A stretch of 64,000 nt of DNA from Trichobilharzia szidati (Eukaryota; Platyhelminthes; Trematoda; Strigeidida; Schistosomatidae): assembly GCA_944472155.2 (NCBI GenBank), contig OX235273.1:1895204-1959203 (forward strand), read 5' to 3'. Under the pieces are notes generated by a model that saw only the letters and a program-made list of their open reading frames with translations, had not been told where the DNA came from and made no database searches. This document shows, piece by piece, positions 1 to 64,000 of the stretch. The position numbers and the translations under genes were made by a program. Each line of letters starts with the position of its first letter. Position 1 is the stretch's first letter.

Positions 1-125
1 GGTGAAGAAGAAAGGTTGGGCATGAGGCTAGCAACCCCATCCTGTAAAATAAGCACTGCTACAGAAACTTCAAGCTACTAGCTTGAAGCCCTATGTTCCG
101 CTGGGAACGTGAAGGAAAGAAAAAG
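1..125 (+). repeat. tRNA-derived SINE family 1, 3' part
   Basis: This is the 3' body of the SINE seen complete at 61558-61790. It has the 'ggttgggcatgaggctagc' block, an inverted 'cttcaagct/agcttgaag' hairpin near 66-88, and an A-rich end after 'gaacgtgaaggaaag'. The tRNA-like head lies outside the window. It sits directly against a Penelope fragment and probably inserted into it. Confidence 0.8.
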
Positions 126-126
126 T

Positions 127-300
127 AGTCCAGGGTAGGCGAAGATTGAAGTCTATTGATTTTTGTACACACAGTTTAGGCTGTATGTGATTAATCCAAA
201 GTGCTTCCATCACCTTCAATAACCTTGAATTAGAGTTATGTGAAATAATTGTAAAACAGTCATTTGTAAAAAATCTCAATTATTTTGTAGCTATCCGGTC
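127..300 (-). mobile_element. Penelope-like element, GIY-YIG ORF C-terminal fragment
   Basis: The minus-strand reading contains LLKVMEALWINHIQPKLCVQ. This is the 'EAl.I...kP.LCvQ' tail that follows the GIY-YIG endonuclease domain in schistosome Penelope-like copies; compare 49651-49881 and 33929-34020 here. It is a short decayed fragment with no complete ORF. The motif 'ggtcaaatcttgatcacag' at 297-315 recurs near 14195 and 63830, next to other Penelope-type sequence. Confidence 0.65.
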
Positions 301-539
301 AAATCTTGATCACAGCTCACATGAGAATAACAAATGTTTTATGACTGTTCACCCACACACACATACACACACCGTTGATACTGCATATACACAAATATGT
401 TAACAAAAGTAGACTAATTTTGAAAGTCTGAGGTCAAATTTTGATCACAGTTCATATAAAAAATTTATTTTTTTCTGTTTATTATTCCTACTGATAGTTG
501 TTTTTTGATTCACATGACAGGTATTTGACGCTGAGTCAC

Positions 540-800
540 CAAGAAAATGAAAGACTAATAATTGAATCTTTCTGAACACATATTAGTCAAGTTTTAAACG
601 TTTGAGGACAGCTGAGTTATACTGTTTATTATTAATCTTGAAGGATTTCACAGTGTCCACCTCATGGTTCGTATTAACAAGATGTCTGGAAGTAGCACTG
701 TTCAAAGCATTTTTTCCCTTTGAGATGTAAACGTTTTGAAGGGGATCTGACAAAATAAATGATGGCCTCAAGTTATTCTGCAAAGCATTTGTTTTTGCTT
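540..800 (-). mobile_element. Penelope-like element fragment
   Basis: Minus-strand translation of 583-783 shows SATSRHLVNTNHEVDTVKSF, matching the 'ss..kHli.tgh.vd....F' segment between the GIY-YIG core and the C-terminal tail of Penelope-like ORFs. The flanking 'aaataaatgatgg ... tgctttatttaa' resembles the 3' ends at 33450-33520 and 46170-46240. Between 800 and 1090 I see nothing recognisable. Confidence 0.6.
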
Positions 801-1094
801 TATTTAAGTAACGTCATGAAACTGATAGTATAGAGACATTCATTGAAGATGACTGAATACCGAAATGAGACTCATCAATTTGATCCAGGAGTAACAACCA
901 CAGATCACACGTTTTTGCAGATAACGCTTCAAACCAGTCTACGAAACTGTTATCTCATTTGGTTTTTCTGATACTTTGCTGTGCACAAGATGTTCATTAT
1001 CATTATTTGTCAATATTTTATATAGAACGCACACAGACAAGGCGAATCGCTTTATAAATTACAAGTTAGACTCTGATTAGATGATAAACATACT

Positions 1095-1385
1095 GCTTAG
1101 TGTTAACTGCACTCCATCAGTCAACTTTGCATTGTGGTCAACAAGCTAGGCGGCTTACCACCACTGTGTACTTTGGATTGATGCTAGACAGTTATAGGTA
1201 TTTGACAAGAAACTCTAGAGCTATTTTTTTCTGTTTATTGATAACTGTCAGTGAGGCATACTCACAGCGTTCTTCGGAACTCATATCCCACTGACGTTTC
1301 GAATTTGTGTCACTCAATGCAGCAGTCAAAGACGTTACCACTGAACTGCCTGTAAAGCTAAAGCGGACACACTGGCTAATCCTCG
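1095..1385. repeat. Degenerate hammerhead-SINE (family B)
   Basis: The stretch 'catcagtcaactttgcattgtgg' to 'gcggcttaccacc' matches the 5' half of the family B element at 7780-8060. The right half is a weak minus-strand tRNA-like part. No hammerhead core is recognisable. From 1386 to 1730 I see only AT-rich sequence. Confidence 0.5.
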
Positions 1386-1730
1386 AGAGTTGCACTACGA
1401 AAAAGATATCGAGTTCAATAAAAGCGGTGACGTTTAAAATTTTTTAAAAAAGTTAACAAATTCACGTGGATAATTAAAACTTTTCCTTAATTATGAAACC
1501 ATACTGTTCTGAGCCGCTTTATTCACCAAACCAATTAGCATACACATATATACAGTCACTGATTCTTAATAATACTTCTAGCTGTGATATGACAGTATAT
1601 TTGTTTGAGGTTAGCAATAGAACTGAAACTACTCAATTTATCCTATGTGAACATCATAAGGTGTACATGTATTTCAGTCAGAATTTGAGTTTCCACTGAG
1701 ATTTCGAAATCCTAAATCAATTGTTTGAGA

Positions 1731-1967
1731 AAACCATCAAGTGACATCACACGACAGGCCGTCACTCGAGTGGAACCCGAATGGGAAGCGGCGAGTTGGT
1801 CTTCAGTGCGAGTGTGACATGGAGGAGGTAATGTGAAGAGGAGATGAAAGCATGTGAGCAGAGGTGGAGCCAGGTGAAAACGTTGGCATATAACCGAAGG
1901 CAATGGAGACGTGCGGCTGAAGCCTTATGTTCCTCTAGGAACTAAAGGAAACAATAATAATAATAAA
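1731..1967 (+). mobile_element. RTE-like non-LTR retrotransposon, 5'-truncated 3' end
   Basis: The coding tail has 'acatcac.cg.caggcc' and 'ctcgagtggaacccgaatgg' (the R-Q-A-x-x-W-N-P-x-G signature). It is followed by the short 3' UTR 'ccttatgttcctctaggaac' and an (aat)n tail at 1951-1965. Short 5'-truncated copies with a simple-repeat tail are typical of RTE-clade elements such as schistosome SR2 and Perere-3. Confidence 0.85.
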
Positions 1968-2269
1968 TCAATTGTTCCCAAGAATGAACTTGAGGTAATG
2001 CAGACAACTGTAATAGTTTATCATGCATCGTCAACTGGACTCACACTGACACAGTGAGTGACCAGTAAACTCACTTATATCATAAGCTGATAGTTTTTGA
2101 AATGGTCCATTAAGAATCTATGGTACAGGACCATACAGAGTATCGTATTTGGGCTGTTCAGTATTTTTGAAAAATATATTAGCACTGGTCTGTCTTCACA
2201 GTCGACTTGGTGAACCTTATTGATTATGGGACGATGTTAGAATTGATATAAGAATAGAACTTGTGATGT

Positions 2270-2500
2270 GTGGTAGAGCGTAATTCCGTTGTGGGTAAGA
2301 TTTATTTTAATAAAGTCACACAGTGTTGTACAGTAATATTTACTGATGACGTTTCGAGCACATCTTATCACTGCTCATAATCCCAATATCAAGTTACTCA
2401 CACAACTTTCTAACTTCGTTTACATAATTCCATTATTTCAGTTCATCGCTTGATTTGATTGGTAGTAGCATTTTCCATATTTCCGGTATAAGTATAATGG
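2270..2500 (+). mobile_element. Penelope-type terminal repeat (pLTR-like) remnant
   Basis: It shares the series 'cacacagtgttgtacagtaatatttact', 'gatgacgtttcgagcac' and 'gctcataatc' with the inverted arms at 42820-43000 and 43868-44050. The 'gacgtttcga...' signature is common in Penelope-like pLTRs. No ORF is associated. Confidence 0.5.
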
Positions 2501-2627
2501 AGAAACTAATAATGGTAACATAAAAAGAGAGAATATAAGGCATCTACAGTTCTACCATATAAGGAGGAGACATCTGAGACCCCACATAGTAGAATCGGTA
2601 GCTTATCCTTCACCTGCATTGGAATTA

Positions 2628-2860
2628 TACTTTTTTTTCCTTCACGTTCTCAGTAGAACATAGGGCTTCAAGCTAGTGACTTGAAGTTTCTGTAGCAGTG
2701 TTTATTTTACAGGATGGGATTGCTAGCCTCATGCCCAACCTTTCCTCTTCACCAGCATTATTTCTAGCTCAGCGAGGTAAAGGAGTGCGTCGGCCGGGGA
2801 TCGAACCCCAGACCATGTGCATGGTCGGCGAGCGTCCTAACCGTGTGCCACCGACGCACT
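2628..2860 (-). repeat. tRNA-derived SINE family 1
   Basis: Complete minus-strand copy. Its tRNA-like head at 2860-2785 has a box B-like 'ggttcgatccc' and a box A-like stretch. The body carries the 'cttcaagctagtgacttgaag' hairpin, and the end is A-rich (the plus-strand T run before 2640). 2861-3339 shows no recognisable feature. Confidence 0.85.
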
Positions 2861-3339
2861 TTTGGAATTATACAACTAATGGTGAATTTTAAACACAGTG
2901 TGTTAATATTTCATACCTCTATTCAAGTCAATTTGTAAAAGACCACTTAGTTTACTATAGATTTCACATGAAACAAAACCTTATCTAGAACTTTAAAAAA
3001 TTGCTTTGATTTTAATTTGAAATAATCCGTATGTTCTGTTTTTGTTCCGATCATCAAGATGGTGTGAGTTAAAAGCCAGGAGTGATCCCTTTTCCTTTCA
3101 GATAATTTAACCAGTAGTTAAAAACTTTTTGCTCTACAGATGTTGAAATGAGGAACACCGCCTTTTATCTGTTCGCATTATGTAACAAAGTATTGTAGAA
3201 CATTTTGATGTTTTCATGATATCGAAAAAGTATTTTTACCATATTTCCTGAAAACGTCACATGTTAAATAAGTCGTAGTTTTTTTACCTTCAGTAATTGT
3301 GTAAGTAGCTAATGTCTAATATTTTAATAATGTCTAATG

Positions 3340-3790
3340 ACTTGCAGTGAAATCCTTGTTGTGCATTTCGTCCTATATAGGACACTTCAGCTGAATATAG
3401 TTGCATCCCCATTGAGTGGCGATATAAACAGAAACAAGCATATAGGTACAATATACACCAACCAACAAGATTTAGACGTGATCGTCGGCTGATTTAATGG
3501 TTAACACCTTGACATTTTAAACGATGAATGCTAGGATAAAGTCTTAATGGGAATACCATCACTTACTGGGGATAAAGGTACACCCAGTGGACACGTCCCG
3601 AATAGGACAAGAGGCACATCGTAAAATTCACTGCTAGTTACCATCGTGTTAATCTTCGAAGCGTTAGTACTAGACACCGACATGTCAACAGAGACTGAGC
3701 ATTTCGGTTCAAGGTATTACTGTCACTATTTATCGTTCACAGAGGCTCCAAGTGGAACACTAGTCATCTCTGAAGTCTGCAACTTCATAA
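3340..3790. repeat. Smalpha-like hammerhead retroposon remnants
   Basis: Two decayed hammerhead-like segments lie in opposite orientations. On the minus strand near 3360-3400 the reading is CTGAAGT, then GTCC/GGAC and GAAATGC. On the plus strand near 3577-3622 it is 'ggtacacccag', a broken core, then 'gtcccgaataggacaag'. Both resemble Smalpha but have core changes (A9 to U; CUGAUGA lost). 'cgacatgtcaac' near 3677 is shared with 23920. Confidence 0.55.
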
Positions 3791-3870
3791 TTCAGATAGT
3801 CAGTTTATAATTTTTCCAATTCCTTGTAGAACTAGAGGCGATAGATAAAGCGTTATCTGTACAGCAGCCG

Positions 3871-4101
3871 TTTTTTTCTTTCACGTTCCCCAGTGGAACA
3901 TAGAGCTTCAAGCTAGTGGCTTGAAGTTTCTGTAGCAGTGTTTATTTTACAGGATGGGGTTGCTAGCCTCATGCCCAATCTTTCCTCTTGACCAGCATTA
4001 TTTCTGGCTTAGCGAGGTAAAGGAGTGCGTTGGCCGGGGATCGAACTCCAAACCATGTGTATGGTCGGCGAACGTCTTGACCTCTATGCCACTGACGCAC
4101 G
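3871..4101 (-). repeat. tRNA-derived SINE family 1
   Basis: Same architecture as 61558-61790. The head at 4101-4030 is mutated in box A (here 'ccatagaggtcaagac') and box B is 'agttcgatccc'. The body and A-rich tail are intact. Only about 90 bases separate it from the SINE at 4188-4374. Confidence 0.85.
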
Positions 4102-4187
4102 ATCCTTACCTCAGCCTCAAAGAAGCCTTTTCTAAGTGATCTGGATAAGCAACGGTTCTGCATAATCTCAGCATAATGTTACCTTTA

Positions 4188-4374
4188 TTTTTTTATTTTT
4201 ATACAGCTTGATTCCACACAATAGTTTGGTACAAGTATGAAATTTTCAGCATGTGATATCGGTAGCCCAAATTTAGCAGGCCGACCATAGATATCAGGTG
4301 TGATCGGTGGGGGATCGAACCTTGGACCATGTGCATGGTCGGCGAGAGTCCTAACCGCTGTGCCACCGACGCAC
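4188..4374 (-). repeat. tRNA-derived SINE family 2 (different body)
   Basis: The tRNA-like head at 4374-4300 is close to family 1, but the body is unrelated: 'cttgattccacacaatag', 'tggtacaagtatgaa', 'catgtgatatcggtagccc', 'aggccgaccatagatatca'. The same body is at 37813-37986 with a head and at 31990-32092 without one, so one tRNA head has been joined to two bodies. Confidence 0.75.
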
Positions 4375-4499
4375 CATTAATTTTGTCGAATTCTAACTGT
4401 GGTAACGTGGTTGCATAGATTGTTATGATTTACTGTAAATGTGCACACACTTCATGGTTGTATTCCCACCTCTCTAATGTCGGCGAGTCTTTTTTGGTG

Positions 4500-4672
4500 A
4501 ATATCTTCAAGTTGGCATTATAGTTGTTACTGTCCCCTTAGATTTAGTATACAAAATAGGGATTAAACAGCACATCCCTGTTTCTCCCTATTCGCTATAG
4601 CCGCTTTTAGTCGGCTCCACGACTGCCCATAAGCCCTCATCCACCCATCCTCACATGGTCTCCTTCATATGA
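4500..4672 (-). mobile_element. RTE-like 3' end, degenerate
   Basis: 'acagcacatccctgtttct', 'ggctccacgactgcccataa' and 'cctcacatggtctcctt' are the minus-strand 3' end features of the RTE-like family, as at 17580-17700. The tail and ends are blurred by mutation. Confidence 0.55.
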
Positions 4673-4963
4673 TGATAATAATATTAGCTTTATTCTGAAA
4701 AATGCGTTTATACAAAATGCTGAATTCTCAGCAGGTTTCTTGTCGTAAGGTATTTACTCAAGTTATATAATAAATGATAAATTGATATTGTTTTATTGGA
4801 AGCAGATTTTAGTATTTCACAAAGTTTCTCCTCTATTTCCGTCAGAAAATTCATAACGATAGGTCGAAGCATATCTGAAAATGTGCCCGAGTGTATTTTA
4901 CTATCCTTAGACATAAATGGATGATTTAAACAATGTGAAATGGGGTCAAAACACAATACATTT

Positions 4964-5605
4964 ATTATTATTATTGTTTCCTTTAATTCCTAGAGGAACA
5001 TAGGGCTTCAGCCGTGCGTCTCCATTGCGTTCGGTTCTCTGCTAGAGTCTTCACCTGGCTCCAAGTCTGCCCACACGTTTTCATCTCCTCTTCACATGAC
5101 CTCCTCCAAGTCACCCTTGCACTGACGACCAACTCGCTGCTTCCCTTTCGGGTTCCACTCGAGCAATGGCTTGTCTAGTGATGTCACTTGATGGTTTCCT
5201 CAGAGTATGGCCAATCCATCTCCATTTCTTCCTGCCTATTTGTTTCACAATCGGTTCCTGGTTGGTTCGCTCATTGCCAGAGATCTCTGTTGCTGACCGG
5301 CCATCTGATCTTGAGTATTGAGCGAAGACAACTGTTAATGAAGGTCTGTAGTTTGTTTGAGATGCTCTTTATGACGCGCGCAAGTCTCTGATCCGGATCT
5401 TATTTTTGATGCTGAGTGCTGTTGACCTCCACACAGACTTGAGAGTAGTGAAAGCTTGTCTTGCTTTTCCGATTCTTGTTTTGATATCCTCGTCAGTTCC
5501 GTCCGCCTGTAGCTGAAACGATGCTTCCCAGGTAGGTAGGTAACGGAGGTTGTTTCTTTCAGGTTCCTCCCATTTATTCTGATTGTTGTCTGTGCAGTTC
5601 TTCAA
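4964..5605 (-). mobile_element. RTE-like non-LTR retrotransposon fragment
   Basis: The (att)n tail at 4964-4978 is followed on the minus strand by the 3' UTR, the WNPxG-type coding tail, and farther in an ORF piece (5605-5369) reading EDIKTRIGKARQAFTTLKSV and WRSTALSIKNKIRI. That is the conserved segment downstream of the reverse transcriptase core in RTE elements. Frameshifts break it; it is 5' truncated. Confidence 0.85.
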
Positions 5606-6839
5606 CGAAATGAAGATATATGCCTCAGATTATTACTTTATCTGTAAGCTCTGTATGAAGAAAAAAGTATTTTAGAAGTAAATACGCTGAACAGTTTTTT
5701 TTGTACCATATGTTCGCATATTGTCTAAAATAAAGTTTTATTATTACTGTTATTATTATACATACACAGGCAGTAGAATATCTGCTTTCCAGTAAGGTAA
5801 ATTCCTCCCTTTTTAGCTTGACAAAGTTAACGTTGAACAATTCAAGAAAAAATTAAAATAAAACGAGCAAAGATAAGCCGACACGTGGATATAAGACCAG
5901 TTAACCAGTTAAACTAATGCAAAAACAAAACCCGCTATTATAAACTTTTTAACCATCTCATTATTTAAATAGATTCAAATAAGATCATCTACTGACTTTC
6001 TATTTAATTAAACAGCAAATGCTGAGATAGTTTAATCATTATTCAGCAATAGAGGTATTCAATTATTTCACATACACACGCACGTACTGATACTCTGGTT
6101 GTTCACAGAGAAGCAAAAACATAAATACGTATATGCGATGCAGATAGTTATTTATTTCTTCATTAGGTTTCATCCTCTGTCTTGGAGTGATTAATTTCAG
6201 CTTTGTAGAAGAAAAAGAAGAAGGAGAATTAAAAGAAAACTGTTTGTATGTCGTTGTTAATCTTCCGGTTCATCTTTGTCCCTCCCTTCCCCCCGCCGTC
6301 TTCTCGTCACTTCCCTTCCCGCTTAGTGTGTAATGTTACTTTCGGCCATTTGTTAATCCACTTCCTGACTTAGAAATTTTCTTCGGTGAAACGTGTTCAG
6401 TCTTTTTTTTTTAAATGAGGACCATAATGATGATAATAATGATGGTTAGAATGGGTAAAAAGGTAATTAACATCATCATAATAATAATAAAAAGAAGAAT
6501 AAAATGAAGATGACTAATTAACTATTAACTTATTTATTTATTTAATTATTTATCCAATTAATTTTTAAAAGAAAAATAGTAAATGCTTAAATTGTCATTA
6601 GAAACACTATGACTGAAACACTTGATATGAATTTATAAAGGCTAGTAGGAAGTATTATTGAAGTTAAAAGACAGGCCAAACCTAATGGATAGTTTTGAGT
6701 AAGACTTAGCTATCTAACCTATGGCCATTATAAAGTTAAGGGAGAGACTATCTAATCTGGACAGCTGATTGGTGTTTTAATACTGTTATGTGGAGAATTA
6801 AAACAGGAGAAAGACTAGGCTGCTCGCTACAATCACGAA
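5606..6839. other. AT-rich stretch without identifiable genes
   Basis: I see only short chance ORFs and simple repeats. 'aaaataaagttttattatta' at 5728 resembles the polyadenylation-like 3' end of the non-LTR family at 52080-53170. Purine-rich tracts (6205-6240, 6420-6510) are present. No splice-bounded coding segment could be supported. Confidence 0.4.
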
Positions 6840-7771
6840 CGATTATATTCCTAATTGTGGTAGACTGGATTATGCGGTACCCCGTGTGTAGGAAGTGAGA
6901 GGACAGGAATACGTTGGATTGATAGGAAGACTCTGGGAGATCTGTATTTTGCGTGTGGATGATTTATGTTTAATGTCACACAATCTTGAAGACTTACAGG
7001 AGAAAAACAACAAACTGGCAGAAGAGGCAAGCAACGAAGACAGGATTCCAAGTTAATATAGGGAAGACGAACTTGATGAAGATAACCAACCAACCAACCA
7101 ACAGCAACAACAACCAACACCAATCACTATCATTATAAGAAATAGGAAAAGAGGTCACTTCCTGCACTTATCTAGGAAGCATCGTTTCAACTACAGGCTG
7201 TAGACCGGATGAAGATCTCAAAGGCAGTCAGGATGAGAAAGGCATGCTACGCTCTCATCACTTTAAATTCAGTTTGAGAGTCTTCCGTTCGAGTTTCCAT
7301 GCCATGTTAAGTCGGAGAATTGGAGCGACACGGAGAGCATTTCAAACAGATCACTGCAGACGTTTATCAGCAGATATCTTCTCTGGCCCGATACTGATGA
7401 CCGAATGGCCAGCCGGCCAGAAAGAATTAGCAACAAGAAACTATGGAAACAAACTGATCAAGAACTTAACACTCAACGAATATGCAGAAGACGAAGATGG
7501 AGATGGATTGGGCACACTCCACTGAGGAGACCGTCGAATCACATCGCACATTAGCCAGGCCATCATTCGAGTGGAACCCTAATGGTAAATGACTAATCGG
7601 GTATATGTGTTTGTTCAAAGGTGCCATAGAGGAGTTGGCAGGAGTTGGAGGAGTTGAGAGACTATGAGGAATGGTGGAATCAGCTAAAGAAGACAGAAGG
7701 AAATGGAAGAAAGTGGAGATGTGTTGTTGAAGCCGGTTTTTTCCACTCGGAACCCAAGGGAACAGTAATAC
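6840..7771 (+). mobile_element. RTE-like retrotransposon, truncated within reverse transcriptase
   Basis: At about 6949-7050 the plus strand reads VDDLCLMSHNLEDLQEKNNK, corresponding to the catalytic F/YADD region (first residues changed to V-D-D) and the segment after it. Later parts match the post-RT region and the 'ctatggaaacaaactgatca' / 'tggagatggattgggcac' tail. The 3' UTR ends 'aacccaagggaacagtaata'. Several frameshifts make it inactive. A family B element follows immediately. Confidence 0.85.
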
Positions 7772-7779
7772 TTTTGATT

Positions 7780-8060
7780 GCACACTAGTCAGTAACTAGT
7801 GCAATGCGTCTAGTCCTATCTTCGCTGCAGACTGAATTCTATCAGTCAAGCTTGCAATGTAGCCACCATACTAGGTGGCTCGCCATTACGGTGCACTGTG
7901 AATTGTTGGTAATAATTGTTGGCAATTGTTGGGTGACGCGGGTTCGAATCTCAGAAGGGACATGAGTTCCTTCAAGGTTGCAGATACGCCTTGCTGATGA
8001 GTGCCAACTAGCACGAAACCTAGGTCCAAGTCTTCCTGCCGATTGCCTCCAACCATCTAT
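7780..8060 (+). repeat. Hammerhead-bearing SINE-like element (family B)
   Basis: It starts with a near-palindrome ('cacactagt'...'actagtg', 7780-7802). It continues through a shared 5' region ('ctgaattctatcagtcaagc') to a tRNA-like box B at 7939-7952 ('gcgggttcgaatct'), then a hammerhead motif at 7990-8030, and ends near 'gattgcctccaaccatc'. Related copies are at 16340, 38330 and 47620-48150. Smalpha SINE-like elements of schistosomes are known to carry self-cleaving hammerheads; this is a related design with a different sequence. Confidence 0.8.
7990..8030 (+). ncRNA. Hammerhead ribozyme, complete consensus core
   Basis: Elements in order: stem I 5' strand CTTG (7990-7993); core CTGATGA (7994-8000); stem II GTGC (8001-8004), loop CAACTA, GCAC (8011-8014); core GAAA (8015-8018); stem III as the six-base palindrome CCTAGG (8019-8024); TC (8025-8026) with predicted cleavage after C8026; stem I 3' strand CAAG (8027-8030). 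Every invariant position (CUGANGA, GAAA, UH) is present and stems I and II pair perfectly. Stem III is too short for a normal hairpin loop, so activity would be expected mainly as a dimer, as known for short stem III hammerheads. Confidence 0.85.
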
Positions 8061-8099
8061 TACGAACAGTAATACTACTAATGATACTGAAAAGTAGGC

Positions 8100-9060
8100 T
8101 AAAACGGCCCTTCTGATCACACACGTACTTGTCATACACAGTTTATATATAATGCAAGAAGGCATGAATAATTACAATACAGGTCAGATTGTACACGGGT
8201 CAAGATCACAAATAATGGGTAGGGAGACATAAAAGGTGTGGGTAAGAAAGGAGAAAAAACAAGGCAAAGAGGGGGTTGAAAATATGAGGAAGTAAATTGG
8301 TCCTTGGTTCTAAATTGGATTACCAAGGCAGGTTTAAGGTGATAACAAATAATTTTTGGACACATAAGACAGGTTTATTTTGATGTTGTTGTGTTCTCTG
8401 GGCTGGATAGTTAGTTTGCGAAGCTTTCATCACCCTACTGGGTGACATCTTCAGCGCATACTTCAATTTGAAGTGAGCTTTTAGATTTCTCCACGAGTTT
8501 ATTAATCATCTCTCCTGGCGACCTTGGACGTGATTGGTTGTTTTTGTGTTTTCACACCTTCTAGGTTACTTGTATTGTCACTCATTGTTTCTTTGGCTTG
8601 AACTTTGACCCTTTGTGTGTGACGTTTTTTTCTTATCGGTTGATAAATTTTGTCTATCTCGATGTGTCTATTGATTGATGATTCACTGGAACGCCAAGCT
8701 TCTAAAAATTCTCTAGCATGCTAGAGAACAACAACATCAAAATCATCCACCTGAGCTACAAATCTTCTCTATCATATCTAAGACAGGTTTAAGTCTTTTT
8801 ATGGTTAAGGCTTCAATGAATTTAAGTATGTGGCCTAACCTTGTTGTATATATCGGCTTAAAGGCATTGTCGAAATAAACCTTTGTGACCTTGACCTGTA
8901 TACAATCTGACCTGTATTGTAATTATTCATGCCTTCTTGCATTATATATAAACTGTGTATGACAAGTACGTGTGTGATCAGAATGTCCGAATTGTGTTGC
9001 GCCAATACATTACACGTTTCAGATAAACTACGTCTTCTTATTGTGTTGTCGAAATTCATA
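8100..9060. mobile_element. Penelope-like element with inverted arms
   Basis: The plus-strand segment 8120-8210 ('acacagtttatatataatgc', 'aggcatgaataattacaata') reappears inverted at about 8885-8985. The same arrangement is better preserved at 49300-50225. The right arm continues in the minus sense to 'gttgtcgaaattcat' (9045-9058). The middle encodes only broken pieces of the GIY-YIG ORF and is interrupted by the insertion at 8378-8778. Inverted pLTR-like ends are a known Penelope-like configuration. Confidence 0.7.
8378..8778. mobile_element. 401-bp nested insertion with 13-bp target duplication
   Basis: The 13-mer 'taagacaggttta' flanks it at 8365-8377 and 8779-8791. The uninterrupted homologous site is at 49696-49708. 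The insert starts 'ttttgatgttgttgt' and carries the inverse near 8728-8742. It contains 'gctttcatcaccctactggg' and 'tgacatcttcagcgc', reminiscent of a Penelope pLTR. No ORF is recognised. Confidence 0.8.
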
Positions 9061-9222
9061 AAGGGAACTAATTGCTTTAAAACGGCCCTCTTTTAAAAAT
9101 GAATTCTTAACTCTTAACACCTTTTGAACTTTATTATTTTTTAGAGTCTGTTTACTGTTAGTAATAATTACATATCTTACACCAAGAGTTTGACAATAGT
9201 GAATTGCTGCGTACAAATACAA

Positions 9223-10424
9223 TAAATACTTCTTAGTTTAATCATTCAGTTTAGAAAATAAAAATCTATTTAAGGAAAAAATTCCCCTGAGGTGCAAATC
9301 GTCTTCTTCTTTTCAGAACAGTCTATATTTGGGACTCATATCACTTGAGAATAGTGTGAAAAAGACAAAAGGCACTGAACGACTGATTGGGTTGTATATA
9401 AATCGACTCTCTTTGTCTGGTAAAATTACTAACTAACTAACTAATCTGATGACTAGTACAGAAGCTGAACAGAACTCTGTTTTTTGATTTTTACAGGCTG
9501 TCTAATTATTTTCTTTCTATATAATGTAAACGATAAGTGATAAAGTTGGTCGAATCTAATCTCTAAAATTCCTATGAGTAGAATTCTTCATGAGCATTAT
9601 GACTGGTACATATTAGAACAATTTTATTATGATTAATGCTGTCTGAAAAAAATCAAATGATACATTTTCCCCAACTTATTAAACTGGAAAAAAACTAATA
9701 AATTTCTCACTTTGTGTTATTTATGACTAAGCCATTTGACTTAGTAGGATTATAAATTTCCAAGTTTCAATGAAGTCCTCTGTTGTTCATTCTCAAATAT
9801 ATAAACGACAGTAGTTTTATGTTAATTTGTAATGTGTCTTCTTGGTAATTCAGAAGGGGAAATCAATTTACTTTCTTGTACTACCAGTTTTATCAAGTGG
9901 CTAGCCAGAATTAGGGGGTGGGAGCTGAAGTGAATTATCTCTCTCGGCTGAGTTAAATCGAGTACACTGCCGATGAGCTCGATTGTGACCGAGTAAAATG
10001 TCCATCCGATGTTCAGATCACTTCTGCGACCTGGCTGACTGGTTGATGCGAGGGGTATTCAACTGCTCATATTAACCAGTTGTATACATCATCATGTAGC
10101 ATATACTGAAATACTAATGTAATAAAAATGCATGTTGAGTAGCTCAAGTATTCAGTATTTTGTTTGATTAGTTATCTGCATGTCTAAGAATGCATGGAAA
10201 TGTCACATATTATCTTTCATGACGTCTGTCTGTGTTCATTGGGCGAAGATTCTGTGGTTGGGTGCTTTGAAGATAACTTACCCTGATACTATATCATGGC
10301 AATGAAAGATTGCCACTAACCAGGTAAGGACGATGCCACCGGAAGAAAATCCAATATCTTTCTAATTTGTTTCGGAACTTTGTTAAGCATCTGAATCTTT
10401 GTGCGACCGTTAGGAGCTAGAAGA
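9223..10424. other. No gene recognised
   Basis: AT-rich sequence with scattered stops in all frames. 9905-10090 ('gccgatgagctcgattgtg', 'ctgctcatat') shares fragments with the unclassified repeat at 15460-15860. Nothing splice-bounded or protein-like could be supported. Confidence 0.4.
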
Positions 10425-11140
10425 CAAGACTATGATGAACCGACAAGAAGACTTCCTAAGATCTGGATTTTGAGGATGATTTGTGTCTAAAGTCACACAA
10501 ATTCAAAGACCTTCAATCGAAAACCAGTAAGTTAGCAAAACAGACAGGCAGCGAAGACAGGACTTCAGGTGAACATAGAGAAGACAGAGGTGGTGGAGAT
10601 AACTAGCCAACATCAGTCACTGGCAAAGGAAAAACTTTTGAACGAGGTCAATTACTTCACTCATTTGGTTAGCTTCATTTCAGCTAGAGGCGGCAGGAAT
10701 GAGGATGTCAAAGGCACGATTAGAAAAGTTTGAAAGACCTTCATTACTCTGACATCAGGATAAATAACAAGATTCAAATTTTCAATACTTTTGTCACATC
10801 ACTACTTCTATATAGTTCGGATACATGGTGCGTCAAGGACAACATTTACAAAAGGCTACTTCCATATACTTCCATCAACAACTGCCTTCGTTGGCTCCAC
10901 ACTGAAGATCAGATGGCCGATTAGAAAGGATAAACAACAGGGAACTCTGAATGCAAACCAATCAAGAACCTATTGCCCAACAGGTATGCAGAAGGAAAAA
11001 TGTTGAGAATCCCTCAAGTGGAACGCGAATGAGAAAGAACGAGTTGGGCGTCGATTCTAGTGTAAAATGCAGGAGATCATGTGGGGAAGAGATGGCGGCT
11101 TATGGGCAATCGTGGAGGACATGATGAAATGGGGAAGTGC
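10425..11140 (+). mobile_element. RTE-like retrotransposon fragment
   Basis: It begins in the RT catalytic region (10467-10510 reads FEDDLCLKSHKFKDLQ, from an FADD-like motif). It runs through 'agaaaagtttgaaagacctt' and 'gataaataacaagattcaaa' to the coding tail ('caagtggaacgcgaatg') and 'aagagatggcggcttatggg'. Frames are broken. The 3' UTR and AAT tail are missing. Confidence 0.8.
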
Positions 11141-11621
11141 TTAGTATTTCATACCTTAATAAACCGAAATATATCAATGCGTAAGTCATAGAGTGCAAAA
11201 AAGCACATTCATCCTCTTTGTTTGCCCTCGCCTTCTATAAGGACTTCAGTGACATAATCACCAATATTTTCATGTCATATTATGCCTTTCTTATTCCTTT
11301 TCACCTAGCTTACTTCAATCCATTTCTGTTCTTATTGTGTGTCAACCCTCCGTAATTTACACTAAGTTAATCATGCCTCTAGGATTTTATTACAGTTCAC
11401 AAATTAATCTCTTTATTTTATCACTACACTTGATATTTGCCAGCCCTTGCTTGAACTTACATTCAGCGCTCCTCATTTGTTGGTATTTGTATGTATGTAT
11501 TTTATGGTAATCATATTTCTCTCCCACCACTGAATGTAACTCACTCCCAGCCCCAATGAAACTTATATTCTGTTGACCATAAACACATTAGTATGTCACT
11601 CAGTTACCTGTTCACACTTTT

Positions 11622-11830
11622 CAAGTACTGGTTTGTAGGATTTCCTCATGACCTGACATTGATCAGAGAACCAATGGAAAAACTGCATGGGTTACGGGAT
11701 AGTTGTTTCGTCCTAGTTCGGGACTCTTCATCAGTATGCAGCCGACGGGGTGCGGGCTAGCTCGTAGACGATTTAGCTACCGGGACTCGATCCAATGGCC
11801 CATGAATTCTGAATGACTGTACATTTTATA
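11622..11830 (-). repeat. Foldback/hammerhead element (family A), partial
   Basis: Minus-strand hammerhead-like region at about 11690-11745: stem II GTCC/GGAC and GAAAC present, core region reading ATGAAGA after TACTG. Box B is damaged. The right half is missing relative to the copy at 61005-61400. Confidence 0.65.
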
Positions 11831-11929
11831 TACATTCAATTGACAATATTAACTAACGGACTGTCATTCTATTTTAAACATGAACCCCAATCAGTTTCTG
11901 ATATCATTTTCATCAACATCTACTTTTTT

Positions 11930-12162
11930 GTTTCCTTCACGTTCCCCAGTGGAACATAGGGCTTCAAGCTAGTGGCTTGAAGTTTCTTTAGCAGTGTTTA
12001 TTTTTTTACGGGATGGGGTTGCTAGCCTCATGCCCAACCTTACCTCTATACCAGCATTATTTTTGGCTCAGCGAGGTAAAGGAGTGCGTCGGTGTCCGGG
12101 GATCGAACCCCGAACCATGTGCATGGTCGGAGAGCGTCCTAACCGCTATATCACCGACGCAC
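11930..12162 (-). repeat. tRNA-derived SINE family 1
   Basis: Complete minus-strand copy, with the head at 12162-12085 and a T-rich start on the plus strand. It is orthologous to the SINE at 61558-61790 inside the duplicated segment, so it inserted before the two copies separated. Confidence 0.85.
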
Positions 12163-12647
12163 ATCAACATCTACTGGCTGGTCATTATATTCAAATATTC
12201 TGAGATTTATAACTGTAGAGCCTGAAGAAGAAGTTATCGAAAACAACTGTCTGCTCAAAATTCGTCCTGTTCTGATTGAAATATGAGGATTTATAATTTA
12301 CTAAACTCCCTCCCTTGACAATAATATGCCTGGTGTTTTTGTCCATTCTAGTGACTAACTAATAGAAGTTTGCATTTTTCATTTGCATGTCATCAGTTGC
12401 ATACGCTTCCATTTAAACAAATAAAAGTATTTCTCATGCATAAGTACTGTGTGTATCCGGCATGAATACTTCCCGGCAATAACAACCATTTTCTCAATTG
12501 AAATGACTATATATTTATAAGTAGTATAACTCGTATATTACCAGGCAAACTTCATTATTATTCATCTTATTTGCATGTTTTCTGTTTGCCTGTTTGTTTT
12601 TATCTAAAATAATTCTGTGTATATATTTACATTCCAAATAAATAAAG

Positions 12648-13163
12648 GAACACGTGCAATAATTCGTCGAGGAGCTGCTAGCGTTGAACCAGCTGAAGAA
12701 CACAGAGACTCTCCTCGTGACGATGATGATGATGATGATAATGATCATGAGAATGCGTATGGTTTCCGTGGAACGGATGATAATATGAACAATAATACCG
12801 ATGAATTTCTTGTCAACTACAGGCTACCACGTAGTTCAACAGTTATAACAACAGTAAGCGGTGAACCTTTGCTTACATCGCCTGGTACACGATATCATGA
12901 TAGGACAAATGAAGCGACAATAGCCGGTGGCGGTGGCGGCGGCGCCGGAGGAGGAGGAGCAGGAGGAGGTAATCATGGCTATAATACACAAAATGAACAG
13001 TCAAATAAGCAAACACGTGCACATTCACATAATCGTTCCATTTCACCTTACGATAGACAGAGATCAAGAGAGGTCAACGATGTAGATAAAAGTCAACCTA
13101 GAAGAAGTACATATCTGTCCGCGACTAATAATAACAATAATAACAACAGCAGGAGTGGGTATA
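12648..13163 (+). CDS. TRPM channel linker exon (disordered, 172 codons)
   Basis: Internal coding exon. It is bounded by an acceptor AG at 12646-12647 and a strong donor GTGAGT at 13164. It begins after the first base of a codon and ends likewise (phase 1-1, 516 nt). Translation starts TRAIIRRGAASVEPAEEH and has an Asp run, Asn-rich parts, a Gly/Ala run near 12925-12970, Arg/Ser-rich stretches and a final Asn run. There is no recognisable domain; it looks intrinsically disordered. Downstream exons at 16676 and 22664 continue in phase, and the next exons in phase are TRPM exons once block 23853-60297 is flipped. In TRPM3 the corresponding place, between MHR4 and the ELMVWAVL-like motif, is a shorter charged linker. 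I infer cytoplasmic location. That it is coding is well supported by the duplicate copy; its assignment to TRPM is an inference. Confidence 0.75.
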
Positions 13164-13374
13164 GTGAGTTATATGATTGTTTTATTATTAACAGAGTATT
13201 ATGAATTTCATACAAGTGGCTGACATATTACATTTTTCTCACATACAGATTATTCGCTTTAACAGGAGCTCTTGTTTTTAACAGGACGAGGAAAGATGGG
13301 AATGCATCTAGCAAGCCTATAAGGTGAATTATGACTATACGTGAATACATCTGAACAGAAGGTGGTTGAATATT

Positions 13375-13500
13375 CTTACCCCTGTAACCTGAAGATTCTT
13401 GATTTGATCCCTAATGGAGTGATGGGTGTTCATTACTGGAGAGTCGCAAGCTAGAACGAACAAGGGCTGCCCAGTTCTCTATCATCCTTACTAAAATCCG
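13375..13500 (+). repeat. Degenerate tRNA/hammerhead-type repeat
   Basis: 'cttgatttgatccct' resembles a decayed box B. It is followed by 'cattactggagagtcgcaag' and 'ctagaacgaac', then 'ctgcccagttctc', the order of a family A hammerhead with a ruined core. The same remnant is in the duplicate at about 63000-63100. 13500-13970 holds no other feature. Confidence 0.4.
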
Positions 13501-13980
13501 CTGAATACAACAATCGATTTAGCATCCTCACACACCCTTTGAATACTTTCTTCATAAGTCAAGAAATGTTTGTTTGTAAATGCGTTAATTTTTCGGAAAC
13601 AATTTTATACTACTTTTAATAAAATTAGCATGAATGCATGTTATATTATTTGAACAAGAACTGAATGCTGCTTCATTTGTGCACATCATATTGAATGTCA
13701 AATTAAACTACTAATTGCTATTTGAACGTCAGGCATGAATGCATGCTGCAATAAGAAGGCTTAATTCATGTGAAATGTGTAATGCGTATGTATATAGGCA
13801 ACACATTTTGAACGTTAATCTCGCATGTACTGATAGTACATATTTATACAGGGTATGAAGAGTCAGAATGTTTAGGGGTGGGGTCAGGATCACAGATCTG
13901 AAATGAAAAGCAGAGTCAGAAAAACCCAAAAAACATAATCACGTAAAGTAAATCTTAGACATTTGTAAAACAACTTATAT

Positions 13981-14151
13981 TTGTAAAATTTCAGCCAGAC
14001 TGAAATGAGTAATTCCAACGTTTCCTGCGTTCGGCAAACTGGTCCGAACTTCTTCAGGGAAATTAATCGAAATTAACATAACAGAGGTTAGGACCAGTTT
14101 GTTGAATGAAACGTTGAAATTACTTATTTCACTTTGGCTGAGATTTTACAA
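13981..14151. repeat. Long inverted repeat (hairpin)
   Basis: The left arm 13981-14045 ('ttgtaaaatttcagcc', 'tgaaatgagtaattccaacg', 'caaactggtcc') pairs with 14091-14151 ('ggaccagtttg', 'cgttgaaattacttatttca', 'ggctgagattttacaa') around a spacer of about 45 bases containing 'gaacttcttcaggg'. The motif set resembles pLTR ends of Penelope-like elements. It is conserved at 63614-63784. Confidence 0.75.
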
Positions 14152-14394
14152 ATGTCTACTTCTCACTCGGCGCCCAATTATTTTGAAACTATTCGGTCAA
14201 ATCTTGATCACAGTTCATATGAATAAATCTTAGTTTTAAAGTGGGAATATCAAGGCGAGTTCACAGTGGTAACTAATAGTCTTTGAACTAATATGTGAAA
14301 TATATATATGATTTAATAGTGTGAAATATTCCCATATCATGAATTAAGAGTCAATCCGAAAGAAGAATATTCTTTTCAATAATTTCTCTTCAGG

Positions 14395-15310
14395 TTCTTA
14401 CAGTTATCAAATATAATATTTGTTGTCGTTACAATAATGGTCAGTTATGCGGCGGATACATTTTTTACGTAGAATAACAGATTAGTTATGGGGTGTCAAA
14501 ATAAATAGTCGTATTTGTGTGACAAACGTGCTAGGCTGAAATCGATTACAAAATATTGTAAAATGGGAAACAGTGGTGGTGATTAGTTATAATAGATTCG
14601 TAGAGTGTGGGGTAGGAAAATTGACAAGTCAGTTCAAGGTTATAAAAGGTGTCAGGTGAGTGGGCTAGTACAAAGGGGTCTGTGTTAAACAGAAGATAGT
14701 AAGACTGCAATGAGATGTTCATAATGAAATAACCAATGTGTGAAATGAAACAGGTGGAGGCATATATTGAGAAAAGAGATAATATCACTAATAATAAGTC
14801 CGGATAGTATAAATGAAAAATTCGATAGTATTGAGAGAATGTTTGAATGAAGGGTATAAGTTATGACGAATAATAATAATAATTGTAATAATAAGCAAAG
14901 AAAGAAAAAACCAAGAGGGTTAAGGGGAAGAAGCACTCTTGGTGAGAAGAAGAATCATTAATCCAAGTAGGGCCACTGTAGGAAAAGCGTCTGTAGGTGT
15001 TCTTTTTGGATACAAAGATGCGGTTTTGTCAATCTTATTGCAACAGCTTCAGCTATCTGTAGCAGACGTAAGCGAACTGTACGTGATAACGACTTTGGAA
15101 TTCGCTATATAACCCTGAAGGCTGTGTTGACGTCGATGCGATATCCACTATCGACCAAGTGTGACAGAATCGAGCTTTTTATGCATTTAATTTCCCTCAA
15201 ACCCATGAACGAACCTGCCTAATCGTACACCCCATATAACTCTTGAACCACAGGAACAGTTGAAACGGCATATGCATGACAACAAATATTACATTTTATA
15301 ACTGTAAGAA
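14395..15310 (-). mobile_element. Penelope-like element fragment with inverted ends
   Basis: Minus-strand sequence at about 14990-15190 reads, across small disruptions, SSILSHLVDSGYRIDVNTAF and later LLQIAEAVAIRLTKPHLCIQ, the GIY-YIG ORF tail. 'cttacagttatcaaatataa' (14397) reappears inverted at 15268-15302 as 'acattttataactgtaag'. Remaining ORF pieces are broken. Confidence 0.7.
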
Positions 15311-15459
15311 CAAATTCGCAATTGGCAGTTTTCACAGTTTGAGGTGGTGAAATTTCCCCACAGTTTCCTTTGGCAACCAAAATCATTCAGATTACAATTT
15401 GTAATCTGCTTTATACCATAACTGATAATCAAGAAAGTGAGCATATACTACTGATTGAC

Positions 15460-15860
15460 TGAATTCAGTAGTTGTATACCACTTATATCAACTAGTAGTG
15501 CCTGGTAGCCATATCGAAGTGACATAAATGTCGGATGGCCCTTTCTCCGGTTTGGAGTCGAGTTTATCAGTGGCGTGCACAGTTTGACTCTCTTAGACAG
15601 CTGAATCAGTTCAAGCCACGTGATCACTTTGCTAATTGAGAAAGTGGTTAAAGGTGTTAACAGCTCAACCAATTAGGAAGCCAGAAATTGTATGGTTTGA
15701 ACTGATTCAGCTGTTTGAGCTACGTCAAACCGGGTACATTACCGATAAGTTGGGGGCCCTAAATCAGCGAAATGGTTGTTTGGTGTTTAACTTACTTCCA
15801 TAATATGGTTAAGGAGCACTACTGATCGATGTGAGCAATATTCGACTGCTCATATAAGTC
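15460..15860. repeat. Unclassified repeat with internal inverted repeat
   Basis: A 17-nt exact inverted repeat, 'cagctgaatcagttcaa' (15599-15615) against 'ttgaactgattcagctg' (15698-15714), sits in a region whose outer parts ('gactgctcatataagtcaac') resemble 10045-10080 and 38700-38900. No ORF of substance; the family is unknown to me. Confidence 0.45.
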
Positions 15861-15919
15861 AACCAGAAGTCTGAGTTCTTTCTTAATGTGTTTTGGTAAA
15901 AGGGGCAGACAGCCTAACT

Positions 15920-16040
15920 ATTATTATTCCCTTGCGTTCCAAGTGGAACATAGGGCTTAAACAACACACCTCCAAGTTGTTCTGTTTTCTGCCGTCCTCT
16001 TCAGCTGGGTCCACGATTGACCCAGTTAACTAGTTAACTC
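15920..16040 (-). mobile_element. RTE-like 3' end fragment
   Basis: 'ttattattcccttgcgttcc' followed by 'agtggaacatagggctt' and 'cagctgggtccacgattga' gives the reverse-complemented AAT tail, 3' UTR and last coding part of the RTE-like family. Only the extreme 3' end was inserted. Confidence 0.75.
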
Positions 16041-16339
16041 CTTCAAATCATGTCAATATTTAGGTAAATACTAGGAGAACCGCATCACTAGCGGACAATA
16101 AACATGAGGAGAATTCAATGCGTTTTAATAAGACATTTAAGATGCATATCTGCAAGATATTTTGTAGTCATTTTGACCGAACTCTTTGCAAGCTATCGAG
16201 AATTATTGCTTCGGTTTTGAAACGAAGCGATTCATTTATTTGTTAGATAATTTAAGTCTCCCCTAACTGAGTCTTAGTACTCTCAAAACCTAAAAAATCA
16301 TCTGAACAAAACGAAGCCCATACTTATTTAACACAGTCT

Positions 16340-16545
16340 GCACCATTACACTAGTTACTAGCTAGTGTCCAATCAAAGTGGCCAATACAGTTCTACAGGA
16401 GGTTAGTCTTGAGCTTTGATAGCTCGATGGTAACGTCTATGATAGCAGCACTGGATGACCCAAGTCCAAATTTCAGAAGGGAAATGAGTTCCTTCAAGGT
16501 TGCAGATAAGCCTTGCTGACGAGTGCCTCCAAGCATCTAATACTT
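16340..16545 (+). repeat. Family B hammerhead-SINE, internally deleted
   Basis: Near-palindrome at 16349-16369 ('acactagttactagctagtgt'-like). A box A-like 'tagctcgatggtaacg' and decayed box B follow, then 'ccttcaaggttgcagataag' and CTTGCTGACGAGTGCC running straight into 'tccaagcatc'. The 3' half of the ribozyme (GAAA and stem III) is deleted, so it cannot be active. It lies shortly upstream of the exon at 16676. Confidence 0.7.
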
Positions 16546-16675
16546 TGCATAACGTCGGGTAAGCAAGGGATAAAATCTCTTCACAGACAACTGGTTTTCA
16601 GTTCAGAATATAAAACTTGACAAATATGAGTAAATTTTACTTATATAATTGTTATTATTTCTTTTGTGATAAAAG

Positions 16676-17272
16676 ATTCTCGCAACAGACATAGTCGACG
16701 TTCATCATCACAAACCAATGAACATGATATGTTGATTCCAGGTCAACCGTTAATATATAACGCCACGATAACATCTGTTAACCGATCAGGTCATGGTTCA
16801 CGTGGACCATATACCAGTCTTGGTCCAGGTCATTTTCGTATAGCTGGAAAAGCACCATTAGCTTACGATACTACCTCTGTTGGAACTACAAGCCCAGTTC
16901 AAACACCTAGACCAACTATGCAAGATGCATTACAATTTTCATTTGAAAATGATCGTGTACAACGTAATTCACTATTGATTTCATCAAATCAAAATGAAAA
17001 ACCATTGAAACCTGTACTGTTCGAAGATGAAGTGATCAATAAATCCTCGAGATCATGTTTTACATCATGTCTCCAATGGATTTCATCATTTTTCCGGAGA
17101 TTATTTGGTCGTAGCGATGAATCGATGAAATCTAGGAAATCTGGCAATCTTGGACAAGATCCAGGTGGGATTAAAGGACCTAAAGAGTTTGCAACGCTTC
17201 GAGCAATGGCCGCGTTAGCTGCAGCGACAGCAGCAACAGCTGTAGCCGATCCAACAAAAGCTGCTCAGGGAG
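16676..17272 (+). CDS. TRPM channel linker exon 2 (199 codons)
   Basis: Internal exon with acceptor AG at 16674-16675 (after 'ttatttcttttgtgataaa') and donor GTAGGT at 17273. Phase is 1-1 and length 597 nt. It joins the exon ending at 13163 without a frame change (A plus AT gives Asn). The product is Ser/Arg-rich at first (SRNRHSRRSSSQTNEHD). In the last third it has a Cys-containing amphipathic stretch, SCFTSCLQWISSFFRRLFGR, that could bind membrane or be lipidated. It then has an Ala-rich helix-like segment (AMAALAAATAATAVADPTKA). No known domain is recognised. I infer a disordered cytoplasmic linker of the TRPM channel, uncertain because the connection crosses an assembly gap. An independent lineage-specific neuronal protein is the alternative. 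Confidence 0.75.
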
Positions 17273-17552
17273 GTAGGTCAGCTCAGTTTTGTTTTTATCC
17301 CAAATGAATTCCTGTCCTCTTTGTTTCCTGATTTTGCGTTAGGACGGTTTGGGTTTCAGGAATAAGACAAAACTTAATAAAGCTGAGCAGCCTTGAAGAC
17401 AAGATTTCACTGCGCATAACGCCAGAATTCACAGCTTGATCAAAAATGAGTATCAACCAAATCGCGTCTTTCATAACTGGGTCCAGTCGGGTAGACCGTT
17501 GATGAGCTTTAAAAACAGAGCTAGAAAGCACTACTGTTTGACTTATTATATA

Positions 17553-19085
17553 TTATTGCTATTGTTCCCTTGTGTTCTCAGTGGAGCATAGGGCTTCATC
17601 AGCATGTCTCTGCTTTGTCCTATTTCCTGCTGTCCCTGTTAGCTGGGCCCACAATTGCCCATAGTCTCTTATCTCCTCCAACTCAAATGATCTCCTCCTT
17701 GTTACCTTCAGCCCTATGCCCAACTCTTCATTTCCTATTAGGGTTCCACTAGAACAATGGCCTAACTAATGCGTAACGGTCTCCTCCGTGGCGTGGGCCC
17801 AATCCATCTTCATTATCTTCTACATATTCGTTGAGCGGCAGGTTCTTGATTAGTTCGTGTCCATAGTTTCTTGTTGCTAATTCTTTCTGGACGGCTGGCC
17901 ATTTGATCCTCAGTATGTAGCCAGGGAAGGTAACTGTTGGTGAAAGTCTGTAGTAAGCTGTTGGAAGTGGTTTTCGTGATACGCATATCATGTTTCTGAA
18001 CAATATAGAGAACCTGAGTGACTAGGCGTTTGTGTTGAAAACCTGAATGTTGTTCTTTATGCTGTGTGCAGAAGATTTCCAAACTGATTTTAGAGTGATG
18101 AAGGCGTACGATGGCTTTCTCATCCTGATTGGCTCTGACATCTTTACATGTCCCACCGCCTGTAGTTGAAACGATGCTTCGTATATGAGTGAGGGAGGTA
18201 ATCTCTGTCAAGTTTCTCCCGTTAATGGTGATTGGTGTTGGTTGTTGTTACTGTCGCTGTTTGTTGGTTATCTACATCACCTTCGTCTTCTCTATAATCA
18301 CCTGGATTCCTGTTTTCGTTGCTTACCTCTTCTGCCAGTTTGCTGGTTTTCGCCCGTAAGTCTTCGAGATTGTTTGGCATCAGACATAAATCATCCATAC
18401 CCAAAATACAGATCTTTTAGAGTCTTCTTATCGGTTAGTCCAACCTATTTCGGTCTTTTCGCTCCCCATGTACAGTCTGACGCATAATCCAGTTCACCAC
18501 AATTAAGAAAATATCATCGGTAATTATAAACAGTCTTGTCTTACTCCTGTATTCACTTCGAACGTTTTGCTGAGTTTTCCGTTTTGGATCACCTGACACT
18601 TGACATTCTCATATATCCAGCTGTTGAATGAAGTTGGCAAAGACTTGAGCACTTCACGCCATAGTGTTGAAGCGGTTTCCAAATTACTTCTCGGTCAGCA
18701 CTGTCTGTTGAAGGCCTTTTCGAAGTCTATGAAATTAAAGTACATATTTGACTGGCATTCTATGCTTCGTTCGATGATGATGCAAGGAGTTGTAACTTGA
18801 TCAGCACATGATTTGTCTTTCCTGAAACCAGCTTGTTCCATGGAGGCGGCAGACGTCTGCATCTAATGCTCCCCTTTATTATCTTCCAGGATGACGCGAA
18901 TCGGTAATTTACCTGAAGTGGACAACATCATTATTCCACGCCATTTCTTGCACGGGTGTGAGTCACCCTTCTTTGGTAGTTTCACAAGGTAATCTTTCTT
19001 CCAATCAGTAGGTACATTTTCTTCCTGCCAAACGTTTTCCAATAGTGGCGTGTTTGGAAGGAAGAAAAATGGCTTCCAGCTACCT
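17553..19085 (-). mobile_element. RTE-like retrotransposon with reverse transcriptase relic
   Basis: Longest RTE copy here. Reading on the minus strand: RT segment EQAGFRKDKSCADQV (about 18840-18800), motif A NFIDFEKAF (18736-18711), the catalytic motif changed to GMDD in ILGMDDLCLM (about 18400-18370), the post-RT segment (18211-17900), then the coding tail, 3' UTR and a short tail at 17553. Frameshifts and the altered catalytic motif show it is dead. It is 5' truncated near 19085. Confidence 0.85.
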
Positions 19086-19574
19086 ACCTAGCATACAGAT
19101 ATTCCGTCTGAAAGTGTGTATTAATAATGTAGACATTTGACAAAATTGGAGTTCTCCAGAACCTGAAATCTCACAAATGTATCCAACTACCCTTCAGTGA
19201 GCACAGTAACTGCTCAAAAATCACTCACTTTCGCACAAAACATAACATAAGGTTATTTAGCGCTCCTGTTTGAGGGGAAAAATTACACCACTTATTCTTT
19301 CTTTAAGCACTGATCGATCGTTTCTCTCCATTGAATGTATATAAAATGGCGTGAAACGCAAACAAATCTATTGCTTTTATTTTGCTATCAGTTATGGGAG
19401 AGAATTCAGCAAAGTTATTTATAACTCGGGTCCCAGTTGAAGTAAATTTCTTCGCCTTAATTGTTTTATAAATGCAGACGAAAAACAATGACAATTATTG
19501 GATATTTCATATACTAAACGCAATTAAATTTCCACTTGAAACTTTTGTGATTGTTAATGCCGTTCTAATCGGCT

Positions 19575-19583
19575 TTAGTAGTA

Positions 19584-19621
<38 letters not shown>
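19575..19621 (+). repeat. (AGT)n microsatellite
   Basis: About 15 near-perfect AGT units with one interruption (AGA). In one plus-strand frame it makes a poly-Ser chance ORF, which I do not consider a gene. Confidence 0.9.
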
Positions 19622-19623
<2 letters not shown>

Positions 19624-19693
19624 GGTTTTCCTCACCATCAAAAATATTATTACTTCTTATCTTGTGAACTACTTTTCTACCTGAGTGAACCGA

Positions 19694-20260
19694 TTATTAT
19701 TACTACTATTTTTGTTCCCTTGGTTTGCAAGTGAATTATAGAGCTTTAACAGCACATCTTTATTTCATCCTGTTCTCTGCATTCCTCTCTAGCTGGCTTC
19801 CTGATTGGTCATAGTTCTTCACCTGGCCCACATCAACTTCGGACGCACCACTCGTAGTTTCCAGTTTGTGTCAGACTTGGGTCATGGCCTGATGCGCGAT
19901 GTTATTCGGCTGGCCCATCAGAGAGTGCTTAATCCATCTCAATTTTTCTTCTGCGTATTTGTTGAGCAATAGGTTCTTGGTAACGTCGTGACGGCCATTT
20001 GTTGACTCAATGTGCTCATGGTTGTCATCGGGGTGGCTGTAGTAGATTTCTGACTCTCCAGCTGGCAGTTTTGATAGCCCGCATCCATTCTACCTGCTCT
20101 CACAGATTTCTAGCACTCCTAAGTCACATCTCATTTCTTTGGCGACCTGAGCAGCCTTCATAGCTGACTTCGTACATTGTACGAAGACTCCACATTCACA
20201 TTCTTATGACTAATTCCACATCTGCTGACTGGATTCTCGAAGGCTTTCACCAGCCCGCAT
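19694..20260 (-). mobile_element. RTE-like retrotransposon fragment, strongly decayed
   Basis: It starts 'ttattattactactattttt' then 'gttcccttggtttgcaagtg' (reverse-complemented tail and 3' UTR). Recognisable islands follow: 'ctagctggcttcctgattgg', 'cggctggcccatcagagag', 'ttgttgagcaataggttctt'. The right boundary is vague. 20260-20840 contains nothing else I recognise. Confidence 0.6.
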
Positions 20261-20839
20261 CATTTGTTGTGTGTTGAATTTTCTGTGTCAGTTTGATTGA
20301 TTTTCCGGGTTAGGGTCGTCAGCCCTAAACCCAATACTCCCTCTTTTCCTGAGATAGTTAGTGGCTAGAAAACTATCGAGCTAGTGAACTGGACGAGACT
20401 GAGTGGACCAATAGAACTATTATTTATGTTTCTTTTATGGTATAATTTTCTGTGCACATGTTTGCAGTTTTGTGTATATGCGTTCCCTGGTTTTTAGAAC
20501 ATTTAGCCTATGTATATGGAAAAACGCAGTGCCCTTTTCCATCGTTTGTAGGCACTCATTTAAGCATATTTCATGAGTACACATTCAATGTCTACAAACT
20601 GACTGTCATTTAAACAGGTTCAAGTATTTGTCACTATGGCTTTTGATAAAAAAGACATCACAGATCTTATGATAATGTGTTTGACCTAACATTTTAAACA
20701 CTTTACCAATATAAAGTCTTAACGGATTACATAACTGACCGTACGCGACTATATTTTTCGCTATCGTGGGTGGACATAGTTAGCCTTCTCCTAATGTTAG
20801 GACCAAAACTGATTCTTTGTGGTCTTTAAGAAACGCGCG

Positions 20840-21355
20840 GTCACAAAACTCTGCAAAGACACGAAAAAAGCGAATATTTTTCGATAAATTTGTGGTTCTG
20901 TTAAACAATGATAACATCAAAAACTCAGACATGCCTCAATAATGCCGTTAGGCAACTATTCAGTCAATGTAAGTTTCTAAGTACAAAAGAAGCTCTTAAA
21001 ATTTAATAGAATATTTCCAACAAGGTGGGATCAAAACTCTGTCTCTAAGGATCACACGCCTATGCTTCCCGCCAAAACCCCAAGGTCATTCTGACCTTGA
21101 TTCACTCAAACGAAATCACACAGTAAAACAACACATTATCAATATATCAGAGAACCACAAAGAGAAGCATTAAAATTTCAGATTAAACGAGGACAAAGAT
21201 AAATGATAAGGATGAAGTCGAGAGATGATTTGCAAACATCAGAATAACGACACACAGTCTAGGGGAAAAACAGATAATAATTACAAAGTTAATTGAAATT
21301 TCCAAGTAAGTATCAATGGTATAATTAGGTCGTTCAGGAAGTATTTTTCAAGCAA
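20840..21355 (+). repeat. Unclassified repeat, copy 1 of a direct pair
   Basis: It shares an ordered series with 21790-22260: 'cagactcagacatgc'-type start, 'aacaaggtgggatcaaaact', 'aaggtcattctgaccttga', 'ccacaaagagaagcatt', 'aattgaaatttccaagtaag', 'ttcaggaagtatttttcaa'. Copies are clearly diverged. They could be terminal repeats of a decayed element or independent insertions. No ORF between them has recognisable motifs. Confidence 0.55.
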
Positions 21356-21789
21356 TTTTTCCATTACACCCAATACAGCTAAGAATGCGCTTGCATGTAG
21401 CTACTGGACTCCAGCATACAAAATGTATCTCAGTGTACATTGTATGCGATTTATTTTATCAGTTTTAATTTTGATTTCTCCTCTGTTTCATTTTATTCTT
21501 TTAGCAAGCGTTTCTTATATTATATACAGTAACACCGTCATTAATTAAGTGCTAGAGTGACCTTGAAATTGAATGTGCCGCCATTTTATATGGTTGAGTA
21601 AAACAAATAAGCCATAAAAAATTAGGAAACATCAGTCCTAGGCTGCTCTGTTTCAAATCACTTAAATATATTTCAACTTCCATTACTTTGTACACAATTC
21701 AATCTCGTATTAGTACACTCTGTAACGACCAAACTCGAGGCGTTGAGGTCTGAACGTGGCAAAACGATGTTTGCGATCTACTGGATTGC

Positions 21790-22260
21790 TGACCAAAACT
21801 TCCTTCAGACTCGCACAGTCACAAAATGCCCCACTGACAGCAAAATTTGTTTATTTACAGTTAAATGCGTGGTTTCATTCAACAAGCATAACACATCAAA
21901 ACATAAAATTACCTCAACAACTGCTGTTAGGCAGATCCAATAGCTTGTTGACTGAGAATCAAGAAGAATATACCCAGCAAGGTGGGATGAAAACTTTGTC
22001 CGCAAGAATCACACACCAACAATCCTTGCAGACAATTCAAGGTCGGAAAGACCTTGACTCATTCAAACACAACCACAAAGAGAAACATGAAAATCAGAGA
22101 TCAAACATAAACAACGACAACTAACGCATGATATGCAAATGTCAGAAGAAGGAGTAAAGAGTAAGATAGGTGTAGAGTCGATTGAAATGTCCAAATAAGT
22201 ACGGAAGTTGCAATTGTATCTTTCAGAAGGGATTTTGCAAACAATTATTCGATTGCATGC
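21790..22260 (+). repeat. Unclassified repeat, copy 2 of a direct pair
   Basis: Matches 20840-21355 in the same orientation: 'cagcaaggtgggatgaaaac', 'aaggtcggaaagaccttga', 'ccacaaagagaaacatgaaa', 'attgaaatgtccaaataagt', 'ttcagaagggattttgcaaa'. A 122-codon open stretch across it is of biased composition and probably fortuitous. Confidence 0.55.
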
Positions 22261-22663
22261 ATTACTTACACTTCAGAACACTGTTTTAGAAGACCTCTAG
22301 CTAGATGAACAAAATACTGCGTTGTTTATACACACCAATAAATAGATAGATGGATAATAACGATGGCTTAAGTGGAAATTATTGAAAATCAGAAGAGAAT
22401 ATGCGTTAAGGAGTATTTTGAATCACTGACCATTTTAAACTGACAGTCACCAAACCGTCTTTCATACTATAGTCAATACAGAACTGAGTTTGACGATGCA
22501 GAGACTGTTAATTCTTAAGAAGTATTTGCCATTTTCATATGTATACTTGTCTATATGTATTGATATTTTTCATGTCTCCACTAGTTTTTAATGCTTTCTC
22601 TATTTCTGTCTCTTTTTCTCTCTCTCTCTCTTGCATAACTTTATTGTGTAAAATCTATTTCAG

Positions 22664-22696
22664 ATTTGCTTCTTCCTCCAGGTTTCCTTGATCCAG
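22664..22696 (+). CDS. TRPM microexon, 33 nt
   Basis: Preceded by a long pyrimidine tract (22600-22640) and 'aaaatctatttcag', followed by donor GTACTA. Phase 1-1, encoding (D)LLLPPGFLDP plus the first base of the next codon. It joins the exon ending at 17272 in frame (G plus AT gives Asp). Its final G joins in frame to the microexon at 58366-58340 or directly to the TRPM exon at 53367-53255. Small size makes it less certain than the long exons, but splice sites, length divisible by three and matched phase all agree. Confidence 0.6.
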
Positions 22697-23237
22697 GTAC
22701 TATATATGTTGTTGTCCATATTTTGAATTGCATTTTTCTGCATTTACGGGCTTACTCATTGTTAAGGGATGACCATGCTTCAAAAGGACTATAAAGTGAA
22801 CGAAAAAACCCCCTTCGACAATGAGTAGTCATTAGAAATGTAGATCTTGATTGGTGATGATAACTTGACTGATTGATCCCTTGTCTTTTGTAAATGATTG
22901 ATTTTTTACGAGTAACTTGCTTGAATGGATTCATTGTCTGTGTTGATCCATCCGTCCGTCCGTCTGTCTGTTTGTTTGTTTGGTTAGATATATATATAGT
23001 TGTAGATAGAAAGAGGAAAATTGGCTACTAATCTTACTAACAATCATGGGGTGTAATATTTCCTAATTCCCTTTATGTTTGCCCTCAATGGTAGAACAAA
23101 TCCTGTTTATTTCTGCTTAACTGTTAATTATTTATCAATGGAATCATCATTCCCATTGCTTTATGGATCAGATCCGCTATCTGTGTACGTGTGTGTGTTT
23201 GTGGTGGTGGCTATTTTTAAAATCATACTTTCTGCTC

Positions 23238-23344
23238 AGTGTGTATAGTTTTCTTGTGGTTTTAACAGCTTTCATGTTGTTATGCTAATCAAAGTGAATA
23301 GGTTAGTGGAAAAGCATTCAGAAACAAGGCAGGCTCAAGTGGTC
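23238..23344 (+). repeat. 107-bp segment repeated inverted at 60191-60297
   Basis: It matches the reverse complement of 60191-60297 over its full length with three mismatches by eye. Ten further bases precede the N gap here, while the other copy abuts its gap directly. I read this as overlapping ends of two contigs that belong together in the opposite orientation. Confidence 0.85.
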
Positions 23345-23354
23345 ATTTTATTCT

Positions 23355-23852
23355 NNNNNNNNNNNNNNNNNNNNNNNNNNNNNNNNNNNNNNNNNNNNNN
23401 NNNNNNNNNNNNNNNNNNNNNNNNNNNNNNNNNNNNNNNNNNNNNNNNNNNNNNNNNNNNNNNNNNNNNNNNNNNNNNNNNNNNNNNNNNNNNNNNNNNN
23501 NNNNNNNNNNNNNNNNNNNNNNNNNNNNNNNNNNNNNNNNNNNNNNNNNNNNNNNNNNNNNNNNNNNNNNNNNNNNNNNNNNNNNNNNNNNNNNNNNNNN
23601 NNNNNNNNNNNNNNNNNNNNNNNNNNNNNNNNNNNNNNNNNNNNNNNNNNNNNNNNNNNNNNNNNNNNNNNNNNNNNNNNNNNNNNNNNNNNNNNNNNNN
23701 NNNNNNNNNNNNNNNNNNNNNNNNNNNNNNNNNNNNNNNNNNNNNNNNNNNNNNNNNNNNNNNNNNNNNNNNNNNNNNNNNNNNNNNNNNNNNNNNNNNN
23801 NNNNNNNNNNNNNNNNNNNNNNNNNNNNNNNNNNNNNNNNNNNNNNNNNNNN
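23355..23852. other. Assembly gap (498 N)
   Basis: Unknown bases. With the 499-N gap at 60298-60796 the near-500 size suggests a fixed scaffolding placeholder, so true distance and orientation across it are not established. Apparent ORFs through N are meaningless. Confidence 0.98.
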
Positions 23853-23975
23853 CAGTCCAATCCACCAATTAACTTCTAGTTACATGCCCAGACATCGTCG
23901 AAGCATCTGCACAAGGAGCCGACATGTCAACCTGAGATGGAGCACTTCAGTCCAATCAATTGATGGGGAAATCTA
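23853..23975. repeat. Smalpha-like flank remnant
   Basis: 'ttctagttacatgcccagac', 'tcgtcgaagcatctgcacaa', 'ggagcacttcagtccaatca' match the region to the right of the Smalpha-like element at 35880-36010. The ribozyme part would lie in the gap. Confidence 0.55.
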
Positions 23976-23989
23976 AAGTTATATTAAAT

Positions 23990-24400
23990 AATTTTCATTT
24001 TGTTGATTTAATTTGTTTGCATGGAGGATTTCATCATGAGCTGAAATCAGTTAGAGAAGCACTGGAAAACGTGGGAGTACTGGACAGCTATTTCGTCCTG
24101 GTTTGGGACTCTTTATCAGTACGCACCCGCCGGGATTCGAACCCAGGATCTTCTGGTTACAAGGCGAGCTCATAGACCATTGAGCCACTGGGACGCGTTG
24201 CAATGGTCCTTGAATTCTAACTACTACCAATTCACGACATAGCGCGTGGGTGCGTACTGCTGAAGAATCCCAAACTAGGACGAAACAGCTCTCCAGTACT
24301 TCCAGGTTTTTCAGTGGTTCTCTAACTGATCTCAGCTCATGATGAAATCCTCAATGCAATCAAACAAAATCCCTACAAAACCAATACTTGAAAATATTTA
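23990..24400. repeat. Foldback element with two hammerhead relics (family A)
   Basis: Arms of about 130 bp in inverted orientation ('ggatttcatcatgagctg' at 24027 versus 'cagctcatgatgaaatcc' near 24330). On the minus strand there is a tRNA-like head (24195-24130, box B 'gggttcgaatcccgg') followed by a hammerhead relic with ATAAAGA. On the plus strand a second relic at about 24247-24292 has an intact CTGAAGA core and GAAA, but mismatched stem II closure and stem III. Confidence 0.75.
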
Positions 24401-24944
24401 ATTTGTATACGTTTTTTTTATTACGTCAATTGTTGCTATAAGGTTTCTCAGTTTAAATTGTTGCCGGTATTATTTCACTTGTTCCACTTGTCATTCTAAA
24501 TCAATTCTGTTTTTCACGCTTAAATTCTATCTTATCAAAATTCACACAATGTTACGTAACATTTTTATTTTTATTCTATTTGCCAACTAATCCCACAATT
24601 CTACACCCCTTTCAAGTTCCATACATCGTATGAATTGTCACTTGACACGGAACTATGGTTGTAATCACAAATATTCAAATAGCAACCCATAATAATGTTA
24701 TTATTTTATGTATTCACACTTGTGGTTCAATTCCGTCACCGGATATGATTTGTACATGATGCGAACAGATATATACATATATATATGTACAGCTTGATAA
24801 TAAATTCGTTAAAAAGAGTCTCTTTACTAAATCCCCTGTTTTGATTTTTTTATATGTCCCAATGGGAATTTTCCATGCATTTTAACCTTATCAAATTTCT
24901 AACTCTTTCTTCCTTTGTGCGGTCAAATATTACGCAATTCATAA

Positions 24945-25318
24945 CTGTCTTCGCTCTACACTGAAGATCAGATGGCCAGAAAGAATCACCAAGAAGAAAC
25001 TATGGGAACAAACAAACGAAACAAGAACCAATCGCTCAACAAATATGCAGGAGAAAGTGGAGATGGATTGGACACTCGCTGAGGAGGCCGCTGGGTGACA
25101 TCGCGCGTCAGGCCAACGCTTGAGTGGAACCCGAAAGGGAAGCGGTGAGTGGGACGTCTAAGGGTGACATGGAGGAGATCGTGTGGACAGGAATTGAAAC
25201 ATTATGGATTAACATGGATGCAGGTGAAAAAATACAGCAGAATAGAGGAGCAAGTAGAGACGTGTAGTTGAAGCCCTATGTTCCACTAGGAACCCAAGGG
25301 AACAATAATAATAATACA
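24945..25318 (+). mobile_element. RTE-like 3' end
   Basis: Starts 'cttcgctctacactgaagat' / 'cagatggccagaaagaa' (R-W-P-x-R coding region). It contains 'agtggagatggattggacac' and 'gcttgagtggaacccgaaag', and ends with 'ccctatgttccactaggaac' and (aat)n at 25301-25314. Frame-broken, 5' truncated. Confidence 0.85.
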
Positions 25319-26039
25319 ACTTTCATTTTTACTTATGAAGCAACTTCTGAGTAAATTTATTATCTATTATTAATCGAAAATCGACTGCTATACATTTTTG
25401 GTAAGTATGAATACGACTGTACAGCCTCTGAAGATGATTTCATCGATAAAGAAAATTTTCTCCATTGACTTAATGGGTATCTCCGAGGAATTTATTCAGT
25501 ATTTTACGTTTAACCACTTGCATCTAATATAGATAGTTTCATAATAGGGCTGAAAATAGACTTGGATTCTGAGTACCTGGCTAAAATAAAACTTATTTTA
25601 GCATATTTGAAAAATTTCAAAGTGACGGTTGACTGTAAACTTTCTCGTCAGACTGTTAGATACACATACAAGAGTTCTACTACCCCAGTGAGCATACAGT
25701 CTGTCAATTTCATCATCGTATTTCCGAACATCAGCCAAGATGGTTAAGCAAGGGACAAACAACACCTATTCGTAGCTCAGTTTTAGCATATCTTGTAGAT
25801 ACTGAGCATAAGATCGATGCTACTATACGAGTTCGTCATTTACATACAACTGAGGTCATGGGAGTCCATTTGAAGAAGTTGAACCTGAGAGTTCAGAAGA
25901 AATTTATGCACCCACTTTCTTTCTCTTGACTACTGTTATATGAATCTAATAAACTGACAACTTCCCCCTCCCGCTAAGCCTTCTGCTATGTATACCTAGC
26001 CGTCGTCCTCCTGATACAGGATTAGGTTTGAAAAGAGCT

Positions 26040-26830
26040 AGTGATGGTCAAAGTAGAACGTCGCGTCAGTCAATGAAATCCATAACAGTAAGTTTAAGCC
26101 ACACTGGGAGGTGCAGACTGCCTTCCTGGTTGGGGTTCTCAGGATGGTTAGCACCACTTGATGGAGACTATTCTTGGTATGTTTCTAAGTGGTTCTCAGT
26201 AGATGGCTCAAGTGCATTCATTGTGTGATTTATCATATCTAATAAAATTCTGTTGTTCTTCCATATTACTATTTTGTGCCTCATTATTATTATTATTGTA
26301 TCCTTTAATTATTACAGGAACATAGGGCTTCAGCCGTGCGTCTCCATTGCGTTCGGTTCTCTGCTGGAATCTTCACCCGGCTCCAAGTCTGCCCACACGT
26401 TTTCATCTCCTCTTCACATGACCTCCTCCAAGTCATACTCGCACTGACGACCAACTCGCCGCTTCCCTTTTGGGTCCCACTGGAGCAATGGCTTGTCTAG
26501 TGATGTCACTTGATGCATTGTTTCCTCAGAGTATGGCCAGCCAATCCATCTCCATTTCTTCCTGCCTATTCGTTTCACAATCGGTTCCTGCTGTGTTGGT
26601 TCGCTCATTGCCAGAGATCTCTGCTGCTGATCTTTTCTGGCCGGCCATCTGATCTTGAGTATTGAGCGAAGAAAATTGTTGCCTCATATTTCTGTTTATT
26701 ATCTCTGTAATGAATCTTTCTCTACTCTCTTCTCTTGCTTTGTGTGCTACGTGGAGTGTGGCAACTTGAACTGCTATACATCTGTGCAGAGTTCTACCTT
26801 GAAATAAATGTAATTCAGTCAGCTAAGCCT
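26040..26830 (+). repeat. Unclassified repeat split by an RTE insertion
   Basis: 26040-26285 ('cagtcaatgaaatccataac', 'cctggttggggttctcagg') and 26691-26830 ('cttctcttgctttgtgtgct', 'gtggcaacttgaactgc') together match the contiguous repeat 58640-59040. The RTE 3' end at 26286-26690 interrupts them. 25840-25980 resembles 55860-56000, a further shared fragment. Confidence 0.65.
26286..26690 (-). mobile_element. RTE-like 3' end, nested
   Basis: (att)n at 26284-26297, then reverse-complemented 3' UTR 'aggaacatagggcttcag' and coding tail ending near 'gccggccatctgatcttgag'. Minus-strand ORF pieces read [20 protein letters not shown]. Very similar to 4964-5330, so recent relatives. Confidence 0.85.
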
Positions 26831-26959
26831 TCTACTAGTTATCTTTATCCTAATTACTTTATTTTTCTGACTACTTCATCTTTAACAGTCTGAGCGCTTA
26901 ATTATTACTTAATTACTTCTCTTATTTATTTTCGAGAGCTATGCATCATTCAATCCGTT

Positions 26960-27690
26960 TGTTGATGAGTTGATCTAGAATCGATACCATTGAAAACCAG
27001 GGAGTACTGGGCAGCTGTTTCAGCCTAGTTTGGGAATCATCGGCAGTACGCACCCACCTCACCGGGGTTCGAACCCAGGACCTTCCAGTTCCAAGGCAAG
27101 CTCTTTGACTACCATTCAGCCACTGAGACCCGACTCAATGGCTCATGAATTCTAGCTTCTACCAAATTGTGATTTAGCATGACCACCAACCAATATCATC
27201 GGTGGGACATCCAACCGTGATCGACTCGTCAAAACAAATCTTATCCTTACAAACCAACCATTGAAAAGTAATCATTTTTATCCTCTAACTTTTTTATTGA
27301 TTTCCTTCCCGAAAATTAGTCCAATGCTCACTGGCGACTGGCTGCAGGACGAAATTGCCTGGAGTTCTAGTTAGAAGTTGTGACCAGTGGGGTTCATTTA
27401 GTCGGGGGTGTAGAAAAATACTCGCGGATGACGTAGGCTGGTGATTACGCTAAAATCACGAATTGGTAGAAGCTAGAATTCATGTGCTGGCCACTGAGTT
27501 GGGTCCTAGTGGCTGAATAGTCTACGATCTCGCCTAGTGACATGATGGTTCGAACCCCTGTGGCAGGTGTATACTGACGATGAGTCCCAAACTGGGACGA
27601 AACAGATGTCCAGTAATCTCTGACTTTCATTGTTTCTCAAACTGATGCTGACTCTTGATAATGTACACACTGAAATTAGTTCAAATTCCT
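26960..27690. repeat. Inverted pair of family A hammerhead repeats
   Basis: Minus-oriented unit at 26980-27240 (relic core CCGATGA; box B 'gggttcgaacccagg'), plus-oriented unit at 27300-27690 with box B 'ggttcgaacccct' near 27550 and hammerhead relic at about 27571-27617: TACTG, ACGATGA, GTCCC/GGGAC, GAAAC, then CAGTA. The second keeps strong stems I and II but C3 and U4 of the core are changed. Confidence 0.7.
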
Positions 27691-28039
27691 TAATCAAATA
27701 AACAGAGAACTTTTAGGTTCCAAAGTTGAATTCAACTTGGTTTCAGGTTATGTTTGAATGATTCAGGTCGAATAACACGAAAATAGTTTTTTTCTGTTCT
27801 GTCTTTTCCCTTTGGTGTCAATTCATAGCAAACAACGTGTATTCCTCACTGACTGTCCAATTCAGACTTTGCCTTCTTGGATTTACGGATTCCAGATTGA
27901 TGATTTGATGGAGTAAACATAAATATTTAGTTTTCTCCAAGGTGCTTTGTATTTCTCGTTGACTGGTTCTCATATTAATATTAAATGCTGAATCTTATAG
28001 TAGTAACGATGCCTCAACGGCATCTGAAGGTTCATTTAG

Positions 28040-29250
28040 ATGTTATTCGGTTAATGGTGGCCGGCGATGGAATCCAGGATGTTTGAGATTCATCAGCTTT
28101 TGTGTTCCTAACTGAAACAGCACCTCTCACTCGATGTGCAAGTACCTTCGCCAACTTGACGTATCCCAAACAGGTTGAAATGTGCATAATTCTGAATTCT
28201 ATTGCTAGACACAATCAACCAAATAAAGTTTTGTTCTGATTTATTTTTGAGATTTGCATTCAATTCTCCTTTCAACAGTGTTGCTGTTTTGCTGATAAAA
28301 AGAATGCTTAACTGTTAAAATGGGATTACATACTTATTTATTTTACTTATGTAATCCCACGAATAATATCTTTGATAGAATTCAGTGAAACTATTGTTTG
28401 TAAAAAAAGGGCACAATTTTGACCAGAAGAGAAATAAAAAAGATATTTTTAGATAAGGTGAATCAATCTAATATAAATGTAAATCCATCAGTCTTCAGAT
28501 TTCACTTAGATTTGATGTCATTGATAACTGGGATACAGATAAATTTCTCTATTGTAATCATCATTTTTACGCATTTTAAATGATTGCATAACAGTAAAAC
28601 TACTTCTGGTATCCCTTAAACATACTCAAATGTATGGAAAGAGGCGTGTTTAAACGCGCGCACAAACATATACACGTGAAGTTGTAGATCAACAAGAGAT
28701 TTATGCTATAATAAGGTATTATTTCTCATGAATAAACCTTTTTTCGTCTCTGCCCTTCATCCTCCCTACAGTTTATCAGTAAATATCAAGTCTGAATATG
28801 TAGACAGACAAAAAAGATGATCATAATAACTTGAGAATACATGAGATTTAAATGGTGGGAGAGAAAGAAAATGATAGAGAAAAGAAAGAATGAGTTGTAA
28901 AAACAAAAACATGAGTTTTTTATTCATACACTGAACTTACCCAAGCAATCTTTATTTATTCATGATCATATTGCATAATGGGTGAACAAGCAGTTTTGTG
29001 TTTGTCGGTATAATTCGTCGAAGGAAATCGAAATGGACGGGCAAATAAAGAAAATAAACAAGGAAATTATAATAATAACGTTAATAATAATATTAACAGT
29101 ATCTATTTATGTATTAATAATAATCATAGTAAATAAGCGAAAACCTTTCTTTCCCGAAGGAAGGTGACAAGCAGTATTAGGTGAATTTGTAAATTTCCGT
29201 AGAAGGACTCTTCAGCTGAATACTCCTTTACAAACATTGTTATTTATACA
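28040..29250. other. Decayed Smalpha-like piece, then AT-rich intron-like DNA
   Basis: 28050-28150 ('ggcgatggaatccaggatg', 'gagattcatcag') recalls a minus-oriented Smalpha hammerhead with heavy changes. 28175-29250 shows only short chance ORFs; I found no splice-bounded TRPM segment here. Confidence 0.4.
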
Positions 29251-29299
29251 ATTCTGTCATAAGGTTGAATACATGCAAGCACATGAACATTTTGACAGC

Positions 29300-29660
29300 G
29301 AGGAACCTTTGTAATTGCAAACCTAGTTTGGAACTCATCGGTGGTACGCACAGACTAGGGTTGGAACCCAGGACCTTCCGAATACAAGGCAAGTTCATAT
29401 ACCATTCAGCCACTGAGACCCAACTTAATGGCCCATGAATTCCAACTTCTACCAATTCATGATTTTTAGCGTGACCACCAATCAATGCCATCCGAGAGCT
29501 TACCTTGTAACCGGAAGGTTCTTGGTTCGAAACCCAGTGGATGGATGTTGGTGATGCGTCCCAGACCAGGATGAACCAGCTGGTTTTCAATATTTTTGTA
29601 ACTAATATCAATCTGCGGTCTAACTCGAAAAACAAATCTAATCCTTATAAATCAACTCTT
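29300..29660. repeat. Inverted pair of family A repeats, decayed
   Basis: Minus unit at 29310-29480 ('gtttggaactcatcgg', box B region 'ggttggaacccagg'), plus unit at 29485-29640 ('gcgtcccagaccaggatgaa'). Both hammerhead cores are badly altered. Ends resemble 'ctaatccttataaatcaact'-type termini. Confidence 0.6.
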
Positions 29661-29835
29661 AAAAACTAAGTTTATTATAGGTAAACCATATAAGACCAAA
29701 TAACAAGAATAAACATGTCTGATCTGAGCTCATAAGATTGTTTGAACACTCCTCACCGAGATTACTGCTCAACTATCATTTTTCGATTCTCACATATCCT
29801 GAGAAAACTAATTGTAATAATAGAAGAAATCATTT

Positions 29836-30415
29836 TGTTTGATTGATTGGTTGGAGGATTTCATCGTGAGATGACATCAGTTAGCGAACCATTGGAAAAC
29901 CTTCAGGTAGTACCTGACAGCAATTTCCTCCATTTCAGTTTGGGACTCTTCATTGGTACGCATCCGCCGGGGCTAGAACCCACGACCTTCTGGTTAAAAG
30001 GCGAGCTACCTCGTAGACCATTAAGCCACTGGCACCCGATCCAACGGCCAGTCAGTGAAATAGCGCGACCACTTCGCAGTGTCTCCTTTGGTGTGTTACT
30101 GCACCCCATTGGTCACGGCTTCCCACTAAAACCCCAGGTTAACTGCCTGAATAGGGCCAGTCGCCAGTGAGCATCATATCGATTTTCAAGTATCGGTTCT
30201 TGTATGGATTTCGTTTGATTGATCGGAGGATTTCATGGGCCGTTGTATTGGGTCCCAATGACTTAATGGCCTTCGAGCTCACCTTGTAACCAGAAGGTCC
30301 CGGGTTCAAACTGATGAAAAGTCCAAAACTAGGACGAAACAGCTGTTCAGTACTCCAAGGTTTTCCAGGGGTTCTCTAACCGATGTCAGCTCATGATGAA
30401 ATCTTCCAACCAAAG
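29836..30415. repeat. Two family A foldback units
   Basis: 29836-30181 starts with terminal sequence 'tggttggaggatttcatcg' and is minus-oriented with a ruined core. 30184-30415 begins 'ttttcaagtatcggttcttg', has box B-like 'cccgggttcaaa', then a plus-oriented relic (CTG-ATGAAAAGTCC, GGACGAAACAGCTG) and ends with the inverse terminus 'tcatgatgaaatcttccaac'. Confidence 0.65.
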
Positions 30416-30420
30416 AAAAA

Positions 30421-30660
30421 AAATATTTTAAAGAGAAGGGAGAAGCGCGGGAAAATTGTGTAGGTAAAGTAAAAGTATGCTACCAGGGTAGATTTGAGCA
30501 CAGAGGTGCGGTTTCTTTAATCTGATTGCATTGGTTTTAGTAAAACCAAGAGGCAGTCTATTAACTAGCTTATCAATAACTATAAAGCTTTTACTCAACG
30601 TCAACGTATGACCACGGTCCAATAAATGTGATGTGACTGAGCACCTTGGGATGCCATCAT
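30421..30660 (-). mobile_element. Penelope-like GIY-YIG ORF C-terminal fragment
   Basis: Minus strand reads HLLDRGHTLTLSKSFIVIDK and AIRLKKPHLCAQIYPGSI. This is the tail of the Penelope-like endonuclease ORF. One small frame disruption follows; upstream parts are missing. 30661-31470 holds nothing I recognise. Confidence 0.7.
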
Positions 30661-31479
30661 GAGTAGTATATAGTAAATAACCAATACAATAGTTAATTTG
30701 AACGCTCTTAAATCATCAGTGATAATGTACCTTAAAGACATGTTAGTCAGAACAACCTGTTTTATGAGTTCAACTCAGTTTATTGGTCTACTAAACTAAA
30801 TTAAAATAATTTCAGAGCTTAGTGATATCACTTTGAAACGTGTTTCTTGAAGTATTCGTAGCTGAATACCAAAATCCGGTAAACAAAGAATTTCAGTCTC
30901 GACTTGTATGAACTTTGTGGTTTCTCGCTATGTGACTTCAATGGGCAGGAATGATCGCTCTCTGCTGGCCCGTCAGCTCCTAGTACAAATGTCTTAATGA
31001 CGTCTCAAGTTTAAATTGGTGTTATTTAGAGTTTCCACTGAGAATGGAGTCTTAAACAAGTAACATTATGTTTACTCAGATTACATGAGTATTAACATCT
31101 GACTTCTAATACCTAGGAACTGAAGCTCGCTTCTGTCAGTCATCACATGTCTATTATACGATCGTTTCCATTGCTTCTAGATTAATGTTCAGGTGATCAG
31201 AGAAGTCATTTCTGAAAGGATGGAAACAATTTTTACCTCAAGTGGATGGTTTCAGTGTGATTATTTTCTCAGGGCATGGTGGCTAAGCTGCAAGAATTTT
31301 ACCCTTCTTCTAAATGACATCTTCAAATGTAACTTATCTGAAGTTTGTTATTCTCTTCATCAAATCTTCAATTTTATGATAAAATTGGCCTTGACAATGT
31401 TGTCGAGAATGCTAGTGAATCATTCATCGTCATTTAATCATCCAACTCAGAGGAGATGAAAACAACAGACTGTAATGGC

Positions 31480-31915
31480 TCAGGTTGAAATCCTGTAACC
31501 AATCAACCAAATCCCTACGAACCAATACTTGAAAATTATTCTGATGCTCACCAGTGACTGACCCTATTCAGGCACTTACCTGGGGTTCTAGTGGGAAGCC
31601 GTGGCCAGTAGGGTGCAGCTAGTTAAAGGTGAGGCAATAACACACCGCGCTATTTCATGAGTTGGCAGAAGTTGGAGTTAATGGACTGGCCATTGGATCG
31701 GGTGCCAGTGGCTTAATGGTCTACGAGGTAGCTCGCCTTGTAGCCAGGAGGTCGTGGGTTCTAACACTGGTGTGTGCGTACTGATAGAAAGTTCCAAACC
31801 AGGACCAAACAGATGAAATCCTTAAAGGTTTTCAAATGGTTCGCTAACTGACGTCAGCTCACGATGAAATCCTGTAACCAATCAAACAGAATCCCTACAA
31901 ACCAATACTTACATG
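31480..31915 (+). repeat. Family A foldback element, nearly full length
   Basis: Both ends carry 'aaatcctgtaaccaatcaa' / 'ctacaaaccaatactt', so the left copy is in direct rather than inverted order. The tRNA-like part at 31715-31765 and the relic at 31783-31815 (TACTG, ATAGAAA, then GGACCAAAC) are inactive. Confidence 0.65.
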
Positions 31916-31989
31916 TAATGGACAAATTGCTTGGAAAATCTCTCTTGGACGATCTATGTATACTAGATTTTGTTTTTAGATTTTTGATT

Positions 31990-32092
31990 ACAGCCTGATT
32001 CCACACCGTATTTTTTTGGTACAGGTATGGAATTTTCAGCATGTGATATCGGTAGCCCAAATTTTGCAGGCCGACCATAGATATCAGATACT
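31990..32092 (-). repeat. SINE family 2 body without tRNA head
   Basis: 'cagcctgattccacaccgta', 'tggtacaggtatggaatttt', 'ggccgaccatagatatcag' match the body of the SINEs at 4188-4374 and 37813-37986, but the expected tRNA-like head is absent on the right side. Confidence 0.75.
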
Positions 32093-32218
32093 AATTACAC
32101 TTATTCAGACGTTTCAATTATTTTTGTATTTATTATACGTTTTACTCTAGATTGTGTGTCTTTAATCTGACATTTCATACCACAGGTTGATTCTGACCTT
32201 TGTTTGCAATGCTTTTGT

Positions 32219-32674
32219 TTAATGTTGTGTGTACATTGATAACGTGTTGTTTAAGAATGTGAGTTTGTTTGAGTGAATGAAGGTGATTCTGATACGGGAC
32301 TTTAAAGTTGAATTTTGATTAACTAACTTTTTTCTTATAGTACTTGTTTTGTATTTAGAAACCTCCATTGCCTGTATAGCTACCTGACTCACAGCATTGT
32401 TGAGGTCAGTTTGAGTTTTGATGTTAATATTATTTATTAGAACTTCTAAAATATTGATGAATGATAGTCTTTTCCTTGCCTTTGAAAAGTTTCGTGATAT
32501 AGCGTGTCTCAACAAAGTTTTGTTGGCTATACGGTAGAATGTAGAGATAGTTTTCATGCTTCCAAACCAAAACCGAATAAGTCTGGTCGCTACGCAGTCC
32601 AAGGTGGTGCCAGTAATCAATTCCCTCCTGAATGTGAACTGCAAAACTGTAGGAAAGGCAAAAGTGCAGAACAT
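32219..32674 (-). CDS. Uncharacterised 151-codon ORF, perhaps retroelement-derived
   Basis: Open on the minus strand with many Lys/Asn/Thr and the segments ISRNFSKARKRLSFINILEV and VSKYKTSTIRKKLVNQ. No domain recognised. It lies just 3' (in transcript sense) of the TRPM S1-S2 exon but has no splice boundaries linking to it and does not resemble TRPM S3. The basic, helical character would fit part of a mobile-element ORF; this is a guess. Confidence 0.3.
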   Translation of the reverse strand: MFCTFAFPTVLQFTFRRELITGTTLDCVATRLIRFWFGSMKTISTFYRIANKTLLRHAISRNFSKARKRLSFINILEVLINNINIKTQTDLNNAVSQVAIQAMEVSKYKTSTIRKKLVNQNSTLKSRIRITFIHSNKLTFLNNTLSMYTQH

Positions 32675-32842
32675 ATCAACTCTTCATTGGCGTTTAGCTT
32701 TATATATATACTTGTATGGATCAATCCTTCTCATTCGCTGTCATCTGAATCATTAGAATCGACATAATAAAGTACTGGAAGTGCTTTAAAAAATGAAAAT
32801 TTAAAGGTACTAAGCAGAAAAGCTAATCTTCTTCTCTTTTAC

Positions 32843-32971
32843 CTGTTTAATTTCTTCTATGAACAGCGTGATTACCCATGCAATGACAATATACTCAACA
32901 ACTGTTATATTGATCCTGAAATCCACCAGTAAAAGATAACTGAACAAGATGAGAAATGTCATATAAGAAAG
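32843..32971 (-). CDS. TRPM channel exon: S1 to S2, ends EEIKQ
   Basis: Exon of 43 codons, phase 0-0. Acceptor AG at 32973-32972 follows 'cttttctttttc'; donor GTAAAA begins at 32842. It encodes the rest of S1 (LSYMTFLILFSYLLLVDF), a short extracellular loop, and S2 (VEYIVIAWVITLFIEEIKQ). The layout 'Y..FL.LF.Y.LL.DF ... E........ EEi+Q' is diagnostic of TRPM channels; human TRPM8 has DEVRQ at the end. Tyr at 32965-32963 aligns with the S1 Tyr745 of TRPM8, part of the ligand pocket. No S3 exon could be found at lower coordinates. Confidence 0.92.
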
Positions 32972-33095
32972 CTGAAAAAGAAAAGAAAAAGGCAAAAAGA
33001 CAAAACAAAATGAGATAGACAAACAAGTAATATAATCATGTCTAATCTTTGAATGTTACGCATGTCAACTTCTGAGTAAATAATCCTTCACACGG

Positions 33096-34140
33096 GTGAT
33101 AAGGTGGATGTCGCAAGATTGTTCAAACTTATCAATAGTCAAAAGAGTTCAACTCTCCTTAAGTTTACTGAAGCAGTCACTATCAGGCGCGGGAAACCCG
33201 ATTTATGCATGTGTTCAGAAAGAAGTGGTTCTCAGTCTTTCCTCGCCCATCCTGGTAACTGGATGTTTTCATCCTCTTCTACATATGATTACGTAACGCC
33301 GAAAGATTCCATTGTGTATGATTATCATTAGCATTGTATGCATATATTGATTGGTTTTTGTTTAAACCTGAACTGTCTGAGCAAGCATGCTAAAATTGTT
33401 TCTGTAGATAAACTTGAAAATGTCTTTGAGCTACAAGCAGCTGATGAGAAGCTGGGGAAATAAATGATAGTACCATTTTGTTCTGCACAAACTGTTGCTC
33501 TTGCTTTATTCAAATTAAATAATCTAACTTTGGAATTTCATTCTTCGATTTAGCCATCATAATTTCAAGTTTAGGGAGAAGAAACACACACAACAAACTC
33601 AACAACAAGGGCAACGACATTATGAGAATGGTAAATAAAAGATTAAGCACAGCCTTGTCCAGGACGTATCCTGCAGCATCATTAGTCTCTCTACCCCGAA
33701 CAACCCCCTTACTTGTGCAGTCAAAGATTGACAAGTACCCATCACATGTTACCTCAAATTATGTATACCACTTCACATGTATCTGCGGGAGCAGTTACAT
33801 AGGAAGAACACAGAGGAGGGTCTACGTCAGATTCTGTGAACATGTACCAAGGAGCCGCCGGTTAAAGGGACAGAATTGTTTAAGCTCTTCAATCGTCAAA
33901 CACCTGATTAACACAGGAAACCGAGTAGATGTGCTGGAGTCATTCACGTCTTCTCAGGTTTGCTGAAGCGATAGCAATAAAACGATTGAAGCCTGACTTA
34001 TGTGTCCAAAAAAATCCATTGTTGGACTTCAATTACCCTGGTGACTCACGTCTTAGTAACTATTTGTTTTCTAATTTTGTTAACTTATCTTTTCACTTCC
34101 CCTTTTATTTTTCGCTTGACTCTCTTAAGAGATAATTTTT
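33096..34140 (+). mobile_element. Penelope-like element fragments with GIY-YIG domain
   Basis: 33622-33966 is open and contains SNYVYHFTCICGSSYIGRTQ followed by RRVYVRFCEHV, the GIY-YIG nuclease core with its catalytic Arg and downstream Glu-His. A frameshift near 33955 leads to RFAEAIAIKRLKPDLCVQK in the next frame. 33096-33525 is another tail copy (AVTIRRGKPDLCMCS) with a 3' end 'aaataaatgatagtacc ... tgctttatt'. Penelope-like elements use this nuclease with their reverse transcriptase; both copies are incomplete. Confidence 0.8.
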
Positions 34141-34689
34141 CTTGATCTTCTCAGTTCTGCTCACTGTATTACATCATCAACTTCTAATCTGACCTCATGT
34201 GCACCAAAAACGTTTGACCTTCTCTTATCCAGTTATGTAACTATTACTAATTGTTTTTTGTTACCACCCCAACAACACAGATGTTAATTAATTTTTTTAA
34301 AGAAACTTCCCTCTAACAAGATATATATATGTCGTAAAACTTTTGACGCCTTGTAAATCGCAACGCCTTATTTCACTATGACACTCTAACAATATGTTTG
34401 CTAGTGGACAAAAGTTTGTTAAAATTGTACACTTTTTATTATATTAAAGAATTCAGGTTGTACGCAGATGACGAGAAGCGACGAAATAAAATGGATCCAG
34501 ATTATTCTGCGCCAATGTTTCTTCTTTCTTTGTTCAAAAAGAACACTGCCAAGAGGATACTTTACACGCTACAATTTCTAATGGAAAAAGACTAATGGAC
34601 CACGAAAAGCACTTCTTATGCGATGAGTTGCATCTAGAACTTCTTATCTATATTTGTGATTTCTTGGTGATAAATCATGCTGTTCATCG

Positions 34690-34900
34690 GTAGAATACTC
34701 CCCAATCACTCCTCACGTTGTTCAGTTTTGATCCCCAGCTGATGCACTGGTAAACATCACTTCAACCCGCAATGTAGCACAGTTAGGCGTGACGTTAGCA
34801 ACCCCACCTCTTAATAAAAAACGGTAAATACCACTGCTACTGAAATTTAGAAGTCCAAGCTCGAAGCTCTTTGTTCCACTTATAACTTACAGGATTAAAA
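34690..34900 (+). repeat. Diverged tRNA-derived SINE
   Basis: tRNA-like start with 'cagttttgatccccagctg' as a weak box B, then the family 1 type body 'gttagcaaccccacctctta', 'ccactgctactgaaattt', 'agctcgaagctctttgttcc'. An old relative of family 1. Confidence 0.55.
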
Positions 34901-35164
34901 TTTAAAGAAACAAATGAAAAAAATCTAAACTATATCGGTTAGTCTCATTTCGGTTCGTGATCTCCTTGAATGAAAACCCCAATAATCCTAATTGACAAGT
35001 CTCATGTTGGACGAATTGTGCGTCAAGGAATATACCTACTTCTACCAACCAGCAAAACAAGTAACCTTAAGATATTCATTCTAATAATATTGATGCACTC
35101 AATTAAGCAGCCCATATACCAAAGTGGGATTGACCAGTTCAGTTCAAATACATCAACAGAACCA

Positions 35165-35380
35165 TCGGTGTTTCAGCGATAGGGCACCGGTCGACCAAAG
35201 ACGTGGTATGGGGTTATAGTCACGGCCGACTCACACCTTTACCTCCCTTAGCCGGTTACAATCCCGGCAAAAAATAAGGTTGGGCATGAGACCAGCAACC
35301 CCACCCCGTAAAACCGCCAATGCTACTGCGGATTCGAAACTAAAGCTTGAGGCCCTACAACAAACATGAATGGGTAATGG
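35165..35380 (+). repeat. Diverged tRNA-derived SINE
   Basis: Starts 'cagcgatagggcaccggtcg', box B-like 'ccggttacaatcccggc', then body 'aaggttgggcatgagacc', 'agcaaccccaccccgtaaaa', 'gctactgcggattcgaaact'. Body clearly family 1; head divergent. Confidence 0.65.
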
Positions 35381-35559
35381 GTGCTCCTGTTGAAGCCTTT
35401 CTGACAAGTAGTCACCTCAGTTACTATTTTGTTCCTTTGCCACCTTCACTCAGCTTGTGATGTTCAATTTTTTATTTGGAAGTATTTTTTGTTTGAGTGA
35501 TATCTGTTGTCTCTTCAGACCTATGAACTACTCAAACGAATGCTAAAAACGCACTTTTG

Positions 35560-36010
35560 AATTCATTTTCATACCTTAGTCCTGATGGGGACTAGAAAAG
35601 ACTTGGGCGTTTAAAAGCTAGACATAAGGTTCATCGCTAAATGATGGGTGATGACTAGCACTGGAATCCAGGATGCTCATTTCGTCCTTTCTGGGACTAG
35701 TTGGCTGGATGTACCTGCATTTCTCAGTGAGTGATGATGTTCCCACCGACGCTCGAACCCAGTGCCCGTAGTTCCAAACGCCAAAGCGTTGTCCACTAGA
35801 CCACTTGGACCACGACAGTCACATGTTGTGCAATGGTTCTTATTAAATATTTAATTCATTTCAAATTTTTCCGTCGAATGACTGGACCTTCCACTATCTA
35901 CTAATTGACTTCTAGTTACATGACCAGATATTGTCGAAGCATCTGCACAAGGGGAGCAAGCACTTCGGTCTGATCAATCGAAGGTAGAATCTAAAGTGAA
36001 TTAAATAAGG
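35560..36010 (-). repeat. Smalpha-like retroposon with hammerhead relic
   Basis: Hammerhead region 35715-35662 on the minus strand: stem I ATCCAG/CTGGAT intact, stem II GTCC/GGAC, GAAA present, but the core CUGAUGA reads CCAACTA, so it should not cleave. A tRNA-like part ('gctcgaacccagtgcccg', box B inverse) lies at 35750-35815. Smalpha is a schistosome SINE-like family with known hammerhead activity. Confidence 0.75.
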
Positions 36011-36349
36011 TTCATGGTCTCAATAAGAACTTTATTACATACGGCAATACACTGAGACATACCTACCTGATGAATATCAAAAGTGGTATACTCTAATAGT
36101 CATACATTTTTCAGAAAGTTTATATGTAACTAAGGCTGAACATCTCCGTCCAGTAGACCAAATATTACTCAATAAGTAATATGTGCATTGATTAGCCCTT
36201 TAGAGGACAGTTTTGCTAGTCAGAGATTTATTCTACTGACTGTTAATGCGGTAGTCAGATGATGAGATAAAGTGAACTTAAGATAGGTGCTATCATGAAT
36301 GTATTATAGAAAAAGCATTAATATGAGAAAAGAGAACACTTGAACTTAC

Positions 36350-36443
36350 AGTATTATACACAAAACGAATAACAGGTGCCATATAGAAATCACGAATCTG
36401 TGAAATAAATTCTAATGTTCTAACTTTAAGGGTTTTACGTACA
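36350..36443 (-). CDS. TRPM channel exon: pre-S1 to start of S1
   Basis: 94-nt exon, phase 2-0, acceptor 'cattttcag', donor GTAAGT at 36349. It encodes VRKTLKVRTLEFISQ and IRDFYMAPVIRFVYNT, matching the TRPM 'FY.aP.v.F...' entry into S1. The last codons, Tyr (36358-36356), Asn (36355-36353) and Thr (36352-36350), lie in S1. The Asn aligns with TRPM8 Asn741 and, as I recall the published numbering, with Asn1388 of the S. mansoni praziquantel-activated TRPM channel. Joins in frame to the exon at 32971. Confidence 0.92.
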
Positions 36444-36879
36444 CTGAAAATGAAGTGAAAAGAGCAAAAGAATTATATCGAAACTACTTAAATTGTTTAT
36501 TGTGATATAATGAGTAGTAAAGATAAGAAAAAACTATATGGTTTTCGGTTGATGCAACTTTCTTATCCTCACGGCTTATTCGAAGGCTCTGTATCATTAC
36601 CCCAGTTAAGTTACGATCAGTAATTAAAGACTACTCCAAATGCCTGTCAAAAAAATAGTGTTTTGAACTATTTGCATTGTAGATGGACAAATGAACTGAC
36701 TATCTGTCTCTCGACTGTTATTCCAATCAACCTCAGCTTCCAGGGGTCGTTGTTTACTATAAATCCAAATAGGTGTGTGCTATTACTTATCGACTATAGG
36801 CGACACAGATGCGGGTGTTATAACCAATTGGGATCGGAAAGGAAAGGCACACCTTCACCACTCTGAGATTAGTTTCCAA

Positions 36880-37240
36880 ATCTTCTGCACTCAGTACAGA
36901 GTACAAGATTCAGATTTTCAGCACCAATGGTAAGTCACTCGCTTTTTCTATATAGGTCAGAATCTTGGCCGGTGTGTTACAGAAAGCATTTCTAACAACC
37001 TACTACAGACTTTTTCCCAATATCTGCCTTCCCCAGCTGCATATTCAAACAAGGATCTTTGAGAGCGAACCAACTAAAAAACCTATTGCTGAGAAAATAT
37101 TCCGGAAATGGAGATGGGTCAAACACATGCCACTGAGAAGGCCATCGACTGACATCACCTGCCAGGCCACCGCTTGAGTGGAACCCAAAGGGGAAAGGGC
37201 ATACTGGGAGTGTGTTACGAGGGTAACATGCAGGAGATCA
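36880..37240 (+). mobile_element. RTE-like retrotransposon fragment
   Basis: 'gtacaagattcagattttca' (N-K-I-R-I-F homologue), 'ctactacagactttttccca', 'gaaatggagatgggtcaaac' and 'cgcttgagtggaacccaaag' follow the order of the RTE post-RT region and coding tail. No AAT tail. It lies in the intron between the exons at 37612 and 36443. Confidence 0.7.
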
Positions 37241-37289
37241 TGCATATATATATCGCATTTACAGAAGTCAGTATTGATAGGACATTGGA

Positions 37290-37450
37290 TCCAATCCCTG
37301 TGGCTGAGTGGTCAACAAGCTAGCGTTCGAACCCTCGTGATGTTATGCGTGCATACTGCCGAAGAATCCCAAACAAGGATGAAACAGACGTTTCGAACTA
37401 ACTGGTTTCCGATGGTGCTATCACTGAAGTCAGTTAGTCATTAATCGTGA
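37290..37450 (+). repeat. Half of a family A hammerhead repeat
   Basis: 'gtggctgagtggtcaacaag' and 'gttcgaaccctcgtgatg' are the tRNA-like part. The ribozyme relic at 37350-37395 has TACTG-CCGAAGA, then 'atcccaaacaaggatgaaac'. Core position U4 is changed and the 3' side of stem I is lost. Confidence 0.6.
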
Positions 37451-37611
37451 AAACAACTCAGATTTATGGACAATGTACACAGATTTGAAAAATCAAAAGA
37501 GAAATGTCTGTTTGAAATGGTTTTCATAGGGCGTTAACTGTGTTTCTAAAGTTGACTGGTACTACAAAGTAAAGTACAAATATCAAATTCATTAATTACT
37601 TGTTAACTTAC

Positions 37612-37697
37612 CCTTTTTTACCAGCATCTTCTACATTTGTATATGTTGAAATATGATCATGTGCAGATGCATGATGTTCAGAAGCAGCAACGGATTC
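37612..37697 (-). CDS. TRPM channel exon: His/Ala-rich loop before S1
   Basis: 86-nt exon, phase 0-2, acceptor 'ctgacctctag', donor GTAAGT at 37611. Encodes ESVAASEHHASAHDHISTYT then NVEDAGKK. It falls between the hydrophobic pre-S1 segment and the S1 lead-in, where other TRPMs have a variable charged insert. Its four His and several acidic residues are seen directly; whether they bind metal is unknown. Joins 39806 and 36443 in frame. Confidence 0.85.
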
Positions 37698-37812
37698 CTA
37701 GAGGTCAGTGAAAAATACACTTTGTTATATTCAATTAAATAAACATAAAGAAGACATGAACATAACCTACGGAAGTGAACAGTCCCTAAGATGAATACAC
37801 TTTTCTGAATAT

Positions 37813-37986
37813 AGCCTGATTCCACACCGTATTATTGGTACAAGTATGGAGTTTTCATCATGGGATATTAGTAGTCCAAATTTTGTAGGCCGACCCATTG
37901 ATATCAGGTGTGTGTCGGCAGGGGATCGAATCCCGGGCCATGTGCGTGGTCGGCGAGATTCCTATCCGCTGTGCCACCGACGCACT
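37813..37986 (-). repeat. tRNA-derived SINE family 2
   Basis: Head at 37986-37910 (box A-like 'ggcacagcggataggaat', box B 'gattcgatccc' type), body 'cctgattccacaccgtatta', 'tggtacaagtatggag', 'gtaggccgacccattgata'. Best copy of this family in the window. Confidence 0.8.
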
Positions 37987-38329
37987 ACCCTAATAACTTG
38001 TAGATCAGCTTAATGATACTGATGTTGTTATGTTCTTTAAACTGTATAGTTTAATGGCTAAGCTTTCATTATCCTTCTAGACACCATATCTAGTGCTAAC
38101 GTCAGAATGGAGAAGCATACAGTAACACCACTATGACAATACATATTACTTACGCTATCTTTACTAGTACAGACATGTCAATAATTCACTACTAAACACG
38201 ATTATCGGTGAGTTGATGTCTCAGCGATACCAGTAAGTCAATCAACAGTTGAATATGAGGGTTAGCCGCAGTTACATTTTTCAAAGCGAAATTATTGATA
38301 CCACAATCCATGATCTGTTTGATGCCATA

Positions 38330-38700
38330 AATAGAAATATTGCAGTGTTAGACGGTTGGAGGCAATCGGCCATAGGAAGCCTTACACCTAGGTTTCGTGC
38401 TAGTCGGCACTCACCAGTCAGCAAGGCGTATCTGCAACCTCGAAGGAGCCCTTCTGAGATTCGTACCCACGTCACCCAATACGGTAGTCACAGACATTAC
38501 CAATGAGCCATTCGGGCTCGTGATTGACCTCCTGTAGGGCTGCCTGCAACCATCTTTTATTATCAAATCAATGTGCACCGTGATAGCGAGCTCCCTAGAA
38601 TGGTGGCCACATTGCAAAGTTGACTGATAGAATTCAGTCTGCATCAAAGAAAAGACTAGACACATCACACTAGTTACTAGTGTTCAATTAAAATATTGCA
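38330..38700 (-). repeat. Family B hammerhead-SINE, inactive
   Basis: Minus strand: near-palindrome 'acactagttactagtgt' (38665-38684), 5' region, a tRNA-like part, then CTTGCTGACTGGTGAGTGCC with three to four extra bases in the core, GCACGAAACCTAGG, and GTG where GTC is needed. Stem II and III survive; the core does not. Confidence 0.7.
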
Positions 38701-38899
38701 GTGTGCTATATGCTGATCTAGTTCCTCGAGTTGGATCGAAATGGGTACAGAACCAGTGGAAATGCAGCCTGGTGTTTTAATCAACTTAATCTAGTTGTCA
38801 TGCTCTACTTGTTGCCATGAGTAGTTTTCAACTACTTAGTTCACTTCAGTAGTATATAACATCGGACTAATCGATCTAAGAGTGTATGGCTTCTGAAAA

Positions 38900-39800
38900 C
38901 AGTCAATTAAAATCAATATGGCTTAGACAGATCGATTATTTCTCATACACCTGATAAATTCTATGTGCTTATTTTGTTTTAAAGAAGTTCTTTTTCCATG
39001 AAAGACACCGTGGAAAGTATCAGAACGAACAATTCATTGTAACATTTGTTTGGTGGTGATGGTTACTACAGGGTCCAGAATGAGCTTTCAACTCACTTAA
39101 AATTCTTTACGGCAATGGACCTTCACCTTGGTGCACACGAGACTTGTGACATACAGAATTGACTCAAAAGTGTAGCTCTATCCACCAGACTGCCTAAATA
39201 GATTGATTCAAGTATAGTTAATGCACCATGATGTATTCTGGTGATTTGAAGTCAGCACACAAGAATTACTGTACATCTATAAGTGAATAATTTCATCAAT
39301 ACACGTCTTCTCTCGAAAGTGAAGACCTGAAGGTGGTTCAAGAATGGATAAATGACAAGAAAATGTATCAGAAAGTCCACCACCAACATGTTTTTAGGAG
39401 GACATCGGGATGCATTGAACATCACTTCAAGAAGACCTTCAAGACATTACATGCTGGGTCACCGAAAGGAAACCAAATGAGAAGAAGTATAAAGATCAAC
39501 CTTATTCAAAACGCTTAACTTTTATAGATCGCGCATACAAGAACCACTGAGGTGAAGCGGAGTTTGAACTGTCTGGCAGCCAAGAAATTCAGCAGAACAT
39601 GAAGACTGATGATATGATTTTAGAATAAAAACAATGCTATTAAACAAACTCGTTCACACAAGATCTGATTCAGTACATGAAGAAAGGTGTCTTTATAAAA
39701 TCTTTCTCTTAGTACGTCGATTACATTATGAAAATAAGAGGTGAGAAGATAAGAATATAAAAATTTGGAGGTATTTCATTAGCGATATAGAATTCATTTG
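38900..39800. other. Intron-like DNA, nothing firm
   Basis: A 61-codon plus-strand open stretch at 39333-39518 is Lys/His-rich and may be an old mobile-element piece. No motif recognised and no splice context for the TRPM gene. Confidence 0.3.
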
Positions 39801-39805
39801 CTTAC

Positions 39806-39901
39806 CTCTCCTTCAACTGTATGACCAGATTTTGGTTTGGATAGGATGATTTTCGGGATTAGAAATGGTAATGTCAAACCACAAACGATTCCCAGAAAAT
39901 A
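39806..39901 (-). CDS. TRPM channel exon: hydrophobic pre-S1 segment
   Basis: 96-nt exon, phase 0-0, acceptor AG at 39903-39902 (weak pyrimidine tract), donor GTAAGC at 39805. Encodes YFLGIVCGLTLPFLIPKIIL then SKPKSGHTVEGE. It corresponds to the TRPM stretch after the 'W.G.L' motif (in TRPM3 LKVILGILLPPSIL). Follows the exon ending at 44678 and precedes 37697 in frame. Confidence 0.87.
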
Positions 39902-40049
39902 CTATACAATATCAAGAGAAAAAGGATAAAATATAAAAGCAGTTATTGAACAATACATAAATGAAAACCAATATGAACAATACTGAGATGTATTGAAATA
40001 AGAAATCATGAGAACTGTACCATTATTCGGTTCCTGAAAGGCATGCTTT

Positions 40050-40275
40050 TTCTTTCACGTTCCCCAGTGGAACATAAGGCTCCAAGCTAGTGGCTTGAAG
40101 TTTTTGTAGCAGTGTTTATTTTACAGGATCGGGTTGCTAGCCTGATGCCCAACCTTTCCTCATCACCAGCATTATTTCTGGCTTAGCGAGGTAAAGGAGT
40201 GCGTCGGCCGGGGATCGAACCCATGACCATGTGCATGGTCGGCGAGCGTCCTAACAGCTATACCACCGACGCACG
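40050..40275 (-). repeat. tRNA-derived SINE family 1
   Basis: Complete copy in a TRPM intron; head 40275-40200 with box B 'ggttcgatccc' and body hairpin 'caagctagtggcttg'. Confidence 0.85.
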
Positions 40276-40959
40276 ACATTGGAAATAGGGGACATTTATT
40301 CCCAAATATAAATTTAAAACAAGCAACAAATGGTAATAAAACAGGATTTTTGATGAATTGATCAAACTTTAGTAGAACTTCTCTGATGAATACTCTCCAT
40401 ACAGTCCTACTTGTACTATAAGAAACATATAAGCAGATATGTGACTAATAAATGAGCCCCAATAACCGAATAATGACGAAACAAGAGGTGAAAATGTTTT
40501 GCAAATCGAATTCAGCCTACAAAATACACTTACTGTAAGGCATTGCATTTATCAAATGTGTACAGGCAGTTATCATGAATGATTTTAAGTCATTCCTCAT
40601 TAGAATCTGGTGATTATAAATGGCTGAACATACTTTCACTTATCTGAAGTTAAACAGAGACGTATTCAGAATAACTCAACTCATGCATGAGAATCGTTTC
40701 AAGAGTTCTTTTAACTAGGGGAGTCACTGAAAACAACCATTTAAAAGATGAAAGCAATACACATTCATGGTATAATGAGGAGTGCAGCTTATGAGAGCTC
40801 AATAGGTGATAATTTGATCACTGTGTTACTGCGCTAATAATGGTCAATGTCGTCAACCTTTTCTACAAAGTGGATGGAAGCCCCATCAATGTCTATGACA
40901 GTAAGAATGAAAATAAACCTAGCAGAATAACAAACACTATGGGATGAATTAAACTAATT

Positions 40960-41110
40960 TCATTTTGTTTACTTTGAAGTCTCGAAAATCCTATCTCTGG
41001 ACATAACATCGTTATTCACAAATGTACCTCTAATAGAAACAGTTAATTATAATTGCCATTCAACGAAATATCGCGTTTCTCTCAAAGAAGAAAAATGAAG
41101 AGATATCATA
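40960..41110 (+). mobile_element. Penelope-like reverse transcriptase relic
   Basis: Reads SLDITSLFTNVPLIETVN, the motif A region of Penelope-type reverse transcriptases ('SfDv.SLFTnVP'). Continues as NCHSTKYRVSLKEEK. A diverged sister of this piece is at 59590-59700. No further RT motifs follow. Confidence 0.75.
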
Positions 41111-41186
41111 TTGATGGATTGGTTTCCACTTCAGGTCGTATAGAAGGAATTGTGTCACACAATCTATTGTCAATTAATATTCTCAA

Positions 41187-41625
41187 GTATTGGTTTTGTA
41201 GGGATTTTGTTTGATTGCATCGAGGATTTCATCATGAGCTGACATCAGTTAGTGAACCATTGGAAAACCTGAGAGTACTGGACAGCTGTTCCGTCCTAGT
41301 TTGGGACTCTCCATCAGTATGCACCCATCGGGATTCGAACCCAAGACCTGGTTACAAGACGAGCTCGTAGACCATTGAGCCACTGGGACCCGATCCAATG
41401 ATCCTTGAATTCTAACTTCTGCCAATTCACGACATAGCGTGACCATTTCGCAATGTCTTCTTCGGTGCGTTTCTGCTTCATCTTCAACCTGCTGTACTCT
41501 ACCCTAATCGGTGGTGCGTACTGATGATGAGTACCTAACTAGGATGAAACAGCTGTCCAGTACTCCCAGGCCTTCCGTCGTTCTCTAACTGATGTCAGCT
41601 CATGATGAAATCCTCCATGCTATTA
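41187..41625. repeat. Full foldback element with hammerhead relics in both arms (family A)
   Basis: Best full copy. The left end 'tctcaagtattggttttgta' / 'ggatttcatcatgagctgac' is mirrored at the right by 'gatgtcagctcatgatgaaa'. The left arm carries a minus-strand tRNA-like head (about 41400-41330) and a hammerhead relic (TACTG, ATGGAGA, GTCC/GGAC). The right arm carries a plus-strand relic at 41525-41571 (TACTG, ATGATGA, GTACC, GGATGAAAC, CAGCTGTC, CAGTA). The centre is not repeated. Confidence 0.75.
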
Positions 41626-41839
41626 ATATTGTGTTTGCAGATCGTGGACGAAGAGAAATGATCATGGAATAAACTCCACTGAAAATTCTGTACATCATAT
41701 AAACACTGTTTACAATAAAGCTGTTATTATTATGTGTGGATTACGACCTTATTAACACGTACATGTAAAAGTACAAACTGTCATTAGCATAATAAATCAT
41801 AATAAAAGTTTAAGAAAATAAGAGAAATTAATAATCATT

Positions 41840-42130
41840 TTCAAGAGTCGATTTGTAAAGATTTGATTTGTATCGCGAGTTAGACCACAGATTGAAACCA
41901 ATTAAAGAACCATAGAAAACCAGATGGGACTACTGGGCAACTGTCTCATCCTAGTTTGGCACTCATTGGTAGTACGCATCCGCTGGGTATCCAAAAGACG
42001 ACCTGCTGATCACAAGGCAAGTTTGTAAACCCTCCAACAATCGGAAACCGACACAATGGTCCATGAATTCTAACTCTTACCTGGTGGTCTCGCTAAAAAT
42101 CCCGAATTGGTAGAAGATAGAAACTATCGG
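41840..42130 (-). repeat. Half foldback element, decayed
   Basis: Left terminus 'ttttcaagagtcgatttgta', then a minus-oriented relic ('gtttggcactcattgg') and tRNA-like part with damaged box B. Right arm missing. 42130-42500 shows nothing else. Confidence 0.6.
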
Positions 42131-42499
42131 TAGGGCTAGTGGGGTTTCATTAAACCACCTCATACAAGAAACTAACGAGAATTATCTTGTCAAATTCTGA
42201 GCATCTTCAGTATACACCACTCTCTCCATGCATCTTAACAGGTATGTGGAACTAGAAGTAACAATAGAAGACTTTATGCTCGGACAACTAAGTATAAAAA
42301 TTGCATCATATCTTATTTAAAACAAATTTTATGTGGTAAGTCATGAAACTACTAATTTACTGAGAAACACTAAGTAAACGATATTTTTTATTCTCTCCTT
42401 CATTAATACACTGTTGTTAATATTTTCGCTTAAATTTTAATTTTATGTTCATACCCTTTTGAACAACATTATCAGCGCAAATGCCCTGTTTAAATATGT

Positions 42500-42605
42500 C
42501 ACCTTGTATTACGTAGGGAGAAAATTAGCTACAATATGGTGCTGAAGATTCCACATTGTATCGCATGTACTGTTTAGAATAAAGCCTCTGACATGATATT
42601 CAGAC
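42500..42605 (+). mobile_element. Non-LTR retrotransposon extreme 3' end
   Basis: 'tgctgaagattccacattgt', 'cgcatgtactgtttagaata' + 'aagcc' matches the 3' ends at 53105-53150 and 55175-55220. Only the tail remains. Confidence 0.6.
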
Positions 42606-42819
42606 TCAGTGTAGGATGAAACCAGCCATCGGTCAAGACTGTAGTCGGGGAAAAATTACATGGGACATTAGGAAAATGACAGATCACTACATCGCTTTCA
42701 AAACATTCCAATAGTATCATCCATTATACATTAGATGCTCTTTTTCTCCTGGTTTTCTGCTGCTCTTTAAGTTCTGTTAATATATGTGTAAAACTGGGCA
42801 CTGTGGTAGTAAGTAATTC

Positions 42820-44050
42820 CATATTAGTTTATTAGATATATCACACAGTGTGAAACAGTATTATTTACTGGATGACGTTTCGAACAAAATTTATTGTTCA
42901 TAATCATATCAATTGCAATCACACGACTTTGACACTTGAGTTTTATATATTTTTTGTTCTCTCCTATTTGTCGTAAAGGGTAGTAGAATTTTCCACATGC
43001 CTAAGTTGGCGGGTTTTGAATCATTCCTACTGCACGTATTTTCAGTTGATTAGATAAACAAAGCTCCCCTTATCAATCTCCCCCTCCACCCTGTGACATT
43101 AGATTTCAAAACTGTCATCTTATCTCCTCCTATTTCAGAGTTGTGTGTAATTGCATGCAGTGAGTCCCATGGCTGAACTATTTTCCAGATTTCTTATCTT
43201 ATTCGGGTCAACCAATCTAGATTTTGCTAGGTTTTCGTGCTCGGGTAGTCTGACTGACTGACCCTGTTCCACTAGTTTGACCTATGCATTTGACCTGACA
43301 GTTATTGTAGGGTATTAAATAAACTGAATTGTTTTGTTTTAAAGGCTCTACAGGATCCTTTAACCAACAAAGCTTGTTTCTAATTGAGTTTGTGGGTCTG
43401 ATTGCTACTTTTATTCCTGTTCTGTTAAGAATTCTGCGTTAGGTTTCCGAGGTTCCTTCCTTGTATGGAATTACTACTGATGATTTAGATTCCTTATTAT
43501 TGGTATTGTCTTGCGCATATTTGACATGCATGTCGTCATTAACATTGTTATTATTATTATTATCACTATCACTACTAACATTATTTATTTTATTTTTACA
43601 TTTCCCTACATACTTCCTGATTAATTTATCAGGGTAATTATTAAGTTTCAAAGCTTCTCTTATATGCCTCATCTCCTGTCTTAGATTTTCCTTGGTACTA
43701 CTTAGTTTTTGTGCTCTATTACCTAAACACTTCACCACTCCTAATTTTACTGGCATAGAGTGAGATGTTCGGAAATCTAAATATCTGTTTGAATAATTAG
43801 TTTCGGTAATAAAAGCTTCGAGTCAACTGCCAACACGTGTAATACGGATGATTCAACACCTGTCCAGTCGGACATGTGGATATTCTACTACTCCTACGAC
43901 AAATAGGAGAGAACAAAGAAAACTATAAAGCTCAATTTCTGAAGTGGTGCGATTATAATTGATATGATTATGAACGATAATGGACTGTGTTCGAAACTTT
44001 TTCATCCAGTAAATAATACAGTTTCACACTAATATGGAGCTCCTTAAGCT
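42820..44050 (-). mobile_element. Penelope-like element between inverted arms
   Basis: Left arm 42820-43010 and right arm 43868-44050 are inverted copies ('actggatgacgtttcgaac', 'ttcataatcatatcaatt', 'ttctctcctatttgtcgta'). The minus-strand ORF 43756-43439 between them reads REALKLNNYPDKLIRKYVGK and SSVVIPYKEGTSE. The second matches the 'PYi.g.se' segment between RT and GIY-YIG in Penelope-like ORFs. RT and nuclease proper are absent, so this is a deletion derivative. Confidence 0.75.
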
Positions 44051-44339
44051 CCTTTGAGTGTTTAAACTTCCTTCGCATATCTCTTCCTCAGCGGTTTCTC
44101 AGCTGATGCATAAATCGTCACTGATCTTCAGGAGACGCGATTCTACGTACTATTTATATATGTTTATAAGTAGCACATGGCATGATAGCACCGTAGTCAG
44201 GCGTTTCAAAACGTAGCATGAATTTTAAATCTAAAATGTACAAATATTAGTGACAACCAAAGAAGACGCATCATGATGACTGAGTGCCCGACACCTAAAG
44301 CTGTCCTCAAGGGCATAAAACTAAACCTCAGGACATTAA

Positions 44340-44530
44340 ATTTTGGTTGACACAGCCGGTAGATGACGGAAGGAGCCTCCTTTTGAAATGTTTGTTATGT
44401 TTGTTGATTGTCTGTTGGTAGTGGAACCCAAGGTGTGCATTTCACCTAATTTGGGACTCACTGACAAGATGTACCTGCATCCGTCGTGGCTGATGATGTA
44501 TTCACTGAGATTTGAACGCTTATTGGTCAG
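44340..44530 (-). repeat. Smalpha-like element, decayed
   Basis: Minus strand: GTACATCTTG, TCAGTGA, GTCCCAAATTAGGTGAAATG. The core and stem II closure are altered. It lies between TRPM exons in intron sequence. Confidence 0.6.
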
Positions 44531-44677
44531 CGGAGAGACAACAAGAGCATTCCTGTTCAATATATTTACTCTACAGGAAATATAAATTAAAATAAATAAA
44601 TAATATTTTCCTAACTCTGCTCATCAGAATGGAACAAAATTCAGGGTAGTAACTTCTACAAATCAAAATGAAATTAC

Positions 44678-44903
44678 CCGAAATACACTATTCTTTGTTG
44701 ACAGATTACCACTCCATGTATTGGTAAGAAAATCTTGACAGCATGGATGTGCCATAAATTTAATACTTTGCCCTTCAGCAGCTAATTTAATCACTGAACT
44801 ACGACCATAATAGATTAATTCATGATTAATGATCAACTGTGTACGATGTTCATCCTCTCGATAACATTCATTCAATACACCTTCTGCACGTTCTTGGAAA
44901 TTC
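44678..44903 (-). CDS. TRPM channel exon: pre-S1 TRPM homology region
   Basis: 226-nt exon, phase 2-0; acceptor 'tttgttgaatag', donor GTAATT at 44677. Encodes NFQERAEGVLNECYREDEHR, then LAAEGQSIKFMAHPCCQDFL and TNTWSGNLSTKNSVFR. TRPM hallmarks 'A..vl..Cy..De..t', 'S....LA.......F.aH.c.Q..Lt..W.G.Ls' are all present in order (TRPM7: FIAHTCSQMLLTDMWMGRL). Cytoplasmic, joining the MHR region to the channel. With 48831-48931 and 53255-53367 it gives a continuous TRPM match. Confidence 0.95.
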
Positions 44904-45139
44904 CTATTCAACAAAAGAAAAAATAAGGTGGAACGTTCAGATTTTAAGATTCATTGGATGTTTTTGTAGGCTACGGGAATAAAATAGGTTATTTACTAGA
45001 ATCAGAAAAGAAGACCCCATTTTACAAACTGAATTACACTATTCGCAAAAACAGTCAATGAGGAGACCTTCTTTTTTACTGAATTCAAAGTTACCCAGGT
45101 TATCTGGTTAGTCAAATAACCTTTGAAAGCATATTAATA

Positions 45140-45480
45140 GTAACTGAGAATGGTTAGATAACCATTGAAAACCAGCTGGGAGTACTGGGCAGTTGTTTTG
45201 TTCTAGTTTGGGGCTCGTCGGCAGTACCTACTCACAGGTTTTCGAACCCAGGACCTTTCGATTACACGGTAAACTCGTAGGACATCTAGCCCCTGGGACC
45301 TAATTCAATCTCCAGCACATGAATTCCAACTTCTACCAATTTGTGATTTTAGCACCACAGGCAGCCACTGTCATCACTGGTGAGTATTTGTCTTCACTTC
45401 CGACTGGATGAACCCAACTAGTCATGACTTCTGAGTAGAACTCCAGGCAATTTCTTACTGTAAGCAGTCACTAGCGGACA
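45140..45480 (-). repeat. Family A hammerhead repeat, minus unit
   Basis: 'aaccattgaaaaccagctgg' terminus, then a relic reading TACTG-CCGACGA on the minus strand with AAAAC for GAAAC, tRNA-like part with 'ggttttcgaacccaggacc'. Inactive. Confidence 0.6.
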
Positions 45481-45689
45481 CCTCTACTGGATGTAAATGT
45501 GCTCTTAGTGACTGATGGTGTCCTCAATGAAACTCGTACTCACCAATCATCGTTTAAAATCCCAGAGTGTTATTCACCAGGTAACAGGAGCTATCACTTG
45601 TAAAACCGGCATTAGTGATTATCTGTTGATATGTAAACATATACTGAGCATTTACGTCCAATAAACCAGCTCAAAGGAATTCCAGAAAT

Positions 45690-46240
45690 AATGACATTAA
45701 TAAATCATTCAAAAGCCTGAAACCCGATTTATTTGTACATAAAAAAGCAGTTATCAATATTTCCCTGCCCTGGTTAGTGACTGGTTGTTTTCATCCTCTC
45801 TTCCATTTGATTACGTAATTATTAGCTTCAACCTCACGCCCGTCACTTTTGACATAGTGTAATTTTGCTTGTCTCTTGTTTCTATGATTTGAGTTGAACT
45901 CAGTACATTGTTGCCTAATTTATTAGTCAGTCATCATCTTGCGCATCTCTCATCTTTATTACGTAACTCCTTTACCATTGTATGCGTAGAATTAATTTAT
46001 TTAAACTTGAATCCGTGAGCAAGAACTATATAAGCGTAATTTTCTAAGCACGGTTCACTAAGTCCAGAGTCTGCTGTCAACTGATATCAGGTGAAATTCG
46101 CAAATATGTTAAAACCTTTGTGTACATGAACTTAATCATAATTTATTTAGGCTGTCAGCATCTGATGAGAGGTCAACGAAATAAATGATAGTCCCACCTT
46201 ATTCTTCAAAAACTGTTGATCTTGCTTTATTTAAATCACT
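45690..46240 (+). mobile_element. Penelope-like element 3' tail
   Basis: 'aagcctgaaacccgatttat' and 'tggttgttttcatcctctct' match 33190-33290. The 3' part 'aaataaatgatagtcccacc' / 'tgatcttgctttatttaaat' matches 33460-33520. Coding content is decayed. From 46241 to 47140 I see no further feature except a weak tRNA-like relic near 46660-46715. Confidence 0.6.
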
Positions 46241-47149
46241 TCTGCTTGTCAACTGGCATCACAGTGTTTTAGGTACTCAGTGATAACTACCAAAATTCTT
46301 CTTTTTAACCAAAGGAGTAATTCACACAGTTAATGGTTTCTCAAGGTTAGAAATAGAAAGGCGAATATAATTCGGTAACTTGGAAATAAGTAACGTTAAA
46401 TGTCTAACCGTTGATACAGCTTTATTTGACGGGCTAACTGACCCAGTAGCTGTCAGTCATTTTCACTGAATATAAGAAGGGTAACAGGTATCGTCAGGAA
46501 TCCGTGGACCAAGGTTTAGTGTCTGTTAGTAGTTTTGCACAAGATGTGTCTGTAATCTCGGTCAAAATGATGTCCCCTTTGAGACACTGGTTACTTTCTA
46601 ATAATGAATCAACATATCCATTACGGTCTTAAACGAGATCGAATACATGCCTGAATAAGTTAGTTTTAATGTCTCCGCTATTGGGTAACAGGTGTTGAGT
46701 ATTCAAATCTCCAGCAGAATATCCGTTTTATACGATATTTCCGGTCCTTTTTGCTGACGAGTATCAGTAAGCAAGTAATCTAGTTTCAAAGTCTTCAGCC
46801 AATTTCTTCAAACCATCAGAAGAGAATTTTCCATTAAATGGCCATTTCAAGCAATCATTTGAAAGCCCGAAAACTAATATTTACTGGACCACAAATGGCA
46901 GTAGACAAAGCAGAATCTCGTGTGATCTAATCTCTTATTTCAAAATCGGTCATCCAAATGGTAAGATTAGTTTATTTTTGAATAAAGAATAACTCAAATG
47001 GTGTAATTAACAGTATGCAGTGAAATATGGGTTACAGACTGCTATGAGGCTGCTTGCTAATAATACCGGATGACGAGGGTGGTATGTTGGAAATTGATAG
47101 GAGTTACGATTCCTGCACTAGTGGATTTCTGTCCAGTTAGTAAATCATA

Positions 47150-47330
47150 GTGTACATGCCTCCTAGCCTGTAGATCCTCGGTTGGATTTCCCGATGGTAT
47201 AGTGGATGTGTACTGCTTAAGACTTCTGCAACGGGACGAATGAGCTGTGCAGTACTCCCCATTTTTCGGTAGTCCTCTAGACTCTGTTGATTTCTGAAGA
47301 AACCTGCCGTAATATCATTCATTGTATTAA
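47150..47330 (+). repeat. Half family A hammerhead repeat
   Basis: Decayed box B 'ggttggatttcccgatgg', then TACTG, CTTAAGA, 'gggacgaatgagctg', and CAGTA. Stem I is still complementary but the core is altered. Ends 'tgccgtaatatcattcattg'. Confidence 0.55.
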
Positions 47331-47619
47331 TGCATATCAGTGAGAGATTTCATCTTACTCCTAACACATAAATGTACAGGGATTAAAGCATTACGGAAGA
47401 TATTCAACAATCTTCAGGTGATTCAAATACTTGTAGTCAAAGCATCCAGCAACAATTCAGGTACCATCTCTCAAAGGGATATTAGCACACTAAGCACTTA
47501 ATTTGCCATCCACCTGACTTCACTTGACCACGAAAAACAGCTGAATTTGAAAAGTTGGGATTATTTGAGTGAAATAAGTAGTGTATCCGGGCAGAATCAC
47601 AGGATAAAATGAAGGAACA

Positions 47620-48150
47620 GACTTTTGATTGGACACTAGTTAGTAACTAGTGTAATGTGTCTAGTCCTTTGTTTACTGCAGACTGAATTCTGTCAATCAC
47701 GTTTGCAATGTGCCCACCATTCTAAGTTGCGAGCCGTCACAGTGCCTCTTGAATTGTTGATATTTTTATGGTTGGAGGCATCGGCAGGAATGTTTCGTGT
47801 TAGCTGGGATTCACCAGACATCAAGGCGTATCTGCAGCCTTGCAGGAACTCATATCCCTTCTGAGATTCGAACCCGCGTCTCCATGTGCTGCAGTCGGAC
47901 ACTAGTTACTAACTAGTGTCCAAGCAAAAGTATCCGTTACAGTCCTACAGGAGTTCATTCGTGAGCCCAAATAGTTCACTGGCAACGTCTCTGATTGCAG
48001 CACTCACTGGATGACGCAGTTTCGAATCTCAGAAGGGACATGAATTCCTTCGAGGTTGCAGATACGGTTTACTGTCGAGTACCAACCAGAACGAAATATA
48101 GGTGCAAGGCTTCCTGCCAACTGCCTCCAACCATCTACGAAGCAACAGAC
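47620..48150. repeat. Family B double unit around perfect palindromes
   Basis: A 21-nt palindrome (one central base) at 47633-47653 begins the left unit, whose hammerhead relic is on the minus strand (CTTGATGTCTGGTGAATCCC ... CACGAAAC). A 25-nt palindrome at 47897-47921, containing CACTAGTTA, separates it from the right unit. The right unit has a plus-strand relic at about 48068-48105 (TTTACTGTCGAGTACC, AGAACGAAAT) and box B 'gtttcgaatctcagaag'. Neither relic is intact. Confidence 0.75.
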
Positions 48151-48398
48151 TATAAATGTATTTGAGACTATATAATGATGATATCTAACGTACCATTTAT
48201 GTATCCAAATTTTTTAAAAAGGCATTCATCATCTTCGTGAGATATATATTCTCCCATAAAACGAAGGAGATTAAACAGGAAAGAAAACAAGACTGGTTTT
48301 ATCAGCGTCCGAATATATGAATTATTGTTTTCGAAGTGACGCTTTAGCTACGTCCTAAATAGAAGTAGAACCACTAATAGGCTAATTGGCTAGCAATC

Positions 48399-48632
48399 TT
48401 TTTTTATTCCTTCACATTCCCAGTGAAACATAGGGCTTCAAGCTAGAGGCTTGAAGTTTCTGTAGCAGGTTTTATTTTTACAGGATTGGGTTGCTAGCCA
48501 CATGCCCAACCTTTCCTCTTCACCAGCATTATTTCTGGCTTAGCGAGGTAAAGGAGTGCGTCGGCCGGAGATCAAACCCCGGACCATGTGCATGGTCGGC
48601 TAGCGTCCTAACCTCTATGCCACCGACGCACA
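48399..48632 (-). repeat. tRNA-derived SINE family 1
   Basis: Complete copy in a TRPM intron about 200 bases from the exon at 48831. Flanking 'ttggctagcaat' occurs on both sides (48388-48399 and 48633-48644), a likely 12-bp target site duplication. Confidence 0.88.
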
Positions 48633-48830
48633 TTGGCTAGCAATGATTGCTGTTGATCACTACTCACAAAATATCCATTTTAGACGAATGAATAGCTACA
48701 CATTACGGTAAGTCGATACATGGTGAGTATTCTTCATTAACACTAGGAGAAACAGGTGAATACCATTCAAACCGTACAGTTTATTCTTTACAAGAAGAAA
48801 AGCCTTAGAAATGATAAAAAGCCAACTTAC

Positions 48831-48931
48831 TTTGCAAAGCTTCTATAATCTTCTTTATCTGTAAAGTCGTCTGTTTTATTCCCCAAAGATGTTAAAAGTA
48901 TTGAAGCCAGTAAAGCTGCTGCTATAGGTTC
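48831..48931 (-). CDS. TRPM channel exon: EPIAAALLAS segment
   Basis: 101-nt exon, phase 0-2, acceptor 'tattttttaatag', donor GTAAGT at 48830. Encodes EPIAAALLASILLTSLGNKT then DDFTDKEDYRSFAK. It matches the helix after the 'FW' motif in TRPMs (TRPM3 EEAMAKALVACKLCKAMA). Follows 53255 in frame (Lys|Glu) and shares the split Lys codon with 44903. Confidence 0.93.
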
Positions 48932-49299
48932 CTATTAAAAAATAAGAGGAATATAAAAGAAAGAATATTTCATCAATGAAAGCATTGGAATACTTTTTGT
49001 AGTATAATTGAGGCGATGAATCGATAGTTAACAGTGATTGCTAACACGTTACACTTTATCTGATCTTCCAGATGAAACCTTCTGTTATGAAGAATAACTT
49101 GAGAGGACATGAATAGTAAGTGAAAACAGCAGTTCTTCTGAAGTTTTTGCTTCTCTTCAGTTACCTGTTGACTTGTTGGGACAAAATTTAGTCAATTTAG
49201 CTTAAGAGATTTCAAAAAATGTCTACTTAAAACATTTCTGCCTGACTCCTAGCAAAACAGTAACATAACTGTCATGCTTTTTAGTTGTTTGAACAAACT

Positions 49300-50225
49300 A
49301 AACTTTAACTCTCAAGTTTCCCTTCAAAATTTTAAAGCAATTAGTTCCCTTTATGAATTTCGACAACACAATAAGAAGACGTGTACTTTATCTGAAACGT
49401 GTCATGTATTGGCGCAACACATTTCGGACATTCTGATCACACACACGTACTTGTCATACACAGTTTTTATATATAATGCAAGAAGGCATGAATAATTACA
49501 ATACAGGTCAGATTGTATACAGGTCAAGGTCACAAATAATGGGTAGGGAGACACAAAAGGTATGGGTAAGGAAGATAAAAGGAGAAAAAACAAAGCAAAG
49601 AAGAGGTTGAAAATATTAAGAAGTAAGTTGGTCCTTGGTTCTAAATTGGATTACCAAGGCAGGTTTAAGGTGATAACAAATAATTTTTGGACACATAAGA
49701 CAGGTTTAAGTCTTTTTATGGCTAAGGCTTCAATGAATTTAAGTATGTGGCCCAACCTTGTTTTATATATCGGCTTGAAGGCATTGTTGAAATCAACCTT
49801 ATGACCCGTCTCTATAATATGCTTGGCTATAGATGATGTTGGACATCTATTTCCGCGTTCAGTTGTGTCTGGCGATTTCATTTGTTGTTGCAGCCACTTT
49901 GGAATGTGTTCTGTAGCCTAACCTGCAGAGAACGATGGGTCCTCCCTATGTACGTGTCTCCACATATACATGTAAATTGATAAACACAGTGGGATGTAAC
50001 ACTATCGTTCGTTCTTACCCATATCTTTTGTGTCTCCCTACCCATTATTTGTGACCTTGACTTGTATACAACCTGACCTGAATTGTAATTATTCATGCCT
50101 TCTTGCATTATATATAAACTGTGTATGACAAGTGCGTGTGTGATCAGAATGTCCGAAATGTGTTGCGCCAATACATGACACGTTTCAGATAAACTACACG
50201 TCTTCTTATTGTGTTGTCGAAATCT
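49300..50225 (-). mobile_element. Penelope-like element, inverted arms and GIY-YIG ORF
   Basis: Arms 49352-49570 (plus) and 50010-50222 (minus) are near-identical inverted copies of about 215 bp. Between and into the right arm, the minus strand encodes SHCVYQFTCICGDTYIGRTH then RSLQVRL, a GIY-YIG core, and after a break HIIETGHKVDFNNAF and FIEALAIKRLKPVLCVQK. The element at 8100-9060 is a relative. A frame break near 49880 disables it. Confidence 0.8.
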
Positions 50226-51069
50226 CAAGTTTCCATTGCTGTGAACAAGGTAAAAGACTCATCGTAGCAGTCCACTCTGAAATAATATTAGGTAGTTGGA
50301 CGAAGCTGATAAGATTTCCTGACACCCATCAGAAAGGCATATCTACCAGGCTATTTATTGAACGTATGTCACTCAATACAGCAGTCAGAGAAGCGCAAAT
50401 TTACCTCTGTCTCTCTTTCATCCCCTCTCTGAGCTTCATCCTCAAACCTCAAACCTCATACTTTAAGGTTTAAATCCGGGGAGGTTATCTACAAGATTGC
50501 TGACTTTCGACAACTGCTGCTTTCATAATTCTGTCGTTGTTATTAATGAAGAAACTTTTAAAATAGAATACAAGTCACAATTTGTCGTAAATATTTTTTA
50601 CATGTTTATCTGGTTCCATCTGAACAGTTCGTAAGCATTGAGTCTTCAGGAAATTTCACATGCTACCTACTCCTTTTTTACATGTCACTGATTGATAAAT
50701 AAATATATCTTTCAAATCATTGTTCTACCTCTCAGAATGAGCGCACTGTGACTACATTTCGGGTCAGTTTTCTTCGTTAAAATAATTACGTTTCTATGAT
50801 TTAACTTTTTAACACGTTTCGTTCCCCAAAAGGAACAATTATCTGAACCAGGTAGAAGACTGGTTTATACTTATGGATTTCGACGGACATAACTACTGGT
50901 GAAGTGTTCCTTGTCCCTTCTCAGCAAACTTGACGCATGATCTTTACTGGTAGTAAATAATTCCCCATCTCCTCTACTGACGGACAAAAAATCTCCATTT
51001 AATGAAATATTGTGTAGTATTGTAGAATACTGTCTAAATTAGATTTTAAAACTCTTTCCATTGCTTTTC
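50226..51069. other. Mostly unannotated intron-like DNA
   Basis: 50280-50400 has faint family B resemblance ('cactcaatacagcagtcaga', as near 1315). Otherwise AT-rich with no coding or repeat signature I can support. Confidence 0.35.
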
Positions 51070-51250
51070 ATTCCCCGTAGAACATAAGTCTTCAGGCTTC
51101 AGCTTTGCAGTATCAGAGGCTGCTAGCCTCACACCCACCCATTTCCTGTTTATCGGACTTACAACTGGCTAAGGGAAGTAAATGTTTGCACAGGTGGGGA
51201 CTCGAACCCTGTACGGTGTCCAAGTATTTTACCGCTGAACCACGCTAAAA
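51070..51250 (-). repeat. Diverged tRNA-derived SINE
   Basis: 'ggctgctagcctcacaccca' body, then inverse box B 'gggactcgaaccctgtacgg' and inverse box A 'accgctgaaccacgct'. The head resembles an independent tRNA-like sequence; the body is related to family 1. Confidence 0.65.
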
Positions 51251-51599
51251 ATACTGCCTGTAATGGCAAAATAACAAAAATATTCATCAATGGAAACCTT
51301 GAAACCGTCCCTAAAATTCATCTTGTCCCATTGAAATGCAGAGATAAAGCACAATCACATGAAAGTCGAATATTTTTTCCAATTAACAAGACTAACAGAC
51401 GAAACTTTTAGAATATGATGAAATGAATCAGATGCGGAAATCAATCAATGTTTTGTGGTGGGTGATAAGCAAAGGTGGGAGGAAGATCTGTATTACAGTG
51501 GGATTAGAAGCAGTCACGTCGAAACAGAATAGTTCGGCTTCTTACAGCTGAGCCACTGAACCCAGGGGCTAACTAGGTCACTACGAGTAAAAACGAACT

Positions 51600-51900
51600 T
51601 CTATCAATGAAGTTCGCAGCGTAGCCAACATATCTAATTGGCTCAACGTCAAGGTACACTCGAAATTGTTGTTATTAGATGATTGGAGGCATTCAGCAGG
51701 AAGCCTTGGGTATAAGTTTCATGCCTGCTGGCACTGGTCAGCTCAGTGATAACATCTCCAACTGCAGAGCTGCGTGACTAGGGTTCGAGTCTCAGAGAGG
51801 AAATAAGTTCGTTCAAGATTAGAGATACATCTTGTTGACTGGTGAGTATCGAGATTCACGAAACCCAGATCCGAAGCTTCCTAAAATCAACAGTTCAAAG
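51600..51900. repeat. Family B double unit, strongly decayed
   Basis: Minus-oriented half 51660-51745 ('gcctgctggcactggtcagc') and plus-oriented half 51750-51890 ('gggttcgagtctcagagagg', 'cttgttgactggtgagtatc', 'cacgaaacccagatcc'). GAAA is kept in the right half but the CUGAUGA core has an insertion. Confidence 0.6.
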
Positions 51901-52079
51901 TGTACTACGAGGATGATTCACCTAGAATGATGACCACATTTCAAAGATGACCGATAGTCAATTCAATCTGCACCAAACGAAGGACTAAACACAATTTGTC
52001 AACTCTTGTATCTTACCTATTCTACCTTACTGCTCCCCGTTAGTCTTTCCTGGTCTACTGAAAAAGGACTATACCATCC

Positions 52080-53170
52080 TGGGAAGGATGTTGAAGGTAG
52101 TTAGTAGGACTAGTGGTGTAAAACTCAGTCAGCTCGTCAGTACATTAATTAATAGGTATCTGAATACATGCAGAAAATGGTCTAAAACCATACTCTCCGA
52201 CCCCCAACACCCCCTATATTCCCAACTCTCGCCTTGTATCTCATCAAGTAAAGCCAGAAATCAGTATAAAATCATCTATGCTCGTACAACCAAGTACAGG
52301 AACTCAACGATACCATACTTGGCCCGTGTTCTAAGCGACAGAGACAATGTTAAGCGTGAAACCTATGACTTGCTCTGTTGTTATTAACATAATTTTAGGC
52401 TCTTTTATTTCTCTCTTATTTTGTATTCTATAGTGAACTCCTTCTCAAACATACTTAGCTACCTAAATTGTTAACATTGGCTTCCTTTTTTGTACTTTAC
52501 TGTATTCCTTCTTTTGTGCATCTACTGGTTCCGACTATATTAGTACTATGAGTATTACAAAATTTTCCTGTAATTAACCATCACGTAATTATTAGTTTTG
52601 TGGTTGCTTTTTTATATTTTTTATTTTTTTTCGGCAATATTAACTGACAATTACTGGTTGTGAACACCATTATCACCATCTTAAAATGTTGTATTATGCA
52701 GGATTACTCACACTACTACTAGAAACACTGCATTAGACCTGACAATAAAAAACAAAACAACAACCCTGAAATGTTATTTTATGATTGTTCAGAGTTGTTT
52801 CAACCAAATTAACTGATCAACTTGGCGATAAACATTATTAAACATCATTTCATAACTTATTATATGACTATAGCTTTACTGTCACCATGCATAATCATAT
52901 CATAGCTTCCACTACCCAATACTGAGTTATTAGTATATGCTGTTTATTTTTCTTTCTACTTCTTGGTATTTTTTCGCATTTTTTAAAAATTATTTTGTAT
53001 TTTTCCTGTTGTTTTTTGCTGTTGGTGTCTTTATATTTATTTATTTTTTTGAAATATTCCTTTTAAATGTTTGATAAATGTTAGATGCCAATATTGTAGA
53101 TATGTGCTGAAAATCCCACACTGTACCACTAGTACTGTTTCTGGAATAAAGCAAAATTATTATTATTATT
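52080..53170 (+). mobile_element. Non-LTR retrotransposon, C-terminal ORF and long 3' UTR
   Basis: 52088-52387 is open and ends with KIIYARTTKYRNSTIPYLAR and VLSDRDNVKRE. That form ('rt.+yrnS.iPy..r.L') is typical of the end of CR1/jockey-type ORFs. About 700 bp of AT-rich 3' UTR follows, ending 'actgtttctggaataaagca' and a (tta)n tract. 5' truncated, in a TRPM intron. Confidence 0.7.
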
Positions 53171-53254
53171 GTTATTATTGATAGTAATTAATATTATACT
53201 ACTAATAAGTACTATCATTTCGTAGATAATAATAATAGTAATAATTTTAATTAC

Positions 53255-53367
53255 TTTTTCCATTGTCCAAAATAATTCAGCCATACGTAGTTTACCGACC
53301 AGAATTGACCAGATTAAAAGTTCTCTAGCTGGACGATCCAACTGAATCGATTTCGTCTGTTCTTCAT
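53255..53367 (-). CDS. TRPM channel exon: RELLIWSIL...FWTMEK
   Basis: 113-nt exon, phase 1-0. Acceptor AG at 53369-53368 ('acacgtctatag'), donor GTAATT at 53254. Encodes EEQTKSIQLDRPARELLIWS then ILVGKLRMAELFWTMEK. This is the conserved TRPM element 'ELmvWAvL..r..MA..FW.hg' (TRPM3 [20 protein letters not shown]). The first codon is split: any preceding exon must end in phase 1. Exons 22664-22696 and 58340-58366 both do. The acceptor choice is inferred from phase and from loss of similarity upstream, where the frame stays open to about 53446. Confidence 0.92.
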
Positions 53368-53445
53368 CTATAGACGTGTGTGTACGTATATATTTATTAT
53401 GCCCGCCATGCACACATTGCGTTGAAGAAAAGATTTTTTTATTCA

Positions 53446-54589
53446 AACCGACGGACGGATGACCACGAGTTTTGTTTCATGTGTATATATACCGAAGTTA
53501 ATCATAAAGCGGAAGCATTGATGCATTGATTGAACAAAAGTATGGCGCGGAGACAAAACAGGACATTGTCAAAGAGAGAAGGAAGAAAATATATGAAGAA
53601 TAGGTTTAGCATCAAAAAGTGAAAGACAATTCAAGAAAGAATAGGGAAATGGTACAGATTAGTTAAATATACACACTTCAAAACGTTGTTAGCGTAGGAG
53701 CATTGAATGTTGTTAGCGGACATTTATACACATACATATACCGAATGTTAGTATGATTATTAATAATAACAATAATTAGGTCGAATCACACGATTAACGA
53801 GTTCACTAGCCACTTTAAGCGCCCATTTACAAATGAATACTTTTTAGAATAAAGACATTGACGTGGGAGAACGGGATACAGATGGGTTAATGTTAACACA
53901 CATACACACACAAGCAGACAAACACACGCAGAAGTACTTAGCAGGGCTGAGGAGACAATGAGAAGGCGAAACTGAGACAAACTGGGCGAAACACGAAATT
54001 ATGGAAAAACAAAACAAACAAACAAACAACTGTCGATGATTAATGATCGTGCACAAAAATTGCAAAATGATGACTTTGAGATCATCACTTCATTCATCAT
54101 TTTGTTTCTGAGACACTAGACAGACAAGGAGACAGAGAGTTGAGAGAGAGAGTAAGAGTAAAAGCACACACAGTTGAAAAGCGAAAATTTATGAATTAAG
54201 AGACGTCTGATGTTTTTACCATTAGCGTGCATAGTGGAAGGGTATAGCCTTTTTTTTTAACTAGTCACAATGATTAAACACAATAAAAGAAAAGAGGCAT
54301 AATGAAGGGTGAGATAGAAAGGAAAATTGTCAAGCGTTCGCTTGTCTGTGAGTGTATTATGGAATCGATGCCTATTACGTAATTATACAACATATCAATG
54401 CGGAAATGAACAGTCTTCACTTTTGCTTTGTAACACATAATTAAGAATTCAATGATGAAAACATTTGATGCGCACTTCTAATTAATGAGACTGTATTCAT
54501 AATTTATTTTAGAGGTATTCTATTAAAATGTGTTTTAGTTTTTCATAAATTTTGGTATGCTAAAGGAATAAACAAGCAAAACACTGAAG
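53446..54589. other. Intron-like DNA
   Basis: Simple repeats (ca-rich 53897-53935, 'acaaacaaacaaac' 54010-54030, ag-rich 54120-54160). No coding segment or known repeat recognised. Confidence 0.4.
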
Positions 54590-55225
54590 ACAGTTAGACA
54601 GGATGATAGAACTTTTGATATTATCAGTTTATAGGGGATTAAAGTTTGTCAGTAAGGTAAGTCGTGTGCCATTTAGTCAGCTTGTTACTGCACTAGTTGA
54701 TAGACACCTGAACTCACGTGAGAAATGGTCCAAATCGATACTTGGCTGACTGTCAACACCCCTTCTATTCTCAACTCTCCTCGCCTTGTATCTCTTCGGG
54801 TAGGACTTGAAGTCATTATAATACGAGGTTATATGCTGGTACAACCAAGTAAAGAAACTCAACGATACGGTATTTCGAGCACTTTTCATGTGATTGAGAT
54901 AACGTTAAGCGAGAAATCTACGACTTACTACATTCATAAGCAAAATAATCGGCTCTTTTTATCCTCTCCTATTTGTAATCTATGGTGACATCATTTCAGT
55001 CAACTTTTAACCTACCTACTAGCTTTATTATCATTATTTCACACTTTTTTTTACATGTCTGAGCTTATTGTCACTGCTAATACCAAAAAGGCTGCGAATA
55101 TCAATACTGAAATATTATTTTTTTAATATTCGTTTTTCCCGTTGTCGAGTAAATTAGATGAAATATTGTATGAAATGCTGAGAATTCCACACTGTATTAC
55201 AAGTACTGTTATGCAGTAAAGAGAA
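54590..55225 (+). mobile_element. Non-LTR retrotransposon 3' fragment, decayed
   Basis: 'gactgtcaacaccccttcta' and 'aactcaacgatacggtattt' align to 52195-52330. The 3' end 'gctgagaattccacactgta' / 'caagtactgttatgcagtaa' matches 53105-53150. Frameshifted and shorter than the copy at 52080. Confidence 0.7.
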
Positions 55226-55234
55226 TCCCTGGCC

Positions 55235-55515
55235 ACATGATTTTATTATGAGCTGACATTGGTCAGAGAACTATTGGAAAACCTTCAGGGAGTAGTGAAC
55301 AGCTGTTTGGTCCCACTAGTTTGGGACTAGTCAACAGTACGCACCAATCGCCAGGGTTCAAACCCAGGACCTTCCAGTTACAAGGTGAGCTAGCTGATAG
55401 ACCACTAGGCCACTGGGACCTGACCCAACGGACAGCCCATGAATTCTAGCTTCTGGCAACTCATGATGAAATCCTGTGTCCAATCAATCAAATCCCTACA
55501 AACCAATACTTGAAT
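55235..55515 (-). repeat. Family A hammerhead repeat, minus unit
   Basis: 'gagctgacattggtcagaga' terminus; relic on the minus strand TACTG-TTGACTA-GTCCC with a broken GAAA; box B inverse 'gggttcaaacccaggacc'; right terminus 'aatccctacaaaccaatact'. The second arm is missing. Confidence 0.65.
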
Positions 55516-55709
55516 GTGAATCATTACCACTGAAGATAGTAAGACGGGATGAAACAACTTTTGATAATTTTAGTCTATAGATTGTTTTAATCAAATATGA
55601 ATAACTCTGACAAGAAACATCGTTATTTCTCCCTAAATATGCCAAAAGGTACATATGACTGTAACATATGAAGAATTTCCAGTGACATACTACGTCATTT
55701 TGTGACATT

Positions 55710-55860
55710 AATGGTACGTCCGTAGTTCAGCGATAGAACACTCACTAACTACACCTCACCCGGTCCGGGGTTCGATCCTCGGTCGGCAGACAAACTCTAG
55801 GTGAGGCTCGCAATACCACCCCGCAAAAATAAAACCAGTGCTATCGAAACTTCAGAGGTC
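55710..55860 (+). repeat. tRNA-derived SINE, plus strand
   Basis: Head 'ggtacgtccgtagttcagcg' with box A-like 'tagttcagcgatag' and box B 'gggttcgatcctcgg', then family 1 type body 'aggctcgcaataccaccccg', 'agtgctatcgaaacttcag'. It lacks the gene-like cloverleaf of a true tRNA. Confidence 0.7.
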
Positions 55861-56399
55861 ATCTACCTACAACCAAGGCCATTGGAATCCATCTGAAGAA
55901 GTCAGACCTGTGTGTTCAGAGGGACTTCTTGCAGCCAGTTTCTATAACTTAGACATCGGTCGTTACATGGACGTAAATAACTGACAATTTCTTCCCCCCC
56001 CCCCAAAGGCTTTAAATCTTTTGTAAGTTATCACTGTCCAGGTCATTTTATTTCCCTGACTGTTTTACCTTCAATTGCTTGTTGCGTAATCGATTTCAAC
56101 ATTCAACGACTTCTTAATTACTGCTGTTATTTTTCGAAAATTACGTCATACGCGATGCACTTGCGTAATTTTTACAGTTATTCCTACCCTTTAATTATTG
56201 TATTGACTTTCTGGTTAATTGTCACCCTTGTTTGATATGCTGATACTGACTTATTATTGTGAACAAACTTAGGAATTTTTGTATCGCATTAAAAATGTTA
56301 CCTTTATTAGAGTAGAACCCCAGCTGAGGATCTAAGTGAAAAATAAACATCTCAATCAATTCGTTTGTCTTCTAAATGTCAAAATGGGCATTTGTTTTC
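55861..56399 (+). other. Shared unclassified fragment and C tract
   Basis: 55860-56000 ('ggccattggaatccatctga', 'ctgacaatttcttcc') resembles 25845-25960. A run of about ten C occurs near 55995-56006. No coding signal. Confidence 0.4.
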
Positions 56400-57295
56400 A
56401 TAACTGTTATTTCTTTCGGTTCTAGCTGCAATATTGGGATTTAACACCCCATCTGCACTTTGTCCTGTTCCTTGAAGTCCTCTTCATCTGTCTTCATGAC
56501 TGCCCATCGTTTTTCGTCTCCTCTTCACACGATCTCTTCCATATTATCCTTGAGTACCCAACTCATCTTTCCTCATCCAGATTCCATTTGAGGACTGGCC
56601 TGGAGCGCGATGTCATTCGACGATCTCCATGGTGTGTGTTCCATTCATCTTCATTTTCTTCAAGATATTTGCTGGGAAATATATTCTTAATTAATTCGTC
56701 GCAAGAATTTGCTATTGCCAGTCCTTTCTGGACAACTATACGATCTTCAATATGGAGCGACGGCAGTCGTTGGTAAAGGTTTTCAGTAGTCTGTTGGATA
56801 TGATTTTCGTGACGCTTTCAACAAGTTCCTGACCCATACAGAAACACTGACTTACTTGCTTAACATGAGCTTTGAAAATCCGAATCTTCTTCTTTATGCT
56901 GAGTGCGGAAGATTTCCAAACCACTTTCAGAGTGATGAAGGAGTGCCTTGTCTTTCCAGTTCTGGCTTCGCCGTCCTCATCCGTACCATCTGCCTATAAT
57001 TGAAACTATGATGCCTAGATAAGTAAAGGAAGTAGCCTCTTCATATTTCCCCTGTCAATAGTGATTAGCTGTCTCCATTACCTCCGCCTTCTCTATGTTT
57101 ACTAGGAGTTCTGCCTTTGCTGCATTTTCTCCCAGCTCGTTGGCTTTTGCCTGTGAGTTTGGGAATTCGTCTGCTAAGTCCAGATCTTTTGCAGTTTTCT
57201 TATCTGTCCAGTGCATTTCATTCTTCTTGCTCCCCAGATTCTTCCACGCAATCCAGTCCACCATCCGTAATAGTTGATGCACTGAAATCAAAATA
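56400..57295 (-). mobile_element. RTE-like retrotransposon fragment
   Basis: Minus-strand reading: from 57291, WTDKKTAKDLDLADEFPNSQ (catalytic-region homologue with ADD changed to ADE), NELGENAAKAELLVNIEKAE, then post-RT parts and 3' UTR near 56420. Frame breaks and the altered catalytic residues show it is inactive. Confidence 0.8.
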
Positions 57296-58339
57296 TATCT
57301 CAGCGGCAGGCAATCAACATAAACTACTTATAAGGAAACAAATAAGTAGTGTGAAGTTTATCTTCACTAGAAGAATTCGATATTCCGCATTTAGAGATGC
57401 TAGAAAAAGAAATAGAACCGGAAGAAGTATCCTATCCAGAAAGTCATTAAAATACAAATTACCTTTGCATAAAGTGAACTGAACTGTAGAACTTTAATTT
57501 CACCTAATAAAAAGTCTTACTACTTCTAACACAATCCGATGTTAGTTTGTTTCCAAACCAGTCATTTTTAACAAAAAACAAAAGACACTTGAGAATAATG
57601 AACATTGAAATTTTAATCAATGAAAGTTTTTGTTTTAATTTCACCATAATTAAAGTAGGCGGAATTTTCGACTTCACACATTAAAGTGTTGTTGTTATCT
57701 CTTTGTATCTTTATATATATATTTTTTAATGATTTTTCATGCAGTTACTGATGGATTAGTTATTTATTTAATTGAGCATTTCAGACATCACTGTAGGCAC
57801 ATAAAAAATCTCCTTCTTGGGAACAAAGGAGGTAAAATAGAGGGGAAAAAAGGAGGTTTTACGAGGAAATACCAAAAACTGGGAAAGCTAACAGTCAGCT
57901 AACATCTTTCTTTAAAGCAAGCAAGCTCACAAATACACAAACATGTACAAATATTTACACAAATGCAGATACAGACATAATATACACAATAGTTACATTG
58001 GGAACCCCGCCCCCCACTCACACCTACAAACACACACAGAGAAGCGGACAAAATACACTGACGCACATAGAGTTCTCTTGAGGTCGGAGCGCACAAGAAC
58101 GAGACATGGGAAGAGGAGGATTGGGAGACATTAATGGTTTCAGTTAATTACGCAAAGGAATAAAAGCAAAAAGAGAATGAAAGCAAAAACATGCAGAAGT
58201 TAATTTTGATCGGTAAAAAATGGAACAGTACATGAATTTCTCATTGTTCTTTTTTTAAATGGAATGAGTGAGTGAATCACGTTGTTAGTTAGACAATAAA
58301 TAGGTAAGTATAGATTTTAATAAAAGCAAAGGTACTTAC
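57296..58339. other. Intron-like DNA
   Basis: Simple AT-rich and (ca)-rich sequence. A plus-strand open stretch to 57482 is Lys/Arg-rich without motif. No supported gene. Confidence 0.35.
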
Positions 58340-58366
58340 AGTCTTCTGTAGCAGTATCTGTATGGT
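58340..58366 (-). CDS. Candidate TRPM microexon, 27 nt
   Basis: Flanked on the minus strand by acceptor 'gaatgttacacctag' and strong donor GTAAGTAC. Phase 1-1: with a G from the previous exon it reads DHTDTATED, ending in the first base of a Tyr codon completed by the exon at 53367 (T plus AT). It is acidic, like the linker of vertebrate TRPMs just before the WxxL motif. Very short, so chance is not excluded. Support is the perfect splice-phase fit between 22696 and 53367 after flipping the block. Confidence 0.45.
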
Positions 58367-58489
58367 CTAGGTGTAACATTCTTACTGTAAAATGTTTATT
58401 AAATACAAGTTAATGGTGTTAAATACTAACGCTTTATAATTACTATTTATGTATTTGTATTTATATATATGTGCATGCTAGGTAGAATG

Positions 58490-59040
58490 AGTTGTGGGTG
58501 AGTGATTTAGGCGTTCAGTTTTTAACCAGGGAGTCAAGAGTTCAAACACCACTCTACCTACCGAGGCTTGGACATCCAGGTAGTATCACTAGCCCCCCCC
58601 CCACGTACAGTAGCTGTAACTCATTGCTAGCAGCATAGGAGTGCAAGTGGCTGTTGAGTAGCATTCACGTTCACGAAAACATAGCACCAGTCAATGAAGT
58701 CTGCAACAGTTAGTCTAAGCTACGTAGGAAGGCGTAGACTTCCTGACTGGTTGGGGTCCTCGGGATGGTAAAAACCAATGGTTGAAAACAATTGGTGACA
58801 TGACTCAAAATCGTTCTCAATGGCTGGTGCAGATGCATCCACTCCTTGTGACTTATGATTTCCAATGAAACTGTTTTGTTCTTCGTTGTTACTATTCCTT
58901 TGTCTCACACCTCTGTTTACTGTCTATATTATGCATTTCTCCTACTTTCTTCTCTTCCTTTGTGTGCTACATGGAGTGTGGTGACTTGAACTGCCGCACA
59001 TATGTGCAAAGTTCTATGTCGAAAACCGACCGACCGACGT
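58490..59040 (+). repeat. tRNA-like unit joined to unclassified repeat
   Basis: 58490-58560 is tRNA-like ('gtgatttaggcgttcag', 'agagttcaaacaccactc'). 58640-59040 is the uninterrupted form of the repeat split at 26040-26830 ('ctgactggttggggtcctcg', 'ctttgtgtgctacatggagt'). Ends in (ccga)n at 59025-59038. Confidence 0.6.
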
Positions 59041-59589
59041 TCACCGTAGGTAACCATGTTTCTTAGGTGATTCCTATGCTGTAATTAGTGAATCCATGAC
59101 AATATTTTCGCATCATTACTGTCATTATGTAAGGCTGATCAATGGTCAGCTTAGGCGTATAGCCTCAAGTGAGTACCAATTACTTATCAAGGGTAGATTG
59201 AAGTATCCAGGTACCTTTTCTGCAGCTAAATTAAACTAAACAGACGCATACTTTAGAAGAATCGCTTATCGTGACAGCTTAGAGAGCGTGATGTTCTCTC
59301 GACAGAAGAAAATGTATAAATATTTTCCACTGTCACACAAAATTCAAATTATCTTCCATGTTTATAATCAGTTATTCCGGGGATGACATTAACCAGTGGG
59401 CTGCTAAAAATTGAGCTGTAATTAACCTCCATCATTGTATATAACATAGAATGCCTCTTCTTCACTATATTTAACCTATTAAAGTATGGCCTCTAAAAGT
59501 ATATTTTACTCTCGCGAGTATTTGAAATGTTATCCTCAATGGATAGCAGCTTATCCCAATACATGAGATGATCGTCCCCAGGTGGTGTC

Positions 59590-59840
59590 CCACATTCACA
59601 AAATGTACTTATGAACCTTTTTATAATTGCCATTCACCAACAAAATGTCGTGTACATCTCGAAGGAGACAAAGAAGAGATGTCATAATGGATTAGTCAGG
59701 TAGAACTCTGTCACAGAGTCTACCGTCAATTAATCTTTCATTTCAAGATCCTAGAACACGATGCAATAAATTCCACTGAAAATTCTGTACACTTTATAAA
59801 CAAAATTCACAATAAAGCTGCTATTATTATAATTATTACT
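59590..59840 (+). mobile_element. Penelope-like RT relic and 3' end
   Basis: 'aattgccattcaccaacaaa' and 'ggagacaaagaagagatgtc' match 41050-41105 downstream of the RT motif A there. 'ccactgaaaattctgtacac' / 'cacaataaagctgctattat' (59771-59825) matches 41680-41735. Coding potential lost. Confidence 0.6.
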
Positions 59841-60190
59841 CATGTAGAACAGAGATGTTGGTGTCATTTCAAACAACGGATAAATAATATTCAATTCTGC
59901 AGAAGAATGCAGTTTTCTTCTATGTATATCGAAAGTTAATGTAACTAGATAGAGTTCATGTGTGCTTTGAGTCACCTCTAGGCCGGCTAACCACCACTCA
60001 AAACTCCACCCGCATTGACTCCTTTACTCCATTATTTGAATCATCCCATAAACAAGTCTCTGATAGAATCTATCTCAATCAGTTTCAATTAATCTCTTGT
60101 AAGTGACCAAAAGTGAGCTGTAACCAGTGATATTCAGCAATGTTATAGCTGACTGGTGATATATTAAAACAATTCGACCTGATAGTGACC

Positions 60191-60297
60191 GACCACTTGA
60201 GCCTGCCTTGTTTCTGAATGCTTTTCCACTACCCTATTCACTCTGATTAGCAAAACAACATGAAAGCTGTTAAAACCACAAGAAAACTATACACACT
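60191..60297 (-). repeat. 107-bp segment, inverted copy of 23238-23344
   Basis: Contig end before the second gap. Its reverse complement equals 23238-23344 except for three substitutions. Taken as a contig overlap showing that the block to its left belongs, flipped, after 23344. Confidence 0.85.
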
Positions 60298-60796
60298 NNN
60301 NNNNNNNNNNNNNNNNNNNNNNNNNNNNNNNNNNNNNNNNNNNNNNNNNNNNNNNNNNNNNNNNNNNNNNNNNNNNNNNNNNNNNNNNNNNNNNNNNNNN
60401 NNNNNNNNNNNNNNNNNNNNNNNNNNNNNNNNNNNNNNNNNNNNNNNNNNNNNNNNNNNNNNNNNNNNNNNNNNNNNNNNNNNNNNNNNNNNNNNNNNNN
60501 NNNNNNNNNNNNNNNNNNNNNNNNNNNNNNNNNNNNNNNNNNNNNNNNNNNNNNNNNNNNNNNNNNNNNNNNNNNNNNNNNNNNNNNNNNNNNNNNNNNN
60601 NNNNNNNNNNNNNNNNNNNNNNNNNNNNNNNNNNNNNNNNNNNNNNNNNNNNNNNNNNNNNNNNNNNNNNNNNNNNNNNNNNNNNNNNNNNNNNNNNNNN
60701 NNNNNNNNNNNNNNNNNNNNNNNNNNNNNNNNNNNNNNNNNNNNNNNNNNNNNNNNNNNNNNNNNNNNNNNNNNNNNNNNNNNNNNNNNNNNNNNN
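60298..60796. other. Assembly gap (499 N)
   Basis: Unknown bases. It separates the TRPM block from a second copy of 11423-14370, so adjacency across it is doubtful. Confidence 0.98.
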
Positions 60797-61004
60797 CACT
60801 TGATATCTGCCAGCCCTTGCTTGAACTTACATTCAGTGTTCCTCACTTGTTGATATTTGTATGCATCCATTTTATGGTAATCATATTTCTCTCCCGCCAC
60901 TGAATGTAACTCACACCCAGCCCCAATGAAACTTATATTCTGTTGACCATAAACACATTAGTATGTCACTCAGTTGCCTGTTCACACTTTTCAAGTATTG
61001 GTTT

Positions 61005-61400
61005 GTAGGATTTTATCATGACCTGACATCGGTCAGAGAACCATTGGAAAACCTTCATGAGGTACCTGACATTTGTGTCGTCCTAGTTTGGGACTCTTCA
61101 CTGTATGCACCCAACAGGGTGTGGGCTAGCTCGTAGACCACTAAGCCACTGGTACTAGATCCAATGGCCCATTAATTCCAACTTCTGCCAATTCGTGACA
61201 TAGCGCGACCGATTCTCAATGTCTTCTTCGATGAGTAACTGTCCTCACCTTCGACCTGCTGTACCCTACCGGTCACGGCTTCCCACGAGAATCCCGGGTA
61301 ACTGCCAGTAATCCCTTTTGATTTTCAATGGTTCTCTAACCAATGTCATCTCATGATGAAATCCTCCAACCAGTCATAACAAAATCCCTACAAACCAATA
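61005..61400. repeat. Family A foldback element
   Basis: Termini 'tattggtttgtaggatttta' and 'aaatccctacaaaccaatac' are inverted. Left arm hammerhead relic (TACAG-TGAAGAGTCCC, GGACGACAC) and damaged tRNA-like part; the right arm has lost its relic. It shows the full element that is deleted at 11810 in the other copy. Confidence 0.7.
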
Positions 61401-61557
61401 CTTGAAAATTGATCTGATATTCACACCTTGTCTTATGTGCTGAATGACTGTTCATTTTCTGTACATTCAATTGACAGTACTAACTAACGGACTGTCATTC
61501 CATTTTAATCGTAAACCCCAATTCAGTTTCTGATATCATTTTCATCAACATCTACTT

Positions 61558-61790
61558 TTTTGTTTCCTTCACGTTCCCAGTGGAACATAGGGCTTCAAGC
61601 TAATGGCTTGAAGTTTCTGTAGCAGTGTTTATTTTACAGGATGAGGTTGCTAGCCTCATGCCCAACCTTTCCTCTTTACCAGCATTATTTCTGGCTTAGC
61701 GAGGTAAAGGAGTGCGTCGGTGGCCGGGGATCGAACCCCGGACCATGTGCATGGTTGGCAAGCGTCCTAACCGCTATACCACCGACGCAC
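61558..61790 (-). repeat. tRNA-derived SINE family 1, best copy
   Basis: On the minus strand the head starts GTGCGTCGGTGG (61790-61779) and closes with CCACCGACGCAC (61723-61712), a perfect 12-bp stem. Box A TGGTATAGCGG and box B GGTTCGATCCC lie between. The body has a 'caagctaatggcttg' hairpin and the tail is A-rich after 'gaacgtgaaggaaac'. This is a polymerase III type retroposon by structure. Confidence 0.9.
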
Positions 61791-62271
61791 ATCAACATCT
61801 ACTGGCTGGTCATTATATTCAAATAATCTGAAATTTATAACCGTAGAGCCTGAAGAAGAAGTTATCGAAAACAACTGTCTGCTCAAAATTCGTCCTGTTC
61901 TGATTGAAATATGGGGATTTATAATTTACTAAACTCACTCTGTTGACGATATTATGCCTGGCGTTTTTGTCCATTCTCGTGACTAACTAATACAAGTTTG
62001 CATTTTTCATTTGCATGTCATCAGTTGCATACATTTCTATCTAAACAAATAAAAGTATTTACCATGCATAAGTATTGTGTATCCGGCATGTATACTTCCT
62101 GGTAATAACAACCATTTTCTCAGTTGAAATGACTATCTTTTTAAGTAGTATAACTCGTATATTACCAGGCAAACTTCATCATTATTCATCTTATTTGCAT
62201 GTTTTCTGTTTGCCTGTTTGTTGTTATCTAAAATAATTCTGTGTATATATTTACATTCCAAATAAATAAAG

Positions 62272-62763
62272 GAACACGTGCAATAATTCGTCGAGGAGCT
62301 GCTAGCGTTGAACCAGCTGAAGAACACAGAGACTCTCCTCGTGACGATGATGATGATGATGATAATGATCATGAGAATGCGTATGGTTTCCGTGGAACGG
62401 ATGATAATATGAACAATAATACTGATGAATTTCTTGTCAACTACAGACTACCACGTAGTTCAACAGTTATAACAACAGTAAGCGGTGAACCTTTACTTAC
62501 GTCACCTGGTACACGATATCATGATAGGACAAATGAAGCGACAATAGCCGGCGGCGGCGGCGGCGTGGGAGGTAATCATGGCTATAATACACAAAATGAA
62601 CAGTCAAACAAGCAAACACGTGCACATTCACATAATCGTTCCATTTCACCTTACGATAAACAGAGATCAAGAGAGGTCAATGATGTAGATAAAAGTCAAC
62701 CTAGAAGAAGTACATATCTGTCCGCGACTAATAATAATAATAATAACAACAGGAGTGGGTATA
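62272..62763 (+). CDS. Second copy of TRPM linker exon 1 (164 codons)
   Basis: Same acceptor, donor (GTGAGT at 62764) and phases as 12648-13163. It is shorter by 24 nt: seven codons in the Gly/Ala run and one Ser near the final Asn run. An Arg to Lys change occurs in SPYDKQRSRE and an Ala/Val difference in the Gly run. Most other differences inside the exon are third-position and silent. No stop or splice defect. Either an allele from an unmerged haplotype or a recently duplicated, still constrained exon. Confidence 0.75.
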
Positions 62764-63613
62764 GTGAGTTATATGATTGTTTTATTATTAACAGAGTATT
62801 ATGAATTTCATACAAGTGGCTGACATATTACATTTTTCTCACATATAGATTAGTCGCTTTTACAGGAGCTCTTGTTTTTAACAGGATTTTTTAAGAGGAC
62901 GAGGGAAGATGGGAATGCGTCTAGCAAGCCTATAAGGTGAATTATAACTATGCGTGAATACATCTGAACAGAAGGTGGCTGAATAGCCTTACCCGTGTAA
63001 CCTGAAGATTCTTGATTTGATCCCTAATAGAGTGATGGGAGTTCATTACTGGAGAGTCTCAAGCTAGAACGAAGTGGCTGCCCAGTTCTCTATCATGCTT
63101 ACTAAAATCCGTTGAATACAACAATCGATTGAGCATCCTCAGTATTATCAACGATACCTAAAACTTCACACCCTTTGAATACTTTCTTTATAAGTCAAGA
63201 AATGTTTGTTTGTAAATGCGTTAATTTTTCGGAAATAATTTTATACTACTTTAAATAAAATTAGCATGAATGCATGTCATATTATTTCAACTAAAACAGA
63301 ATGCTGCTTCATTTGTGCACATCATATTGGATGTCAAATTAAACTACTAATTCGCATTTGAACGTCAGGCATGAATGCATGCTGCAATAAGAAGGCTTAA
63401 TTCATGTGAAATGTGTAATGCGTATGTATATAGGCAACACATTTTGAACGTTGATCTCACATATACTTATAGTACATATTTATACAGGGTATGAAGAGTC
63501 AGAATGTTTGGGGGTGGTCAGGATCACATATATGAAGTGAAAAGTAGAGTCAGAAAAAACCGAAAACATTGTCACATAAAGTAAATCTTAGACATTTGTA
63601 AAAACAACTTATA

Positions 63614-63784
63614 TTTGTAAAATTTCAGCCAAATTGAAATGAGTAATTCCAACGTTTCCTGCGTTCGGCAAACTGATCCGAACTTCTTCAGGGAAATTAA
63701 TCGAAATTAACATAACAGAGGTTAGGACCAGTTTGTCCAATGAAACGTTGAAATTACTCATTTCGCTTTGGCTGAGATTTTGCA
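63614..63784. repeat. Long inverted repeat, second copy
   Basis: Arms 63614-63678 and 63724-63784 correspond to 13981-14151, with a few substitutions that slightly weaken pairing. The remainder to 64000 matches the sequence after 14151. Confidence 0.7.
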
Positions 63785-64000
63785 AATGTCTACTTCTCAC
63801 TCGGTGCCCAATTATTTTGGAACTATTCGGTCAAATCTTGATCACAATTCATATGAATAAATCTTAGTTTTAAAGTTGGATTGTCAAGGCGAATTCATAG
63901 TGGTAACTAATAATTTTTGAATCAATATATACAATATATAGATGTATATGATTTAATAGTGTGAAATATTCCCATATCATGAATTAAAAGTCACTGTGAA

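Follow-up and report, generated by a model that had tools for sequence, protein, structure and literature searches.

A TRPM2-like gene of Trichobilharzia szidati, probably misrepresented by its assembly through a retained second copy of the locus with one reversed piece

An ordinary TRPM2-like gene of T. szidati is quite likely misrepresented by the assembly in the window analyzed here (the whole stretch of DNA, 64,000 nucleotides; Table 1), which would hold an intact locus on the right together with an uncollapsed copy, 11427-60796, that carries an inverted piece. An assembly artefact affecting a known gene, not a biological rearrangement, is the most likely account. The right contig (60797 onward) would be the start of the intact copy, the one used by the deposited gene model, and 11427-60796 would be a second version of that locus, retained next to the first in contigs of its own and most likely representing the other allele, less likely a duplicate. 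The right part of this second copy, 23853-60297 (the block), would have been set backwards between two placeholder gaps by an error of assembly, which would account for the minus-strand position of its exons.

Table 1. Features of the T. szidati window discussed in the text
Feature	Position	Strand	Match or remark
Duplicated stretch, first copy (left contig), holding a TRPM exon	11427-14353	+	Aligns to 60797-63993
Left-contig copy of TRPM linker exon, entered and left in phase 1	12648-13163	+	tblastn: S. rodhaini P0005 158-309, T. szidati P0016
TRPM linker exon, 198 aa	16676-17272	+	Exact in P0016, starting at residue 183
Microexon 1, 33 bp, final exon ahead of left gap	22664-22696	+	Exact in P0016
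Left-contig end overlapping the block's right end	23238-23344	+	104/107 identical to reverse complement of 60191-60297
Ten bases outside the overlap fit	23345-23354	.	
Gap, 498 N	23355-23852	.	
Contig apparently reversed relative to left contig (the block), 8 minus-strand TRPM exons	23853-60297	-	
TRPM exon, S1 onward by resemblance	32843-32971	-	
TRPM exon, S1 start by resemblance	36350-36443	-	
TRPM exon	37612-37697	-	Exact in P0016 from residue 586
TRPM exon	39806-39901	-	
TRPM exon (PF25508 positions 203-257)	44678-44903	-	Best PDB match 6co7, TRPM2-type channel
TRPM exon	48831-48931	-	
TRPM exon, MHR4 part start (Pfam PF25508 positions 129-170)	53255-53367	-	
P0016 first exon, 17 aa	55597-55648	+	100% match of P0016 1-17, then GT donor
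Microexon 2, 45 bp, outermost exon at the right end of the block	58340-58384	-	Exact in P0016
Block end overlapping the left-contig end	60191-60297	-	
Gap, 499 N	60298-60796	.	
Duplicated stretch, second copy (right contig)	60797-63993	+	
TRPM linker exon, right-contig copy, used in P0016	62272-62763	+	Exact in P0016

An earlier sequence-only reading had described eleven TRPM exons, three on the plus strand and eight on the minus strand, that come to lie on one strand and in one frame once the block is flipped, and we were able to reproduce this arrangement. All eleven have an AG acceptor, a GT donor and no in-frame stop. The phase match that had been claimed between plus-strand and minus-strand exons was likewise recovered, with agreement in all ten successive joins, the cross-strand join among them, although some minus-strand borders were set by hand from the sequence, guided by phase, splice sites and the relatives, and the initial choices, which did not all fit, were replaced. 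One border was revised: the minus-strand exon said to begin at 58366 is instead 58384-58340 (45 bp), a form preferred because P0016 and S. rodhaini encode the longer version. Exon 37612-37697 gave no tblastn match with S. rodhaini or Clonorchis queries and was detected with P0016. For exons this short, Pfam scanning of translated 15-kb frames had weak sensitivity, and tblastn with relatives performed far better.

Two of the exons match separate, collinear parts of the TRPM2-like MHR domain (PF25508); the exon at 44.9 kb scores 31.6 bits, above the cut-off of 27, and that at 53.3 kb scores 22.7 bits, below it. The annotated T. szidati protein P0016 scores 99.4 bits against the same family and has the ion transport domain (PF00520) at residues 650-918, of which just the start falls within the window. 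The gene is a TRPM2-like fluke channel gene and a putative orthologue of TRPM_PZQ (S. mansoni Smp_246790).

Exon order in relatives was used to place the two strands in one gene. Exon 16676-17272, which is 73% identical to its counterpart in S. rodhaini, 77% in S. curassoni and 96.5% in T. regenti, is followed by 53367-53255, directly or past a short insert, in 9/9 homologous proteins; these represent five species, and a single S. rodhaini contig contributes four of them as isoforms. Both microexons that flank the junction occur in series in two of the nine, the S. rodhaini isoforms P0004 and P0006, and they are also adjacent in T. szidati P0016. The counterpart of microexon 1 in P0004 is DLIIPSNFFEP, with that of microexon 2, VKMIHLDHPDMVTED, right behind it. 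An annotated S. rodhaini isoform in which the microexons 22664-22696 (plus) and 58384-58340 (minus) stand side by side implies that the block is reversed with respect to the left contig. Sequence comparison supports placing the plus-strand and minus-strand exons in a single gene, with the block running backwards against the left contig. Five shorter proteins also matched exon 16676-17272, and the two of them that were mapped, P0011 and P0012, stop at or near its end and are uninformative on exon order.

The microexon pair is a small finding in its own right: it is common to S. rodhaini isoforms and T. szidati, and other S. rodhaini isoforms skip both.

All ten exons outside the duplicated one are found exactly, in whole codons, in P0016 (501 aa in total). 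P0016 also contains the right-contig exon 62272-62763 exactly, and the left-contig copy of that exon, 12648-13163, has no exact match in it. The exact matches make T. szidati the most likely source of the window; Schistosoma was rejected as the genus on the 73-77% identity of exon 16676-17272, and T. regenti on its 96.5%. P0016 would come from the same assembly as the window, to judge by the exact matches. The protein searches with exon 16676-17272 left out proteins of 700 to 1100 aa, and a separate deposited model built on the left copy could have been missed by them; another protein search covered the microexon region alone. The first exon of P0016, 55597-55648, is on the strand opposite to the TRPM exons of the block, and the 140 bp around it have no other match within the window; it is probably a false exon produced by the arrangement. 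Since P0016 uses the right-contig copy and opens with plus-strand residues in the block, its model appears to run rightward past the window, and because the block has its TRPM exons on the opposite strand, any model confined to one strand must draw its downstream exons from the plus strand beyond 64000. This one annotated protein suggests that the intact gene continues on the plus strand past that point. The main relevance is to annotation, in that P0016 appears to open with a false exon made by the arrangement. Comparisons of TRPM channels across blood flukes, the praziquantel target probably among them, would be misled, as would counts of TRPM copies in the T. szidati genome.

The right contig repeats the left contig, first exon included, an observation absent from the sequence-only reading. 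The two copies are collinear right up to the contig edge, where 60797, the base that directly follows the gap, pairs with 11427. Between 11427-14353 and 60797-63993 the exon is 97.4% identical and the remainder 93.2%. Both exon copies are open, with 10 silent and 2 amino-acid-changing codons among 163 aligned. Given the open copies, the mostly silent changes and the ten exons exact in P0016, neither copy looks decayed.

The divergence of 6.8% outside the exon is much for two alleles of one species and counts against the explanation that we prefer; its source may be a real duplication or material from a divergent lineage. A genuine partial duplication of TRPM in tandem, giving two diverged copies in one genome and accompanied by an orientation error in the assembly, would accommodate this figure as well as the open and conserved state of both exon copies. 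We consider it unlikely, since homology sets in exactly where the right contig opens, as overlapping allelic contigs would give, and neither exon is doubled where it is detected in ten proteins (the nine relatives and P0016). Exon 16676-17272 occurs once in 10/10 of these, and exon 12648-13163 once in 4/10 and is undetected in six at E 1e-3; single occurrence per protein speaks only against a repeat within one transcript.

The sequence-only reading had taken the locus to be single-copy, with one split TRPM gene and a mis-oriented block, so that flipping the block would suffice. The overlap, the phases, the microexons and the relatives all agree with that version, and its claims of gene unity and of reversal against the left contig stand on the phases, the 9/9 relatives and the microexon pair. 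As a full repair the flip fails, because the next contig would still repeat the left contig, the duplicated exon included, and because the deposited gene model uses the right-contig copy. A single-copy locus is accordingly quite unlikely.

An uncollapsed copy with a reversed piece, the explanation that we favor, also agrees with the contig ends. Near-500-N gaps had been noted on either side of the minus-strand block, and both are present (498 N and 499 N). The reversed segment thus has a gap on each side, and its ends overlap solely upon reversal: 23238-23344 matches the reverse complement of 60191-60297 with the three mismatches previously counted, leaving aside ten end bases, 23345-23354, whose reported misfit we also observed. 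These ten bases clash with a simple overlap and count against the preferred explanation. The first 32 bases of the overlap occur at just two places in the window at ≤3 mismatches and in 0/100 shuffles, and the 107-bp overlap has no third partner in a self-comparison (E ≤1e-10) among the best 40 of 159 pairs and the right-contig pairs listed. The window is repeat-rich, with 37 inverted pairs of at least 60 bases, so an inverted pair is in itself unremarkable. The chance that both arms fall at gap edges is ~1.3e-6 per randomly placed pair (simulation, 3/2,000,000) and ~5e-5 for all 37 pairs. A real inversion in one or both alleles, in which the 107-bp inverted repeat flanks a segment flipped by recombination, would fit the flanking of the block by a repeat arm on either side and would place the ten misfit bases, which otherwise have no explanation, at the segment's opposite end, but we regard it as very unlikely, since both supposed breakpoints fall at gaps and contig ends and the inverted exons are intact and protein-identical to P0016, which is unexpected for a long-broken copy. 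It is highly improbable that a natural inverted TRPM allele with this repeat lies beside an intact copy and parts the linker exons and microexon 1 from the channel exons.

With PF25508 and PF00520 in P0016 and a large, multi-exon structure, the gene resembles the fluke TRPM2-like channel gene, of which Sm.TRPM_PZQ is described with ~150 kb, 36 exons and 2,268 aa (PMC11731825); the exon number is elsewhere given as 38 (PMC10916369), and splice variants of its N-terminal homology region are reported (PMC6901322). Unlike Clonorchis P0008, which has an N-terminal SLOG (LSDAT) domain, T. szidati P0016 has none; the absence carries no weight as evidence, since it is shared by S. rodhaini P0004. The SLOG/LSDAT domain is expected upstream of the exons of the window and the C-terminal NUDT9-like domain beyond it. 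In its proposed form the locus is like the uncollapsed haplotypes of draft fluke assemblies, where redundant allelic sequence is retained alongside the primary copy. In S. mansoni v7, 312 scaffolds are described as unassembled, with alternative haplotypes making up many of these, and a repeat of the praziquantel mapping on version 10 is described as having reduced its two loci to one (PMC10916369). Unlike those haplotype scaffolds, the redundant copy in T. szidati would lie within a scaffold and adjoin its counterpart, one of its own pieces being reversed.

The window consists of three contigs, A (left), B (23853-60297) and C (right), separated by gaps of 498 N at 23355-23852 and 499 N at 60298-60796. 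The sequence-only reading had proposed that these near-500-N gaps bound a reversed block B, and had reported both the overlap that joins its right end to A and a short stretch of probable noise beyond it. The end of A (23238-23344) is indeed identical to the reverse complement of the end of B (60191-60297) at 104 of 107 bases, and the final ten bases of A do not match the overlap. The first 32 bases of the overlap have no further copy in the window when up to three mismatches are allowed. There are 37 inverted pairs of at least 60 bases in the window, yet if 37 pairs were placed at random, the expected number with arms at the two gap edges would be about 5e-5.

TRPM exons were mapped using tblastn with proteins of relatives and a check of exon borders; the borders of some minus-strand exons were refined by hand, guided by splice sites, phase and relatives. 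The eleven exons proposed earlier (three plus, eight minus) were recovered, although the first minus-strand exon should start at 58384 rather than 58366. All eleven have AG/GT borders and no in-frame stop, and phase agrees at 10/10 successive joins.

TRPM exons mapped in the window
Feature	Position	Strand	Basis
TRPM exon	12648-13163	+	tblastn, borders
TRPM exon	16676-17272	+	tblastn, borders
TRPM microexon, A	22664-22696	+	tblastn, borders
TRPM microexon, B	58384-58340	-	tblastn, borders
TRPM exon	53367-53255	-	tblastn, borders
TRPM exon	48931-48831	-	tblastn, borders
TRPM exon	44903-44678	-	tblastn, borders
TRPM exon	39901-39806	-	tblastn, borders
TRPM exon	37697-37612	-	tblastn, borders
TRPM exon	36443-36350	-	tblastn, borders
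TRPM exon	32971-32843	-	tblastn, borders

Exon order was compared in nine proteins from five species that matched exon 16676-17272 among long candidates, four of the nine being isoforms from one S. rodhaini contig. Exon 16676-17272 is followed by exon 53367-53255 within the same protein in 9/9. In S. rodhaini P0004 and P0006, the short peptides DLIIPSNFFEP and VKMIHLDHPDMVTED lie between these exons; they are counterparts of two microexons on opposite sides of the suspected A-B junction, the plus-strand one in A encoding DLLLPPGFLDP and the minus-strand one in B encoding VRMLHLDHTDTATED. Both are missing from the other seven proteins; in one of them, P0010 of Opisthorchis felineus, another insert of five residues occupies that place. 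Once B is reversed, the microexons are spaced by ~2.5 kb (648 + 1807 bases). The paired microexons are the strongest support for joining the right end of A to the right end of B and, with the exon order, bear out the reversal of B relative to A. The pair is used together in P0004, P0006 and the annotated T. szidati protein P0016, is absent from S. rodhaini isoforms P0003 and P0005, and represents an alternative segment of the TRPM linker that has been conserved.

A single flip of B, offered earlier as the full repair, does not resolve the locus, since C repeats the exon region of A, a duplication that the sequence-only reading had not mentioned. The alignment pairs 60797-63993 with 11427-14353 and begins at the first base of C. 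Identity is 93.2% outside the duplicated linker exon (12648-13163 in A, 62272-62763 in C) and 97.4% within it, where 10 silent and 2 amino-acid-changing codons occur among 163 aligned, besides two in-frame gaps. The copies show 16 length differences, the largest being 262 bp found only in C (about 61178-61440); this may be a deletion in A, because repeats copied elsewhere in the window overlap it. A dispersed family of roughly 230 bp (2633-2862, 3873-4102, 11931-12162, 40047-40276, 48404-48633 and 61560-61789) carries a tRNA-like GATCGAACCCC motif and presumably resembles a short interspersed element. A Pfam DUF6451 match (PF20049; 56853-56939, minus strand, E 4.9e-07) sits inside a stretch of broken reading frames.

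P0016, one of three proteins found by a microexon-directed search and encoded on a 154.9-Mb contig, is exact over 10/10 compared exons outside the duplicated exon (501 aa, whole codons); in the duplicated exon, the C copy is exact and the A copy is not. Its residues 1-17 come from plus-strand sequence in B (55597-55648) that is followed by a GT donor, and the surrounding 140 bp have no other match within the window; this first exon of the deposited model is probably false. A plus-strand model starting in B and continuing into C cannot use B's minus-strand exons, so the plus strand would have to carry their equivalents beyond position 64000. On this reading the assembly would contain two versions of the locus: an intact one that begins with C, and another made up of the tail of A and reversed B.

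Conservation of both copies at the protein level fits alleles or young duplicates, not a decayed copy. The A-C difference outside the exon, 6.8%, is large for alleles. Exon 16676-17272 occurs once in 10/10 proteins examined and exon 12648-13163 once in four, being undetected in the other six at E 1e-3; none of the ten has the duplicated region twice within one transcript model. We favour alleles, because the homology reaches the contig edge and draft fluke assemblies are described as retaining haplotypes (PMC10916369). Because three or fewer mismatches in the 107-base A-B overlap have a probability of 0.063 at the 6.8% rate, A and B may, tentatively, share a haplotype. The split, part-inverted TRPM arrangement most likely reflects an error of assembly in an already known gene, a reading of use for annotation correction.

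Going by the exact matches to P0016, the window most likely comes from T. szidati and not from Schistosoma. T. szidati is an avian schistosome of the family Schistosomatidae, and exon 16676-17272 is 96.5% identical to T. regenti P0011. One exon matches TRPM2-type channels in PDB (best 6co7, E 6.5e-11) and another gives weak matches (E 0.13 and above); 6co7 is also the top PDB match of P0016, in which the Pfam domains PF25508 and PF00520 occur. TRPM_PZQ is described as spanning about 150 kb with 36 exons, and TRPM_MCLZ as having three exons (PMC11731825). Because it has many exons, the gene here would fit TRPM_PZQ rather than TRPM_MCLZ.
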